From contig CATBDC010000023.1 of assembly GCA_949502235.1 (NCBI GenBank), positions 1-54,203 of the forward strand: DNA of 54,203 nucleotides, written 5' to 3'. Shown here one piece after another: positions 1-54,203 of the stretch (within the stretch, counting starts at the first letter, position 1; each line of letters starts with the position of its first letter). The notes under the pieces are model-generated. The model saw only the letters and a list, made by a program, of their open reading frames with translations. It was not told the origin of the DNA and searched no databases. A program made the position numbers and the translations under genes. This DNA is from an uncultured Lachnospiraceae bacterium. GTDB lineage: Bacteria; Bacillota; Clostridia; Lachnospirales; Lachnospiraceae.

Positions 1-17
1 AAATAGACTTGTATTGA

Positions 18-64
18 TGGCTCTGAAGCCTTAAAACAGTGGCTCTCAAGCATTAGAATAATCA
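18..64. repeat. Tandem degenerate repeat, left copy of island-flanking repeat
   Basis: Two adjacent related units lie at 18-39 and 40-64, both starting TGGCTCT and agreeing at about 17 of 22 positions. The second unit recurs at 19789-19813 with one mismatch in 25 bases (A at 52, T at 19801). The far copy sits directly before an integrase remnant, so this pair may mark the two ends of an inserted segment of about 19.7 kb. The repeat is seen directly; its role as an attachment site is inference. Confidence 0.5.
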
Positions 65-157
65 GCAGCAGGGCGATACAAAGATTTCCTGCGGGCAAGG
101 AAAAATTATTGACACGATTGATCCGATTTCCTATTTTTCCCCTATATTACATAAAAT

Positions 158-247
158 TGTGTAAATACACAAAAAATAGGAATAACATATTGAAATAAGA
201 TTCTGCTTGTAGTAAAATAGTATTACTTAAAATTGTGTATTTGCACA
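158..247 (+). promoter_or_regulatory. Promoter flanked by two operator-like palindromes
   Basis: A sigma-A-type promoter reads TTGAAA (190-195), a 17-base spacer, then TAAAAT (213-218). One palindrome lies upstream at 158-171 (TGTGTA, two bases, TACACA). A similar one lies downstream at 234-247 (TGTGTA, two bases, TGCACA). Both are set in matching flanks (AAAATTG before, CAAAAA after). This arrangement would let a dimeric repressor bind both sides of the promoter, possibly by looping. It drives the ATPase gene starting at 266. The binding protein is unknown. Confidence 0.5.
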
Positions 248-265
248 AAAATAAGGAGTGGAAGA

Positions 266-1519
266 ATGGAAATTGAAAGAAATGGTTACCTTCAGCAGCT
301 TATTCTGAGAAAAGACAATGGAATGATAAAGGTGATTACAGGCATACGAAGATGTGGAAAATCATTTTTACTTTTTCAAATATTTAAAAAATACTTACTG
401 AAAAATGGCGTAGATGAGGGCCATGTCATTGAGATTGCGCTGGATGGTATTGCAAATGAAGAATTACGAGATCCAAAAATATGTTATCAGCACGTGAAAA
501 CTGCAGTAAAAGACGATGAAAGATATTATCTGCTTTTAGATGAAATACAATTTATGCCCCGATTTGAAGAGGTACTGAACAGCCTGCTCCGCATAAGTAA
601 TATTGACATCTATGTGACAGGCAGCAATTCCAGATTTCTGTCCAGTGACATTGTAACAGAGTTTCGGGGCAGGGGAGATGAAATCAGGGTTTATCCTCTT
701 TCTTTTGCAGAATTCTATTCTGCCTGCGATGGAGAATATGAGGATGTATGGAACGATTATATGATTTATGGAGGACTGCCGCAGGTTGCCGGATTTCATA
801 CGGAACGCCAGAAGGCAGAATATTTGAAAAACATTTTTACAAACGTATACCTGAAGGATGTTGTGGAAAGAAATGGTATTCAAAGTATGGACGATTTGAA
901 TACGCTGGTTGATATTCTGGCATCTGCCATCGGGGCGCCGACAAATCCAACCCGGATTTCCAATACCTTTGCAAGTGAACGCCAGATTAGCTATACGAAT
1001 AAAACAATATCCAAACATATCGATTACCTTGAGGAAGCATTCCTGATTTCAAAATCCAATCGTTATGATATTAAAGGAAGAAAATATGTTGGTGCGAATT
1101 TAAAGTATTATTTTACGGATGTAGGTCTTAGAAATGCAAGATTAAATTTCCGGCAGCAGGAGCCGACCCATATTATGGAGAATATCGTTTATAACGAATT
1201 GCTAATCCGCGGATATAATGTTGATACAGGCATTATAGATATGTACGGAAAAAATAAAGAAGGAAAACGCATACGCAGGCAGCTTGAGGTTGATTTTGTA
1301 GTGAATCAGGGAAGCCAGAGATATTATATTCAAGCAGCCTATGATATGACATCAAAGGAAAAGCAGTCGCAGGAATTTCGTTCTCTGCGTAATATTCCAG
1401 ATTCCTTTAAGAAAATAGTGATTGTAGGCGGAACGGCAAAACCTTGGAGAAATGAAGAAGGATTTGTCATCATGGGAATGAAGTATTTTCTTTTGAATCC
1501 AGACAGCCTGGAATTTTGA
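266..1519 (+). CDS. AAA-family ATPase with DUF4143 domain
   Basis: A protein of 417 residues in the AAA_14/DUF4143 family. It shows a Walker A motif (GIRRCGKS, around residue 26), a Walker B motif (YLLLDEIQ) and a sensor segment (VTGSNS). The C-terminal domain carries the family signature MENIVYNEL followed by EVDFVV and YYIQA, which resembles the core of a PD-(D/E)XK nuclease fold. The start at 266 is chosen because AAGGAGTGG precedes it; the frame is open 33 bases further up but has no ribosome site there. These proteins are common in gut bacteria as stand-alone accessory genes and their cellular role is not established. The promoter with paired palindromes upstream suggests repression. It lies inside the repeat-bounded region but has no evident link to mannan metabolism. 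Confidence 0.85.
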   Translation: MEIERNGYLQQLILRKDNGMIKVITGIRRCGKSFLLFQIFKKYLLKNGVDEGHVIEIALDGIANEELRDPKICYQHVKTAVKDDERYYLLLDEIQFMPRFEEVLNSLLRISNIDIYVTGSNSRFLSSDIVTEFRGRGDEIRVYPLSFAEFYSACDGEYEDVWNDYMIYGGLPQVAGFHTERQKAEYLKNIFTNVYLKDVVERNGIQSMDDLNTLVDILASAIGAPTNPTRISNTFASERQISYTNKTISKHIDYLEEAFLISKSNRYDIKGRKYVGANLKYYFTDVGLRNARLNFRQQEPTHIMENIVYNELLIRGYNVDTGIIDMYGKNKEGKRIRRQLEVDFVVNQGSQRYYIQAAYDMTSKEKQSQEFRSLRNIPDSFKKIVIVGGTAKPWRNEEGFVIMGMKYFLLNPDSLEF

Positions 1520-1538
1520 TATACCAGACAGTATAAAA

Positions 1539-1724
1539 ATGGTGCGCAATAAACATAACACCCCGGGTATTATTAAATACCCGTTCTGGCAGATGACAGC
1601 TAAAAATCCGAGCGCTGTCTATGCCTGTGTCAATTACGGCGAAGCGGTCTGCCCGAAAGAAATTGAGACACGGTCCATTTGCATTGACGGGGATATTGGA
1701 ACGGTGCTTTCTGATTTGAGGTGA
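1539..1724 (+). CDS. Small hypothetical protein
   Basis: An open frame of 61 codons between the ATPase and a truncated DUF5131-like gene; the next frame starts five bases after its stop. I do not recognise the product. A perfect 8-base-pair hairpin (1564-1583) falls inside its first third, and no good ribosome site precedes the ATG. It may be a remnant of a longer gene or a genuine small partner of the DUF5131 gene. Low certainty. Confidence 0.3.
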   Translation: MVRNKHNTPGIIKYPFWQMTAKNPSAVYACVNYGEAVCPKEIETRSICIDGDIGTVLSDLR

Positions 1725-1728
1725 TGCT

Positions 1729-1830
1729 ATGCATGATATATGGAATCCATGGCACGGCTGTGTAAAATGCAGCGAGGGATGTCAGCATTGCTATATGTAT
1801 TTTCTCGACCGTTACGTTGACAAACTATGA
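1729..1830 (+). pseudogene. Truncated DUF5131 (Gp37/Gp68-like) gene
   Basis: After a GAGGTGAT ribosome site the frame begins MHDIWNPWHGC and carries a CVKCSEGCQHCYMY cysteine cluster, which is the amino-terminal signature of DUF5131 proteins (phage Gp37/Gp68 family, usually around 250 residues or more). It then runs into a stop after 33 codons. The break lies at GTTGACAAACTATGA, just where the promoter of the first mannan-locus regulator begins, and GTTGACAA occurs twice there (1815-1822, 1834-1841). This suggests a recombination junction that joined the mannan locus to an older accessory gene. Confidence 0.6.
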
Positions 1831-1834
1831 TTTG

Positions 1835-1886
1835 TTGACAATTCCATAAATTTAATGTATTATGAAAATTAATTAAATAAGATTAA
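1835..1886 (+). promoter_or_regulatory. Promoter and operator of first LacI gene
   Basis: A near-consensus promoter, TTGACA (1835-1840), 17 bases, TATTAT (1858-1863). Five bases downstream an 18-base site at 1869-1886 begins TTAAT and ends GATTAA. The same 18-base pattern, matching at 14 positions, lies at 3233-3250 at the same place in the second regulator's promoter. It would cover the transcription start, as expected of a repressing operator. Confidence 0.6.
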
Positions 1887-1923
1887 ATAAACATAGTTGA
1901 ATTTATGAAAATGAGGGAAATAT

Positions 1924-2940
1924 ATGGCTAAGGATGTGACTTTGGCAGATATAGCAGCGAAAGTCGGAGTAAGTAATGTCGCAGTCTCTAAAGCATTGTC
2001 AGGGAAACCCGGAGTGAGTGATGAACTTAGGATAAGAATAAAGCAGGTGGCTGACCGCATGGGATATACGGCAAATCCATCCGGAAAATCTGTAGTTGTA
2101 GAAACGGGAAATATAGGAGTGATCATTCCGGAGAACTATTATGGATATTCGCTTTCTTTTTATGGACAGTTGTATGAAAAGGTTGTAAAGACTCTGTATA
2201 ATAATAAATACTACGGCATTATGGAATTGCTTTCCAAAGAGGACGAACAGGAAACGAATATTCCCAAAGTTCTGCGGGATGGAAAAGTAGACGGCTTGAT
2301 CTTTATGGGACAAATGGATGAGAATTATATCTGTATGATGTTGGAAAAATCAGAACTTCCAGTTTTTTTCCTTGATACCTATAAGCCGTCTATTGCGCTT
2401 GATACGGTGATTTCTGATGGATATTACGGAACTTATCTGTTGACAGATTATCTGATCAGAAATGGGCATAGAAAAATTGGTTTTGTTGGAAATATAGAAG
2501 CTACAGACAGCATTGCCGACCGGTTTTGGGGGTACCGGAAGGCTTTGAGGGAAAATCATATAGAGTTTGAGGCTAAGTGGGAAATCCCAGATCGCAGTCA
2601 ATATGGAAAAATTGGTGATAAGATATTATATGGAAGAAGAGAGTTGGAAGCCTATGTATGTAATTGTGACTCTGCAGCACAGGTTGTGATTCAGGATTTG
2701 GAGGAAATGGGTTATTCTGTTCCGGAAGATATATCTGTTGTTGGGTTTGATGATTTTCTTCCAGTCGGCGGCGGAATGGATGCAGACAGGATTACATCAT
2801 ATAGCGTTAATATGGAACGAATGGCAGAGGCATGTGTTGAATCTTTGATAAAGAAGATTAAGCATCAAAAGTATATTGAAGGGATCCAGATTGTGACTGG
2901 AAAAATAGTCGAGAAGAAAACGGTGAAAGAACGTAATTGA
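1924..2940 (+). CDS. LacI-family transcriptional regulator
   Basis: A 338-residue LacI/GalR regulator. The helix-turn-helix is at residues 5-27 (VTLADIAAKVGVSNVAVSKAL), followed by a hinge near residues 50-58 and a periplasmic-binding-protein-type effector domain. GYYGTYLLTDYLIRNGHRKIGFVG and the ISVVGFDDF segment are typical landmarks of that domain. A GAGGG ribosome site precedes the ATG. It is transcribed from its own strong promoter and closed by a terminator, so it is a separate unit from the operon it probably controls. Its effector is probably a manno-oligosaccharide or a product of its breakdown; this is inferred from context. Confidence 0.9.
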   Translation: MAKDVTLADIAAKVGVSNVAVSKALSGKPGVSDELRIRIKQVADRMGYTANPSGKSVVVETGNIGVIIPENYYGYSLSFYGQLYEKVVKTLYNNKYYGIMELLSKEDEQETNIPKVLRDGKVDGLIFMGQMDENYICMMLEKSELPVFFLDTYKPSIALDTVISDGYYGTYLLTDYLIRNGHRKIGFVGNIEATDSIADRFWGYRKALRENHIEFEAKWEIPDRSQYGKIGDKILYGRRELEAYVCNCDSAAQVVIQDLEEMGYSVPEDISVVGFDDFLPVGGGMDADRITSYSVNMERMAEACVESLIKKIKHQKYIEGIQIVTGKIVEKKTVKERN

Positions 2941-2969
2941 AAGTCATAATGGTGGAAAATCTTTATTGT

Positions 2970-3017
2970 GGCAATAAGATATGCCGGGGTGGTTCCGGTA
3001 TATTTTATTGCCTTTTT
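2970..3017 (+). terminator. Rho-independent terminator after first LacI gene
   Basis: An 18-base stem (2970-2987 pairing with 2995-3012, 16 positions complementary) closes a 7-base loop and is followed by five T residues. The rest of the gap up to 3199 is very A/T-rich and holds nothing else that I can identify. Confidence 0.85.
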
Positions 3018-3199
3018 ATATGATATGAGACAGAAAGTTCAATTTGAAAATCTAAATATATTAACATATTTTAAATTTATTAATTGTAAATAGGTTTGTA
3101 TATAGTCGAATAAAAACAAAAAAATATGGTAAATATGCACAAAAATTAGAATTAATAATTGTATAATATGTAGAAAATAAAGATACGTAAAATATTGTG

Positions 3200-3250
3200 T
3201 TGAATAATAAAATTAACTATAATATAATTAAGTTAATCTAGAAAGATTAA
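3200..3250 (+). promoter_or_regulatory. Promoter and operator of the mannan operon
   Basis: TTGAAT (3200-3205), 17 bases, TATAAT (3223-3228). A palindrome TTAATCT-AGAA-AGATTAA (3233-3250) starts four bases after the -10 box. It matches the site at 1869-1886 in both sequence and position. No other clear promoter was found between here and 17866, so this is probably the start of a long operon from the second LacI gene to the isomerase. Confidence 0.6.
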
Positions 3251-3293
3251 TAAAAGATAACCAAGAATTGTATGGCGACTGGAGCTGCGCGGT

Positions 3294-4400
3294 ATGAAAC
3301 AGAAAAAGGAAATCCGGCTGGAGGATATTGCAAAAGAATTAAATATTAGTACAGTAACGGTTTCGAATGCGCTTTCCGGCAGGAAAGGGGTGAGCGATTC
3401 TCTGAGAAGTACTGTCGTAAGAATGGCAAAAGAATTGGGATATGATGTTTCAAGGTATCACGAAAGGAAAAGAGAGGAAGGAATCAGGTTTGGTGTTCTG
3501 CTGTCAGAAGAATATTTTAATATGGCATGTTCGTTCCAATGGATACTTTATCAGCAGATAGTTTATGCGGCTTCTAAAAAGGATATTTCCGTTTTCCTGA
3601 AAATCGTTGAGGAGAAGAAAGGGATTAATGGGATAAATCTGGAAGAATGGGACAGTTCTGTAGATGGCCTGATGATCATCAGTAAGGTAAAGAGCAAAGA
3701 AATAGAGGAATTATTACGGAGTATGAATGTTCCGGTTATACTGCTTGATGTTTTGGAATCCATGTCAGATGATTCAAAGTACAGTACATATGTTAAAGAT
3801 CGGATTGAGTTTATCCAGGAAAGCATGCCGGTCTGTGATTTGGTACGGCAGAATCCTTATATGGGAGTATGCAGGACAGTCAGATATTTGCTGGAGAGAG
3901 GACATGAAAATATTGCATTTGTTGCCCCTGCTGATTCGAGGGACTACATGCAGGAGCATTATCTTGGATTCTGCAGAGGGATGGGGGAATACGGGAAGGC
4001 TGTAAGAGAAGAGTGGATTATAAAAAATGACATGGTATTGAAAGATGGCATTTATACGGAACAGATTGTGCTTCCGAAGATTATGCCGACTGCATTTGTT
4101 TGCATCGGTTTTCACACGGCAGGTTTATTGTATGAAGAACTGCTCCGGAAAGGATTCCAAATTCCGGAAGATGTTTCATTGATTGCATATGATCATTTAT
4201 ATGCCGCGTGTTCGTCCGGATACGCCTTTTTAAAACAGCTTACGTCCTGTAGTCCGGATATCCGATTGATAGCTATGACGGCAGTAGATATTTTGTTAAG
4301 AAGGAAAGATAATCCGGATATGGATTATGGAACCATATATGCAGGCGACAAGATCATAGAAGGAAAGAGTGTAAAAGATATTAAGGCTCTGCGGCCTTAA
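3294..4400 (+). CDS. LacI-family transcriptional regulator, operon-proximal
   Basis: A 368-residue LacI/GalR protein with a helix-turn-helix at about residues 9-31 (IRLEDIAKELNISTVTVSNAL) and a sugar-binding effector domain ending near residue 345. It is only distantly similar to the regulator at 1924, so it is not a recent duplicate. A GGAG nine bases before the ATG is the likely ribosome site. It is the first gene of the operon, 26 bases before the binding-protein gene. The shared operator suggests that the two regulators recognise the same site or cross-regulate. Confidence 0.9.
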   Translation: MKQKKEIRLEDIAKELNISTVTVSNALSGRKGVSDSLRSTVVRMAKELGYDVSRYHERKREEGIRFGVLLSEEYFNMACSFQWILYQQIVYAASKKDISVFLKIVEEKKGINGINLEEWDSSVDGLMIISKVKSKEIEELLRSMNVPVILLDVLESMSDDSKYSTYVKDRIEFIQESMPVCDLVRQNPYMGVCRTVRYLLERGHENIAFVAPADSRDYMQEHYLGFCRGMGEYGKAVREEWIIKNDMVLKDGIYTEQIVLPKIMPTAFVCIGFHTAGLLYEELLRKGFQIPEDVSLIAYDHLYAACSSGYAFLKQLTSCSPDIRLIAMTAVDILLRRKDNPDMDYGTIYAGDKIIEGKSVKDIKALRP

Positions 4401-4426
4401 AATAAAAAAACAAAAGGAGAGTAATT

Positions 4427-5796
4427 ATGAAAAACAAAGTTTTGAAAAGGATGTTTGCAGCATCGCTTGCAGCGGTAATGATGATGTCATTAGGCGCTTG
4501 CGGGCAGAAGAAGCAGGTGGAAAAGCAGGAGATGGATGTAACGATTGATCAGATTACGGTGGGCGAGGATTACACGGACATCAAGGCGGATCTTAAGTTC
4601 CTGACTCACAAGACAGATGTGGTGGATACTACTTTTAAAGGTTATATTGAAGAATTTCAGAAACTATATCCGAACGTAAATATTGAATATGAAGGGATCA
4701 CGGCATATGCGGATGATATCACCACGCGTCTTACCACCGGCGACTGGGGAGACATCTGTATGATACCCACAACAGTGGATAAAGATGAATTGGGAAATTA
4801 CTTTACCGTGTTGGGAGACAAGGCAGCGCTGGCAGAAACTTATGAGGATAATATGCTGAATAATTTTACATACCAGAATACGGTGTACGGCCTTCCGTCC
4901 ATGGCAAATGTCCAGGGCGTGATATATAATAAGAAGGTATTCGAGGACGCGGGAGTCAAAGAGCTGCCGAAAACACCGGATGAATTTCTGGATGCACTCC
5001 AGGCAATCAAGGATAAAACAGATGCAATCCCGTTATATACCAATTTTGCCGCAAGCTGGACGATGACGGCATGGGATTCTTTGATTGACGGCGGCGCCAC
5101 GGGAGACCCGGACTTTGCAAATACAGGGCTTGCAAAAGGCGAGAATCCGTTCCAGACAGAGGTGATGGGACAGGCCCTTATGCCGTTTATAATACGCTCT
5201 ATGAGGCGGTAAAGAGAGGACTTACAGAGGAAGACCCCACCACTACGGACTGGGAAGGAAGCAAGGGAATGCTGAATAACGGCCAGATTGGATGTATGGT
5301 ACCTGGTTCATGGTCTGTGGTACAGATACAGCAGGCAGGAGAACACGCAGATGACATCGGATATATGGCATTTCCGATTACGGTTGACGGAAAACAGTAT
5401 GCGGCTGCAGGTCCTGATTATAATTATGGTATTAACTGCAACAGCTCCAAGGATAATCAGATTGCAGCTATGTGTTATATCAAATGGCTGGTAGAGAAAT
5501 CCGGATTCGCACAGGGAGAAGGCGGACTTTCTGTAGTAATCGGCGATGAGTATCCGGAGGCTTTGAAAGCACTGGACGGAATCGGACTTGTAGTGAATAA
5601 TCCGGCAGAAGAAGGAGAAGAGAATCTTTTTAATGATATCAATAACGATTCTGAGCTTGGAGTAAATGTATCAGGAGCTATCGCGACAGAGATTGTCGAG
5701 GAAGCGGTATCAGGAACGAAGACAATGGATGAGATGGTTGACGAATGGAATGAGAAGTGGACGGCCGCTCAGGAATCAAACGGTGTAGAACACTAG
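4427..5796 (+). pseudogene. Frameshifted sugar ABC substrate-binding lipoprotein
   Basis: An extracellular solute-binding protein of family 1, serving the permeases downstream. It has a lipoprotein signal peptide with a lipobox ending LGAC (Cys25). The intact frame stops at 5212. The rest of the protein continues in another frame from about 5161 (GDGTGPYAVYNTLYEAVKRG) to 5796. Adding one G in the GG at 5161-5162 restores a single frame of about 456 residues, the usual length for this family. The first piece keeps only the first half of the fold and the second lacks a signal and a ribosome site, so the receptor is probably non-functional. It could also be a sequencing error in a short G run. 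In related mannan loci this protein binds beta-manno-oligosaccharides. Confidence 0.85.
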
Positions 5797-5806
5797 ATGA
5801 AAAAGA

Positions 5807-5833
5807 CGGGGGAGGGGATTAACGCTTCCCCCG
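5807..5833 (+). promoter_or_regulatory. Intercistronic hairpin after binding-protein gene
   Basis: A G/C-rich stem (CGGGGGA at 5807-5813 pairing with TCCCCCG at 5827-5833) lies between the binding-protein and permease genes and has no T tract. Such hairpins commonly stabilise the message of the abundant binding protein relative to the permeases. Confidence 0.5.
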
Positions 5834-5854
5834 ATTAAGAAAGGAGTGGGATTG

Positions 5855-6832
5855 ATGAACGAAAAGAAAAGCTTCAAAGCATGGATCCAGTCAGGAAAAG
5901 TAAACCGGAAACTGTGTATTTTTGCATTTATGTTAGTGCCGGTAGCGCTGCTGGTCATTTTTACTTATGTGCCGTTTTTTAAGATGATCGGATTCAGCTT
6001 CTATGATATGAAGTATATTGGTGACAGGGAATTTGTGGGACTGGAGAATTATATAGAGGTCTTCACAAGAAAAGACTGTTTCCAGGCATTAAAGCTGAGT
6101 TTGTACTATATCGTGGCGTCTTTTATACAACTTGCGCTTGCATTGTATTTTGCATCAGTCTTAAGCTTCAAGGTAAAGGGAAGCGGGGGTTTCAAAGGGC
6201 TTATGTTTTTCCCATATCTGGTATGCGGTATCGCGGTAGGTTTTATCTTTAAGTTTTTCTATACCAGAGGGTTTGTATTTGATACGGTGCTCCAGTGGTG
6301 TGGGTTTAACTTAGAACAGCTTCCTTACTGGCTGAAGGATACGAGTATCAATAACATATCGGTTGCGGCAACTTCCATATGGAGGTATATGGGACAGGGC
6401 ATGGTTATGTTTATCGGTGCAATCATGTCGGTGGACGCATCCCTTTATGAAGCAGGTGATATTGACGGGGCGAACAGTTTCCAGAAGTTTTTCTATATTA
6501 TTCTGCCAAATATTAAAACGATTATTGTGCTGAATATGATCCTTTCTATTACAGGTTCTTTAAGTGTATTCGAGCCGCCATATGTTATTACCGGCGGTGA
6601 TTTTGGCACGGGAACTTACTTTGTAATCATGAATAAACTGGCGCATGAAAGCCAGAAGGTGGGTCTTGCATCTGCGATGGCAGTGGTATTGCTTGTACTG
6701 ATCATGATTGCAACGCTGATACAGAAGGGAATTGAGAAATATTATTTTGGCGTGGGTGATTCGGAACCGATCCGTGAGATCAGAAAACGTAAGAAACGTA
6801 TGGCAATGGCAGCAAAAGGGGGTGCAAAATAA
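5855..6832 (+). CDS. CUT1 sugar ABC transporter permease (MalF/MsmF-type)
   Basis: A membrane protein of 325 residues with six predicted hydrophobic spans, the first at about residues 19-40. The cytoplasmic EAA loop (EAGDIDGANSFQKFFYIILP, around residues 199-218) contacts the ATPase subunit. ATG 5855 is chosen because AAGGAGTGG sits at 5841-5849. It pairs with the permease that overlaps its stop by one base. No ATP-binding subunit is encoded nearby, which is usual for CUT1 importers that share an MsmK-type ATPase. By context it imports manno-oligosaccharides. Confidence 0.9.
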   Translation: MNEKKSFKAWIQSGKVNRKLCIFAFMLVPVALLVIFTYVPFFKMIGFSFYDMKYIGDREFVGLENYIEVFTRKDCFQALKLSLYYIVASFIQLALALYFASVLSFKVKGSGGFKGLMFFPYLVCGIAVGFIFKFFYTRGFVFDTVLQWCGFNLEQLPYWLKDTSINNISVAATSIWRYMGQGMVMFIGAIMSVDASLYEAGDIDGANSFQKFFYIILPNIKTIIVLNMILSITGSLSVFEPPYVITGGDFGTGTYFVIMNKLAHESQKVGLASAMAVVLLVLIMIATLIQKGIEKYYFGVGDSEPIREIRKRKKRMAMAAKGGAK

Positions 6833-7677
6833 TGTCAAAGGGGAAAACAAAAAGAATCATAATTACCGTTTTAAAATATATTACACTGATTCTTGGGGCA
6901 TTTATATCCGTGCTTCCAATCGTAGTATGTGTCATAACTGCATTTAAGACGCCGGAAGAATATGCGTCCACAAATGTTATGACACTCCCTCAGAGCTGGG
7001 CCTATTTTGAAAACTTTATACAAGCATGGTCCCAGGCTAATATGGGGATCGCATTCAGAAACTCCATCATTATCCTGGTATGTGTACTGGCAGGTTCTAT
7101 CATGACAGGTTCTATGCTTGCCTACGTGCTCAGCCGTTTCAAATTCAAGGGGAACGGTCTGGTAAGGAATATGTTCTTATTTGCTTCGCTGCTTCCGGGT
7201 ATTGCCATGCAGGTATCCGTGTACCAGATTATGTATAGTCTGGGATGGATCAATTTCCTGCCGGGATATATCATCATGATGTGTGGAACAGATATTATCT
7301 CTATTTACATCTTCATCCAGTTTTTTGAAAATATTCCAGATTCGCTGGATGAATCAGCGATTATGGATGGGTGTACTTATTTCGGCGTATTCTTTAGAAT
7401 ACTGTTTCCACTGTTGAAACCGGCGATTGTTACAGTCATGATTTTGAAAGGTGTTGGAGTATACAACGAATACTATACGGCAAATCTTTATCTGCAGGAC
7501 AAGAACAGACTGGTCACTGTTGCGACTTCGCTGTTTAAGTTTACGGGGCCGCTTGGAAATCAGTATAACTATATTTGCGCGGGTGTGATTATTACGATGG
7601 TACCGGCCCTGATTGTATTTATCCTCTGCCAGAAACAAATCTACGGCGGACTGGCAGCAGGAGCTGTAAAGGGTTAA
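6832..7677 (+). CDS. CUT1 sugar ABC transporter permease (MalG/MsmG-type)
   Basis: A 281-residue permease with six hydrophobic spans and an EAA loop (DESAIMDGCTYFGVFFRILF, residues 173-192). It starts in the overlap TAATG with the first permease, so the two are translationally coupled. Together they form the membrane channel of the oligosaccharide importer whose binding protein is frameshifted upstream. The gene looks intact. Confidence 0.9.
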   Translation: MSKGKTKRIIITVLKYITLILGAFISVLPIVVCVITAFKTPEEYASTNVMTLPQSWAYFENFIQAWSQANMGIAFRNSIIILVCVLAGSIMTGSMLAYVLSRFKFKGNGLVRNMFLFASLLPGIAMQVSVYQIMYSLGWINFLPGYIIMMCGTDIISIYIFIQFFENIPDSLDESAIMDGCTYFGVFFRILFPLLKPAIVTVMILKGVGVYNEYYTANLYLQDKNRLVTVATSLFKFTGPLGNQYNYICAGVIITMVPALIVFILCQKQIYGGLAAGAVKG

Positions 7678-7708
7678 GCGCTTTTAGATAAGAATGAAGG
7701 AGATTAAT

Positions 7709-8734
7709 ATGAGTGATGTTAAGATAATCGGAGAGGCAGTGCCGAATATGCCCTGGCAGGAACGTCCTGTCGACAGTAAGGCATGGATGCCGCTCTGGCG
7801 GTACAATGACAATCCTGTGGTCGGACGCAATCCGGCCGAGGGAGTCGCGCGTATATTCAACAGTGCGGTAATGCCTTATGAAGGGGAATTTATCGGAGTA
7901 TTCCGGGGTGAGCAGACCAACGGGATTCCCTATATCTATCTCGGAAGAAGTAAGGATGCCATTTACTGGGAGTTTGACAAAGAGAAGATTCCTTTCAAAG
8001 ATGAAGAGGGAAATGATTTTATGCCGAAGTATGCATATGACCCCAGGCTGGTAAAGGTGGAAGATACCTGTTATGTAATCTGGTGCCAGGATTTTTACGG
8101 CGCTTCTATAGGTGTTGCAAAGACACAGAATTTTAAAACATTTACAAGAATTGAGAATCCGTTTCTTCCATTTAACAGAAATGCGGTACTATTCCCAAGA
8201 AAAGTGAATGGAAAGTTTTTGATGCTGTCGCGGCCGAGCGACAGCGGCCATACGCCGTTTGGGGATATCTTTATTTCGGAAAGCACTGATATGGTATATT
8301 GGGGCAGGCACCGGCATGTAATGGGAAAAGGCGAAGAATGGTGGCAGAATGTCAAGATCGGCGGCGGCGCGGCTCCGATCGAAACCAGCGAAGGGTGGCT
8401 TCTCTTCTATCACGGAGTAACTGGAACCTGCAACGGGTATGTATACAGTATCGGCGGCGCGATTTTGGATATTAATGAACCGTCTGTGGTAAAGTACCGG
8501 TGCAGTACGTTTCTCCTGACACCGGAAGAGTGGTATGAGGAGCGCGGGTTTGTGCCGAATGTGACGTTTCCCTGTGCGACAATCCACGATTCTCAAAGCG
8601 GCAGAATTGCCATCTATTACGGTGCGGCGGATACTTATGTAGGACTTGCGTTTACGAAAGTGGACGAAATAGTGGCTTATATCAAAGAGCATAGTGTTGT
8701 CATGGAGACAGATACGGAGCCTGGAAGAAGATAG
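7709..8734 (+). CDS. GH130 beta-1,4-manno-oligosaccharide phosphorylase
   Basis: A 341-residue glycoside phosphorylase of family GH130, most like subfamily 2. Such enzymes split the non-reducing mannose from beta-1,4-manno-oligosaccharides with phosphate, giving mannose-1-phosphate. The opening motif (IIGEAVPNMPW), IFNSAV and the segment YDPRL with Asp111, the expected catalytic acid, are visible. There is no signal peptide, so it works in the cytoplasm on imported sugar. ATG 7709 is preferred over 7694 because AAGGAG lies between them. Roseburia mannan loci encode the same pair of GH130 enzymes on either side of an epimerase, as here. Exact chain-length preference is inferred. Confidence 0.85.
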   Translation: MSDVKIIGEAVPNMPWQERPVDSKAWMPLWRYNDNPVVGRNPAEGVARIFNSAVMPYEGEFIGVFRGEQTNGIPYIYLGRSKDAIYWEFDKEKIPFKDEEGNDFMPKYAYDPRLVKVEDTCYVIWCQDFYGASIGVAKTQNFKTFTRIENPFLPFNRNAVLFPRKVNGKFLMLSRPSDSGHTPFGDIFISESTDMVYWGRHRHVMGKGEEWWQNVKIGGGAAPIETSEGWLLFYHGVTGTCNGYVYSIGGAILDINEPSVVKYRCSTFLLTPEEWYEERGFVPNVTFPCATIHDSQSGRIAIYYGAADTYVGLAFTKVDEIVAYIKEHSVVMETDTEPGRR

Positions 8735-8760
8735 GAATATATGTGAAGTCTTTGGCTTCT

Positions 8761-8794
8761 GGGATCCCGCAGGAGTCATGTCCTGAGGGATTCC
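8761..8794 (+). promoter_or_regulatory. Intercistronic hairpin before epimerase gene
   Basis: GATCCCGCAGGA pairs imperfectly with TCCTGAGGGATTCC across a six-base loop, in the 91-base gap between the phosphorylase and epimerase genes. It lacks a T tract, so an RNA-processing or stability role is more likely than termination. Confidence 0.4.
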
Positions 8795-8825
8795 GGGAGT
8801 GGTGCAGAGACATGGAGGAATAATC

Positions 8826-9998
8826 ATGCTGAGAACAGAAGTAAAAAAGCATCTGCAGAGGGATATCATACCATTCTGGCAGAGCATGAAAGACAGGGAA
8901 TACGGAGGATTCTATGGTTACCTGGGATATGACCTTAAGCTTGATAAAGAGGCGGTAAAGGGATGTATCTTAAACAGCAGGATTCTCTGGTTTTTCTCTA
9001 ATGCGTATCTGATGCTGGGAGAAAGGGAACTCCTTGAGAGTGCCGGGCATGCGTTTTGTTTCCTGAAGGAGCATTGCCTGGACAGGGAATACGGCGGCGT
9101 ATACTGGTCGCTTACATACAAGGGGGAACCGGAGGATACCACAAAGCATACCTATAACCAGGCATTTGCAATCTATGCTCTGTCATCTTACTATGATGCG
9201 TCAAAGGATGAAGAAGCAATTGAAATTGCACGGGAATTGTACCGTCTTGTAGAAGAGAAGTGTACGGATGAGTATGGGTACATGGAAGCTTTTGAAAGAG
9301 ATTTCCGACCGGCAAAAAATGACAAGCTTTCTGAAAATGGTGTAATGGCTGAAAAGACAATGAATACGCTGCTGCATGTATTTGAAGCATACACGGAACT
9401 CTACCGTGTAACAGGCGAAGAATGCGTGGCAGACAGGCTGCGGTATATGCTGGATCTGGCTGCAGATAAGGTTTATAACCGGAGGCTTGGCCGGCAGGAG
9501 GTCTTTTTTGACAAAGAGTGGAATACGCTAATCGATCTCTATTCCTACGGACACGACATAGAGGCTTCATGGCTGATCGACCGGGGACTTAAGATTCTAA
9601 ATGACAGATCCTATACAGAGAAGCTTGGCCTGATTACAAGGACAATAACAGAAAATGTTTATAACAGGGCATATATAGATCATTCGGTGGTAAATGAGGC
9701 AGAGAATGGAGTTGTGGATACGACCCGCGTCTGGTGGGTACAGGCAGAGGCAGTGGTAGGATTCTTAAACGGATATCAGAAGCTGCCGCAGGAAAAAAAG
9801 TATCTTAAGGCGGCAGAGGACATCTGGCAGTACATCACAGAGCGGCTGATAGATAAAAGGCAGGGGTCAGAGTGGTTCTTGGCAGTGGACAAAGAAGGGA
9901 ATCCGGCAGAGAAGCCAATCGTAGAACCATGGAAGTGTCCGTACCACAACGGAAGAATGTGTTTTGAGGTAATGAGGAGGCTAAAAGATGCTTCATAG
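8826..9998 (+). CDS. Cellobiose/mannobiose 2-epimerase (AGE family)
   Basis: A 390-residue (alpha/alpha)6-barrel epimerase that converts the reducing-end sugar of beta-1,4 disaccharides, turning mannobiose into mannosyl-glucose, the substrate of the next enzyme. With ATG 8826 (after GGAGGA) the numbering matches the catalytic set I recall for the Ruminococcus albus cellobiose 2-epimerase: Arg52, His184, His243, Glu246, Trp249, Trp304, Glu308 and His374 are all present. This supports both start and function. The gene overlaps the following phosphorylase by 11 bases, so epimerisation and phosphorolysis are coupled. Confidence 0.92.
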
Positions 9999-11157
9999 AC
10001 AGTATTATGTGGAACAGGCAAAGGTGGACGGTCTGATTGCAAGGAAAAATCAGAAAAGCAGCTTTTATAACGGAATATACGACCGATATCAGTATCCGGT
10101 GCTGACAAGAGAATTTGCGCCGGTATATTGGAGATATGACCTTGACGATGAGACGAACCCATATTTTATGGAGCGGCTGGGAATCAATGCGGTGATGAAC
10201 TCCGGTGCTATCTACCTGAATGGGAAATATTATCTGGTGGTACGCGTGGAAGGAAACGACCGGAAATCCTTTTTTGCGGTAGCGGAGAGTAATACAGGGA
10301 TTGACGGTTTCCATTTCTGGGATTATCCGGTCGATTTGCCGGATACCTGTCCGGAGGAAACGAATGTATATGACATGCGGCTTACACAGCATGAGGACGG
10401 CTGGATCTATGGATTGTTCTGTTCAGAGAGCAAGGATAAAGAGAATGCGGATCTGTCTGCGGCAGTAGCAAAGGCAGGAATTGTCAGGACAAAAGATTTG
10501 AAAAACTGGGAACGTCTGGACAACTTACAGACATTAAAATCTCCCCAGCAGAGGAATGTTGCGCTTCACCCGGAATTCGTTGACGGGAAATATGCCTTCT
10601 ACACAAGGCCGATGGATGGATTTATCGAGACCGGAAGCGGCGGAGGGATAGGATTTGGACTGTGCGGGGATATCCGCCATGCGGTGATTGATGAAGAGCA
10701 GATTATCAGCAGACGTATTTACCATACCCTTACAGAGTCCAAGAACGGAGCCGGTGCGCCGCCGATCAGGGGGAAAAAGTGCTGGATCCATATTGCCCAC
10801 GGCGTTCGCAATACAGCGGCGGGACTGCGTTATGTACTGTATGTGTTTGGAACGGATCTGAAGGACCCATCCAGAGTGCTTGCCGAACCTTCAGGGGTAT
10901 TCCTGGTTCCTTTAGGAAATGAAAGAATTGGAGATGTATCTAATGTAGTATTCACCAATGGGGCGATTGCAAAGGAAAATGGGGATGTCTATATCTACTA
11001 TGCATCCTGCGATACCAGAATGCATGTAGCGACAACGACTATTGACAGATTGGAAAATTATCTGTTTGCAACGCCGAAAGATCCGCTGCGGTCAGCAGAC
11101 TGCGTAAGGCAGAGATGTGAGTTGATTGGACGGAATCTGGAAATCTTGAATCAATAA
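9988..11157 (+). CDS. GH130 4-O-beta-mannosyl-glucose phosphorylase
   Basis: A 389-residue GH130 enzyme of the subfamily-1 type. It splits 4-O-beta-D-mannosyl-D-glucose with phosphate into mannose-1-phosphate and glucose. Asp129 in NVYDMRL is at the position expected for the catalytic acid, and the length is that of characterised mannosyl-glucose phosphorylases (about 390). It starts inside the end of the epimerase gene. No signal peptide is present. With the epimerase it completes the cytoplasmic mannobiose route. It differs clearly from the other GH130 protein in this operon. Confidence 0.9.
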
Positions 11158-11230
11158 GGTTAATTCTGCCTGTGTGAGTTTCGGTCATACAGGCAGATGT
11201 AGAAGAATCAGAGGAGGGGCAGATTCTGGG

Positions 11231-11902
11231 ATGAAAAAGTATTTAAGGGATATAAAAGAAAAGACATCCTCCATGACAAGGAAAGAGGCGTGTTCTTACG
11301 TATTCACTTATTATTGGTACCATATGCTGATTTTCGTTTTTGCCATTGCTCTGATCCTTTTATTTGCGCTGCATTACGGGGGTGGAAATAAAAAACCGCT
11401 GTTTACCTGCATGATTGTAAACCAGAAAATGGATGGCGAGAGGGATTTGAGAATACGGGATGATTTTGCCGGGATGGCAGCCATTCCTAAAGAACGGATT
11501 ATTATTGATTCTGATTATAATTTCTCTTATGACCAGTTTCAGATAGAGGGAACCAATGAAAGTTCTTATGAAAAATTTTTCTTTCAATGGCGCAACCGGG
11601 AGATTGACGCGGTCATCCTGTCGGAGAGCTTCTACAGGCATTGCAGGGAAATGGGAGGGAACTTTCGGATATTAGAAGACGGGATAACGGAGGATCCAGA
11701 AAATGGTCTGCAGGTTTATATGGATGAGGGGGAGTGCAGGGCGCTGATGCTTGGAACAGATACGTTTACAGAAAAGGTCACTGGAAAAGAGGATGAAAAG
11801 CTGCTGCTTGCATTTCCGGAGTCCGGGGAAAATCTGGATGAGAGCCGGCTGTTTCTTAGATATGTATGTGAAAAAATGAAAAGTGGGAGGTATGAATTTT
11901 GA
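11231..11902 (+). CDS. Hypothetical single-pass membrane protein
   Basis: A protein of 223 residues with one hydrophobic span at about residues 31-48 (LIFVFAIALILLFALHY) and a long, probably extracellular, C-terminal domain containing repeated acidic and aromatic residues. I do not recognise the family. Its stop overlaps the start of a YesL-type protein, and this position inside the mannan operon suggests that the two work together in the membrane. ATG 11231 is preferred over an upstream in-frame start because GGAGGGGC lies at 11213-11220. Confidence 0.6.
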   Translation: MKKYLRDIKEKTSSMTRKEACSYVFTYYWYHMLIFVFAIALILLFALHYGGGNKKPLFTCMIVNQKMDGERDLRIRDDFAGMAAIPKERIIIDSDYNFSYDQFQIEGTNESSYEKFFFQWRNREIDAVILSESFYRHCREMGGNFRILEDGITEDPENGLQVYMDEGECRALMLGTDTFTEKVTGKEDEKLLLAFPESGENLDESRLFLRYVCEKMKSGRYEF

Positions 11903-12510
11903 AGAAATTATCAATTGAACATCCATTTTTTGAGTTTATGGGAGGGCTTGGCGACTGGATGATCCTGAATGTCCTGTTCGTGGTTACGTCTCTGCCGATT
12001 GTCACGATTGGCACATCGCTTACGGCTATGTATAAGGTTTCTCTGAGGCGTATCAGGAAGGAGAGCCGGTATGCGGCAAGAGAATATATGCAGGCATTTC
12101 GTGAAGAATGGAAAGAGAGTATAAAGCTGTGGATGATTTTTTTGTGTACAGGCGGCATTTTGTTATTTGATATCCTATATGGGAAGAACCTTCCGGGGGT
12201 ATTCAATATTGCAATTGGATGTCTTGTGGTTCTGTGGATATTTGTATTTACTTATGCATTCCCTCTGCAGGCAAGATTTAGAAACAGCATAAAAAATACG
12301 CTTGTCAATGCATTGTACCTTGCTTTTCGCAATCTCCCGGTTACGATGATTATGGCGGCGCTTAACAGTATACCGGTTCTGTGTATTGCATTGGGCGCAT
12401 TTGTGGTAATGGCGGCAATGCCTGTCTTCTGTATCATAGGATTTGCGTTGATCGTCTGGATCAACTGCCTTTTTCTGACGGTTATTTTTGACAGATTTGC
12501 CCGTGCTTAA
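11899..12510 (+). CDS. YesL-family (DUF624) membrane protein
   Basis: A 203-residue protein with five or six hydrophobic spans. It opens with the YesL pattern: a conserved helix followed by a span ending LPIVTIGTSLTAMYK. YesL proteins occur in sugar-utilisation operons of Firmicutes, often beside CUT1 transporters, and their function is unknown. The start is a TTG at 11899 overlapping the previous stop; GGGAGG eight bases upstream supports it. Coupling to the single-pass protein before it points to a shared role. Confidence 0.8.
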   Translation: MKKLSIEHPFFEFMGGLGDWMILNVLFVVTSLPIVTIGTSLTAMYKVSLRRIRKESRYAAREYMQAFREEWKESIKLWMIFLCTGGILLFDILYGKNLPGVFNIAIGCLVVLWIFVFTYAFPLQARFRNSIKNTLVNALYLAFRNLPVTMIMAALNSIPVLCIALGAFVVMAAMPVFCIIGFALIVWINCLFLTVIFDRFARA

Positions 12511-12556
12511 AGGTGTTTATTACTGCGGGGTATTTGAATTGTGAAAGGAGAAGATT

Positions 12557-13603
12557 ATGCGGGTCAGGATGAATGATGAGAGGTTATCTTACAGCGGAAG
12601 AATTGACTGGAGCGAAGAGGAGTGTCCGGTTTTTATCTATCCGTGTACATGGGTGAGCCTGCGTTTTACAGGAAACCGGCTGAAGCTCTATGTAGAGAAT
12701 CATCGGGCGTATTGGGATAATTACCTGGGATGTTTCCTTGATGGGAAACAGATGTCTTTGATGCTTCCGGAAGAAGGAAGAGGAGTTCTGGAAATTCCGG
12801 TTGAATATGCAGAGAGACAGGAGCACGAGGCGCTTATATTTAAAAGACAGGATGCCTGCCATGAGGTAAAGCTTCTTGGGATAGAGCTTGCAGACGGAGC
12901 AAAAGTCCTTGAACCAACGGAGAAACCGGACAGGAGAATCGAAGTGTACGGAGATTCCGTATCTGCCGGAGAGGTGGCAGAAGCCGTGGATTATATCGGG
13001 TGTGAGGACCCGGAACATAACGGGGAATATTCTAATAGCTGGTATTCCTATGCATGGATGACGGCAAGGAGGTTAAACGCCCAGATTCATGATATTGCCC
13101 AGGGCGGCATTGCGCTTATGGACGGTACGGGGTGGTTTCATGCTCCGGATTACATAGGGATGGAAACGGCATGGGATAAGATCCGCTATGCTCCGGAGTT
13201 TGGCAGGGTATTGGATTGGGATTTCCAGGAATATATCCCTCAGCTTGTGATCGTAGCATTCGGGCAGAATGACAGCAATCCGAAAGATTATATGAAAGAG
13301 GATTTTCACGGGGAAAAGTCAGAGCAGTGGAGGCAGCATTATAAAGATTTTCTAAGGAAGATTAGAAAAACCTATCCATCGGCACATATTGTGTGCTGTA
13401 CAACACTGCTACACCATGATAAGGCATGGGACGAGGCGATCAGACAGGCGGTGGAAGAATTAAAAGATGAAAGGATCACGCAGTATTTGTTCAGGCGGAA
13501 CGGAGAAGGAACCCCGGGACATCTGCGGATAGCAGAAGCCAAAGAGATGGCGGATGAACTTTCAGTGTATATTGAAAATCTGAATATAGAAGGATGGAAA
13601 TAA
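12557..13603 (+). CDS. CE2-type acetyl esterase
   Basis: A 348-residue carbohydrate esterase of family CE2. An N-terminal beta-sandwich (residues 1-120) precedes an SGNH hydrolase domain. Ser134 lies in VYGDSVSAGE, Asn238 in GQND, and His322 in GTPGHLRIA; these fit the family's nucleophile, oxyanion residue and catalytic histidine. Family members remove O-acetyl groups from mannan or xylan oligosaccharides. No signal peptide, so it acts on imported sugar before the phosphorylases. AAGGAG precedes the ATG. In the Roseburia mannan locus a CE2 enzyme works with a CE17 enzyme, as found next here. Confidence 0.87.
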   Translation: MRVRMNDERLSYSGRIDWSEEECPVFIYPCTWVSLRFTGNRLKLYVENHRAYWDNYLGCFLDGKQMSLMLPEEGRGVLEIPVEYAERQEHEALIFKRQDACHEVKLLGIELADGAKVLEPTEKPDRRIEVYGDSVSAGEVAEAVDYIGCEDPEHNGEYSNSWYSYAWMTARRLNAQIHDIAQGGIALMDGTGWFHAPDYIGMETAWDKIRYAPEFGRVLDWDFQEYIPQLVIVAFGQNDSNPKDYMKEDFHGEKSEQWRQHYKDFLRKIRKTYPSAHIVCCTTLLHHDKAWDEAIRQAVEELKDERITQYLFRRNGEGTPGHLRIAEAKEMADELSVYIENLNIEGWK

Positions 13604-13605
13604 GT

Positions 13606-14685
13606 ATGGGACAGATTGATTTGACAAGGTTAAAACAATGTATGTGCAGAGCCGAGAAAGGAGAAAGACTGACAATCGGATTTTTTGGAGGCTCCATCAC
13701 ACAGGGATGTATGGCGACAGAACAAGAGAAGGCATATTCATACCGTGTATTTCAATGGTGGAAGGATGCGTTTCCGCAGGCAGAATTTTCTTATGTAAAT
13801 GGAGGGATTGGAGGGACCACATCCCACTTTGGAGTTTCCAGAATATGGCAGGATCTGCTGATGTATCAGCCGGATGTAGTTGTAGTGGATTTCAGCGTTA
13901 ATGACAAGGAGGGGCATGAGGTGTTCTTCCAGGAAACTTTTGAGGGTGTGATACGAAAGCTTCTGTGCTGTCAGTCCAAACCAGCAGTATTGATTTTAAA
14001 TAATGTGTATTATGATTCGGGAACCAATGTCCAGGAATGCCATAATGAGGTGGGAGACTGGTATCATATTCCCCATGTCAGTATGAAGGATACGCTGTAC
14101 CGGAGGATGAGGAAAGGTGTATATCAGGAGGAACTGACGGAGGACGGGCTGCACCCTAATGATAAAGGACATGAGCTGGTGGCCGGTGAGATTATCTCAT
14201 TTCTTTCTGAAGTAAAGGCGGGAATGCATGAGAGGGAAAAGGAAAGCCGGTTTCCAGAGCCGATGACGGCTAATGCATATGAACATGCCAGAAGGATTAC
14301 TGTGAGGGAAGTCTTGCCAAAGCTTTCCGGATTCCATATTGATACGGAGGAGAAAACAGGACATCTGGATATTTTTAAAAACGGATGGATAGGCAGCAGG
14401 CCGGACGACAGGATTTCCTTTGAGGTAGAAGCATCCTGTATCGGTGTACAGTTCCGGCAGACGATTGCAAGGCCGGCGCTGCGGGCGAGGCTGATACTGG
14501 ATGGAGATGAAGGGCGCGCCCGGATACTGGACGGGAATTTTGAAGCGGACTGGGGAGATTCTGCACAGCTGATTCCCATCCTCCATCACGGGGAGAGAAA
14601 AAAACACCGCATTGAGATCGAGATTCTTGACGATCATATGGAGGATGCCGCGCCATTTTATCTGATGTCGCTGATCCTTGCATAA
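13606..14685 (+). CDS. CE17-type acetyl-mannan esterase with C-terminal carbohydrate-binding domain
   Basis: A 359-residue SGNH-fold esterase. Block I is GFFGGSIT with Ser30, block II is GGIGGTTS, block III is VNDKEGHE (Asn99), and block V is DGLHPNDKGH (Asp180, His183). Residues from about 230 to the end form a separate beta-rich domain like the CBM35 module of CE17 enzymes. CE17 removes 2-O-acetyl groups from mannose in oligosaccharides, complementing CE2. An in-frame ATG at 13594 exists, but the AGAAGG ribosome site lies one base before it and suits ATG 13606 better. No signal peptide. Confidence 0.83.
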   Translation: MGQIDLTRLKQCMCRAEKGERLTIGFFGGSITQGCMATEQEKAYSYRVFQWWKDAFPQAEFSYVNGGIGGTTSHFGVSRIWQDLLMYQPDVVVVDFSVNDKEGHEVFFQETFEGVIRKLLCCQSKPAVLILNNVYYDSGTNVQECHNEVGDWYHIPHVSMKDTLYRRMRKGVYQEELTEDGLHPNDKGHELVAGEIISFLSEVKAGMHEREKESRFPEPMTANAYEHARRITVREVLPKLSGFHIDTEEKTGHLDIFKNGWIGSRPDDRISFEVEASCIGVQFRQTIARPALRARLILDGDEGRARILDGNFEADWGDSAQLIPILHHGERKKHRIEIEILDDHMEDAAPFYLMSLILA

Positions 14686-14772
14686 TAGAGGAGCGTTGGA
14701 GAAGGACTGGGTAAACAAAAGATGTAAATCCTATAGTTAAGAACATGAATTAGGAAGAGGAGGATTTTAGAA

Positions 14773-16497
14773 ATGAAAGCAAGGGAAACCTATGAATTCT
14801 GGCTTACAGATTCTTATTTTGATGAAATGACAAAGAAAGAGCTGCGGGGGATCGCAGAAGATGACAAGGAGATAGAGGAACGGTTTTACAGGGATCTGGA
14901 GTTTGGAACCGGGGGGCTTCGGGGTATTATCGGAGCGGGTACAAACCGGATGAATATCTATACGGTCCGCAAGGCAACCCAGGGGCTGGCAAATTTTATT
15001 ATCAGAGGGCAGGCACAGGGAAAGGGTGTGGCGATTGCCTATGATTCCCGGAATATGTCTCCGGAATTTGCAGAGGAGGCAGCTCTTTGTCTTGCGGCAA
15101 ATGGAATCAGGGCATACATCTTCCCGTCTCTTCGTCCCACGCCAATGCTGTCGTTTGCGCTGAGAGAGCTTGGATGTACAGCGGGAATCGTAGTCACGGC
15201 CAGCCATAATCCGCCGGAGTACAATGGCTATAAGGTATATTGGGAAGATGGTGCCCAGATTACATTTCCTAAGGATAAGGAGATCATAGGGGAAGTTAAC
15301 GCGATTACAGATTATGCACAGGTGAGAATCACATCACGGGAGGAGGCAGAAAAAGCCGGACTGTATCAGGTGATTGGGGAAGAGATGGATGATAAGTACA
15401 TAGAAGCGCTGAAAAAACTGGTCATTCATCCAGAGATTATTAAGGAAGAGGCAGAGAATCTGAAGATTGTCTACACGCCACTTCATGGGACAGGGAATCT
15501 TCCGGTCAGAAGAGTGCTTCGCGAACTGGGATTTACCAATGTATATGTGGTAAAGGAGCAGGAATTGCCGGATGGTAATTTTCCAACTGTTTCTTATCCG
15601 AACCCGGAGGATAAGAATGCGTTTGCTCTGGCGCTTAGGCTGGCTAAGGAAGTGGATGCGGATATCGTATTGGCGACAGACCCGGACGCAGACCGTCTGG
15701 GCGTTTACGCGAAGGATACGAAGACAGGGGAATATGTAAGTTTTACAGGGAATATGTCTGGGATGCTGATTCTGGAATATCAGCTTGCGCAGAGAAAAGC
15801 TTTGGGAAAACTTCCGGAAAACGGCGCTGTTGTTACAACGATTGTATCCGGTAAGATGGCGGGTGAGATCACGAAAGATTACCAGGTAGAATTGATCGAA
15901 ACTCTGACAGGGTTTAAATATATTGGAGAGCAGATTAAATTTTTTGAGCAGAATCATACGTATATGTATTTATTCGGGTATGAGGAAAGCTATGGCTGCC
16001 TTGTAGGAACACATGCGAGAGATAAGGATGCAGTTGCAGCAGTAATGGCATTGTGCGAAGCGGCGGCATGGTGTAAGCACCAGGGTATTACCTTGTGCGG
16101 CCAGATGGAAAAGCTGTATCAAAAATATGGTTATTATAAAGAAGGGCTTTCTACCATTACGTTAAAAGGTCAGGAAGGCATCAGAAAGATAAGCAAAATG
16201 ATGGAAAGAATCCGCAGTGAAGTACCAGAACAGATTGGCGGCCTTAAGGTGCTCCAGTTCAGGGATTACCGAGAAGACATGTTGGTAGATTATAAGAATG
16301 GTACAAAGAGTAAGACAGGGCTTCCGGCATCGAATGTGCTGTATTTTGAACTGGAGGAAGGCGCATGGTGCTGCATCCGGCCGTCAGGAACAGAGCCAAA
16401 AATCAAGTTTTATATCGGAGTATGCGGCTCGGATGAAAATGATGCAGTTTGGAAGTTAGATAAAATAACACAGGCAGTATTACAATTGGTGGAATAG
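14773..16497 (+). CDS. Phosphoglucomutase/phosphomannomutase
   Basis: A 574-residue alpha-D-phosphohexomutase. Ser144 in VVTASHNPPEYNGYK is the phosphoserine. The metal loop is ATDPDADRLG (Asp303, 305, 307), the sugar loop is GYEESYG, and the phosphate-binding segment is RPSGTEPKIKFY near the end. In this operon it would convert the mannose-1-phosphate made by both GH130 phosphorylases to mannose-6-phosphate. GAGGAGG precedes the start. The preceding 87 bases hold no clear promoter. Confidence 0.93.
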   Translation: MKARETYEFWLTDSYFDEMTKKELRGIAEDDKEIEERFYRDLEFGTGGLRGIIGAGTNRMNIYTVRKATQGLANFIIRGQAQGKGVAIAYDSRNMSPEFAEEAALCLAANGIRAYIFPSLRPTPMLSFALRELGCTAGIVVTASHNPPEYNGYKVYWEDGAQITFPKDKEIIGEVNAITDYAQVRITSREEAEKAGLYQVIGEEMDDKYIEALKKLVIHPEIIKEEAENLKIVYTPLHGTGNLPVRRVLRELGFTNVYVVKEQELPDGNFPTVSYPNPEDKNAFALALRLAKEVDADIVLATDPDADRLGVYAKDTKTGEYVSFTGNMSGMLILEYQLAQRKALGKLPENGAVVTTIVSGKMAGEITKDYQVELIETLTGFKYIGEQIKFFEQNHTYMYLFGYEESYGCLVGTHARDKDAVAAVMALCEAAAWCKHQGITLCGQMEKLYQKYGYYKEGLSTITLKGQEGIRKISKMMERIRSEVPEQIGGLKVLQFRDYREDMLVDYKNGTKSKTGLPASNVLYFELEEGAWCCIRPSGTEPKIKFYIGVCGSDENDAVWKLDKITQAVLQLVE

Positions 16498-16507
16498 AGG
16501 GAGAACT

Positions 16508-17866
16508 ATGGCATTTGCAAAAGATTTTGTATGGGGTGCGGCGACAAGCGCCTATCAGATTGAAGGCGCTGTAAATACCGGCGGGAAAGGAAGACATATC
16601 TGGGATATTTATACGGATGAGCCGGGGCATGTTTTTGAAGGGCATACGGGCAAAACAGCGTGCGACCATTACCACAGGTTCCGTGAAGATGTAAAGCTTA
16701 TGAAAGAGATCGGGCTGAAAGGCTACCGGTTTTCGGTTGACTGGTCAAGAGTGCTTCCAGATGGATTCGGCTGTGTCAATGAGGAAGGGATTGCCTTTTA
16801 TAACTCCTTGATCGATGAACTTCTGGAATATGATATTGAACCTTATATTACGCTTTATCATTGGGAATTGCCTTATGAGATATATAAACGGGGCGGATGG
16901 ATGAATCCGCAGAGCGTAGAATGGTTCGGAGAGTATGCACGTCTTGCGGCCGAACGGTTCAGCGACCGTGTTACACACTTTTTTACGTTAAATGAGCCTC
17001 AGTGCTTTGTAGGACTTGGATTTCTGACAGGCGAGCATGCTCCGGGGTTAAAATCCCCTTTGTGCGATACCTTTGCAATGGCTCACAACGTATTGAAGGC
17101 GCATGGAAGGGCGGTGCAGAAGCTTCGCCAGTATGGGAAACAAGAAATTACGATTGGTTATGCGCCCACCTGCGGCATGTGTTATCCTGAGACAGATAAG
17201 CCTGAAGATATAAAAGCGGCAAGGCAGGCATTATTTGCCATGAATCAGGATGACAGGAATTGGACCTGGAATGTGTCGTGGTGGTCAGACCCGGTGCTTC
17301 TGGGGCATTATCCGGAGGAAGGACTGAGACGTTACGAGAAGTATCTTCCGAAAATCACGGAGGAGGATATGAAGCTGATCGCGGAGCCGATTGACGTATA
17401 CGGACAGAATATTTATAACGGAAGATGTGTCCGTATGGGGACGGATGGGAAACCGGAGGATGTAAGACGATGCGAGGGATTCCCAAAAACAGCCATTGAC
17501 TGGCCGGTAACCCCGGAGGCGCTGTACTGGGGGCCGAAATTCTTGTATGAGCGCTATCAGAAACCAATTTATATTACAGAAAACGGCCTTTCCTGTCATG
17601 ATGTGTTATCAATAGACGGTAAAGTACATGATCCGAACCGGATTGACTTCCTTGCGAGATATCTCCATGAGTTAAAACGTGCGGCAGGAGAGATTGATCT
17701 GCGTGGATATTTCCAATGGTCACTGATGGATAATTTTGAGTGGGCGAAAGGTTACTCCGAGCGTTTTGGGTTGATTTACGTAGATTTTAAGACGCAGGAA
17801 AGAATACTAAAGGATTCGGCATATTGGTACCGTAATATAATTCAAAATAATGGAGAAAAGCTATGA
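16508..17866 (+). CDS. GH1 family beta-glycosidase
   Basis: A 452-residue GH1 enzyme. The acid/base Glu163 is in TLNEPQ and the nucleophile Glu358 in YITENG. The opening FVWGAATSAYQIEG is typical, and the C-terminal WSLMDNFEWAKGYSERFGL completes the glucose-binding site. It is unlikely to be a 6-phospho-glycosidase because the transporter is an ABC importer. By analogy with the Roseburia locus it would remove glucose from glucomannan-derived oligosaccharides. It overlaps the next gene by four bases. Confidence 0.9.
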   Translation: MAFAKDFVWGAATSAYQIEGAVNTGGKGRHIWDIYTDEPGHVFEGHTGKTACDHYHRFREDVKLMKEIGLKGYRFSVDWSRVLPDGFGCVNEEGIAFYNSLIDELLEYDIEPYITLYHWELPYEIYKRGGWMNPQSVEWFGEYARLAAERFSDRVTHFFTLNEPQCFVGLGFLTGEHAPGLKSPLCDTFAMAHNVLKAHGRAVQKLRQYGKQEITIGYAPTCGMCYPETDKPEDIKAARQALFAMNQDDRNWTWNVSWWSDPVLLGHYPEEGLRRYEKYLPKITEEDMKLIAEPIDVYGQNIYNGRCVRMGTDGKPEDVRRCEGFPKTAIDWPVTPEALYWGPKFLYERYQKPIYITENGLSCHDVLSIDGKVHDPNRIDFLARYLHELKRAAGEIDLRGYFQWSLMDNFEWAKGYSERFGLIYVDFKTQERILKDSAYWYRNIIQNNGEKL

Positions 17867-18882
17867 GTATATTGAAATTAAAACCAAGCTGTAAGGATTA
17901 TATCTGGGGCGGCAGCAGGTTGAAAAAAGAATATGGAATAGGGTATGATGGGGAAGTGCTTGCCGAGGCATGGGAATTATCCTGTCACCCGGACGGGCCG
18001 TCTTATATTGTAAATAGCAGATATGCGGGGAAGACTTTGCAGCAGTATATAGATGAAGAGGGAAAAGAAGTCCTTGGAACACACTGCAGGAGATTCCGGG
18101 ATTTCCCGATCTTGACAAAGTTTATTGATGCGAAAGATAATCTGTCCATCCAGGTGCATCCGGATAACCGGTATGCTTTAAAAAATGAGGGGCAGTACGG
18201 AAAAACGGAAATGTGGTATGTCATGGATGCCGGCAAGGATGCATTTTTATATTATGGATTCAAAAAAGAAATCAGCAGGGAAGAATTTGCAAGGCGGATT
18301 CAGGAGGATACACTTCTTGAAGTGCTCAATGCGGTGCCGGTGCAAAAGGGAGATGTATTGTTTATCGAATCGGGAACGATCCATGCTATTGGAAAGAATA
18401 TCCTGATTGCGGAAATTCAGCAGAACTCGAATATCACATATCGCGTATATGACTATGGAAGGGTCGGAAAAGACGGAAAAAAAAGAGACCTGCACATAGA
18501 GAAGGCTCTTGCGGTTACAAACAGAATTCCGATCATTAAGGACAACAGCGGTTATCCCCATGTGGCAGACTGTGATTATTTTACCGTTGACAAATTGAAT
18601 CTGGATGGGAAAGTGATGCAAAAACTTACCGGAAAGGTTTCGGAAGAATCTTTTGCCAGTATTTTAATACTGGATGGAGAAGGAACCATCTCAAATCAGG
18701 GTGAGATTCTGAATTATAAGAAAGGGGACAGCTTCTTTCTTCCGGCCGGCAGCGGGAAATATACGATCAAAGGGACTTGCGATGCGCTGATTACCACGAT
18801 CCGGGCGAAAGCGGCGCAGGTGAGGATAGGAATTGATATCGGCGGGACGGATACTAAGATCGGTCTGATAGATGTTCATTAG
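17863..18882 (+). CDS. manA: Mannose-6-phosphate isomerase, truncated from a fusion with ROK kinase
   Basis: A class I isomerase of the short Firmicutes type. The expected zinc ligands are Gln97 and His99 (SIQVHP), Glu116 (KTEMWY) and His174 (GTIHAIG). The isomerase domain ends near residue 316, its normal length, and should work. The frame then runs on without a gap into the first 20 residues of a ROK kinase (RIGIDIGGTDTKIGL), where a TAG at 18880-18882 ends it. The same frame stays open to 19713 with the rest of the kinase. It converts mannose-6-phosphate to fructose-6-phosphate, the last step of the route encoded here. Confidence 0.9.
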   Translation: MSILKLKPSCKDYIWGGSRLKKEYGIGYDGEVLAEAWELSCHPDGPSYIVNSRYAGKTLQQYIDEEGKEVLGTHCRRFRDFPILTKFIDAKDNLSIQVHPDNRYALKNEGQYGKTEMWYVMDAGKDAFLYYGFKKEISREEFARRIQEDTLLEVLNAVPVQKGDVLFIESGTIHAIGKNILIAEIQQNSNITYRVYDYGRVGKDGKKRDLHIEKALAVTNRIPIIKDNSGYPHVADCDYFTVDKLNLDGKVMQKLTGKVSEESFASILILDGEGTISNQGEILNYKKGDSFFLPAGSGKYTIKGTCDALITTIRAKAAQVRIGIDIGGTDTKIGLIDVH

Positions 18883-19713
18883 CATATCATTGCAAAACAG
18901 ACGATAAAGACAAATGCAGTCCGTCCGGCAGAGAAAGTGATTGATGAGATTGGAAAAGCAGCCCTTGCGCTTTTAGAACAGCAGAAGATACCAATGGATC
19001 AGTGTGTAGGAGTGGGAATCGGCGTACCTGGCACGGTAGACAGAAAACAAGGAATCGTTCGTTATTCTAATAACATTGGGTGGGAAGATGTAGATGTTGT
19101 AAAAGAAATGGAGGCTCATCTGCCAATACCGATTTATATTGCAAATGATGCGGATTGTGCTGCTTTGGGAGAAACGATAGCAGGTGCGGGCAGAGATTAT
19201 CAGGATGTTATTATGCTTACACTTGGAACAGGTGTGGGCGGGGGAATTATTCTGGATGGAAGTATCTATGAAGGAAAAGGGATTGGTGGAAGCGAACTGG
19301 GACATATGGTGATTGTAGAAAATGGCGAGCAATGCACTTGTGGACGAAAAGGATGTTTGGAAGCTTATGTTTCTGCAACGGCGCTTATTCGGGACGCCAG
19401 GAAATCTATTGGAAAAGAGCTGACACCGGAAGAAATATTCTCGATGGCAAGAGAGGATGAGGTTTTGAAGGAGATTGTAGATTCCTACATCAGAAGATTA
19501 GGAGTTGGAATTGTAAATATTGTAAATATTTTCCGTCCACAGCTTGTGCTGCTTGGAGGTCGGATAGCTGCTCAAGGAGAAGTTCTTACGAAACCGTTGT
19601 CAGAAAGTATGATGCAGAGTTGTTTTGGAAAAAACAGGAGCGAAATTCCAGAGCTTAGAGTCGCTTCGTTGGGAAATGAAGCAGGAATAGTAGGCGCGGC
19701 AGGACTTATATGA
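18820..19713 (+). pseudogene. ROK-family sugar kinase domain interrupted by TAG
   Basis: This is the C-terminal half of what appears to be one 616-codon gene together with the isomerase. The phosphate-binding DIGGTDTK lies before the stop. After it come the sugar-binding ELGH (in GSELGHMV) and the zinc motif CTCGRKGCLEAY, all in the same frame. A single codon change to TAG explains the break. Re-initiation at GTG 18937 lacks a ribosome site and would give a kinase without its ATP-phosphate loop. The predicted role was phosphorylation of mannose, glucose or fructose released in the cytoplasm. Readthrough or a base-call error cannot be excluded. Confidence 0.8.
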
Positions 19714-19788
19714 CAGGATGAAGTAAGCTTATTTTATTCATCAGAACATCTTCACGGCAACCCTCGATCCCAGGTTTTAAATTTCAGG

Positions 19789-19813
19789 TGGCTCTCAAGC
19801 TTTAGAATAATCA
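19789..19813. repeat. Right copy of island-flanking direct repeat
   Basis: Twenty-four of 25 bases match 40-64, in the same orientation. It ends exactly where the ATG of the integrase remnant begins. It is preceded by about 75 bases after the kinase that contain only a weak hairpin near 19717-19742. Confidence 0.5.
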
Positions 19814-20131
19814 ATGAAAAATAATATCAATCAAAAAGCGGTTGCCGTATCAATGGGACATGCAAAATCTATTATAACAGTAGATACATATACGGATATG
19901 CAGGCAATTATCGAAGATTGTGAAGAAGAAATCCAAGAGTTCATCAAAGATGTCCATCCGTATGATAGTGTGGACGTACAGATGCTAAAAGAAATGTTTC
20001 AGGAAGAGGTTGATTTGCAGGAAGAAAAGGAAAGTATGGAGAAAGATAATGGCGGAATAAAAAAATATGATTATTCCGATGTTGAAGAGATGGATGATAT
20101 TGACGAATGGTATTTGGGAGAGGGGCAGTGA
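19814..20131 (+). pseudogene. C-terminal remnant of a tyrosine recombinase
   Basis: The first 30 residues (VSMGHAKSIITVDTYTD) match the C-terminal end of phage-type integrases: His in MGH and the nucleophilic Tyr in DTY. The catalytic Arg and the whole N-terminal and core-binding domains are absent. An in-frame stop lies six bases upstream of the ATG and no ribosome site is seen, so this is a stub of a gene about four times longer. The acidic tail (residues 35-105) is intact. It is a sign of past integration next to the mannan locus. Confidence 0.75.
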
Positions 20132-20149
20132 ATCTGCCTCTTTCTTTTT
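20118..20149 (+). terminator. Terminator overlapping the integrase remnant's stop
   Basis: A stem of about ten pairs (20118-20128 with 20134-20144) closes a five-base loop that holds the stop codon, and is followed by TTTTT. It separates the accessory region from the uvrB operon. Confidence 0.75.
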
Positions 20150-20220
20150 GAGCATTTTTAGGCATTACATGCAGAAAAAAGCTGACAAAAGCATAGAAGA
20201 AAAGTTTTTCAATTTTCCTC

Positions 20221-20269
20221 TTGTATTTATATGTCTCTTTTGGTACAATTGGAAAAGAACAAACGTTCT
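20221..20269 (+). promoter_or_regulatory. uvrBA promoter with LexA (SOS) box
   Basis: TTGTAT (20221-20226), 17 bases, TACAAT (20244-20249). Six bases on, AGAAC-AAAC-GTTCT (20256-20269) is a perfect palindrome that fits the Gram-positive LexA box (GAAC, four bases, GTTC). It would cover the transcription start, so LexA should block transcription until DNA damage. The leader from here to uvrB is about 230 bases; I see no further element in it apart from the ribosome site. Confidence 0.85.
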
Positions 20270-20487
20270 AAATAAAAATAGCCATACGGACTTTCCATAC
20301 AGGCTTCTCTGTGCTATTCTTTGCTATGGAATATTGAACAGTACTGCCTGGTCAGGAAAATCAGTTTTAGTGACTTTATTCGTGTAATTGCTGTATTAGC
20401 CGGAAAAAGAATACCTTGAGACATGAATTTTAATGAAAATCAAGGGAATTTTCGGGCCAATAGTGAACATAGTAAGGAGGTTCGGCC

Positions 20488-22485
20488 ATGAAAAATGAGC
20501 AGAATATATTCAAACTGCATGCCCCATACCAGCCTACGGGAGACCAGCCGCAGGCGATAGAAGCACTGGTCAAAGGCTTCAGGGAAGGCAACCAATGCCA
20601 GACTTTACTAGGGGTTACGGGTTCCGGCAAGACATTTACGATGGCGAATGTGATTGCCCAGCTGAATAAACCAACGCTTGTGATAGCTCATAACAAGACG
20701 CTTGCCGCACAATTATACGGAGAATTCAAGGAGGTATTCCCGGAAAACGCAGTGGAGTATTTTGTCTCCTACTACGACTACTATCAGCCCGAGGCCTACG
20801 TCCCCTCATCCGACACCTACATCGCCAAGGATTCCTCTATCAACGATGAGATAGACAAGCTTCGCCATTCCGCCACAGCAGCGTTATCCGAGCGCCGGGA
20901 TGTCATCATCATTGCCAGCGTGTCCTGTATCTATGGCCTGGGATCGCCCATTGATTATCAGGAGATGGTAATCTCTCTGCGCCCGGGCATGATAAAGGAC
21001 AGAGATGACGTGGTGCGCAAGCTGATAGAGATACAATATGACAGAAATGAGATGGATTTTAAGCGCGGAACCTTCCGTGTGCACGGAGATGTATTAGAAG
21101 TAATTCCGGCAGTCCAGGAAGGACTTGCATACCGGATTGAATTTTTCGGGGACGAAGTGGAGAGAATTACCGAGGTGGATGTGCTGACAGGGGAGGTTAA
21201 GGCGGACTTGAATCATATAGCGATCTTTCCGGCCTCCCACTATGTTGTGTCAAAGGAGAGCATGGACAGGGCAATCCAAGCCATTGAAGAAGAGCTGGAG
21301 GAGCAGATCCGATATTTTAAAAGCGAAGGAAAGCTTTTAGAGGCACAGAGAATTTCAGAGAGAACCAATTTTGATATTGAGATGATGAGAGAGACGGGCT
21401 TTTGCTCAGGGATCGAGAATTATTCCAGACATCTGACAGGACTTGAGCCGGGACAGCCGCCCCACACATTGATAGATTACTTCCCGGATGATTTTATATT
21501 GATGATTGATGAGTCCCACAAGACAGTTCCCCAGGTAGGGGGCATGTACCACGGAGATCAGTCCAGAAAGCGGACGCTTGTAGAATATGGATTCCGTCTG
21601 CCCTCAGCACTGGATAACCGCCCTTTAAGCTTTGATGAGTTTGAGAGCAAGATTGACCAGGTGCTTTTTGTCTCCGCCACGCCGGGACCGTATGAGGCGG
21701 AGCATGAGCTTCTTAGGGCAGAGCAGGTTATCCGTCCTACGGGGCTTCTTGACCCGGAGGTGTTTGTCCGTCCGGTGGAGGGGCAGATTGACGACCTGGT
21801 AAGTGAGGTAAATAAAGAAACAGCGAAAAAGAACAAGGTTCTGATTACCACTCTGACAAAGCGCATGGCAGAGGATTTGACAGATTACATGCGTGAGCTT
21901 GGAATCCGGGTACGATATCTTCATTCGGACATTGATACGCTGGAGAGAACGGAGATTGTACGGGACATGCGGCTGGATGTCTTTGATGTCCTGGTGGGGA
22001 TCAACCTTTTAAGGGAAGGACTGGACATCCCTGAAATCACCCTTGTGGCGATTCTGGACGCAGACAAGGAAGGCTTCCTTCGTTCCGAGACGTCCCTGAT
22101 TCAGACAATCGGACGTGCGGCAAGGAATGCAGAGGGGCATGTGATTATGTATGCGGATACAATTACGGATTCCATGCGCCAGGCTCTCGATGAGACAAAA
22201 CGGCGCCGCCAGGTGCAGATGAGATATAACGAGGAGCACGGCATTACGCCTGCCACGATTAAGAAGGGAGTGCGGGATCTGATCAGCATTTCCAGAAAGG
22301 CAGCTGCAGAAGAGCTCTGCATAGAGAAGGATCCGGAGTCTATGAGTACAGATGAGCTTAAAAAACTTGTGGGAGATGTTACAAAGCAGATGAAGAAAGC
22401 GGCTGCAGAGCTTAATTTTGAGGCGGCTGCAGAGCTTCGTGATAAATTGATAGAGCTAAAAAAAATATTACAGGAGAATGAATAG
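20488..22485 (+). CDS. uvrB: Excinuclease ABC subunit UvrB
   Basis: A 665-residue DNA helicase-like subunit of nucleotide excision repair, which verifies damage and hands it to UvrC. The Walker A is GVTGSGKTF (about residue 41), the beta-hairpin segment is [12 protein letters not shown], the DEAD-box-like motif is IDESH, and motif VI is QTIGRAARN. The C-terminal UVR motif ([15 protein letters not shown]) contacts UvrC. AAGGAGG precedes the ATG. It forms an operon with uvrA and is under the LexA box upstream. Confidence 0.97.
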
Positions 22486-22489
22486 TACA

Positions 22490-25333
22490 ATGGCAGAGAA
22501 AAAGGGAAACAGACAATTCATTAAAATACGCGGGGCAAATGAACATAATCTGAAGAATATTGATTTGGATATACCGAGGAATGAACTGGTAGTGCTTACC
22601 GGCATCAGCGGTTCCGGCAAATCCTCCCTCGCTTTTGATACGATTTATGCGGAGGGGCAGAGAAGATATATGGAGTCTCTGTCTTCCTACGCAAGACAAT
22701 TTCTGGGACAGATGGAAAAGCCGGATGTTGAGAGCATAGAGGGGCTCTCACCTGCCATTTCCATTGACCAGAAATCCACGAACCGCAATCCCCGTTCAAC
22801 GGTCGGAACGGTGACAGAGATTTACGACTATTTCCGCCTCCTTTATGCCAGGATTGGGATTCCCCACTGTCCGAACTGCGGAAAAGAGATAAAAAAGCAG
22901 ACCGTGGATCAGATGGTAGACCAGATTATGGAGCTCCCGGAAAGGACTAAGATTCAGCTTTTAGCTCCGGTTGTCCGGGGAAGGAAGGGGCGCCATGAGA
23001 AGCTTTTAGAGCGGGCGAAAAAGAGCGGCTATGTACGTGTGAGGATCGATGGAAATTTATATGAATTATCAGAGGATATTGCTTTAGATAAAAATATTAA
23101 GCATAATATTGAAATTATTGTTGACCGTCTTGTTGTAAAGGCAGGCATTGAAAAGCGTCTTACAGACTCCATAGAAAATGTACTCCATCTTGCAGAGGGT
23201 CTTATGACGGTGGACGTTATTGACGGAGAGTCTATGAATTTCAGCCAGAGCTTTTCCTGCCCGGACTGCGGAATCAGCATTGATGAGATTGAGCCCAGAA
23301 GCTTTTCCTTTAATAACCCCTTTGGGGCCTGCCCGGAATGCTTTGGGCTGGGCTATAAGATGGAATTTGACGAGGAGCTTATGATTCCGGACAAGAACTT
23401 AAGTATTCAGGATGGTGCGATTGCGGTGATGGGATGGCAGTCCTGCAATGATAAAAAAAGCTTTACGTATGCCATTCTGGACGCCCTCTGCAGGGAGTAT
23501 AAGTTCTCTCTGGATACGCCCTTTAAGGATTACCCGAAAAAGATTCATGATGTGATTCTTTACGGGACAGGAGGTAAAAATATTAAGGTATATTACCGGG
23601 GACAGCGGGGCGAGGGCACATATGATGTTGAATTTGAAGGCCTTATTAAAAATGTGGAGCGCCGCTACAGGGAGACTTCTTCTGATACCATGAAGGCAGA
23701 GTACGAGGAGTTTATGCGCATTACGCCCTGCAGCAAATGCGGCGGCCAGAGGCTAAAGCCGGAGGCTCTTGCCGTGACGGTAGGAGATAAAAATATTGCA
23801 GATGTAACGGCGCTGTCCATTGAGCAACTTCAGAGATTTATGCAGAACTTAGAGCTTGAAAAGCAGCAGCTCCTTATAGGCGGACAGATTTTAAAGGAAA
23901 TCCAGGCAAGGATCAAATTTTTAATGGATGTGGGGCTTGATTATCTGACACTGGCCCGCGCTACAGGTTCTCTTTCCGGCGGAGAGGCCCAGAGAATCCG
24001 TCTGGCCACACAGATTGGCTCTGGCCTTGTGGGTGTGGCATATATTCTGGACGAGCCCAGCATCGGCCTGCACCAGAGGGATAACGATAAGCTTCTGGGG
24101 ACCTTGAAGCATCTGCGGGATCTGGGGAATTCGGTGATTGTTGTGGAGCACGATGAGGACACCATGCGGGCGGCGGATTATATCGTAGATATCGGCCCGG
24201 GCGCCGGTGAGCATGGCGGCGAGGTGATTGCGGCAGGGACTGCCGGGGAGATCATGAAGAATAAAAAATCTCTCACCGGTGCGTATCTAAGCGGCAGCAT
24301 CCGTATACCGGTTCCGGGGAAGAGGGGAAAGCCTTCAGGATGGCTTGAGATTACAGGGGCAAAGGAAAATAACCTGAAAGATGTGAATGTGAAGATTCCC
24401 CTTGGGATTATGACATGCATCACAGGTGTCTCAGGCTCGGGGAAGAGCTCACTGATTAATGAAATATTATATAAGCGTCTTGCAAAGGAGCTGAACAGGG
24501 CGCGGACAATACCGGGAAAGCATAAGGATATCAAGGGAATGGAGAATCTGGATAAGGTGATTAATATCGATCAGTCTCCTATTGGGCGTACTCCCCGATC
24601 TAATCCGGCTACCTATACGGGTGTATTTGATTTGATCCGGGATTTGTTTGCATCTACGGCAGATGCTAAAGCGAAAGGATATAAAAAAGGAAGGTTCAGC
24701 TTTAACGTAAAGGGCGGACGCTGTGAAGCGTGTGCAGGAGACGGTATTTTAAAGATAGAGATGCATTTCCTGCCGGATGTCTATGTTCCTTGTGAAGTAT
24801 GTCACGGAAAACGGTATAATCGGGAGACTTTGGAGGTAAAATATAAGGGTAAGAGTATCTATGATGTGTTGAATATGACTGTAGAGGAGGCGCTGCATTT
24901 CTTTGAAAATATTCCAAGCATCAGAAGAAAGATGGAAACACTTTATGATGTAGGGCTTTCCTACATCCGTCTTGGACAGCCCTCCACCCAGCTTTCAGGC
25001 GGAGAGGCCCAGAGAATCAAGCTGGCATCTGAACTAAGCCGAAGGAGCACTGGAAAGACAATTTATATTTTGGATGAACCCACCACAGGCCTTCATTTTG
25101 CGGATGTGCATAAATTGACGGAAATACTGCACCGCCTGGCGGCAGACGGAAATACGGTAGTCGTAATTGAACATAATCTGGATGTGATTAAAACAGCAGA
25201 TTATATTATTGACATGGGTCCGGAAGGCGGGGACAAGGGAGGAACAGTGATTGCCCGGGGAACGCCGGAGGAGGTTGCGGACAACCCGGTTTCCTATACG
25301 GGGAAATATATCCGTCCTATGCTTGACAGATAG
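22490..25333 (+). CDS. uvrA: Excinuclease ABC subunit UvrA
   Basis: A 947-residue damage sensor with two ABC ATPase modules (GISGSGKSS near residue 40, GVSGSGKSS near residue 640), paired LSGGEAQRI signature motifs and two CxxC zinc modules ([10 protein letters not shown] region and the later [16 protein letters not shown]). The start at 22490 is preferred: an in-frame ATG at 22478 lies one base after the AGGAG and is too close. The gene follows uvrB by four bases. Confidence 0.97.
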
Positions 25334-25388
25334 CTTCATTTTTCGACAGCGGGTCATCCGTATTCACAAAGAATTAAGGAAAAAGGGG

Positions 25389-25417
25389 TTTCCAATTGTC
25401 CTTGATTTGATTATAAT
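25389..25417 (+). promoter_or_regulatory. Probable mreB promoter
   Basis: TTTCCA (25389-25394), 17 bases, TATAAT (25412-25417), about 70 bases before mreB. The 156-base gap after uvrA shows no obvious terminator. A TTCGACA (25342-25348, reverse TGTCGAA) resembles a Spo0A box, but a 7-base match is weak evidence. Confidence 0.5.
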
Positions 25418-25489
25418 GATACTTGCATTAATTTAAGAAACGAAGGATAAGGATATAAGATAGATGGTATAGCGAAAGGGGTTTCGTAA

Positions 25490-26479
25490 ATGGCAGTAGA
25501 TATAGGGATTGACCTGGGAACAGCCAGTGTTCTTGTATATGTAAAGGGGAAGGGGGTCATATTGAAGGAGCCTTCCGTAGTAGCATTTGACAGGGACAGT
25601 AATGAGGTAAAGGCGATTGGCGAGGAAGCACGGCTGATGCTGGGCAGGACGCCGGGAAATATAGTGGCGATCCGGCCCTTAAGGCAGGGCGTTATTTCTG
25701 ATTATACTGTGACAGAGAAGATGATAAAATATTTTGTGCAGAAGGCGCTGGGAAAAAGGACCTTCAAAAAGCCCAGAATCAGTATCTGCGTCCCCAGCGG
25801 GGTTACAGAGGTTGAGCGCAAGGCCGTAGAGGAAGCGACCTATGCGGCCGGAGCCAGAGAGGTAAAGCTGATCGAAGAGCCGGTGGCGGCGGCAATCGGC
25901 GCAGGAATTGACATTTCCAGGCCCTGCGGAAATATGATTGTGGACATTGGCGGCGGCACATCGGATATTGCAGTTATTTCTCTGGGCGGCACAGTAGTGA
26001 ATACATCGATTAAGCTTGCAGGTGATGATTTTGATGAAGCGATTGTGCGGTATATGAGAAAGAAGCATAATCTGCTGATTGGCGAGCGGACGGCTGAGGA
26101 TATTAAAATCAAGATAGGGACCACATACCCTCTGATTGAAAATGAGGTGATGGAGGTTCGGGGCAGGAATCTTGTGACAGGGCTTCCAAAGACAGTTACA
26201 GTTACATCTTCAGAGACAGAAGAAGCACTTAAGGAGACAACAGGGCAGATTGTGGAAGCAGTCATCAGTGTTCTTGAGCGGACTCCTCCAGAGCTTTCCG
26301 CCGACATACTGGACAGGGGGATTGTGCTGACAGGCGGCGGGGCCATGCTAAGGGGCCTGGAGGAAATGATAGAGGAGAGAACAGGGATTAACACAATGAC
26401 TGCAGAAGAGCCCATGCAGGTTGTGGCAGTCGGGACTGGTCAATTTGTAGAACTGATGAGTGGCAGGAAAGACATATAA
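25490..26479 (+). CDS. mreB: Rod-shape actin homologue MreB/Mbl
   Basis: A 329-residue bacterial actin. Phosphate loops are IGIDLGTASVLVY at the start and MIVDIGGGTSDIAV near residue 150; the adenosine segment is LTGGGAMLRGL. MreB polymerises under the membrane and guides lateral cell-wall synthesis. Length fits MreB or Mbl. No mreC or mreD follows, so this is a detached paralogue of the type often seen in Clostridia. The ribosome site is AAAGGGG. Confidence 0.92.
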   Translation: MAVDIGIDLGTASVLVYVKGKGVILKEPSVVAFDRDSNEVKAIGEEARLMLGRTPGNIVAIRPLRQGVISDYTVTEKMIKYFVQKALGKRTFKKPRISICVPSGVTEVERKAVEEATYAAGAREVKLIEEPVAAAIGAGIDISRPCGNMIVDIGGGTSDIAVISLGGTVVNTSIKLAGDDFDEAIVRYMRKKHNLLIGERTAEDIKIKIGTTYPLIENEVMEVRGRNLVTGLPKTVTVTSSETEEALKETTGQIVEAVISVLERTPPELSADILDRGIVLTGGGAMLRGLEEMIEERTGINTMTAEEPMQVVAVGTGQFVELMSGRKDI

Positions 26480-26484
26480 AACAG

Positions 26485-28695
26485 ATGGAAAAGATAAAAG
26501 GATATGTAGAGCACATTGTGTATCGGAATGATGAAAACGGATACACGGTATTTAACTTAAATAATGATGACGGTGATCTTACCTGCGTGGGAAAATTCCA
26601 TTATATTGAAGAAGGATCGCTTATGGAGATGACCGGGGAATACACGGTCCATAAGCTTTACGGGACCCAGCTTATGGTGGAGACGGCAAGGATCTGTGAG
26701 CCGGAGGATCTGGTATCTATTGAGCGTTATCTTGGCTCCGGCGCCATAAAAGGGGTAGGTGCATCCCTTGCAGGAAAAATTGTAAAGAAATTTAAGGAAG
26801 ATACCTTTCGGATTATTGAGGAGGAACCAGAGAGGCTTGCTGAGATAAAAGGAATCAGCGAGCGTAAGGCAAGAGAAATAGCCGTTCAGGTTGAAGAAAA
26901 AAGAGACATGCGGGAGGCTATGATATTCCTGCAGAAATACGGGATATCTACAACTCTTGCAGCGAAGATATATGACCATTATGGACAGAGCGTTTACCGT
27001 GTTATAGAGGAAAATCCTTATCAGATGGCAGATCATGTGCCGGGAGTAGGATTTCGGACCGCTGATGAAATTGCGGCAAAGGTCGGGATTCATACAGATT
27101 CTGACTACCGCATACGCAGCGGTATTTTCTATACTCTTTTACAGAGCGTGGGGGAAGGACACATTTATCTGTCCCAGGAGGCTCTTCTTTACCGGGCGGG
27201 AAAGCTTCTGGAGGTGGAGATTGACCACATAGAAGGATATCTTATGGACCTGTCCATGGAGAAAAAGATCGTGCTTAAAAAGACGGAAGAGGGAACCCGG
27301 GTATATGCCTCAAAATATTATTATATGGAGCTTAATACTGCGAGAATGCTGCATGATCTGAATGTAAAATTTGACATGACGGACAGTGCGCTAAAGGAGC
27401 GTCTTCATGCAATAGAGGAAAGTACGGGGCTTTTGCTTGATGAAATGCAAAAGAATGCGGTGCTTGAAAGCATGCTGCACGGGGTGACGGTTCTGACAGG
27501 AGGTCCGGGAACCGGTAAGACGACAACAATTAATGCTATGATTCATTTCTTTGAGAGTGAAGGGCTTAAGCTTTTGCTTGCCGCCCCCACGGGGAGGGCG
27601 GCAAAACGCATGACAGAGGCTACGGGCTATGAGGCCCAGACGATTCACCGCCTTTTAGAGGTCAATGGGAATCCGGAGGAGGAAGGTAACACGGGATTTA
27701 ACAGAAACGCGGAAAATCCTCTTGAAGCGGATGCAATTATTATTGATGAGATGTCTATGGTGGATCTCCCGCTTATGTATGCGCTTGCCGATGCTGTTAT
27801 GCCGGGAACAAGGCTGATACTTGTGGGAGACAGCAACCAGCTTCCAAGTGTTGGGCCGGGGAGCGTGCTTAAGGATATTATCTCTTCGGAATGTTTTTCT
27901 GTTGTCAGGCTGACAAAGATCTTCCGGCAGGCAGGTGAGAGTGATATTGTTGTAAATGCCCATAAGATTAACCGGGGAGAGCCAGTCCTTCTGGATAATA
28001 AAAGCAGAGACTTTTTCTTCCTTAAAAGGCAGGATGCTAATGTGATCATCAGCGTTGTTCTGACCCTGATTCAGAAGAAGCTGCCCAAATATGTAAATGC
28101 CGGAATCCATGATATTCAGGTGCTGACTCCCATGAGGAAAGGGCTTCTTGGTGTGGAGCGTCTGAACAAGATTCTTCAGGAATATTTAAACCCGCCGGAT
28201 AAAAATAAAAATGAAAGAGAATACGGGGAACGTCTTTTCCGTGAGGGCGATAAGGTGATGCAGATCAAAAACAATTATCAGCTTGAATGGGAAGTAAAGA
28301 CAAGATATGGCATGACAGTTGATAAGGGACTGGGCATATTTAATGGGGATATGGGAATTGTCAAAAGTATTAATACATACGAGGAGATAGTGACAGTAGA
28401 ATATGATGAGCACAGGCTTGTGGAATATCCGTACAGTCTTCTGGAGGAACTGGAGCTGGCCTATGCAATAACAGTACATAAAGCCCAGGGGAGCGAATAT
28501 CCAGCGGTTGTGATTCCTCTGCTGCAAGGACCCAGGCAGCTTTTCTATAGGAATCTCCTTTATACGGCTGTTACAAGAGCGAAATCCTGTGTGACATTGG
28601 TAGGGAGTGACACGGTCTTTCAGGAAATGATCCAAAATACAAGAGAGCAGGAAAGAAATACAAGTCTGGCAGAGCGGATACGTGAATTTATATGA
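26485..28695 (+). CDS. recD2: ATP-dependent helicase RecD2
   Basis: A 736-residue superfamily 1B helicase (5' to 3'). The N-terminal region has an OB-like domain and paired helix-hairpin-helix motifs (residues 75-200). Walker A is GGPGTGKTTT near residue 337, motif II is IIDEMSMVD, and the C-terminal motif is AITVHKAQGSEY. RecD2 acts in DNA repair in bacteria without RecBCD-type RecD. It begins five bases after mreB and overlaps comF by four bases, so the three form a unit. Confidence 0.95.
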   Translation: MEKIKGYVEHIVYRNDENGYTVFNLNNDDGDLTCVGKFHYIEEGSLMEMTGEYTVHKLYGTQLMVETARICEPEDLVSIERYLGSGAIKGVGASLAGKIVKKFKEDTFRIIEEEPERLAEIKGISERKAREIAVQVEEKRDMREAMIFLQKYGISTTLAAKIYDHYGQSVYRVIEENPYQMADHVPGVGFRTADEIAAKVGIHTDSDYRIRSGIFYTLLQSVGEGHIYLSQEALLYRAGKLLEVEIDHIEGYLMDLSMEKKIVLKKTEEGTRVYASKYYYMELNTARMLHDLNVKFDMTDSALKERLHAIEESTGLLLDEMQKNAVLESMLHGVTVLTGGPGTGKTTTINAMIHFFESEGLKLLLAAPTGRAAKRMTEATGYEAQTIHRLLEVNGNPEEEGNTGFNRNAENPLEADAIIIDEMSMVDLPLMYALADAVMPGTRLILVGDSNQLPSVGPGSVLKDIISSECFSVVRLTKIFRQAGESDIVVNAHKINRGEPVLLDNKSRDFFFLKRQDANVIISVVLTLIQKKLPKYVNAGIHDIQVLTPMRKGLLGVERLNKILQEYLNPPDKNKNEREYGERLFREGDKVMQIKNNYQLEWEVKTRYGMTVDKGLGIFNGDMGIVKSINTYEEIVTVEYDEHRLVEYPYSLLEELELAYAITVHKAQGSEYPAVVIPLLQGPRQLFYRNLLYTAVTRAKSCVTLVGSDTVFQEMIQNTREQERNTSLAERIREFI

Positions 28696-29396
28696 AAATA
28701 AGAATAAGAAAGCTGTTATGGCCAGATACCTGCCCTTTCTGCGGCAAAGTAAATCAGAAAGGGGTGTGTTTGGCGTGCGCAGAAAAGCTGGAGGGACTTC
28801 TTGTGCGGGAGCCGAGATGCTTAAAATGCGGTAAGCCTGTCAGGTATAAAGAACAGGAATACTGCTATGACTGTGCCCATAGCTGTCATGATTATGACAG
28901 GGGTGCAGCGCTCTGGCTTCACAGAGAACCGGTGAGCACATCTGTTTACCGGTTCAAGTACCATAATCAGCGATTTTATGCTCAGGCTTATGCGGCCCAG
29001 ATAGCCGCACAATACGGTGCGCTTATCCGTAAATGGAATCCTCAGGTAATTATCCCGGTACCTCTTCATAAAAGACGCAGACGAAAGAGAGGATATAATC
29101 AGGCAGAGCTTCTGGCAGAGGAGGCAGGCAGGATATTAAAGATTCCTGTTGCAAAGGGCCTGGTGGAAAGAGTCCGGTACACAGTGCCTCAGAAAAAGCT
29201 GGACAGCAAAAAAAGAAGACAGAACCTTAAAAGGGTATTTGTTGTCAGAGCCTCGTCTATCAGGTTAAGAAGTGTGCTTATAATGGATGACATTTATACA
29301 ACAGGAGCCACCATAGATTCTCTTGCCAGGGTTCTGAAGGCAGCGGGAGTCCAAAAAGTGTATTTTTTAACTATAAGTATTGGACAAGGGTACTGA
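28692..29396 (+). CDS. comF: ComF-family phosphoribosyltransferase-like protein
   Basis: A 234-residue protein. It has an N-terminal double CxxC zinc finger (CPFCGKVNQKGVCLAC and CLKCGKPV...CYDC) and a C-terminal phosphoribosyltransferase fold with the PRPP loop VLIMDDIYTTGATI. In Bacillus the homologue helps DNA uptake during competence; elsewhere it may act in DNA processing. The ATGA overlap with recD2 points to co-expression. It is intact. Confidence 0.9.
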   Translation: MKIRIRKLLWPDTCPFCGKVNQKGVCLACAEKLEGLLVREPRCLKCGKPVRYKEQEYCYDCAHSCHDYDRGAALWLHREPVSTSVYRFKYHNQRFYAQAYAAQIAAQYGALIRKWNPQVIIPVPLHKRRRRKRGYNQAELLAEEAGRILKIPVAKGLVERVRYTVPQKKLDSKKRRQNLKRVFVVRASSIRLRSVLIMDDIYTTGATIDSLARVLKAAGVQKVYFLTISIGQGY

Positions 29397-29438
29397 TATT
29401 TGATATACTGAAAATGATGTTTAGATTCGAGGTGAATT

Positions 29439-29834
29439 ATGTTAGATGAGCGGAAGGTAAGGCTGATGACGAGCCTTGCAATGTACGAACAGGGACAGGG
29501 AAAAGAGGATTTTAAAATCAGTGAATATTATCGGAAGGATTACACAGGCATGCATATTTTGTTTTCCTTTTTCTGGACTACTGTGGGCTATGCCTGTATT
29601 GGAGCTCTTGTCGTACTGGCCGGGCTTGATTACTTTATGTCGCATATGTCGGTAAAGCTCTTTATGACCCTGGGGATTGCTGCGGCTGCGGGATATCTGG
29701 CAGTTGTTATTATTTATGCTGTTATAACAAGCCATATATATAATAAGAAGCACAGGAATGCGAGACAGAGAGTGAAAAGATACAATCATGATCTGACAAA
29801 ATTACTGAAGATGTATGAAAAGGAGAATAAGTAG
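29439..29834 (+). CDS. Conserved small membrane protein
   Basis: A 131-residue protein with two hydrophobic spans, at about residues 44-66 and 74-98, and basic ends. I do not recognise a named family. GAGGTG precedes the ATG. The next gene begins directly after its stop. The pair lies just upstream of the c-di-AMP genes, so a cell-envelope role is likely, but this is inference from position. Confidence 0.65.
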   Translation: MLDERKVRLMTSLAMYEQGQGKEDFKISEYYRKDYTGMHILFSFFWTTVGYACIGALVVLAGLDYFMSHMSVKLFMTLGIAAAAGYLAVVIIYAVITSHIYNKKHRNARQRVKRYNHDLTKLLKMYEKENK

Positions 29835-30935
29835 ATGGATAGTTTATTCGTACTTAGGGAAAGGTTTCAGGAGCTGTACTCCAAGAATTCCAGAATTATA
29901 GATAAAGCGGTTCAGTTTGCTGTTGCTCTTGCAGCGTTTTATCTGATTAATAAAAATGTCGGGTTCATGAAGCTTGCTTCAAGTCCGGCAGTGATACTGG
30001 CTTTGGCTGTTATCTGTACATTTTTTCCTACGGTTATGACGATCATTGCTGCCAGCGTATTGATACTGGTACATATGTATGCAGTTTCACTGGCGGCTTT
30101 AGGAGTAACGGCGGGAATCTTTCTGGTTATGTACATTTTCTATTTCAGGCTTACTCCCAGGATGGCACTGATTGTGCTTCTTACACCCATCGCTTTTGCA
30201 TTGAAGATTCCCTGCGTGATTCCCATTGCATATGCGCTTGTGATGCCTATGGCGGCAATTGCAGCCGTAGGATGCGGCGGGATCGTATATTATATGATGG
30301 AATATATTAAAAAGGCTGCCGCCGGGATGAAGGGTTCTGATGCGGCGGGGCTTATGGGACAGGTTTCCGCATATATAAAAACCGTGTTTCAGAATAAAGA
30401 AATGTGGGTTATGATTGCGGCCTGCATCATTTGTTATCTTGTCGTATATACAGTGCGCAGGCAGTCGGTAAACCATGCCTGGAAAATAGCAGTTGTAGCG
30501 GGAGCTATTGTAAATATTGTAGTTGTTACGGCCGGAGATATGTATTTTGGATTGAACAGCCAGTTTACATCATTGATTGTCGGAGGCGCAGCAGGAATTG
30601 TAGTGGGGCTCATTATGGAGCTGTTCCTTTTCGCTGTTGATTATTCCAGGACTGAACGTTTTGAATACGAGGATGATGAATACCATTATTATGTAAAGGC
30701 AATTCCGAAATTATCGGTATCATCTCCTGAGAAGACAGTGAAGCGCATTAATGGACACAGAGAGACAGAGATTATTGATGCCGCAGAGGTAAGAAGAAAA
30801 AGTAAGAAGCAGGGGAAAAAGCCTGAAAACCGTTCTCCGGTGAGGGAAGGGGCACCCGGCAGAGGACGCGATATGGAAGAGGTAGATAAAATGCTCCTTA
30901 CCCAGAGTCTGAAACAGGATTTAAATCTTAAGTGA
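29835..30935 (+). CDS. Polytopic membrane protein of unknown function
   Basis: A 366-residue protein with about eight hydrophobic spans between residues 25 and 270, then a charged cytoplasmic tail of about 95 residues. The tail contains EDDEYHYYVKAIPKLSV and a conserved-looking C-terminus (DKMLLTQSLKQDLNLK). I cannot assign a function. It is coupled to the small membrane protein before it and lies 54 bases before cdaA. Confidence 0.65.
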   Translation: MDSLFVLRERFQELYSKNSRIIDKAVQFAVALAAFYLINKNVGFMKLASSPAVILALAVICTFFPTVMTIIAASVLILVHMYAVSLAALGVTAGIFLVMYIFYFRLTPRMALIVLLTPIAFALKIPCVIPIAYALVMPMAAIAAVGCGGIVYYMMEYIKKAAAGMKGSDAAGLMGQVSAYIKTVFQNKEMWVMIAACIICYLVVYTVRRQSVNHAWKIAVVAGAIVNIVVVTAGDMYFGLNSQFTSLIVGGAAGIVVGLIMELFLFAVDYSRTERFEYEDDEYHYYVKAIPKLSVSSPEKTVKRINGHRETEIIDAAEVRRKSKKQGKKPENRSPVREGAPGRGRDMEEVDKMLLTQSLKQDLNLK

Positions 30936-30989
30936 CAGCCGGATTGTGACGAAGATATAAATATAAGATAAAAAAAGGAGGTGGCCAGG

Positions 30990-31874
30990 ATGGAGCAGTA
31001 TATTTCAGCAATACTGGGAGAATTTATGACAGGTGTATATCTTCCGGAGATCCGTCTGACAGATGTTGTGGAAGTATTGATTCTTTCATATCTGATATAT
31101 CATCTGATGATATGGATCAAAAATACAAAAGCATGGATGCTGCTTAAAGGTATCGTTGTTCTGGGTGTATTTATTTTGGTCGCTTTTATTTTTAAAATGC
31201 ATACGATCCTTTATATCGCCAAGAATTCTGTTACAGTACTGGCAACCGTAGCGATTGTTGTATTCCAGCCGGAGCTTAGGAGAGCACTGGAAAAGCTTGG
31301 GGAGAGAAGGTTTTTAACATCAATTGTACCCTTTGAATCAGGAAGAGAGCGCGTAAGATTCAGTGAGGAGACGATGGAAAGCATTATTGATGCCGCATAT
31401 AATATGGGACGTGTGAAAACAGGAGCTCTTATTGTTGTTGAGCAGGCAATCCATCTGACGGAGTATGAAAGTACGGGAATACACATGGACTGTGTGGTTT
31501 CTATGCAGGTGCTTATGAATATATTTGAGCATAATACGCCTCTTCATGACGGGGCGATTATTATTCGCGGTGACAGAATCGTATCGGCAACGTGTTATCT
31601 TCCTCTCTCTGACAATATGGGACTTAGCAAGGATCTGGGCACACGGCACAGGGCAGCGGTAGGCATGAGCGAGGTAAGTGATGCACTTATTATTGTTGTA
31701 TCAGAAGAGACAGGAGCTGTATCTGTAGCCCAGGGAGGTTTTCTTGACCGCAGAGTAAACAGGGAAGAGCTTAGGGAGAAGCTTACACATATTCAGGACA
31801 GGAAACCGGAAACTAATAGATTAGCAATGTTATGGAAAGGAAGGCATAGGAATGAAAAAGGGACTGATGAATAA
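30990..31874 (+). CDS. cdaA: Diadenylate cyclase CdaA
   Basis: A 294-residue membrane enzyme that makes c-di-AMP from two ATP. Three N-terminal spans cover about residues 25-92. The DAC domain has its two signature motifs, DGA (residues 187-189, HDGAI) and RHR (residues 219-221, GTRHRAA). ATG 30990 is taken because GGAGGTGG ends six bases before it; an upstream in-frame GTG lies inside that ribosome site. It overlaps cdaR by 23 bases. Confidence 0.95.
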   Translation: MEQYISAILGEFMTGVYLPEIRLTDVVEVLILSYLIYHLMIWIKNTKAWMLLKGIVVLGVFILVAFIFKMHTILYIAKNSVTVLATVAIVVFQPELRRALEKLGERRFLTSIVPFESGRERVRFSEETMESIIDAAYNMGRVKTGALIVVEQAIHLTEYESTGIHMDCVVSMQVLMNIFEHNTPLHDGAIIIRGDRIVSATCYLPLSDNMGLSKDLGTRHRAAVGMSEVSDALIIVVSEETGAVSVAQGGFLDRRVNREELREKLTHIQDRKPETNRLAMLWKGRHRNEKGTDE

Positions 31875-33099
31875 TGTTGGTCTTAAAATGTTGGCCTTCC
31901 TGTCAGCATCTATGCTGTGGTTCATGGTGGTTAACATTGATGATCCGGAGACGACCCAGACCTATCATAATATCCCGGTCACCGTAATAAATGAAGAGGT
32001 TCTGGCAGAGGCCAATCAGACCTATCAGATAGTAGATAATACGCAGGTTGTAAGTGTAACAGTAAGTGCGAACCGATCAGTTCTTAATAAAATAAAAAGT
32101 GAGAACATAGTCGCGGTCGCGGATATGAAGGAGCTTACGTTAAACACTCAGATTCCCATAGACGTTGTAATTAACGGTTATGAGGGTGAATATAAGGATG
32201 CATATACGTCACCGCGAAACCTTCAGGTAAGGCTTGAAGAAGAACAGACAAAGAAATTCCCGATTGTTCCAGCAACGACCGGAACGGTGAGAGACGGATA
32301 TGCCTTAGGTGAGATAAAGGCAGTCCCGGAGAATATATCAATCAGAGGTCCGGTTTCTGTAATCGGCAAGATAAGCAGGGTGGAAGCGGCAGTAAGTGTA
32401 TCCGGATTATCCTCTGATACGGTTCTTCCGTCAGAGCTTGTATTGTATGATGATGAGAACAATGTAATTGATCAGTCGCTCCTTGCAAATAATCTTGGTG
32501 TAGACGGTGTGGCAGTAAGTGTACAGCTTTTGAAAACAAAGAGTGTTCCGCTTGTTTTTGATACGTCAGAGATCACAGCGGCAGAAGGGTACAATTTTGC
32601 CGGTATCACATATGAGCCTCAGGAGATTCAGGTGTCAGGAGTAAAGGAAGCACTGGCAGCTCTTGATAAGATAGAGATTCCGTCATCAGCCCTGTCATTT
32701 GAGGGACTGACAGCCAGAACAGAACAGGGAGTAGATATTATAGAATTTATTCCTGATACGGTAAGGCTGGTGGATGCAAATGCGGGTTCTGTTGTCGTGA
32801 CAATTTCTATTGAAAAAGACGGGACCAAGTCATATGATGTTTCTCTGGGAACACTGGTAGTCAACGGGCTGGATGAAGATTTGACATTAAAATATGAAAC
32901 AGTGGATGTCCTGGTCGTCCAGGTCAGAGGACCAAAAAATATTTTAGATAAGCTTACGGTAGATAATAATATAAGCATTGATTTATCGGGGTATACAGAA
33001 GCAGGTAATTACAAGGTTCCGGTGGAGGTTGAGCTCCCGGATGGCTGTGAGCTTGAAAAATCACTGACGGTGAGTGTTATTTTAGAAAAAAGGAAGTAG
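31852..33099 (+). CDS. cdaR: CdaR/YbbR-domain regulator of CdaA
   Basis: A 415-residue protein with one N-terminal span (residues 8-28) and four YbbR repeats outside the membrane, each with the NI/VxVR-GP or IxVSG strand pattern (for example ISIRGPVSVIGKI and IQVSGVKEAL). In Firmicutes CdaR binds CdaA and modulates c-di-AMP synthesis. The usual glmM gene does not follow; an HPr gene does instead. Confidence 0.9.
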   Translation: MKKGLMNNVGLKMLAFLSASMLWFMVVNIDDPETTQTYHNIPVTVINEEVLAEANQTYQIVDNTQVVSVTVSANRSVLNKIKSENIVAVADMKELTLNTQIPIDVVINGYEGEYKDAYTSPRNLQVRLEEEQTKKFPIVPATTGTVRDGYALGEIKAVPENISIRGPVSVIGKISRVEAAVSVSGLSSDTVLPSELVLYDDENNVIDQSLLANNLGVDGVAVSVQLLKTKSVPLVFDTSEITAAEGYNFAGITYEPQEIQVSGVKEALAALDKIEIPSSALSFEGLTARTEQGVDIIEFIPDTVRLVDANAGSVVVTISIEKDGTKSYDVSLGTLVVNGLDEDLTLKYETVDVLVVQVRGPKNILDKLTVDNNISIDLSGYTEAGNYKVPVEVELPDGCELEKSLTVSVILEKRK

Positions 33100-33109
33100 G
33101 GATAGTGCC

Positions 33110-33373
33110 ATGGTAAGACAAAAAGTAGTAATCAGCAATCCTACAGGTCTTCATCTCAGGCCAGCCGGCATATTTTGCAATACAGCAAATAAATTTGGCT
33201 GCAGGGTTATGTTTGAGTATGAAAATACAAGTGCAAATGCTAAAAGTGTACTAAGTGTTCTTGGCGCCTGTATAAAATCTGGTGATGTTATTACTCTGGT
33301 CTGCGACGGACCGGGTGAAGAGGATGCCTTAAAGGCAATGGTAGAGGCTGTGGAGAGCGGTCTGGGAGAATAA
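33110..33373 (+). CDS. HPr-family phosphocarrier protein
   Basis: An 87-residue HPr. His15 and Arg17 in GLHLRPAG fit the phosphoenolpyruvate-dependent site. Ser46 in AKSVLSV is the site of HPr kinase, so it could act in both sugar transport and catabolite control. The segment after Ser46 differs from classical HPr (SVLGACIKSGD), so it may be a second, specialised copy. It follows cdaR by 10 bases and ends at a terminator. Confidence 0.85.
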   Translation: MVRQKVVISNPTGLHLRPAGIFCNTANKFGCRVMFEYENTSANAKSVLSVLGACIKSGDVITLVCDGPGEEDALKAMVEAVESGLGE

Positions 33374-33389
33374 AATAAGTTTATGCGGC

Positions 33390-33415
33390 AGACCGCCTGT
33401 TAGTTCAGGCGGTCT
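33390..33415 (+). terminator. Terminator between HPr and Spo0A-like gene
   Basis: A perfect ten-pair stem (AGACCGCCTG with CAGGCGGTCT) and a six-base loop; the following sequence is only moderately T-rich. The right arm is also the last codons of the converging gene, and that gene's stop (33400-33402) is in the loop, so the hairpin serves both strands. Confidence 0.7.
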
Positions 33416-33738
33416 TCGTGTGTCTTTAGATAATGATGGAGAATGTCAATAAATTCACTGTTAGTTGGTTTTTGTGTCAGCTCATATCCTGCCATCTGAA
33501 TAAGGAACTGCCTGTTTCCCTTTTCCCAGCAAATTGTGACAACCGTTCGTATACAATGCTCCACACTGTCTCTGCTCACATTATAGTATTGTGCAATATC
33601 CAGGTAAAGATGCTTATAAACGGACAGAAGATAATCTTCATTCTGCCGGCAAAGATACAAAGCATAAGTAAGGTAACGGAATCCCTGGTATGTTGAGCGG
33701 ATACCGAGACGAAAGACTAATCTGTGGATTGAATCCAT
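33400..33738 (-). CDS. Stand-alone Spo0A C-terminal-domain protein
   Basis: A 112-residue protein that is only the DNA-binding effector domain of Spo0A. It shows the six-helix pattern, LGIRSTYQGFRYLTYAL at the start, the recognition region YYNVSRDSVEHCIRTVV, and the hallmark KPTNSEFI near the end. The receiver domain is missing: the frame starts cleanly at an ATG after GGGAGGGA, so this is not a truncation at the start. It could compete with or tune Spo0A at 0A boxes without phosphorylation. The function of such proteins is not established. Confidence 0.85.
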   Translation of the reverse strand: MDSIHRLVFRLGIRSTYQGFRYLTYALYLCRQNEDYLLSVYKHLYLDIAQYYNVSRDSVEHCIRTVVTICWEKGNRQFLIQMAGYELTQKPTNSEFIDILHHYLKTHEDRLN

Positions 33739-33850
33739 AATAGTTCCCTCCCCTAAATATAATAATCAAATGAAATCATTGTATATGAAAATTTACATAA
33801 ATGGAAATAAAAGGAAATAAATAGACATTATTAGATAAAAATAGATATAA

Positions 33851-33857
33851 TTCGACA
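33851..33857 (-). promoter_or_regulatory. Candidate Spo0A box in 33739-33935 gap
   Basis: On the minus strand this reads TTTTGTCGAAT, containing the 0A box TGTCGAA, 113 bases upstream of the Spo0A-like gene. The rest of the 197-base gap is very A/T-rich with short runs like TAGATA; I could not fix a promoter in it. A seven-base match can occur by chance. Confidence 0.4.
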
Positions 33858-33935
33858 AAAACAGACAAAGTCAGTAAAGAAGATATAAACCAGAAAGAGC
33901 AGAGGAGTCAGCCATAATAAGAATATTTCAATTAT

Positions 33936-34148
33936 TTAATACTTTTTGTCTGTACGTCCTAATAAATAATCTGTAGTTACCCCGAAGATATCGGCAATAC
34001 TAACAATAATATCTAACTGAGGATGCCGGTTTTTGGTTTCATAGCCGGCAATGGTGGTACGCTGCACATGCAAGAGAAATGCAAGTTCTTTCTGGGTCAT
34101 ATCCTGCTCACGGCGAAGCTGCCGGAGTCTTTTTGATAAAATTTCCAT
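33936..34148 (-). CDS. XRE-family small transcriptional regulator
   Basis: A 70-residue protein, almost entirely one Cro/C1-type helix-turn-helix (RLRQLRREQDMTQKELAFLL then RTTIAGYETKNRHPQLDIIV), ending YLLGRTD as many such regulators do. GAGGAGGT precedes the ATG and a minus-strand promoter lies at 34172-34200. Its target is unknown; it could control itself or the Spo0A-like gene downstream. Confidence 0.88.
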   Translation of the reverse strand: MEILSKRLRQLRREQDMTQKELAFLLHVQRTTIAGYETKNRHPQLDIIVSIADIFGVTTDYLLGRTDKKY

Positions 34149-34171
34149 GAGATTACCTCCTCTTTATTTAT

Positions 34172-34200
34172 ATTGTAAATGCAATAAAGCGGATATGCAA
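34172..34200 (-). promoter_or_regulatory. Promoter of XRE regulator
   Basis: On the minus strand: TTGCAT (34200-34195), 17 bases, TACAAT (34177-34172), about 25 bases before the start codon. Confidence 0.65.
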
Positions 34201-34252
34201 ACAATATTATGGTTAAGAGTGCGGCAGAATGGAACATTTTGTCATAAAATGC

Positions 34253-34298
34253 GTTACTGTTCACTACTGTTCACATGCGCAGACCTGTAAACAGTAAT
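34253..34298 (-). repeat. Palindromic repeat family, partial copy
   Basis: On the minus strand it runs from ATTACTGTTTACAGGTCTGCGCAT to GTGAACAGTAAC. The first part matches 23 bases at 50736-50758. The central hairpin module is missing. A further fragment (CACTGTTCACTTTGTTCACAG) lies at 34352-34372 beyond the terminator. The 231-base gap from 34149 to 34379 is otherwise explained by promoter and terminator. Confidence 0.7.
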
Positions 34299-34316
34299 TA
34301 AAATGTGCACAGGCAT

Positions 34317-34340
34317 AGAAAAAACCGGGTAATCCCGGTT
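34317..34340 (-). terminator. Terminator of YjfB gene
   Basis: Perfect stem AACCGGG (34323-34329) and CCCGGTT (34334-34340) around TAAT. Read on the minus strand it is followed by a run of T, so it ends the YjfB transcript. Confidence 0.75.
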
Positions 34341-34379
34341 CTTTCTATCTCACTGTTCACTTTGTTCACAGCAGCCTTT

Positions 34380-34556
34380 CTATGCCATAATATCAATATT
34401 TTCCCCAAGTCCCGGTACGGACACGGCGTCCGCCATCTGCGCAAGCGCTTCCCCGGCGGCTTCTGCCGTATCAAGTATCTTAGACATCACGGCAATGTCC
34501 ACATTCATGCTCAAATTATTCATGGCCATATAGGTCGATAATGCTGGTATATCCAT
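34380..34556 (-). CDS. YjfB-family small protein
   Basis: A 58-residue protein of the YjfB family (putative motility protein domain), with the family pattern MDIPALS near the start, a middle amphipathic helix and VPGLGENIDIMA at the end. AGAGGTGAT precedes this ATG; an in-frame GTG nine bases earlier lies within the ribosome site. Function is unknown; relatives are common as single genes in Clostridia and Bacilli. Confidence 0.75.
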   Translation of the reverse strand: MDIPALSTYMAMNNLSMNVDIAVMSKILDTAEAAGEALAQMADAVSVPGLGENIDIMA

Positions 34557-34594
34557 ATAAATCACCTCTTTAAATTTCCTTTAAGCTTAGTTTA

Positions 34595-34712
34595 GCAAAC
34601 TGCGGCAAAGTTTGCAAGGTTAATGTTCACTCTGTTCACAGTAACTTGCGATATACTGTACTGTATGATAATATTGTTACTGTTTACAGAGCTGCGCATT
34701 TACTGCGCAAGG
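34595..34712 (+). repeat. Palindromic repeat family, copy B
   Basis: The module hairpin GCAAACT (34595-34601) with AGTTTGC (34609-34615) is followed by AAGGTTA and the terminal piece ending CAGTAAC at 34645. A second start, GTTACTGTTTACAG at 34676-34689, and a TGCGC-ATTTACT-GCGCA hairpin (34692-34708) follow. This occupies the gap between YjfB and the metallopeptidase gene. Confidence 0.7.
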
Positions 34713-34737
34713 CCATAAGAAAGCAGGAGTGGGTAAA

Positions 34738-35271
34738 ATGAAAGAATATGAATGGATCCGTTCTGGCAGAAAAACGATTGCGATTCAGGTAAAACCAGAC
34801 GGTCGCATTGTGGTCCGTTCACCATACAGAGTATCAAGAAAACAGGTGGAAAGGTTTCTTGAGGAAAAAAGCCAGTGGATAAAAACGCAGCAGGAGAAGT
34901 TAAGAAAGGGGGAGGAGGCTAAGCGTGAGATTACGGATGAGATGCGAAAAAGAGGCGTCCGTATGGCAATGGAGCTTATTCCGGAGAGAGTGCGCTATTA
35001 TGCGGATATCATGGGTATTTCATATGGAAGGATTACAATACGGGAGCAGAAGACGAGATGGGGAAGCTGCAGCAGTAAGGGTAATTTGAACTTTAACTGG
35101 AAGCTTATGCTGATGCCGGAGGGGGTACTCGATTATGTAGTCGTCCATGAGCTGGCACACAGGATTGAGATGAATCATTCGAAAGCGTTCTGGGCAGTTG
35201 TGGAGCAGGTGCTGCCGGACTACCGGAAAAGAAAGGCCCTTCTTAGAGAGACGGAGCAGCTTTACCGTTAG
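34738..35271 (+). CDS. YgjP-like (M48/DUF45) metallopeptidase-domain protein
   Basis: A 178-residue protein with the DUF45 layout: an N-terminal strand-rich part (RIVVRSPYRVS), a basic helix, the motif TRWGSCSSKGNLNFNW, and the zinc site VVVHELAHRIEMNHSKAFW (HExxH). ATG 34738 follows AGGAG; an in-frame GTG at 34729 lies nearer that site and is less likely. Substrate is unknown; in many genomes it neighbours restriction genes, but not here. Confidence 0.87.
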   Translation: MKEYEWIRSGRKTIAIQVKPDGRIVVRSPYRVSRKQVERFLEEKSQWIKTQQEKLRKGEEAKREITDEMRKRGVRMAMELIPERVRYYADIMGISYGRITIREQKTRWGSCSSKGNLNFNWKLMLMPEGVLDYVVVHELAHRIEMNHSKAFWAVVEQVLPDYRKRKALLRETEQLYR

Positions 35272-35305
35272 CCATAAAATATTCAGCTTGTTTGGTTGGA
35301 AGGTT

Positions 35306-35345
35306 GTTCGAGGGACGGACATCTTCGAGATTCCGTCCCTTGAAC
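35306..35345. repeat. Short palindrome related to the 515-base inverted repeat
   Basis: GTTCGAGGGACGG (35306-35318) pairs with CCGTCCCTTGAAC (35333-35345), one mismatch. The left arm matches the left end of the element at 41504-41516, and 35317-35344 matches 41992-42019 at 26 of 28 bases. It lies between two converging genes and may act as a bidirectional terminator. It looks like an internally deleted copy of the larger element. Confidence 0.7.
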
Positions 35346-35374
35346 GATATTTCCACCACACAGGCAGAAAAGCT

Positions 35375-36052
35375 TTATAAAAGCATAGAAAGAAGTACGG
35401 TTATGATGCCGCATATACCGATAGCCAGCCCGCTCATTGCCCCTTCAGTTTCTCCTATTTCCAGGGCCTTTGAGGTGCCGATGGCATGGCTTGAGGCTCC
35501 GATGGCCAGTCCGGCGGTCATGGAATCCTTTACACAGAACAGCTTAATGAGAAGAGGGGACAGGATGCTTCCAAGTATTCCCGTAAAAATAACGGCAACA
35601 ACAGTAACCGGAACGACTCCGCCGCGGCTCTCCGAGATGCTGACCGCAATGGGAGTGGTGACAGATTTGGGAAGCAGGGATGCTGTCATAGCATCATCAA
35701 GCCCGAAAAACCGGCATAATCCGTAAACGCTTAGCATAGAAGCAGCAGATCCGCAAAAGCAGCCCGTAAGGATAGGAAGCCAGTTTTCCTTCAAAATGCG
35801 GATTTTGGCGTAAATGGACACCGCAAGGCATGCCGTTGCCGGAGCCAGGAACATATTTATAATACTCCCTCCCTCCTGGTAAGCCTCATAAGGAATCTTA
35901 AATAGCAGTAAAATTCCGATAATTATGACAATTGCAATAATCAGCGGGTTTAAGAGGAGAAGTCCTGTCTTTTTGTTGAGCATCTGTCCGCACCAGAAGG
36001 CGAAAATGCTTAGGGCAATGCCGAAAAACGGCGATTCAAATATCTCTGACAT
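35375..36052 (-). CDS. lrgB: LrgB/CidB-family membrane protein
   Basis: A 225-residue protein with about six to seven hydrophobic spans and the family segment LLPKSVTTPIAVSISE, then GLAIGASSHAIGTSKALE. In staphylococci LrgAB and CidAB affect murein hydrolase activity; in other bacteria relatives export organic acids such as glycolate or pyruvate. Here it is one base after lrgA. Which role applies cannot be told from the sequence. Confidence 0.92.
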   Translation of the reverse strand: MSEIFESPFFGIALSIFAFWCGQMLNKKTGLLLLNPLIIAIVIIIGILLLFKIPYEAYQEGGSIINMFLAPATACLAVSIYAKIRILKENWLPILTGCFCGSAASMLSVYGLCRFFGLDDAMTASLLPKSVTTPIAVSISESRGGVVPVTVVAVIFTGILGSILSPLLIKLFCVKDSMTAGLAIGASSHAIGTSKALEIGETEGAMSGLAIGICGIITVLLSMLL

Positions 36053-36053
36053 A

Positions 36054-36410
36054 TTATTTCCTCCGATTGATGAATTTTATAGTAAGTCTGATGCTGAATG
36101 CAGTAGCGGCAAAGGTAATCAGTGTTGAAAGGACGCAGATCACCACAAGAGAGAACCAGTTTTCTTTTAATATATCAAAATAGTTCATCATTCCCACCCC
36201 CGCAGGTATAAAGAAAAATGCCATGTTGGATAAAAGAAAATCCGATTTTTCCTGTATATGGCTGACTTTAAGCAGTCCGGTAAGAAGACAGAGAAGGAGA
36301 AGAAGCAGTCCGATTACACTTGAAGGAAATGGAAAAGGGAGGATCTGCTGAATAATAATGCTAAGCCAGCAGATTGTAAAAATAATGCCTGTTTGTTTTA
36401 TAATTTTCAT
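36054..36410 (-). CDS. lrgA: LrgA/CidA-family membrane protein
   Basis: A 118-residue holin-like protein with four hydrophobic spans and the family pattern LPFPFPSSVIGLLLL, then FFFIPAGVGMM. The ATG at 36410 is used; a GTG nine bases upstream is directly next to the AAAGGAT ribosome site. It is the first gene of the lrgAB pair. Confidence 0.9.
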   Translation of the reverse strand: MKIIKQTGIIFTICWLSIIIQQILPFPFPSSVIGLLLLLLCLLTGLLKVSHIQEKSDFLLSNMAFFFIPAGVGMMNYFDILKENWFSLVVICVLSTLITFAATAFSIRLTIKFINRRK

Positions 36411-36494
36411 ATCGTACACATCCTTTAACCGGAAATATTCAGTGAATTAACAGTTTTTAGCATACTACGGCATGAAAATAAAGTCAATATGATT

Positions 36495-36673
36495 GTTACT
36501 GTGAACGGAGTAGACAGTAACAACAACGTTACTGTTCACACGGCACCGTGCACTACGCTGCACGGTGTCCGGCCAAAAAAAGTAGTGGCTGCCTGGCATC
36601 CGGCCCCTCACCGAAGGTGACTTTTAATGGCTGGATGCCGTTACTGGAGCACCCGTAGGGTGTGAACAGTAAC
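36495..36673 (+). repeat. Palindromic repeat family, copy C (largest)
   Basis: A short hairpin unit (36495-36521) is followed by a 146-base element with perfect 14-base inverted ends, GTTACTGTTCACAC (36528-36541) and GTGTGAACAGTAAC (36660-36673). Inside are a hairpin of GCACCGTGCA with TGCACGGTGT, and an outer stem 36595-36605 with 36629-36639. An inner TCACC-GAA-GGTGA lies within the outer stem. It fills most of the 347-base gap before yjbQ; no strong promoter for yjbQ was found in the remaining 84 bases. Confidence 0.8.
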
Positions 36674-36757
36674 ACAACAACTAGAATAGGGCTGTATTAT
36701 TTTTGGGATATATGTTAAAATAGTCACGAAGTTTTAAGAAGATTAGGAGAAAAGATT

Positions 36758-37174
36758 ATGAAATCGTATCGAAAGGAACTACATTTTCATCTGCCCGCAA
36801 GACGGGGGCTGGTTAATATTACGGATGAGGTGCAGCAGGCAGTCAGGGAAAGCAAAGTAAAGGAAGGAATGGTACTTGTTAATGCCATGAACATTACGGC
36901 CAGTGTTTTCATTAATGATGATGAGAGCGGACTGCATCAGGACTATGAAAAATGGCTGGAGCATCTTGCACCGGAGAAGCCTTACAGCCAGTACAGGCAT
37001 AATGGATATGAGGATAATGCAGATGCGCATCTAAAGAGAACCATCATGGGACGGGAGACTGTTGTGGCAATCACAGATGGAAAGCTGGATTTCGGAACAT
37101 GGGAGCAGATTTTTTATTTTGAATTTGATGGGAAAAGAGACAAGAGAGTACTAATTAAGATAATCGGAGAATAG
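36758..37174 (+). CDS. YjbQ-family (UPF0047) protein
   Basis: A 138-residue protein of the UPF0047/YjbQ family. It has the strand pattern ending [10 protein letters not shown], the conserved [20 protein letters not shown] and [13 protein letters not shown]. Some relatives show weak thiamine-phosphate synthase activity, but the true role is unknown. AGGAGAAAAGATT precedes the ATG. A stand-alone gene. Confidence 0.85.
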
Positions 37175-37245
37175 GGTGTGTCTTGAGATAATCACTGGAA
37201 AGTGGTAATATATATAAAAGAAAATATTACAGGAGGAGACGTTCT

Positions 37246-39102
37246 ATGCAAATTCCTATTGAATCTTATAACAAGGAGTATAAAGACCGCTTTTTAAAAT
37301 ACTATGATGAATTTAAGTGGCTGTACCACGAGCTGTACAGCGGCCGTACAGATATGTTTGAAAGCCTGTGTGACGAGATGTTCCGTTGGTATAAGGAGAG
37401 AAGGCCGCAGCTAAAAAAGATAGACGCGGGCCGTGAGGAGAATCCGGACTGGTACAAAGGAAACCAGATGCTGGGCATGATGATGTATGTGGATGCTTTT
37501 GCCGGGGATCTTAAGGGAGTCTTAAAGAAGCTGGATTATATTGAAGAATGTAACGTAAATTACCTTCATCTGATGCCCCTTCTTGATTCGCCGGAGGGAA
37601 GAAGCGATGGCGGCTACGCGGTTTCAGATTTCAGGAAGGTGAAGCCGGAGCTTGGGACAATGGAAGATTTGGAAAGGCTTGCTGATGAGTGTCACAAACG
37701 GGGAATCAGTATTTGCCTGGACTTTGTTATGAACCATACCTCTGAGGATCATGAATGGGCAAAAAGAGCAAGGCAGGGGGATCCGGAGTACAAGAGCAGA
37801 TATTATTTTTATGATAATTATGATATTCCGGCCCAGTTTGAGCAGACTATGCCAGAGGTATTTCCTACTACGGCACCGGGAAATTTCTCCTGGCTTCCGG
37901 ATATGGAGCAGTTTATTATGACCACCTTTTATCCGTACCAGTGGGATCTTAATTACTGGAATCCGGTTGTGTTAAATGAGATGATTTATAATATGCTGAA
38001 TCTGGTAAATAAGGGTATTGACATTATCAGAATCGATGCAGTTCCTTATATCTGGAAGCAGCTTGGCACGAACTGCAGGAATCTTCCCCAGGTACACAAT
38101 ATTGTGCGGATTATGAGAATTATCACGGAGATCGTATGTCCGGGCGTACTTCTTCTGGGAGAGGTTGTTATGGCGCCGGATAAGGTAGTGCCTTACTTTG
38201 GAAGTGTTGAGAAGCCGGAATGTCATATGCTTTACAATGTTACGACAATGGCCACCACCTGGCACAGCGTGGCAACAAGGGATGCCATGCTGTTAAAGCA
38301 GCAGATGAACGTGGTAAATACTCTGCCAAAGGATTATGTATTTCTTAATTACCTGCGCTGCCATGATGATATCGGCTGGGGACTTGACTACCTGTGGCTT
38401 ATGCAGTTTGGAATCGGCGAGGTAAGCCACAAACGGTATCTGAATAATTTCCTTACCGGTCAGTATCCTGGCTCCTTTGCAAGAGGAGAGCTTTATAATT
38501 CAGATCCCACGTCAGGAGATGCAAGGCTGTGCGGGACCACGGCATCCCTAAGCGGTATTGAGAAGGCGGCTTATGAGCGGGACAGCGAGGCTCTTGACCG
38601 GGCGGTCCGCCTGGATCTTATGCTTCATGCATATATGCTTGTCCAGTCCGGTATCCCGGTGATTTACAGCGGAGATGAGATTGGGCAGGAAAACGATTAT
38701 ACTTATCATAAGGATCCCAAGAAATGGGATGATTCCCGTTATCTCCACAGAGGGAAATTCCAGTGGGAGAAGGAGAGGATGAAAGAAGAAAAGGGCACGG
38801 TACAGCAGAGAATCTTTGACGGCCTGAAAAAGCTGGAGGCTATCCGCAGGGATAAAAAGGTTTTCTGCGGCGATGCAGATGTCTGGACAGTGGATACATG
38901 GGACAAATCCATTCTGGGCATTGTCCGTGCCAGCGGTGAGGAAAAGCTGGTTGCACTTTTTAATTTCAGCGAATTTGATAAAACGGCCTGGATTAATGAA
39001 GATGACGGTATGTATATGGATCTGATTACAGGACAGGAAATGGAAGCAAAAGGTGTAAATATTCCGGCATACGGCGCATACTGGCTGTACAGAAAGAACT
39101 AA
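37246..39102 (+). CDS. GH13 alpha-glucosidase/amylosucrase-like enzyme
   Basis: A 618-residue GH13 protein, closest in layout to the amylosucrase group (subfamily 4): a helical N-terminal domain of about 75 residues, then the barrel. Region II IIRIDAVPY holds the nucleophile Asp264, region III LLGEVV the acid/base Glu306, and region IV CHDDIGW Asp374. No signal peptide. It probably cleaves or transfers glucose from sucrose or alpha-glucans inside the cell; which reaction is undecided. AGGAGG precedes the ATG. Confidence 0.85.
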   Translation: MQIPIESYNKEYKDRFLKYYDEFKWLYHELYSGRTDMFESLCDEMFRWYKERRPQLKKIDAGREENPDWYKGNQMLGMMMYVDAFAGDLKGVLKKLDYIEECNVNYLHLMPLLDSPEGRSDGGYAVSDFRKVKPELGTMEDLERLADECHKRGISICLDFVMNHTSEDHEWAKRARQGDPEYKSRYYFYDNYDIPAQFEQTMPEVFPTTAPGNFSWLPDMEQFIMTTFYPYQWDLNYWNPVVLNEMIYNMLNLVNKGIDIIRIDAVPYIWKQLGTNCRNLPQVHNIVRIMRIITEIVCPGVLLLGEVVMAPDKVVPYFGSVEKPECHMLYNVTTMATTWHSVATRDAMLLKQQMNVVNTLPKDYVFLNYLRCHDDIGWGLDYLWLMQFGIGEVSHKRYLNNFLTGQYPGSFARGELYNSDPTSGDARLCGTTASLSGIEKAAYERDSEALDRAVRLDLMLHAYMLVQSGIPVIYSGDEIGQENDYTYHKDPKKWDDSRYLHRGKFQWEKERMKEEKGTVQQRIFDGLKKLEAIRRDKKVFCGDADVWTVDTWDKSILGIVRASGEEKLVALFNFSEFDKTAWINEDDGMYMDLITGQEMEAKGVNIPAYGAYWLYRKN

Positions 39103-39105
39103 GTC

Positions 39106-40032
39106 ATGAAGTATTATCTTGCGCCGATGGAGGGCATTACTACTTACATTTACCGAAATGCATATCATCAGTATTTTACACCCCTGGATAAGTATTTCAC
39201 TCCCTTTCTTGTGCCTCATACAAAAAAAGGCTTTAGCACAAAGGAGTTAAAGGAGATTCTCCCGGAGAATAACGAGGGAATATATCTCGTACCCCAGATT
39301 TTAAGTAATGATGCAGAAGGATTTCTCTCTACAGTAAAGAAGCTTCAGAAATTCGGATACAGGGAGGTAAACCTGAACCTTGGATGCCCGTCTAAGACGG
39401 TTGTATCAAAATACCGCGGCTCCGGCTTTCTTGCAAAGCCGGAAAAGCTGGAGGAATTTCTTGACAGAATCTATAGTGAAGCAGAAACAGAGATATCTAT
39501 AAAGACCAGAATTGGCAGAGATTCACCGGAGGAATTTGAAAGGCTTCTTAAAATTTATAACAAATATCCGGTAAAAGAACTGATTATTCATCCGCGGGTG
39601 CAGAAGGATTTTTATAAAAATGTACCGAATCTCTCCGTATTTGCCGAAGCGGTGAAGGAAAGCAGAAATCCCCTCTGCTATAACGGAGACATTTTCCATG
39701 CTTCGGACTGTCACAAAATGTCAGAACGCTTTCCAGAGGTTCCTGCAGTCATGCTTGGGCGGGGGATTATCGGAAATCCGGGGCTTTTAGGGGAGATAAA
39801 GGGGGAAGGAACGGCTGGCGCAGAAAGGCTTTGTGCCTTCCACGACAAGATACTTAGGGATTACAGAGCGCTTAACTTCGGGGATAAAAATGTACTGTTT
39901 AAAATGAAGGAAATATGGTGCTATCTGGGAGGACTTTTCCCGGAGGAAGAAAAGAAGCTTAAAAAACTGAAGAAGGCAGAACGGATGGCTGACTATGAAC
40001 GTGCGGCCGGTGAGCTTTTTGCCCTGCTATAA
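39106..40032 (+). CDS. tRNA-dihydrouridine synthase
   Basis: A 308-residue FMN enzyme that reduces uridines in tRNA. The barrel opens with YYLAPMEGITTYIYR, followed by NLNLGCPSKTVVSKYRGSGF, ISIKTRIGRDS, LIIHPR and VMLGRGIIGNPGLL, all family landmarks. It starts three bases after the GH13 gene with no good ribosome site, so its translation is probably coupled. The C-terminal region is short and of the usual Firmicutes kind. Confidence 0.9.
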   Translation: MKYYLAPMEGITTYIYRNAYHQYFTPLDKYFTPFLVPHTKKGFSTKELKEILPENNEGIYLVPQILSNDAEGFLSTVKKLQKFGYREVNLNLGCPSKTVVSKYRGSGFLAKPEKLEEFLDRIYSEAETEISIKTRIGRDSPEEFERLLKIYNKYPVKELIIHPRVQKDFYKNVPNLSVFAEAVKESRNPLCYNGDIFHASDCHKMSERFPEVPAVMLGRGIIGNPGLLGEIKGEGTAGAERLCAFHDKILRDYRALNFGDKNVLFKMKEIWCYLGGLFPEEEKKLKKLKKAERMADYERAAGELFALL

Positions 40033-40056
40033 TAAGAGAAAAGGAGATATTTGTAT

Positions 40057-40548
40057 ATGGAAGATCAGAAAAAGCGTGTATATGATGCTTTAGATAAGCT
40101 GAAGATTAAATATGAGGTGGTAGAACATGAGCCGGTTCATACAATGGAGGATATGGACAGGCTGGGCTTGCCGGAGAAAGGAACCTTGTGCAAAAATCTT
40201 TTTTTACGGGATTCTAAGGGGAAGAGACATTTTCTCGTAACATGTGAAGAGGATAAAAAGATAGATCTGAAGGCGCTGGGCAGACAGCTGGGAGGAGGAA
40301 ATCTAAGCTTTGCCTCCGAGGACAGGCTGGAAAAGTATCTTGGACTTAAGCAGGGAAGTGTATCACCCTTTGGACTTATGAATGATACAGACCACGCGGT
40401 AGAGTTTTTTATTGATAAGGATTTAAGCAGATGTAAAAGCCTCGGGATTCATCCATTAGAGAATACGGCAACCGTATTTTTATCCTTTAAGGATCTGGAT
40501 AAATTTTTGTGGGATTTGGATGTGGATGTAGTGAAAATTAAGCTATAG
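40057..40548 (+). CDS. ProX/YbaK-type aminoacyl-tRNA deacylase
   Basis: A 163-residue protein of the YbaK/ProRS-INS family that hydrolyses mischarged tRNA such as Ala-tRNA(Pro). The INS-domain pattern is visible: VVEHEPVHTMEDM, KNLFLRDSKGKRHFLV, and GSVSPFGLMND with ENTATVFLSF near the end. ATG 40057 follows AAAGGAGA; an in-frame TTG at 40051 is less likely. It lies in a close run with the dihydrouridine synthase, two genes of tRNA quality. Confidence 0.88.
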   Translation: MEDQKKRVYDALDKLKIKYEVVEHEPVHTMEDMDRLGLPEKGTLCKNLFLRDSKGKRHFLVTCEEDKKIDLKALGRQLGGGNLSFASEDRLEKYLGLKQGSVSPFGLMNDTDHAVEFFIDKDLSRCKSLGIHPLENTATVFLSFKDLDKFLWDLDVDVVKIKL

Positions 40549-40562
40549 AAAAGAGGGTTTAC

Positions 40563-41489
40563 ATGGAGCAGAGGCAGAGCTACGGAAGGCATATGTGGAG
40601 TATATGGTCTCCTTTACTGATAAAGTTTGGGATTTCCATCATTTTAAGCATGATGTTTGCGTTTGTGCTTATATGGAGATACCTTGCAGGACAGGAAGCA
40701 GCAGGTGACGCACAGGCTCTTGTGCAGTTTATGAATAATGCAGATAAGATGCAGGAGATGTCTGCCCAGGTGCTTAAGTGGGCGGTAGACCTTGCTGTCC
40801 CCATGGAGGGTGCCGCGGCTCTTATTACGATTCCTGTTTTCTTATTCCTGATGCACAGGGATCGGGTAAAGGAAAAAGCAGGCGCAGGGGAGATTTCTGT
40901 CAAGAGGGCACCGTTTTATAAATATCCTTTGATTATAGGAATTTCGGCAGCTATGTGCCTGGGGCTTAATAATCTCATAGTCCTTTCGAACCTATCCTCC
41001 TACAGTACATCCTATGAGGATACGATGGAGATGCTTTACCAGCCTTCCCTTTGGATGCAGATCGTGTGCCTTGGGATACTCATGCCTGTCTGTGAAGAGC
41101 TGGCATACAGGGGGCTGATGTACAGACGTATGCGCATGCAGATGAAATTCCTGCCGGCAGCCCTCTATTCCTCTGTCATATTTGCAATTACCCACGGAAA
41201 TCTGGTGCAGAGCCTGTATGGATTTGCAATGGGGATGATGCTGTCCTATGTTTATGAAAAATATGGCTCTGTTCTGGCGCCTGCGGCAGGGCACATCACG
41301 GCAAATATACTGTCAGTGGCCGGGACATACTTTCACTGGTTTGACTGGATGCTAAAGGAGGGAATCCGCATAGGCGGCGTGACAGTCCTGTGCGCGGCAG
41401 CAGCCTCCGCCATCTATGTCCTGATGCAGAGGATGGAAAACGCATTCCCCGAAACCCTGAAAGCTTCCGGGAGCCATCTGGCCGGATAA
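40563..41489 (+). CDS. CPBP-family intramembrane metalloprotease
   Basis: A 308-residue membrane protein with about eight hydrophobic spans. The CPBP (Abi) motifs are present: CEELAYRG (EExxxR), FAITHGN (FxxxH) and HITANIL (HxxxN/B). Family members cleave or process membrane substrates, and some give self-protection against bacteriocins. No bacteriocin gene is seen nearby. GAGGGTTTAC precedes the ATG. Confidence 0.88.
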   Translation: MEQRQSYGRHMWSIWSPLLIKFGISIILSMMFAFVLIWRYLAGQEAAGDAQALVQFMNNADKMQEMSAQVLKWAVDLAVPMEGAAALITIPVFLFLMHRDRVKEKAGAGEISVKRAPFYKYPLIIGISAAMCLGLNNLIVLSNLSSYSTSYEDTMEMLYQPSLWMQIVCLGILMPVCEELAYRGLMYRRMRMQMKFLPAALYSSVIFAITHGNLVQSLYGFAMGMMLSYVYEKYGSVLAPAAGHITANILSVAGTYFHWFDWMLKEGIRIGGVTVLCAAAASAIYVLMQRMENAFPETLKASGSHLAG

Positions 41490-41504
41490 AGGGTGGGTGT
41501 CTTG

Positions 41505-42019
41505 TTCGAGGGACGGAAGTTTTAAGATGTCCTTCCTAACGCAGACTGGGCAGCACTCTGGTGAACTAACTGCTAACTGCGACTAAGGAGTTCAGGAGAG
41601 CCTTCACTCCTAAGTCTCCGTAAGCAGTGGATTTCACCTCCGTTAAAAACGCCCCCTGATGTCTGCTTATAGGAAGGACATCTTAAACCTTCCTGTGCAT
41701 CGAAAAAGATATTCCAGTGATGGTTCACCAGGGACGCTCCTTACCGCCCTGAACTGCCTGTGTATGGAAAATCCGTTACCAATGCACCCCTTCCTGGCCT
41801 GTGTACTGAAAATTCGTTTCCAATGCACAGGAAGTTCGAAGATGTCATTCCTATAAGCGGACATTAGAGGGTGTTCTTAACGAAGGTGAAATCCATCGTT
41901 TACGAAGACTTAGGAGTGAAGGCTTTCCTGAACTCCTTAGTCGTAGTTAGCGATTAGTTCACCGGAGTGTTACCCTAGTCTGCGTTAGGAAGGACATCTT
42001 CGAACTTCCGTCCGTTGAA
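41505..42019. repeat. 515-base near-perfect inverted repeat element
   Basis: The left arm (41505-41700) and the right arm (41823-42019, read backward) match at roughly 85 percent by eye, most differences being transitions. Each arm is itself a hairpin: in the left arm GGAAGTTTTAAGATGTCCTTCCTA at one end pairs with the segment around 41669-41693, GGTGAA with TTCACC, and ACTAAGGAGT with ACTCCTAAGT. The centre (41757-41828) holds two 31-base direct repeats with a 41-base period. Open frames of 65 codons run on both strands (41659-41856 and 41864-41667), with near-identical first and last residues. Neither has a ribosome site. Confidence 0.85.
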
Positions 42020-42051
42020 TTTATTTCAGCTATTCAGGCAGAAATTTTTTG

Positions 42052-42120
42052 TTTACAATTGGGGATAAATGTTGTATAGTAAGTAGAAATAAGATTGCTG
42101 TGAACGGAGTGAACAGTATC
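42052..42120 (+). promoter_or_regulatory. gltB promoter and leader palindrome
   Basis: TTTACA (42052-42057), 17 bases, TATAGT (42075-42080). In the leader, a unit of the GTTACTG family (TGCTGTGAAC-GGA-GTGAACAGTA, 42097-42118) would form a hairpin about ten bases after the start of transcription. The promoter lies 33 bases from the end of the large inverted repeat. Confidence 0.6.
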
Positions 42121-42147
42121 GAAATAAGGAAAGGGCAGGGAAGTACT

Positions 42148-45100
42148 ATGAATGATAGCTGCAGGCGGGGATTTCCCGGGCTGTACCGTCCCGGGTTTGA
42201 GCATGATAACTGCGGAATCGGTGCAGTCGTGAACATCAAAGGAAAAAAGAGCCATGATACAGTGGCGGACGCATTAAAGATTGTTGAAAATTTAGAACAT
42301 AGAGCTGGCAAGGATGCCGAAGGTAAGACAGGCGATGGAGTTGGAATTCTGTTACAGATTTCACACAGGTTTTTCTCCAAAGTCTGTGAACCTCTCGGCA
42401 TCCTTTTAGGTTCTGAAAGAGATTACGGAGTGGGAATGTTCTTCTTTCCCCAGGAGGAGTTAAAGAGAAACCAGGCAAAAAATATATTCGAAGTAATTGT
42501 AAAAAAGGAAGGAATGAAATTCTTAGGATGGCGTGAGGTTCCGGTGAAAAAGGAGGTGCTGGGAAGCCGCGCCCTTGCATGTATGCCCTGCATTATGCAG
42601 GGATTTATCGGGCGTCAGGAGACAGTGAAAAGGGGTCTGGACTTTGACAGGCGTCTTTATGTCGTGCGCCGTATTTTTGAACAGAGCAGTGACGATACAT
42701 ATGTGGCATCCTTATCAAGCCGGACAATTGCCTATAAGGGCATGTTTTTAGTGGAACAGCTTCGATCCTTTTTTGAGGATCTCCAGGATCCGGACTACGA
42801 ATCAGCAATTGCTTTAGTACATTCCAGATTTAGTACAAATACGAATCCAAGCTGGGAGCGGGCTCATCCCAACAGGTTCATTGTACATAACGGAGAGATT
42901 AATACCATCAGGGGTAATGCGGATAAGATGCAGGCAAGGGAAGAAAATATGGAGTCCGAATATTTAAAGGGTGAGCTTCATAAGGTGCTTCCGGTAATTA
43001 ATAGCTCAGGCTCTGATTCTGCCATGCTTGATAATGCTATTGAGTTTATGGTGATGAGCGGGATGGAGCTGCCTCTTGCAGTGATGATTGCGATCCCTGA
43101 GCCCTGGGCGAATACAAAAAATATGTCTCAGAAGAAAAAGGATTTTTACCAGTATTATGCTACCATGATGGAGCCGTGGGACGGCCCGGCATCTATTCTT
43201 TTCAGCGATGGAGACTGTATGGGAGCCGTGCTTGACCGGAACGGGCTCCGTCCTTCCAGATATTATATAACAGATAAGGATACCTTGATTCTTTCTTCCG
43301 AGGTGGGCGTTCTGGATATCCCTCCGGAGAGCATTATAGTGAAGGAACGTCTTCATCCGGGGAAAATGCTGTTGGTAGATACTGTCCGGGGAAAGGTGAT
43401 TGACGATGATGAGCTGAAGGAAATGTATGCGGGGCGTCAGCCTTATGGAGAGTGGCTTGACAGCAATCTTATCCGGCTTAAGGATTTGAAGATACCGAAC
43501 CAGAAGGTGGTAAGCTATACAAAGGAGGAATGTCAGAGGCTTCAGAAAGCATTCGGGTATTCCTATGAGGAGGTAAAAACTTCTATATTAAATATGGCAG
43601 AAAACGGGACGGAGGGGACGGCTTCCATGGGAATTGATACTCCGCTGGCAGTATTATCCGATAAGCATCAGAATCTTTTCGGGTATTTCAAGCAGCTCTT
43701 TGCCCAGGTTACAAATCCGCCTATTGACGCCATAAGAGAAGAAATCGTAACATCTACGGCTGTCTATATCGGCGCGGATGGAAATCTTCTGGAAGAAAAA
43801 GCAGAAAATTGTAAGATGCTAAAATGTTCTAATCCGATTTTGACAAATACAGATCTGTTAAAGATTAAAAATATGAAAGAGGACGGATTTAAAACAGCAG
43901 AGATTCCAATTACTTATTATAAAAATTCCAGTCTTGAGAAGGCAATGGAGCATCTGTTCATTGAAGTAGACCGTGTGATCCGCACAGGCGCGAATATACT
44001 GATTCTTTCTGACCGGGGTGTGGACGAGTACCATGTGGCCATGCCCTCGCTCCTGGCTCTTTCAGGTCTTCAGCAGCATCTGATCCGCACAAAGAAAAGA
44101 ACCTCTGTTGCTGTCATTTTAGAGACAGGGGAGCCGAGGGAGGTGCACCATTTTGCTACTCTTCTGGGATACGGTGCCTGTGCGGTGAATCCATATCTTG
44201 TCTATGAGTCTATCAGGCAGCTGATTGATACAGATATGCTAAAGAAGGATTATTATGCGGCAGTGGATGACTACAATCATGCAGTTTTAAGCGGAATCGT
44301 AAAGATTGCTTCAAAAATGGGAATTTCCACTATACAGTCCTATCAGGGGGCGAAAATCTTTGAGGCAGTAGGACTTAAGGAGGAATTTATCAGGAAATAT
44401 TTTACGGATACAGTAAGCAGAGTGGGCGGAATCGGGACAGAGGAAATTGCCAGGGATTATATGGCAAGGCATTTGCAGGCATTTGATCCCCTTGGCCTTG
44501 AAACAGATCTCACTCTTGACAGTATTGGGCAGCATAAATCAAAAAGCGGCGGGGAAAAGCATCTTTATAACCCCCGCACCATACATATGCTTCAACAGTC
44601 AGCAAGGAACGGAGACTATGGGATGTTTAAACAGTACGCGGACATGGTGGATGAAGAGGGCGCCCACATGAATCTGCGGGGCCAGCTGGAGTTTCAATAT
44701 CCGAAAAAGGGTATTCCTGTTGAAGCGGTGGAAAGTGTAGATGAGATCGTGACCAGATTTAAGACGGGGGCCATGTCCTATGGTTCTATTTCCAAGGAGG
44801 CACATGAGACACTGGCAATTGCCATGAACCGGCTTCACGGGAAATCTAACAGCGGTGAGGGAGGAGAAGAGATAGAAAGGCTTGAAACCGACAGATGCTC
44901 GGCAATTAAACAGGTAGCCTCCGGCCGCTTTGGCGTGACCTCAAGATATCTGGTAAGCGCAAAGGAAATCCAGATTAAAATGGCCCAGGGCGCTAAACCC
45001 GGAGAAGGAGGGCATCTGCCGGGAGGAAAGGTATATCCCTGGATTGCGAAAACAAGACATTCAACTCCAGGTGTAAGTCTTATATCTCCGCCGCCTCACC

Positions 45101-46683
45101 ACGATATTTATTCCATAGAGGATCTGGCACAGCTGATATATGACTGCAAAAACGCAAATAAGGACGCAAGAATATCTGTAAAGCTGGTATCAGAAGCAGG
45201 AGTTGGAACCGTTGCTGCCGGTGTGGCAAAGGCCGGAGCCGGGCTTATCCTGATTTCCGGCTATGACGGCGGTACGGGAGCAGCCCCCAGAAGCTCTATC
45301 CACAATGCGGGCCTTCCGTGGGAGCTGGGCCTTGCGGAAACTCATCAGACGCTGCTTCAGAACGGCCTTAGAGAGCGCGTGCGTCTTGAGACAGACGGAA
45401 AGCTTATGACCGGACGGGATGTAGCTATTGCCGCTATTTTGGGTGCTGAGGAATTTGGATTTGCCACAGCCCCTCTTGTGACTCTTGGATGTGTGATGAT
45501 GCGTGTCTGCAATCTGGACACCTGCCCTGTGGGGGTAGCGACCCAGAATCCGAAGCTTAGGGAGCGTTTTGCAGGAAAACCAGAGTATGTCATGAACTTT
45601 ATGAGATTTATTGCGCAGAATTTAAGAGAATATATGGCAAGGCTGGGAGTCCGCACGATTGATGAGCTGGTAGGAAGGACAGAGCTTTTGCGAGTAAAAG
45701 AGGCGCCGGTCTCTAAGCGGGCGGCCACGCTTAAGCTGGAACAGATTCTTCACAATCCATATGAGGGGACCAGAACCCCTGTCACCTGTAACCCGAAAAA
45801 GCTGTTCGATTTTGAACTGGAAAAGACACTGGATGAGCGTGTTCTTGTAAAGAGGCTTCTTCCGGCTCTCTTAAAGGGGGAGAAGAAAAGCATAGAGGTG
45901 GATGTATCGAATACAGACCGGACCTTCGGGACGATGTTCGGTTCTGAAATTACGAGGAGATATCCGGAGGGACTTCCGGAAGACAGCTATGTGGTGAAAT
46001 GTAAAGGTGCAGGAGGGCAGTCTTACGGGGCGTTTATACCAAAGGGACTTACACTGGAGCTTGTGGGGGACAGCAATGATTATTTCGGCAAAGGCCTCTC
46101 GGGAGGAAAGCTTATTGTTTATCCGCCCAAGAACGTAAGATACAGGCATGATGAAAATATTATTATCGGAAATGTGGCGCTTTACGGGGCAACCAGCGGA
46201 AAAGCCTTTATTAACGGGGTGGCAGGAGAGCGTTTTGCTGTCCGCAATTCCGGCGCGGCTGCTGTTGTAGAAGGAGTCGGCGATCACGGCTGTGAATATA
46301 TGACAGGAGGCCGTGTGGCTGTTCTTGGAAGAACCGGGAAGAATTTCGCGGCGGGCATGAGCGGAGGAGTTGCCTATGTACTCGATATGGACAGTGATTT
46401 ATATATGAATGTAAATAAACAGCTTGTAAATATAGAGCGTGTGGCTTCAAAGTTTGAGGTGAATGAATTAAAGAGCATGATTGAAGAGCATGTTGCCTGC
46501 ACCGATTCAGAAAAGGGAAAAGAAATTCTTGACAATTTTACAGAATATCTGCCCAGGTTTAAGAAGATTATTCCGAAGGACTATGAACGGATGCTCACTA
46601 CAATCCTGCAGCTTGAGGAGCAGGGGATGAGCAGCGGGCAGGCACAGACAGAAGCGTTCTACGCAATCAAGGAAGGAAGATAG
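42148..46683 (+). CDS. gltB: Glutamate synthase large subunit
   Basis: A 1511-residue enzyme that makes two glutamates from glutamine and 2-oxoglutarate. The class II glutaminase domain begins at Cys22 (HDNCGIGAV) after a 21-residue propeptide that must be removed. The central and FMN domains include the long loop KPGEGGHLPGGKV and GYDGGTGAAPRSS. The 3Fe-4S site is around CNLDTCPVGVATQ, and the C-terminal beta-helix has repeated GG/AV turns. ATG 42148 is taken because homologues begin just before the Cys; the frame extends 33 codons upstream across the promoter. Confidence 0.95.
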   Translation: MNDSCRRGFPGLYRPGFEHDNCGIGAVVNIKGKKSHDTVADALKIVENLEHRAGKDAEGKTGDGVGILLQISHRFFSKVCEPLGILLGSERDYGVGMFFFPQEELKRNQAKNIFEVIVKKEGMKFLGWREVPVKKEVLGSRALACMPCIMQGFIGRQETVKRGLDFDRRLYVVRRIFEQSSDDTYVASLSSRTIAYKGMFLVEQLRSFFEDLQDPDYESAIALVHSRFSTNTNPSWERAHPNRFIVHNGEINTIRGNADKMQAREENMESEYLKGELHKVLPVINSSGSDSAMLDNAIEFMVMSGMELPLAVMIAIPEPWANTKNMSQKKKDFYQYYATMMEPWDGPASILFSDGDCMGAVLDRNGLRPSRYYITDKDTLILSSEVGVLDIPPESIIVKERLHPGKMLLVDTVRGKVIDDDELKEMYAGRQPYGEWLDSNLIRLKDLKIPNQKVVSYTKEECQRLQKAFGYSYEEVKTSILNMAENGTEGTASMGIDTPLAVLSDKHQNLFGYFKQLFAQVTNPPIDAIREEIVTSTAVYIGADGNLLEEKAENCKMLKCSNPILTNTDLLKIKNMKEDGFKTAEIPITYYKNSSLEKAMEHLFIEVDRVIRTGANILILSDRGVDEYHVAMPSLLALSGLQQHLIRTKKRTSVAVILETGEPREVHHFATLLGYGACAVNPYLVYESIRQLIDTDMLKKDYYAAVDDYNHAVLSGIVKIASKMGISTIQSYQGAKIFEAVGLKEEFIRKYFTDTVSRVGGIGTEEIARDYMARHLQAFDPLGLETDLTLDSIGQHKSKSGGEKHLYNPRTIHMLQQSARNGDYGMFKQYADMVDEEGAHMNLRGQLEFQYPKKGIPVEAVESVDEIVTRFKTGAMSYGSISKEAHETLAIAMNRLHGKSNSGEGGEEIERLETDRCSAIKQVASGRFGVTSRYLVSAKEIQIKMAQGAKPGEGGHLPGGKVYPWIAKTRHSTPGVSLISPPPHHDIYSIEDLAQLIYDCKNANKDARISVKLVSEAGVGTVAAGVAKAGAGLILISGYDGGTGAAPRSSIHNAGLPWELGLAETHQTLLQNGLRERVRLETDGKLMTGRDVAIAAILGAEEFGFATAPLVTLGCVMMRVCNLDTCPVGVATQNPKLRERFAGKPEYVMNFMRFIAQNLREYMARLGVRTIDELVGRTELLRVKEAPVSKRAATLKLEQILHNPYEGTRTPVTCNPKKLFDFELEKTLDERVLVKRLLPALLKGEKKSIEVDVSNTDRTFGTMFGSEITRRYPEGLPEDSYVVKCKGAGGQSYGAFIPKGLTLELVGDSNDYFGKGLSGGKLIVYPPKNVRYRHDENIIIGNVALYGATSGKAFINGVAGERFAVRNSGAAAVVEGVGDHGCEYMTGGRVAVLGRTGKNFAAGMSGGVAYVLDMDSDLYMNVNKQLVNIERVASKFEVNELKSMIEEHVACTDSEKGKEILDNFTEYLPRFKKIIPKDYERMLTTILQLEEQGMSSGQAQTEAFYAIKEGR

Positions 46684-46695
46684 GAGGTGTTGAAA

Positions 46696-48204
46696 TTGGG
46701 AAAGGCAACAGGATTCATGGATTATAAAAGACAGGATAAGGAGGCACAAGATCCTCAAAAACGAATTTCGCATTTTCAGGAATTTCATACGCCGCTTTCC
46801 AGGGAGGAGCAAGAGCGCCAGGGCGCCAGATGTATGTCCTGCGGCGTTCCGTTCTGCCAGGCAGGCCAGATGATTATGGGTATGGCAAGCGGATGCCCGC
46901 TCCACAATCTGGTGCCGGAGTGGAATGATCTTATTTATCACGGTAATTGGGAGGAGGCATACTACCGGTTAAAGAAGACAAATAATTTTCCGGAGTTTAC
47001 CGCACGTGTATGTCCGGCGCTGTGCGAGGCGGCATGTACCTGCAGCCTCCACGGAGATGCTGTGACAACTAAGGCAAATGAGTATGGGATTATAGAAAAT
47101 GCCTATGAGAAGGGCTATGCCGCCGCAAAGCCGGTGAAGGTGCGTACAGGAAAAAAGGCGGCGGTTGTAGGTTCAGGCCCTTCCGGGCTTGCTGCGGCAG
47201 ATGTGTTAAACCGCAGGGGGCATTTGGTGACCGTGTTTGAGCGTGAGGATAAGCCCGGCGGGCTTTTGCGCTATGGAATTCCTAATATGAAGCTTGAAAA
47301 GCAGATTATTGACAGGAAGATATCTATTATGGAGGAGGAAGGAATTACCTTTGTTACCGGGTGCAACGTAGGAAAGGACAGAAAGGCTTCTTCCTTATTA
47401 AAAGAGTTTGACTGTGTGATTCTCTGCTGCGGCGCATCGAATCCAAGAGATATTAAGGTGCCTGGCAGAGAAGCAGAAGGGATTTATTTTGCCGTAGATT
47501 TCCTTAAATCTACAACGAAGGCTCTCTGGCAGCACCAGATGGAGCTTAAGGAAGGAAGCTTTATAAGCGCAAAGGGAAAGCATGTGATGGTAATCGGAGG
47601 GGGCGATACGGGAAATGACTGTGTGGGAACTGCCATTCGTCACGGGGCAAAATCAGTACTGCAGGTAGAAATGATGCCAGAATTACCAAAAAAGCGGGCG
47701 GAGAATAACCCGTGGCCGGAGTGGCCGAAGGTATTAAAGACAGACTATGGTCAGGAGGAGGCAAAAGCTGTTTTCGGCCGGGATCCCCGCGTGTATGAAA
47801 CAACAGTAAAGGAATTCATAAAGGATAAAAACGGGCGGATATGCAAAGCAGTGCTGGTGAAGCTTACGCCGAAAAAAGATGAAAAAACAGGGCGCATGAT
47901 TATGGCAGAGGAGGCAGGGAGTGAATATACTGTTCAGACGGATCTTGTTCTGATAGCGGCAGGCTTTCTTGGGAGCGAGGCTTATGTTACAAAGGCGTTT
48001 GGAGTAGGTGTAAATGAAAGATCTAATGTTGCCACAGAGGAGGGAGGATATATGACAAGTGTAAAGAGGGTATTTACTGCCGGGGACATGCACAGAGGGC
48101 AGTCTCTTGTTGTATGGGCAATCCGTGAAGGACGGGAGGCGGCCCGCGAAGTGGATATGAGCCTGATGGGCTATACGAATCTTAACAGCTACTGTGAACA
48201 GTAA
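46696..48204 (+). CDS. gltD: Glutamate synthase small subunit
   Basis: A 502-residue NADPH-dependent subunit that passes electrons to GltB. It has two cysteine clusters for 4Fe-4S centres (CMSCGVPFCQ and CPALCEAACTC), a FAD motif (VVGSGPSGLAAA) and an NADPH motif (VIGGGDTGNDCVG). The likely start is TTG 46696: it gives MGKATGFMDYKR, the usual opening, and has GGAGG eight bases upstream. An earlier GTG at 46687 lies within the ribosome site. The last four codons and stop (YCEQ-TAA) lie inside a palindromic repeat. Confidence 0.93.
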   Translation: MGKATGFMDYKRQDKEAQDPQKRISHFQEFHTPLSREEQERQGARCMSCGVPFCQAGQMIMGMASGCPLHNLVPEWNDLIYHGNWEEAYYRLKKTNNFPEFTARVCPALCEAACTCSLHGDAVTTKANEYGIIENAYEKGYAAAKPVKVRTGKKAAVVGSGPSGLAAADVLNRRGHLVTVFEREDKPGGLLRYGIPNMKLEKQIIDRKISIMEEEGITFVTGCNVGKDRKASSLLKEFDCVILCCGASNPRDIKVPGREAEGIYFAVDFLKSTTKALWQHQMELKEGSFISAKGKHVMVIGGGDTGNDCVGTAIRHGAKSVLQVEMMPELPKKRAENNPWPEWPKVLKTDYGQEEAKAVFGRDPRVYETTVKEFIKDKNGRICKAVLVKLTPKKDEKTGRMIMAEEAGSEYTVQTDLVLIAAGFLGSEAYVTKAFGVGVNERSNVATEEGGYMTSVKRVFTAGDMHRGQSLVVWAIREGREAAREVDMSLMGYTNLNSYCEQ

Positions 48205-48205
48205 C
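48189..48205. repeat. Palindromic repeat unit overlapping gltD stop
   Basis: CTACTGTGAACAGTAAC is a short member of the GTTACTG/CAGTAAC family. It encodes the C-terminal YCEQ and the stop codon of gltD. Confidence 0.6.
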
Positions 48206-48257
48206 AAACAGTAAATATAAAAGTAAATATAAAATGTTACAAAAATGTTAAAATATG

Positions 48258-48286
48258 TTGCAAAAATATGCCTGCTCATGTATAAT
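48258..48286 (+). promoter_or_regulatory. Promoter of first NlpC/P60 gene
   Basis: TTGCAA (48258-48263), 17 bases, TATAAT (48281-48286), with TG just before the -10 box. It leaves a leader of about 80 bases. Confidence 0.7.
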
Positions 48287-48373
48287 CAATCTAGATGTGG
48301 GGTATAGAAGGGGTAACTATGTCATAATCTAGCTGGATATGACGAAAAATAGTTAATAGAAGGAAGATTAGAT

Positions 48374-49438
48374 ATGAAGAAATTTGGCAGAATTGTATTT
48401 GCCGCTGCACTTGCAGGTACAATGATGGTAACCCCGGTTATGGCAGCACCAGAGGTTGGTGAGCTTGAGCAGGAAAAACAGGCGGCACAGGAAAGTGTGG
48501 ATGCCCTAAAAGCCCAGCTTACGGAAACAATAGGAAAAATCAGCCAGCTTGAGAAGAATCTGGTTGACAAGGGAAAAGAAGTAATTCAGGCAAAGGAGGA
48601 TCTGGCCCAGGCCGAAGAGACAGAAAAAAAGCAGTATGATGATATGAAGCTCCGTATCCGCTTCCTGTATGAGCAGGGGGATAGAAGCCTTTTGGAAGCT
48701 ATTATGACTGCAGAGAGCTTTACGGATCTTGTAAATAAGGCAGAATACATACAAAATGTTCATAGCTACGACAGGCAGAAATTAGAAGATTATATTGAAG
48801 CGAGACAGAATGTTTATGTACTTAAAACTGCCCTTGAGGAAGAGCAGAAGAGTATGGAGGCCATGAAGGCGGATTTTGAGGCAGAGGAAAATCACCTGAA
48901 TGAGATGATTGCATCAAAACAGGCAGAGGTAGAAAATATCGGAGAACTTCTTAAGGAAGCGCTTGCAGAGGTGACAAGGCAGCAGGCGGGCGGTACTCCC
49001 GGCGGAGCGCAGGGAAATGGCGGCGGTGCTTCGGAGGAGGGAGCAGCAGGCGGCGGCACGGCAGGCGGCGGTTTTACGAATCCGGTTTACAGCGGTACAG
49101 GTGACACCTCACTTGCCCAGATGATTGTCAATGCGGCATATAATCAGCTCGGAGTTCCGTATGTCTGGGGTGGAGCCAGTCCATCGGGCTTTGACTGTTC
49201 CGGTCTGGTTATGTACTGCCACAGTGCGGCAGGCGTCTCACTAGATCATTATTCGGAATCACAGGGGGCCGGCGGAGCTGTAAGTGACCCGCAGCCGGGC
49301 GATGTCGTGTATTATCCGGGACACGTAGGTATTTATATCGGAAACGGCCAGATGATTCATGCACCGCAGGAAAATGATGTGGTAAAGATATCGAATGTTT
49401 ATGATGTCGGCACACCGACCTTTGTGCGTTATTGGTAA
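48374..49438 (+). CDS. Secreted NlpC/P60 peptidoglycan hydrolase 1
   Basis: A 354-residue exported protein. A signal peptide (residues 1-24, ending VMAAP) is followed by a long coiled coil (about 28-200, rich in E, K, Q), a Gly/Ala-rich linker (205-240), and a C-terminal NlpC/P60 domain with catalytic Cys in FDCSGLV and His in PGHVGIYIG and MIHAP. It resembles PcsB/CwlO-type enzymes that cleave peptide stems during growth or division and are activated by FtsEX; that partnership is inferred from the layout. A close paralogue follows. Confidence 0.9.
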   Translation: MKKFGRIVFAAALAGTMMVTPVMAAPEVGELEQEKQAAQESVDALKAQLTETIGKISQLEKNLVDKGKEVIQAKEDLAQAEETEKKQYDDMKLRIRFLYEQGDRSLLEAIMTAESFTDLVNKAEYIQNVHSYDRQKLEDYIEARQNVYVLKTALEEEQKSMEAMKADFEAEENHLNEMIASKQAEVENIGELLKEALAEVTRQQAGGTPGGAQGNGGGASEEGAAGGGTAGGGFTNPVYSGTGDTSLAQMIVNAAYNQLGVPYVWGGASPSGFDCSGLVMYCHSAAGVSLDHYSESQGAGGAVSDPQPGDVVYYPGHVGIYIGNGQMIHAPQENDVVKISNVYDVGTPTFVRYW

Positions 49439-49463
49439 AAATATGGTAATTTGAAAAAAAACA

Positions 49464-49492
49464 TTGAAATCAATCGAAAGTTGTAGTATCCT
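49464..49492 (+). promoter_or_regulatory. Promoter of second NlpC/P60 gene
   Basis: TTGAAA (49464-49469), 17 bases, TATCCT (49487-49492), giving a leader of about 85 bases. Both paralogues thus have separate promoters. Confidence 0.55.
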
Positions 49493-49586
49493 AGTTATGC
49501 ACGTGGGAGTAAGGCTGCATAGTTTTGAGGGAGAAGTATCATGTAGCTTTTGACTGATGAATAATTAAGTAAGGATGGGTGAGATT

Positions 49587-50675
49587 ATGAAGAGACGACT
49601 GGTAAGAGCGCTCATTGCATCTGTTGTGATGAGTTCTTTGATGATAACGACTGTTTCGGCAACGCCGTCAGTAGACGAGCTGAAGGATAAGAAGGCGGCT
49701 GCAGAGAATGAGGTCAGTGATCTGCAGACAAAGCTTAACACTCTTATGACGAAGATGAACGAGCTTCAGAACCAGCTTATTTCTACTGGTGAGAAGCTGA
49801 TTCAGGCGGAAGAAGATCTGGCTGTGGCAGAGGAAAAGAAGCAGAATCAGTATGAGGACATGAAGCTCCGTATTAAATACATGTACGAGGAAGGCAATGG
49901 TTCTGCCCTTGAGAAGGTTGCGTCATCAGGGAGTATAACTGAGCTGCTGAATCAGGTTGAATATGCCCAGAAGGTGCATACATATGACAGGAACATGCTT
50001 CATGAATATGAAGATACTGTGCAGGAGGTAGAAGATATCAAGACGGGTCTTGAAGAAAAGAAGACAGAGCTTGAAAGCCTTCAGGTAGAGTATGAAGCAC
50101 AGTCACAGGAGCTGAATACAACAATTGAAGAAAAAAGTGATGAGATAGAGAATCTTGATGGAATGATTCAGGAGGCTGTGGCAGCTGCGTTAGAGGCAGA
50201 GCGCAAGCGCCAGGAAGAGGAGCAGCGCAGGCAGGAGGAAGCGGCAGCACAGCAGCAACAGCAGAATCAGAACCAGAATACAGTAACTCCGTCTAATCCA
50301 TCATATTCCGGCGGAGGCGGCGGAAATGACAGTTATGTAGAACCTCCGTATAGTGCAGTTACGGGAAACGCTGTTGTTGACCGTGCATGGGGTTGTATCG
50401 GGCTTCCTTATGTGTGGGGGGCAACAGGACCGGGCTCCTTTGACTGTTCCGGTCTGGTGGGGTATTGTCTGACAGGCGGTTATGGACGTCTCGGTACGAC
50501 ATATACCTTCATGACATGGCCGCAGGTAAGTGATCCGCAGCCGGGTGATGTATGTACGAACTGGGATCATTGCGGTATTTATATCGGAGGCGGTCAGATG
50601 ATTCATGCTCCGCAGCCAGGAGAAAGTGTTAAGGTTGGACCGGTGCAGGGCGGTATGATTTATGTACGTTATTAA
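49587..50675 (+). CDS. Secreted NlpC/P60 peptidoglycan hydrolase 2
   Basis: A 362-residue paralogue with the same layout: signal peptide (to about residue 23, VSATP), coiled coil (26-205), a Gln-rich low-complexity stretch (QRRQEEAAAQQQQQNQNQN), a Gly-rich linker, then the NlpC/P60 domain with Cys in FDCSGLVGYC and His in WDHCGIYIG. The linker is quite different from the first copy, while coiled coil and catalytic domain align well. ATG 49587 follows AAGGATGGG. Confidence 0.9.
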   Translation: MKRRLVRALIASVVMSSLMITTVSATPSVDELKDKKAAAENEVSDLQTKLNTLMTKMNELQNQLISTGEKLIQAEEDLAVAEEKKQNQYEDMKLRIKYMYEEGNGSALEKVASSGSITELLNQVEYAQKVHTYDRNMLHEYEDTVQEVEDIKTGLEEKKTELESLQVEYEAQSQELNTTIEEKSDEIENLDGMIQEAVAAALEAERKRQEEEQRRQEEAAAQQQQQNQNQNTVTPSNPSYSGGGGGNDSYVEPPYSAVTGNAVVDRAWGCIGLPYVWGATGPGSFDCSGLVGYCLTGGYGRLGTTYTFMTWPQVSDPQPGDVCTNWDHCGIYIGGGQMIHAPQPGESVKVGPVQGGMIYVRY

Positions 50676-50697
50676 ATTTTATAGAAAGTAACAAAAA

Positions 50698-50723
50698 AGA
50701 GCTGTATATACAGCTCTTTTTTT
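50698..50723 (+). terminator. Terminator after second NlpC/P60 gene
   Basis: A 20-base perfect palindrome (AGAGCTGTAT then ATACAGCTCT, 50698-50717) followed by a run of eight T. Confidence 0.9.
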
Positions 50724-50734
50724 GCTTATTATTC

Positions 50735-50867
50735 GTTACTGTTTACAGGTCTGCGCATTTACTATGCCAGACCGTAAGAAAGTGATTCAGGAGTGAGCAA
50801 ATCCCATTGCCGAAAGCAATTTTAAATGGATTTGCGAAGGTTACTGTGAACGGGAGTGAACAGTAAC
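50735..50867 (+). repeat. Palindromic repeat family, copy F
   Basis: It begins GTTACTGTTTACAG (50735-50748) and ends with a GTTACTGT...ACAGTAAC hairpin (50840-50867). Between them a GGTCTG...CAGACC hairpin (50747-50772) and an outer stem GCAAATCC (50797-50804) with GGATTTGC (50828-50835) enclose ATTGC-CGAAA-GCAAT (50806-50820). The layout equals copy C although the stem bases differ. It ends 39 bases before the rpsB promoter. Confidence 0.8.
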
Positions 50868-50906
50868 GGGCAGTCCTTTTTTAACAAAATTTTACTCCCA
50901 AAATCC

Positions 50907-50935
50907 TTGTATTTCCTGCGTTTCTATGCTATACT
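50907..50935 (+). promoter_or_regulatory. rpsB-tsf promoter
   Basis: TTGTAT (50907-50912), 17 bases, TATACT (50930-50935) with a TG two bases before the -10 box. Transcription would begin near 50942 and the leader would be about 200 bases, containing repeat copy G. Confidence 0.7.
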
Positions 50936-50972
50936 ATCACCGTTGTGAAAAAACAGCAACAAAAAACACGCA

Positions 50973-51073
50973 TGCCGGATTCCGGCAGGTGCCTAAGTCT
51001 GCAAAAATTCCACTGCCGAAGGCAATTTAAGATGAATTTTTGCATGTTATTGTGAGCAAAGTGAGCAGTAACA
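50973..51073 (+). repeat. Palindromic repeat family, copy G, in rpsB leader
   Basis: Three consecutive structures: TGCCGG-ATT-CCGGCA (50973-50987); an 11-pair stem TGCAAAAATTC (51000-51010) with GAATTTTTGCA (51034-51044) enclosing TGCC-GAA-GGCA (51014-51024); and a terminal GTTATTG...CAGTAAC hairpin (51047-51072). It would be transcribed as part of the rpsB message and could also act in control of ribosomal protein S2; that is inference. Confidence 0.75.
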
Positions 51074-51140
51074 TATATAGACCGGTTTCGGGAGAGAATT
51101 TCAGTGTGCGGAAGACTAAAACCAAATGGAGGAAAGAAAC

Positions 51141-51905
51141 ATGAGTGTTATTTCAATGAAACAGCTTTTGGAAGCAGGTGTTCATTTCGGACATCAGACA
51201 AGAAGATGGAACCCTAAGATGGCTCCCTACATTTACACAGAGAGAAATGGTATCTATATCATTGACCTTCAGAAGTCAGTAGGGAAGGTTGATGAGGCGT
51301 ACAATGCAGTGGCTGATATTGCTGCAGAGGGCGGCACAATTCTTTTTGTAGGGACAAAAAAGCAGGCGCAGGATGCCATTAAGGCAGAGGCAGAGCGCTG
51401 CGGAATGTTCTATGTAAATGAGAGATGGCTCGGCGGCATGCTCACAAACTTTAAGACAATTAAGAGCAGAGTAGCCCGTCTTAAGGAGATTGAAAGGATG
51501 TCCGAGGACGGAACCTTTGACGTATTGCCGAAAAAGGAAGTTATTCAGATTAAGAAGGAATGGGAAAAGCTTGAGAAGAATCTTGGCGGAATTAAAGAGA
51601 TGAAGAGAATCCCGGACGCTATTTTTGTAGTTGATCCTAAGAAGGAAAGAATTTGCGTTCAGGAAGCACATACACTTGGCATCCCGCTTATCGGAATCGC
51701 TGATACAAACTGTGATCCGGAAGAATTAGATTATGTAATTCCGGGAAATGATGATGCAATCCGTGCAGTTAAGTTAATCGTTTCTAAGATGGCTGATGCT
51801 GTTATTGAGGCTAATCAGGGTGCAACAGGCGAAGAGGATGCTTATTATGATGAGGAAGCTGCCGGGGAAGTATATGAGGAAGAGGCAGCAGCTGAGGAGG
51901 AATAG
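51141..51905 (+). CDS. rpsB: 30S ribosomal protein S2
   Basis: A 254-residue ribosomal protein: [22 protein letters not shown] at the start, [13 protein letters not shown] in the middle, and [12 protein letters not shown] near residue 195. The C-terminal tail of about 25 residues is very acidic (EE/YEEE repeats). ATG 51141 follows GGAGGAAAG; an in-frame ATG at 51126 is part of that region. It is paired with tsf three bases later, the usual arrangement. Confidence 0.97.
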
Positions 51906-51908
51906 AAG

Positions 51909-52844
51909 ATGGCAATTACAGCTGGTATGGTAAAAGAATTAAGAGAGATGACAGGCGCGGGAATGATGGACTGTAAGAAGGCACTGACTGCTACAGACGG
52001 TGATTTCGACAAGGCTGTTGAATTTCTTCGTGAAAAGGGTCTTGCAACTGCCCAGAAGAAAGCAGGACGAATCGCTGCCGAGGGTATTGTCGCAACCACA
52101 ATCAAGGATGGCGGCAAGGTGGCTGCGATTGCAGAGGTTAATGCAGAGACAGACTTTGTTGCTAAAAATGAAGTATTTCAGACATATGTAAAGGAAGTCG
52201 TAGAGCAGGCAGCAGATACAGACGCAGCAGATATTGAGGCATTTAAGGCTGAGGCATGGGCGCTTGATACATCCATGACTGTTCAGGATAAGCTGGCGGC
52301 TATGATCGCAAAGATCGGCGAGAACATGAACATCAGAAGATTTGAAAAGATCGTTTCTGAGGACGGAATCGTTGTGTCTTATATCCATGCAGGCGGAAAA
52401 ATCGGCGTACTTGTTGAGGCAAAGACAGAGGACACCTCTGACGCAGTAAAAGAGGCCCTTAAGAATGTGGCTATGCAGATTGCTGCCCTGAATCCGAAGT
52501 ATGTGTCTACCGATGAGGTTCCGGAGGATTACAAGGAGCATGAGAAGGAGATTCTCATCGCACAGGCTAAAAACGATCCGAAAAATGCAAATAAGCCGGA
52601 GAATATTATCGAGAAGATGATTGCCGGACGTCTTAACAAGGAGTTAAAGGAAGTATGCCTGTTAGAGCAGGAGTATGTTAAGGCAGAGAATAAAGAGTCT
52701 GTAGCAAAATATCTTGAGATGGTTTCTAAGGAAATCGGTTCTAAGGTAGAGCTTAAGAGATTTGTACGCTTCGAGACAGGCGAGGGCCTTGAGAAGAAGA
52801 ATGAGGACTTTGCGGCTGAGGTTGCGGCGCAGATGAATAAGTAG
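51909..52844 (+). CDS. tsf: Elongation factor Ts
   Basis: A 311-residue nucleotide-exchange factor for EF-Tu. It has the N-terminal UBA-like domain with TGAGMMDCKKAL, the TDFVAKNE core motif in subdomain N, and a C-terminal part with the helical insert typical of the Firmicutes form. GAGGAGG before the stop of rpsB serves as its ribosome site. A terminator follows. Confidence 0.97.
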   Translation: MAITAGMVKELREMTGAGMMDCKKALTATDGDFDKAVEFLREKGLATAQKKAGRIAAEGIVATTIKDGGKVAAIAEVNAETDFVAKNEVFQTYVKEVVEQAADTDAADIEAFKAEAWALDTSMTVQDKLAAMIAKIGENMNIRRFEKIVSEDGIVVSYIHAGGKIGVLVEAKTEDTSDAVKEALKNVAMQIAALNPKYVSTDEVPEDYKEHEKEILIAQAKNDPKNANKPENIIEKMIAGRLNKELKEVCLLEQEYVKAENKESVAKYLEMVSKEIGSKVELKRFVRFETGEGLEKKNEDFAAEVAAQMNK

Positions 52845-52882
52845 AAATTTGTCGAAATCAGGTGAAAATAGATAAGAATGAG

Positions 52883-52926
52883 AACCCTTGTAGATGGCGT
52901 GAGAATGCCATTTGCAGGGGTTTTTT
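52883..52926 (+). terminator. Terminator after tsf
   Basis: A long stem, 52883-52898 with 52907-52922 (two or three mismatches), followed by TTTTTT. It ends the rpsB-tsf transcript. Confidence 0.88.
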
Positions 52927-53338
52927 ATTTATGGAAGGGGATATTTTTGGACATAAATCGTTATAGAGTGAATATAATAACAGTAGTTTTAATGGATATA
53001 ATAGTGAGATTGGGATATCCATTTAAACAAAATGCTCATTATACAGTAGGAGAAAGTAACAGAGTAAAAAATTTACAAAAAGTAAACCATGATTTATACA
53101 TAAGCCAAAGGGATTTTAAGATAGAGGTCAAATAAAAATCAATTATAATATGGCGCATAAGGAACAGTTTGTTACTCCCATATCCACGAAATATAATGGA
53201 ATGTATAGATGTATGTTTATTGGTAATGAAGATGATAAATTTCATTTTGCGTTGTATTATTGAAAATGAAAAATTTAGGATATTCATTATAACTATGGTG
53301 TACTATGTGTAAATAGGGAATTAGGGCCTTGGAATAGG
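52927..53338. other. A/T-rich gap without a clear gene
   Basis: A 412-base stretch. An open frame on the plus strand to 53135 starts within the terminator and has no family signature. A frame of 37 codons at 53150-53263 (beginning MAHKEQFVTPIS) has a short, protein-like composition but no ribosome site; it may be the end of a decayed gene. I see no RNA gene or repeat. Confidence 0.4.
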
Positions 53339-53367
53339 TTGAATTCGTCCTATAAATGGGATATAAT
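53339..53367 (+). promoter_or_regulatory. Promoter of phd-doc
   Basis: TTGAAT (53339-53344), 17 bases, TATAAT (53362-53367), 24 bases before the antitoxin start. Antitoxins of this family usually bind their own promoter. Confidence 0.7.
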
Positions 53368-53390
53368 AGAACTATCAGGAGGAATGAACG

Positions 53391-53633
53391 ATGACAATAA
53401 ACACAAATACAATGGTTTCTATTACGGAAGCAAATCAGAATTTTTCAAAAGTGGCAAGATTAGTGGATGAACATGGAACAGCTGTTATATTAAAAAATAA
53501 TGTACCAAGATATCTTGTCATAGATTTCAGTAAAGTAGAACGTGATGCTGTTGCATCAAATGAAGATGTGTTGAGTATATCCCAGAGATTGATTGAGAAA
53601 AATAAGGAATCTTATGAGGTGCTTGCAAAATGA
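53391..53633 (+). CDS. Phd/YefM-family antitoxin
   Basis: An 80-residue antitoxin. The N-terminal DNA-binding part has VSITEANQNFSKVARLVDEHGTAVILKNNVPRYLVI, the family pattern. The C-terminal 25 residues would wrap the toxin. AGGAGG sits eight bases before the ATG. The gene overlaps the toxin by four bases, so the two are made together. Confidence 0.88.
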   Translation: MTINTNTMVSITEANQNFSKVARLVDEHGTAVILKNNVPRYLVIDFSKVERDAVASNEDVLSISQRLIEKNKESYEVLAK

Positions 53634-54007
53634 TAAAGCTGACAAAAGAACAGATTCTATTACTTCATACTCAGTTAATAGAGACTACCGGAGGAAGTGA
53701 TGGGATTAGGGATATAGGTCTGCTTGAATCTGCATTAGAAAGTCCTTTCCAATCTTATGGTGGAGGAGAATTATATCCAAGCATACAGGCAAAGGCGGCG
53801 AGACTTTGTTATGGGCTGGTTAAAAATCATGCAATGATAGATGGCAATAAAAGACTGGGGTGCCATGTTATGTTAGTCTTTTTGGCGTTAAATGGTTATG
53901 AGATGAAATATGCGCAGAAGGAACTATCAGACTTAATATTAGATGTAGCAGCGGACAGAAAGCAATACGAAGATAGTTTACATTGGTTGTTGGTGCATCA
54001 GATGTAA
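53630..54007 (+). CDS. doc: Doc-family (Fic/Doc) toxin
   Basis: A 125-residue toxin that by family inactivates EF-Tu by phosphorylation. The active motif is HAMIDGNKRLG, fitting HxFxDANKR with Ala and Met at two positions; His, Asp, Asn and Lys-Arg are kept. The opening LLHTQLIETTGGSDGIRDIGLLESAL is typical. Length is normal, so it is probably active and held by the antitoxin. Confidence 0.88.
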   Translation: MIKLTKEQILLLHTQLIETTGGSDGIRDIGLLESALESPFQSYGGGELYPSIQAKAARLCYGLVKNHAMIDGNKRLGCHVMLVFLALNGYEMKYAQKELSDLILDVAADRKQYEDSLHWLLVHQM

Positions 54008-54161
54008 GTCAGAAGATTTGGAATTTCTCCAGATAAGAGCTATAAAACAAAATAATGGATAAGGGTATGTTGAAGTTTATAAATTTGGGGGATACGGTTG
54101 AAAAGCTGCTGTCTTGGAACAGTCAAGAATCACTGCAAAGCCAGTAAAATGAGGGCACTGA

Positions 54162-54195
54162 AAAACTCCCACTTTTTTTGTTGGGAGTTTTCTTA
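54162..54195 (+). terminator. Terminator at window end
   Basis: Stem AAAACTCCCA (54162-54171) with TGGGAGTTTT (54182-54191) around a T-rich loop. The 154 bases between doc and this stem hold only an unrecognised frame of 30 codons (54055-54147). Confidence 0.7.
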
Positions 54196-54203
54196 TTCCT
54201 ATA

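What the first reader, a model, noticed from the sequence alone, without database searches (positions are those of the whole stretch)
34253..51073. Dispersed palindromic repeat family with conserved multi-hairpin layout and changing stems
At least four larger copies (34595-34712, 36528-36673, 50735-50867, 50973-51073) and several single units (34253-34298, 34352-34372, 36495-36521, 42097-42118, 48189-48205) share GTTACTG/CAGTAAC ends. In copies C, F and G a middle outer stem encloses a small hairpin with loop CCGAA or similar, then a T/A-rich link. The outer stem is GGCATCCGGCC, GCAAATCC or TGCAAAAATTC in the three copies, each with its complement kept (copy B has GCAAACT with AGTTTGC). Complementary change across copies points to selection for structure, in RNA or single-stranded DNA. 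I know of no named family that fits. All copies lie between genes or at gene ends, at 34-51 kb.
Basis: partly seen in the sequence, partly recalled or inferred. Interest (0 to 1): 0.8.

Follow-up and report, generated by a model that had tools for sequence, protein, structure and literature searches.

The report
Hairpin-rich IS66-type miniature transposons in Lachnospiraceae
The scattered hairpin repeats are copies of a small gene-less jumping element, probably moved by IS66-type transposases, that occurs in several gut bacteria of the Lachnospiraceae and keeps its folded layout while its sequence changes.

Summary
The repeats are real, but they are mobile DNA rather than a dispersed RNA gene family. 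The full unit is about 130-150 bp: a 12-bp terminal inverted repeat (GTTACTGTTCAC), a 10-bp hairpin, a conserved linker, a long stem enclosing a small hairpin, and a right-end palindrome. The window's genome has at least 137 covariance-model matches. Many copies are bracketed by 8-bp target duplications; in the window 34349-34375, 36528-36673 and 42094-42120 (8 of 8 bases) and 34253-34298 (7 of 8). A single-ORF IS66-family clade, with two partial copies in this genome, carries the same tip. So this is an IS66-type MITE.

Compensatory stem changes are real, but individual copies show no sign of purifying selection on stems and no clear strand bias in mismatches. The fold therefore seems to belong to the source elements; selection during transposition or hairpin template-switching could keep it.

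Corrections: "copy G" takes in part of the rpsB leader; its true repeat (about 51000-51072) sits inside that leader and is absent from same-genus relatives. "Copy B" is two opposed fragments. Solo 27-bp palindromes often carry duplications too and are probably deletion remnants. I found no name for it.

The parts
34253..34298 (+). 46-bp short element between terminal repeats, duplication TAAAATG[C/T]
   Evidence: 7 of 8 flanking bases match
34349..34375 (-). 27-bp solo terminal-palindrome unit (diverged), duplication CTTTCTAT
   Evidence: 8 of 8 flanking bases match; its ends were too diverged for the count
34595..34645 (-). reversed right-half fragment (outer stem GCAAACT/AGTTTGC plus right-end palindrome)
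   Evidence: no duplication
34676..34740 (+). left-end fragment (terminal repeat, first hairpin, start of linker) running to a gene start
   Evidence: C23:34676-34763, E 0.0036
36495..36521 (+). solo terminal-palindrome unit without a recognisable duplication
36520..36527 (.). left copy of target duplication ACAACAAC
36528..36673 (+). full element, second sequence subfamily (first stem CACCGTGCA, outer stem GGCATCCGGCC)
36674..36681 (.). right copy of target duplication ACAACAAC
42086..42093 (.). left copy of target duplication GAAATAAG
42094..42120 (+). 27-bp solo terminal-palindrome unit
   Evidence: 8 of 8 flanking bases match
42121..42128 (.). right copy of target duplication GAAATAAG
48188..48205 (+). 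terminal-repeat fragment that forms the last codons and the stop of ORF 46687-48204
   Evidence: no duplication
50735..50867 (+). full element, main subfamily
   Evidence: (146.6 bits); no duplication
50748..50773 (+). first hairpin of that element (imperfect here)
50797..50835 (+). central stem GCAAATCC/GGATTTGC enclosing the small GAA-loop hairpin
50840..50867 (+). right-end palindrome with tandem GA/GA mismatches
51000..51072 (+). 5'-truncated copy (central stem plus right-end palindrome) inside the rpsB leader
   Evidence: no duplication

Best explanation
A family of non-autonomous DNA transposons (MITEs), moved in trans by IS66-family DDE transposases of the single-ORF (ISBst12-like) type. 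The transposase would recognise the end GTTACTGTTCAC(AGGT), cut the element out or copy it, and insert it with an 8-bp target duplication. Shown: terminal repeats, 8-bp duplications, high copy number, an IS66 clade with the same tip in this and related genomes, and absence of the window's two rpsB-side copies from same-genus relatives. Inferred: that this transposase moves the MITE, that the solo 27-bp units arise by deletion between the two GTTACTGT direct repeats of a full element, and that insertions in genes are lost by selection. The hairpin layout belongs to the source (master) elements. I think it is kept during propagation, by selection on a single-strand phase, by template-switch correction of hairpins, or by both; these are not resolved. 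Copies decay after insertion.
For: Duplications: 160 places bracketed by matching flanks (at most 1 of 8 differs) in all loci held, with peaks at 25-29 bp (38) and 130-149 bp (85), against a shifted-flank rate of 85 of 109,865; of 98 at 100-165 bp, 93 group with the family and 5 unrelated singletons were dropped. Solo units: 26 of 62 have at most 1 of 8 flanking mismatches against 1 of 496 shifted comparisons; 36 of 62 have at most 2, the rest 5 or more. Copies: 137 model matches. Parent tip: own IS66 partial copies end GTTAC(T/A)GTTCACAGGT, the first 16 bases of the main MITE consensus, with one substitution in one copy; a complete relative has GTTACTGTTCAG at both ends; by a mechanical rule 9 of 13 loci of this clade carry the tip against 2 of 16 other IS66 loci; ISGst1 ends GTAACTATTCA[G/C] at both ends with duplication AAAAGAAC. 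Intergenic: among own duplication-bracketed insertions with enough flank, 26 of 27 full and 6 of 6 solo lie outside ORFs (the exception is one of the dropped singletons), while 112 of 132 nearby control positions lie inside. rpsB side: G005, G004 and G002 have the leader without the insert, and the model finds no copy in the fetched rpsB loci (gene plus 1.5-kb flanks where held) of G005, G004, G002 and G001.
Against: No complete parent with both tips and a duplication was found in this genome: one own copy is cut off beside recombinase genes, the other runs off a contig. At E 1e-20 the own IS66 protein has relatives in only 2 of 61 genomes, own included; with a four-protein profile at E 1e-25 the MITE-rich G003 and G008 have no match and G002 only a partial one. 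The complete relative in G011 lacks matching flanks, and G011 (67% complete) has no MITE match. The MITE and parent share only about 16 bp. 26 of 62 solo units and six of the ten window units tested have no recognisable duplication. No transposition was observed.
Confidence: 0.82

Rival explanations
1. A structured RNA family (regulator or processing signal) whose fold is selected at each site; the terminal repeats are only its basal stem.
For: Strong folding z-scores of the full copies; covarying stems; linker and apical loops conserved while stems change; G.T exceeds A.C in the right-end hairpin (18 v 7, p 0.04) and in low-scoring copies (94 v 59, p 0.006).
Against: 8-bp duplications. Stem columns are no more conserved than unpaired ones and most stem pairs with a rare variant are broken. 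Over the 54 best distinct copies G.T and A.C do not differ clearly (35 v 22, p 0.11; 17 v 15 outside the right-end hairpin). The structure folds similarly well on both strands. Many copies are truncated.
Confidence: 0.06
2. REP-like palindromes spread by a Y1 (RAYT/IS200-IS605) transposase acting on single-stranded hairpins.
For: Palindromic intergenic units, some solo, at high copy number.
Against: Y1 enzymes leave no 8-bp duplication (recalled); duplications are clear for full and solo units. Terminal repeats match IS66 tips. I did not search for Y1 transposases.
Confidence: 0.03
3. Same MITE, but the compensatory changes are a by-product of hairpin template-switching during replication, with no selection on the fold.
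For: Template switching can create and maintain perfect stems (PMC8794818; abstract, start of the text and outline seen). No selection is visible on copies. Sequence-different subfamilies keep well-paired arms.
Against: It does not by itself explain conserved loop types: 63 of 85 inner loops are GNA, the first-hairpin loops are mostly 5-nt and end in RC, and the right-end palindrome keeps GA/GA mismatches that template-switching would be expected to erase (41 of 50 listed sites, counted by reading; one of them overlaps another).
Confidence: 0.4
4. The 27-bp solo units are independently mobile minimal elements rather than deletion remnants.
For: Own 8-bp duplications.
Against: Their left arm mostly reads GTTACTGTGAAC, as after a deletion between the GTTACTGT direct repeats of the full element, not the outer tip GTTACTGTTCAC. 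Other internal deletions at short repeats are seen (L252, L254).
Confidence: 0.2

Closest known systems
IS66 family, single-ORF ISBst12-like group (ISGst1 on Geobacillus plasmid pGS18)
   Same: Tip GTTACT-like or GTAACT-like, 8-bp duplication, single transposase ORF; the group name ISBst12 is recalled
   Different: The MITE has no transposase ORF and shares only the tip; the linker was not found in 11 IS66 loci, and the right-end palindrome is not seen in the ends printed
bcr1 of the Bacillus cereus group
   Same: Dispersed structured bacterial repeat; details recalled, only a search listing was seen
   Different: Different sequence and host; a different duplication is recalled
QMITE2 of Coxiella (as reviewed in PMC10969869)
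   Same: MITE with 7-9 bp direct repeats, a 113-145 bp core and stable predicted folding (passages seen)
   Different: Other terminal repeats (23-29 bp) and other host
REP palindromes (GTAG/CGTC superfamilies, PMC3733652)
   Same: Short palindromes at high copy number (start of abstract seen)
   Different: The terms GTTACTG, Lachnospir, Blautia, Clostridi and Firmicutes do not occur in its held main text; ours has terminal repeats and duplications

Membership tests
MITE | short, no coding capacity for a transposase | tested here: met
   full elements are 100-165 bp by selection, mostly 130-149, too short for a transposase
MITE | terminal inverted repeats | tested here: met
   GTTACTGTTCAC..GTGAACAGTAAC
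MITE | target-site duplications | tested here: met
   8 bp; not on every copy
MITE | high copy number, mainly intergenic | tested here: met
   137 matches; 32 of 32 family insertions with duplications outside ORFs
MITE | mobilised in trans by a related transposase | not testable with these tools
   needs a transposition assay
IS66-derived element | tip shared with an IS66 transposon | tested here: met
   16 bp with the own IS66 partial copies; 9 of 13 clade loci v 2 of 16 others
IS66-derived element | 8-bp duplication as made by IS66 | tested here: met
   ISGst1 AAAAGAAC, a classic IS66 in G002 with ACCCTACC (L198), MITE copies; that 8 bp is general for IS66 is recalled
IS66-derived element | complete autonomous parent in the same genome | tested here: not met
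   only partial copies found; the assembly is in 101 contigs
REP/RAYT | no target duplication | tested here: not met
   8-bp duplications
REP/RAYT | Y1 transposase in the genome flanked by the palindromes | not tested
   no search made
IS256 or IS6 MITE (also 8-bp duplications) | matching transposase in MITE-bearing genomes | tested here: not met
   PF00872 0 of 1 genome (own only); PF13610 2 of 6 genomes (G005, G018), none in the MITE-rich G000, G002, G003 or G008
Rfam RNA family | match to a curated model | tested here: not met
   0 matches at gathering in the window; 0 at E up to 1 in 50700-51150 only

The most novel reading that the evidence does not exclude
The fold itself is the selected, heritable feature of this transposon. 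The + strand must fold as single-stranded DNA (or RNA), with GNA triloops, a tandem G.A right-end hairpin and a first hairpin with a constrained loop, for the IS66 transposase or a host factor to move it. If so, a DDE transposon lineage has swapped its stem sequences several times while keeping its shape.
Probability: 0.25. Interest if true: 0.65.

Novelty: new member of a known kind. Interest (0 to 1): 0.4.

Why it matters
It assigns a likely parent to a repeat that is abundant in some gut Lachnospiraceae, with relatives in records titled Blautia wexlerae and Kineothrix alysoides. It may explain some contig breaks in such assemblies. It is also a cautionary case: strong compensatory covariation in a transposon need not mean a functional RNA at each site. 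The set of copies, with several stem variants on one layout, makes the question of why hairpins persist in MITEs testable.

Tried and rejected
IS256 (PF00872, own genome only), IS6 (PF13610, 6 genomes) and other IS66 elements as parents: no matching tip in the MITE-rich genomes (in one search two of 16 other IS66 loci have a tip-like match of 2 mismatches). ISL3, IS1595 and Y1 families were considered but not searched. Plasmid search with a consensus: nothing. Phage collection: 9 unannotated human-fecal contigs, not followed further. IS66 protein in plasmids: 31 records, all under 60% identity, only ISGst1 looked at. Viral contigs with the IS66 protein: no relative. An exact palindrome with a fixed 8-nt spacer: 0 matches, because the spacing was wrong. 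Strand-bias test for RNA-level selection: 35 G.T v 22 A.C, p 0.11, in the 54 best distinct copies; the right-end hairpin, which also holds the terminal repeat, gives 18 v 7 (p 0.04); the low-scoring copies give 94 v 59 (p 0.006) but are poorly aligned and fitted to the model, so I do not rely on them. The conserved linker was not found in 11 IS66 loci; two hits in L188 are weak and lie in other genes. GA/GA counts over all loci (185 of 249) are inflated because the pattern fixed those bases. The null for duplications includes clustered repeats. The solo class may include units attached to subfamilies its rule does not know. The stem list keeps only perfectly paired stems by construction. In one search, 12 of the loci brought plus L195 were used (L191 and L224 overlap others), and some of the 16 other IS66 loci overlap each other.

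Literature, all from a library without most subscription journals: tip sequence (0 papers), MITE+Lachnospiraceae, IS66+MITE, ISBst12, MITE+Clostridium, IS66/MITEs (12 of 107 listed), Blautia+MITEs. None of the titles, abstract starts or passages seen names this family; I ran term searches in PMC9769881, PMC3189936, PMC3733652, PMC2267715 and PMC10969869 and saw the outline of PMC8794818, and read no paper whole.
Full report
What was checked. The window is one contig (C23) of a 3.78-Mb, 101-contig genome. The tip GTTACTGTTYAC occurs 12 times at up to one mismatch, against 0.20 expected. A palindrome pattern with free bases at the inner positions occurs at 60 places in the genome and 0 times when read backwards. 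BLAST with 50735-50867 gave 45 matches, with only 40 of 260 candidates scored. A covariance model from 25 own-genome copies gave 137 matches at E up to 0.01, with only 150 of 2,502 candidates scored, so this is a lower bound.

Anatomy. On the + strand of the element: left terminal repeat GTTACTGTTCAC; first hairpin, usually 10 bp with a 5-nt loop; linker GTAAGAAAGTGATTCAGGNGTGA; central stem with an inner hairpin; and a right-end palindrome GTTACTGTGAAC-GGA-GTGAACAGTAAC that holds the right terminal repeat. The first stem occurs in many versions, e.g. GGTCTGCGCA, GGACTTTGCA, GTACTTTGCA, GGTCTGTGCA, GGAATGCGCA, GCCGCAAACA, GCATCAAGCA and GCAGCTTAACA (109 sites, 34 stem strings, some of them partial or chance; the script kept only perfectly paired stems). 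Inner loops are GNA in 63 of 85 sites. Such loops are known to stabilise DNA minihairpins (recalled; papers with GCGAAGC were seen only as a listing). Sequence-divergent subfamilies share the layout: BLAST clustering split 98 duplication-bracketed elements into groups of 65, 24, 3 and six singletons, one of the singletons genuine; up to six members of each group were printed and looked at.

It is a transposon. Full copies and solo units are bracketed by 8-bp duplications: in the window ACAACAAC at 36528-36673, GAAATAAG at 42094-42120, CTTTCTAT at 34349-34375, and TAAAATG[C/T] at 34253-34298; six other window units tested have none. Across all loci the size classes 25-29 bp (38) and 130-149 bp (85) stand out of 160. 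Nulls with shifted flanks are 85 of 109,865 and, for solo units at up to 1 mismatch, 1 of 496 against 26 of 62 observed. Own insertions with duplications and enough flank are outside ORFs in 32 of 32 family cases (one further case, inside an ORF, was dropped as unrelated), against 20 of 132 control positions; flanking genes were divergent in 13, co-directional in 18 and convergent in 1. Many other copies are truncated.

Site comparison. Upstream of rpsB, relatives G005, G004 and G002 keep GGTGCCTAAGTCTG followed directly by the rest of the leader, where the window has about 73 bp of a truncated element. This copy has no duplication, consistent with a truncated or rearranged insertion. G003 gave no rpsB match, and G001 and G008 lack the exact leader motif. 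The model finds no copy in the fetched rpsB loci of G005, G004, G002 and G001, and one elsewhere upstream in G008. The spacer that holds 50735-50867 is too diverged for an exact empty site. The name rpsB is my reading of the ORF.

Parent. IS66 (PF03050) matched three places in the genome. Two are partial copies of one element whose end is GTTAC(T/A)GTTCACAGGTTG, sharing 16 bases with the main MITE consensus (one substitution in one copy). Pfam places one protein over and one under the IS66 cut-off (30.2 and 20.2 against 23.1 bits); NCBIfam gives IS66 at 80 and 77 bits, below its whole-protein cut-off of 180, as fragments. A relative in G011 has a 581-aa frame and GTTACTGTTCAG at both ends, 2,207 bp, but without a duplication. 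A gut contig deposited as phage has a 63%-identical transposase with CTGAACAGTAAC behind it. ISGst1 has GTAACTATTCAG..GTGAATAGTTAC with the duplication AAAAGAAC. A profile of these four proteins matched 10 of 116 genomes at E 1e-25. A mechanical count gives the tip in 9 of 13 loci of this clade and 2 of 16 other IS66 loci; two of the four misses (L222, L195) carry the tip but fell outside the counting rule, and one of the nine (L221, GTGAACAGTTTC) may be chance. The name ISBst12-like rests on recall plus the single ORF.

Distribution. 12 of 61 genomes (own included) have the MITE at E 0.001; all 12 are among the 37 of the same family and none among the 24 others, with stricter filters that lose weak matches.

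Structure: selection or not. On 25 copies, 97.1% of cells pair, 10 of 33 pairs change on both sides (47 cells), and slid controls give 0-1; related copies are not independent events. In 47 distinct well-conserved copies, rare variants per column were 0.75 in stems, 0.45 in unpaired columns, 1.42 in the left terminal repeat and 1.06 in the right-end palindrome; of 55 stem pairs with a rare variant (right-end hairpin included) 5 were compensated, 15 still pair and 35 are broken. G.T and A.C mismatches do not differ clearly in the best copies, though the right-end hairpin and the low-scoring copies lean to G.T. So copies do not seem to be held to the fold after insertion, and the covariation arose between source elements. 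Template-switch mutation can do this without selection (PMC8794818, abstract and outline). Conserved loop types and GA/GA mismatches in the right palindrome argue that something more than template-switching acts on the source elements. I leave this open.

The 27-bp units. Their left arm mostly carries GTTACTGTGAAC, as expected if a full element loses everything between its two GTTACTGT repeats; they would keep the duplication of the full insertion. Independent mobility is not excluded.

Verdict.

Noticed in passing
window 50975-51110: The rpsB 5' leader has a motif GGTGCCTAAGTCTG shared exactly with three same-genus relatives, and no Rfam match in 50700-51150; the truncated MITE sits in its apparent hairpin loop. 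It could be a ribosomal-protein leader.
   Followed up: partly
window 48188-48205: A terminal-repeat fragment supplies the last codons and the stop codon of the glutamate-synthase-small-subunit-like ORF 46687-48204 (gene name by my reading, not searched).
   Followed up: no
L188 (G000:C54:1-12000), 175-3383: The own IS66 copy is cut off beside consecutive recombinase-like ORFs; the one tested has a Phage_integrase match.
   Followed up: no
L234 1501-1693: Two left halves fused head to head give a stem of about 23 bp.
   Followed up: no
L010, L011, L020, L235: Several contigs of the assembly end at or within a few hundred bases of MITE copies, so the repeat may break the assembly.
   Followed up: no
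L011 and G003:C4:47227-47630: Neighbouring copies in direct order (equal scores in G003) suggest short tandem arrays.
   Followed up: no
   Followed up: no
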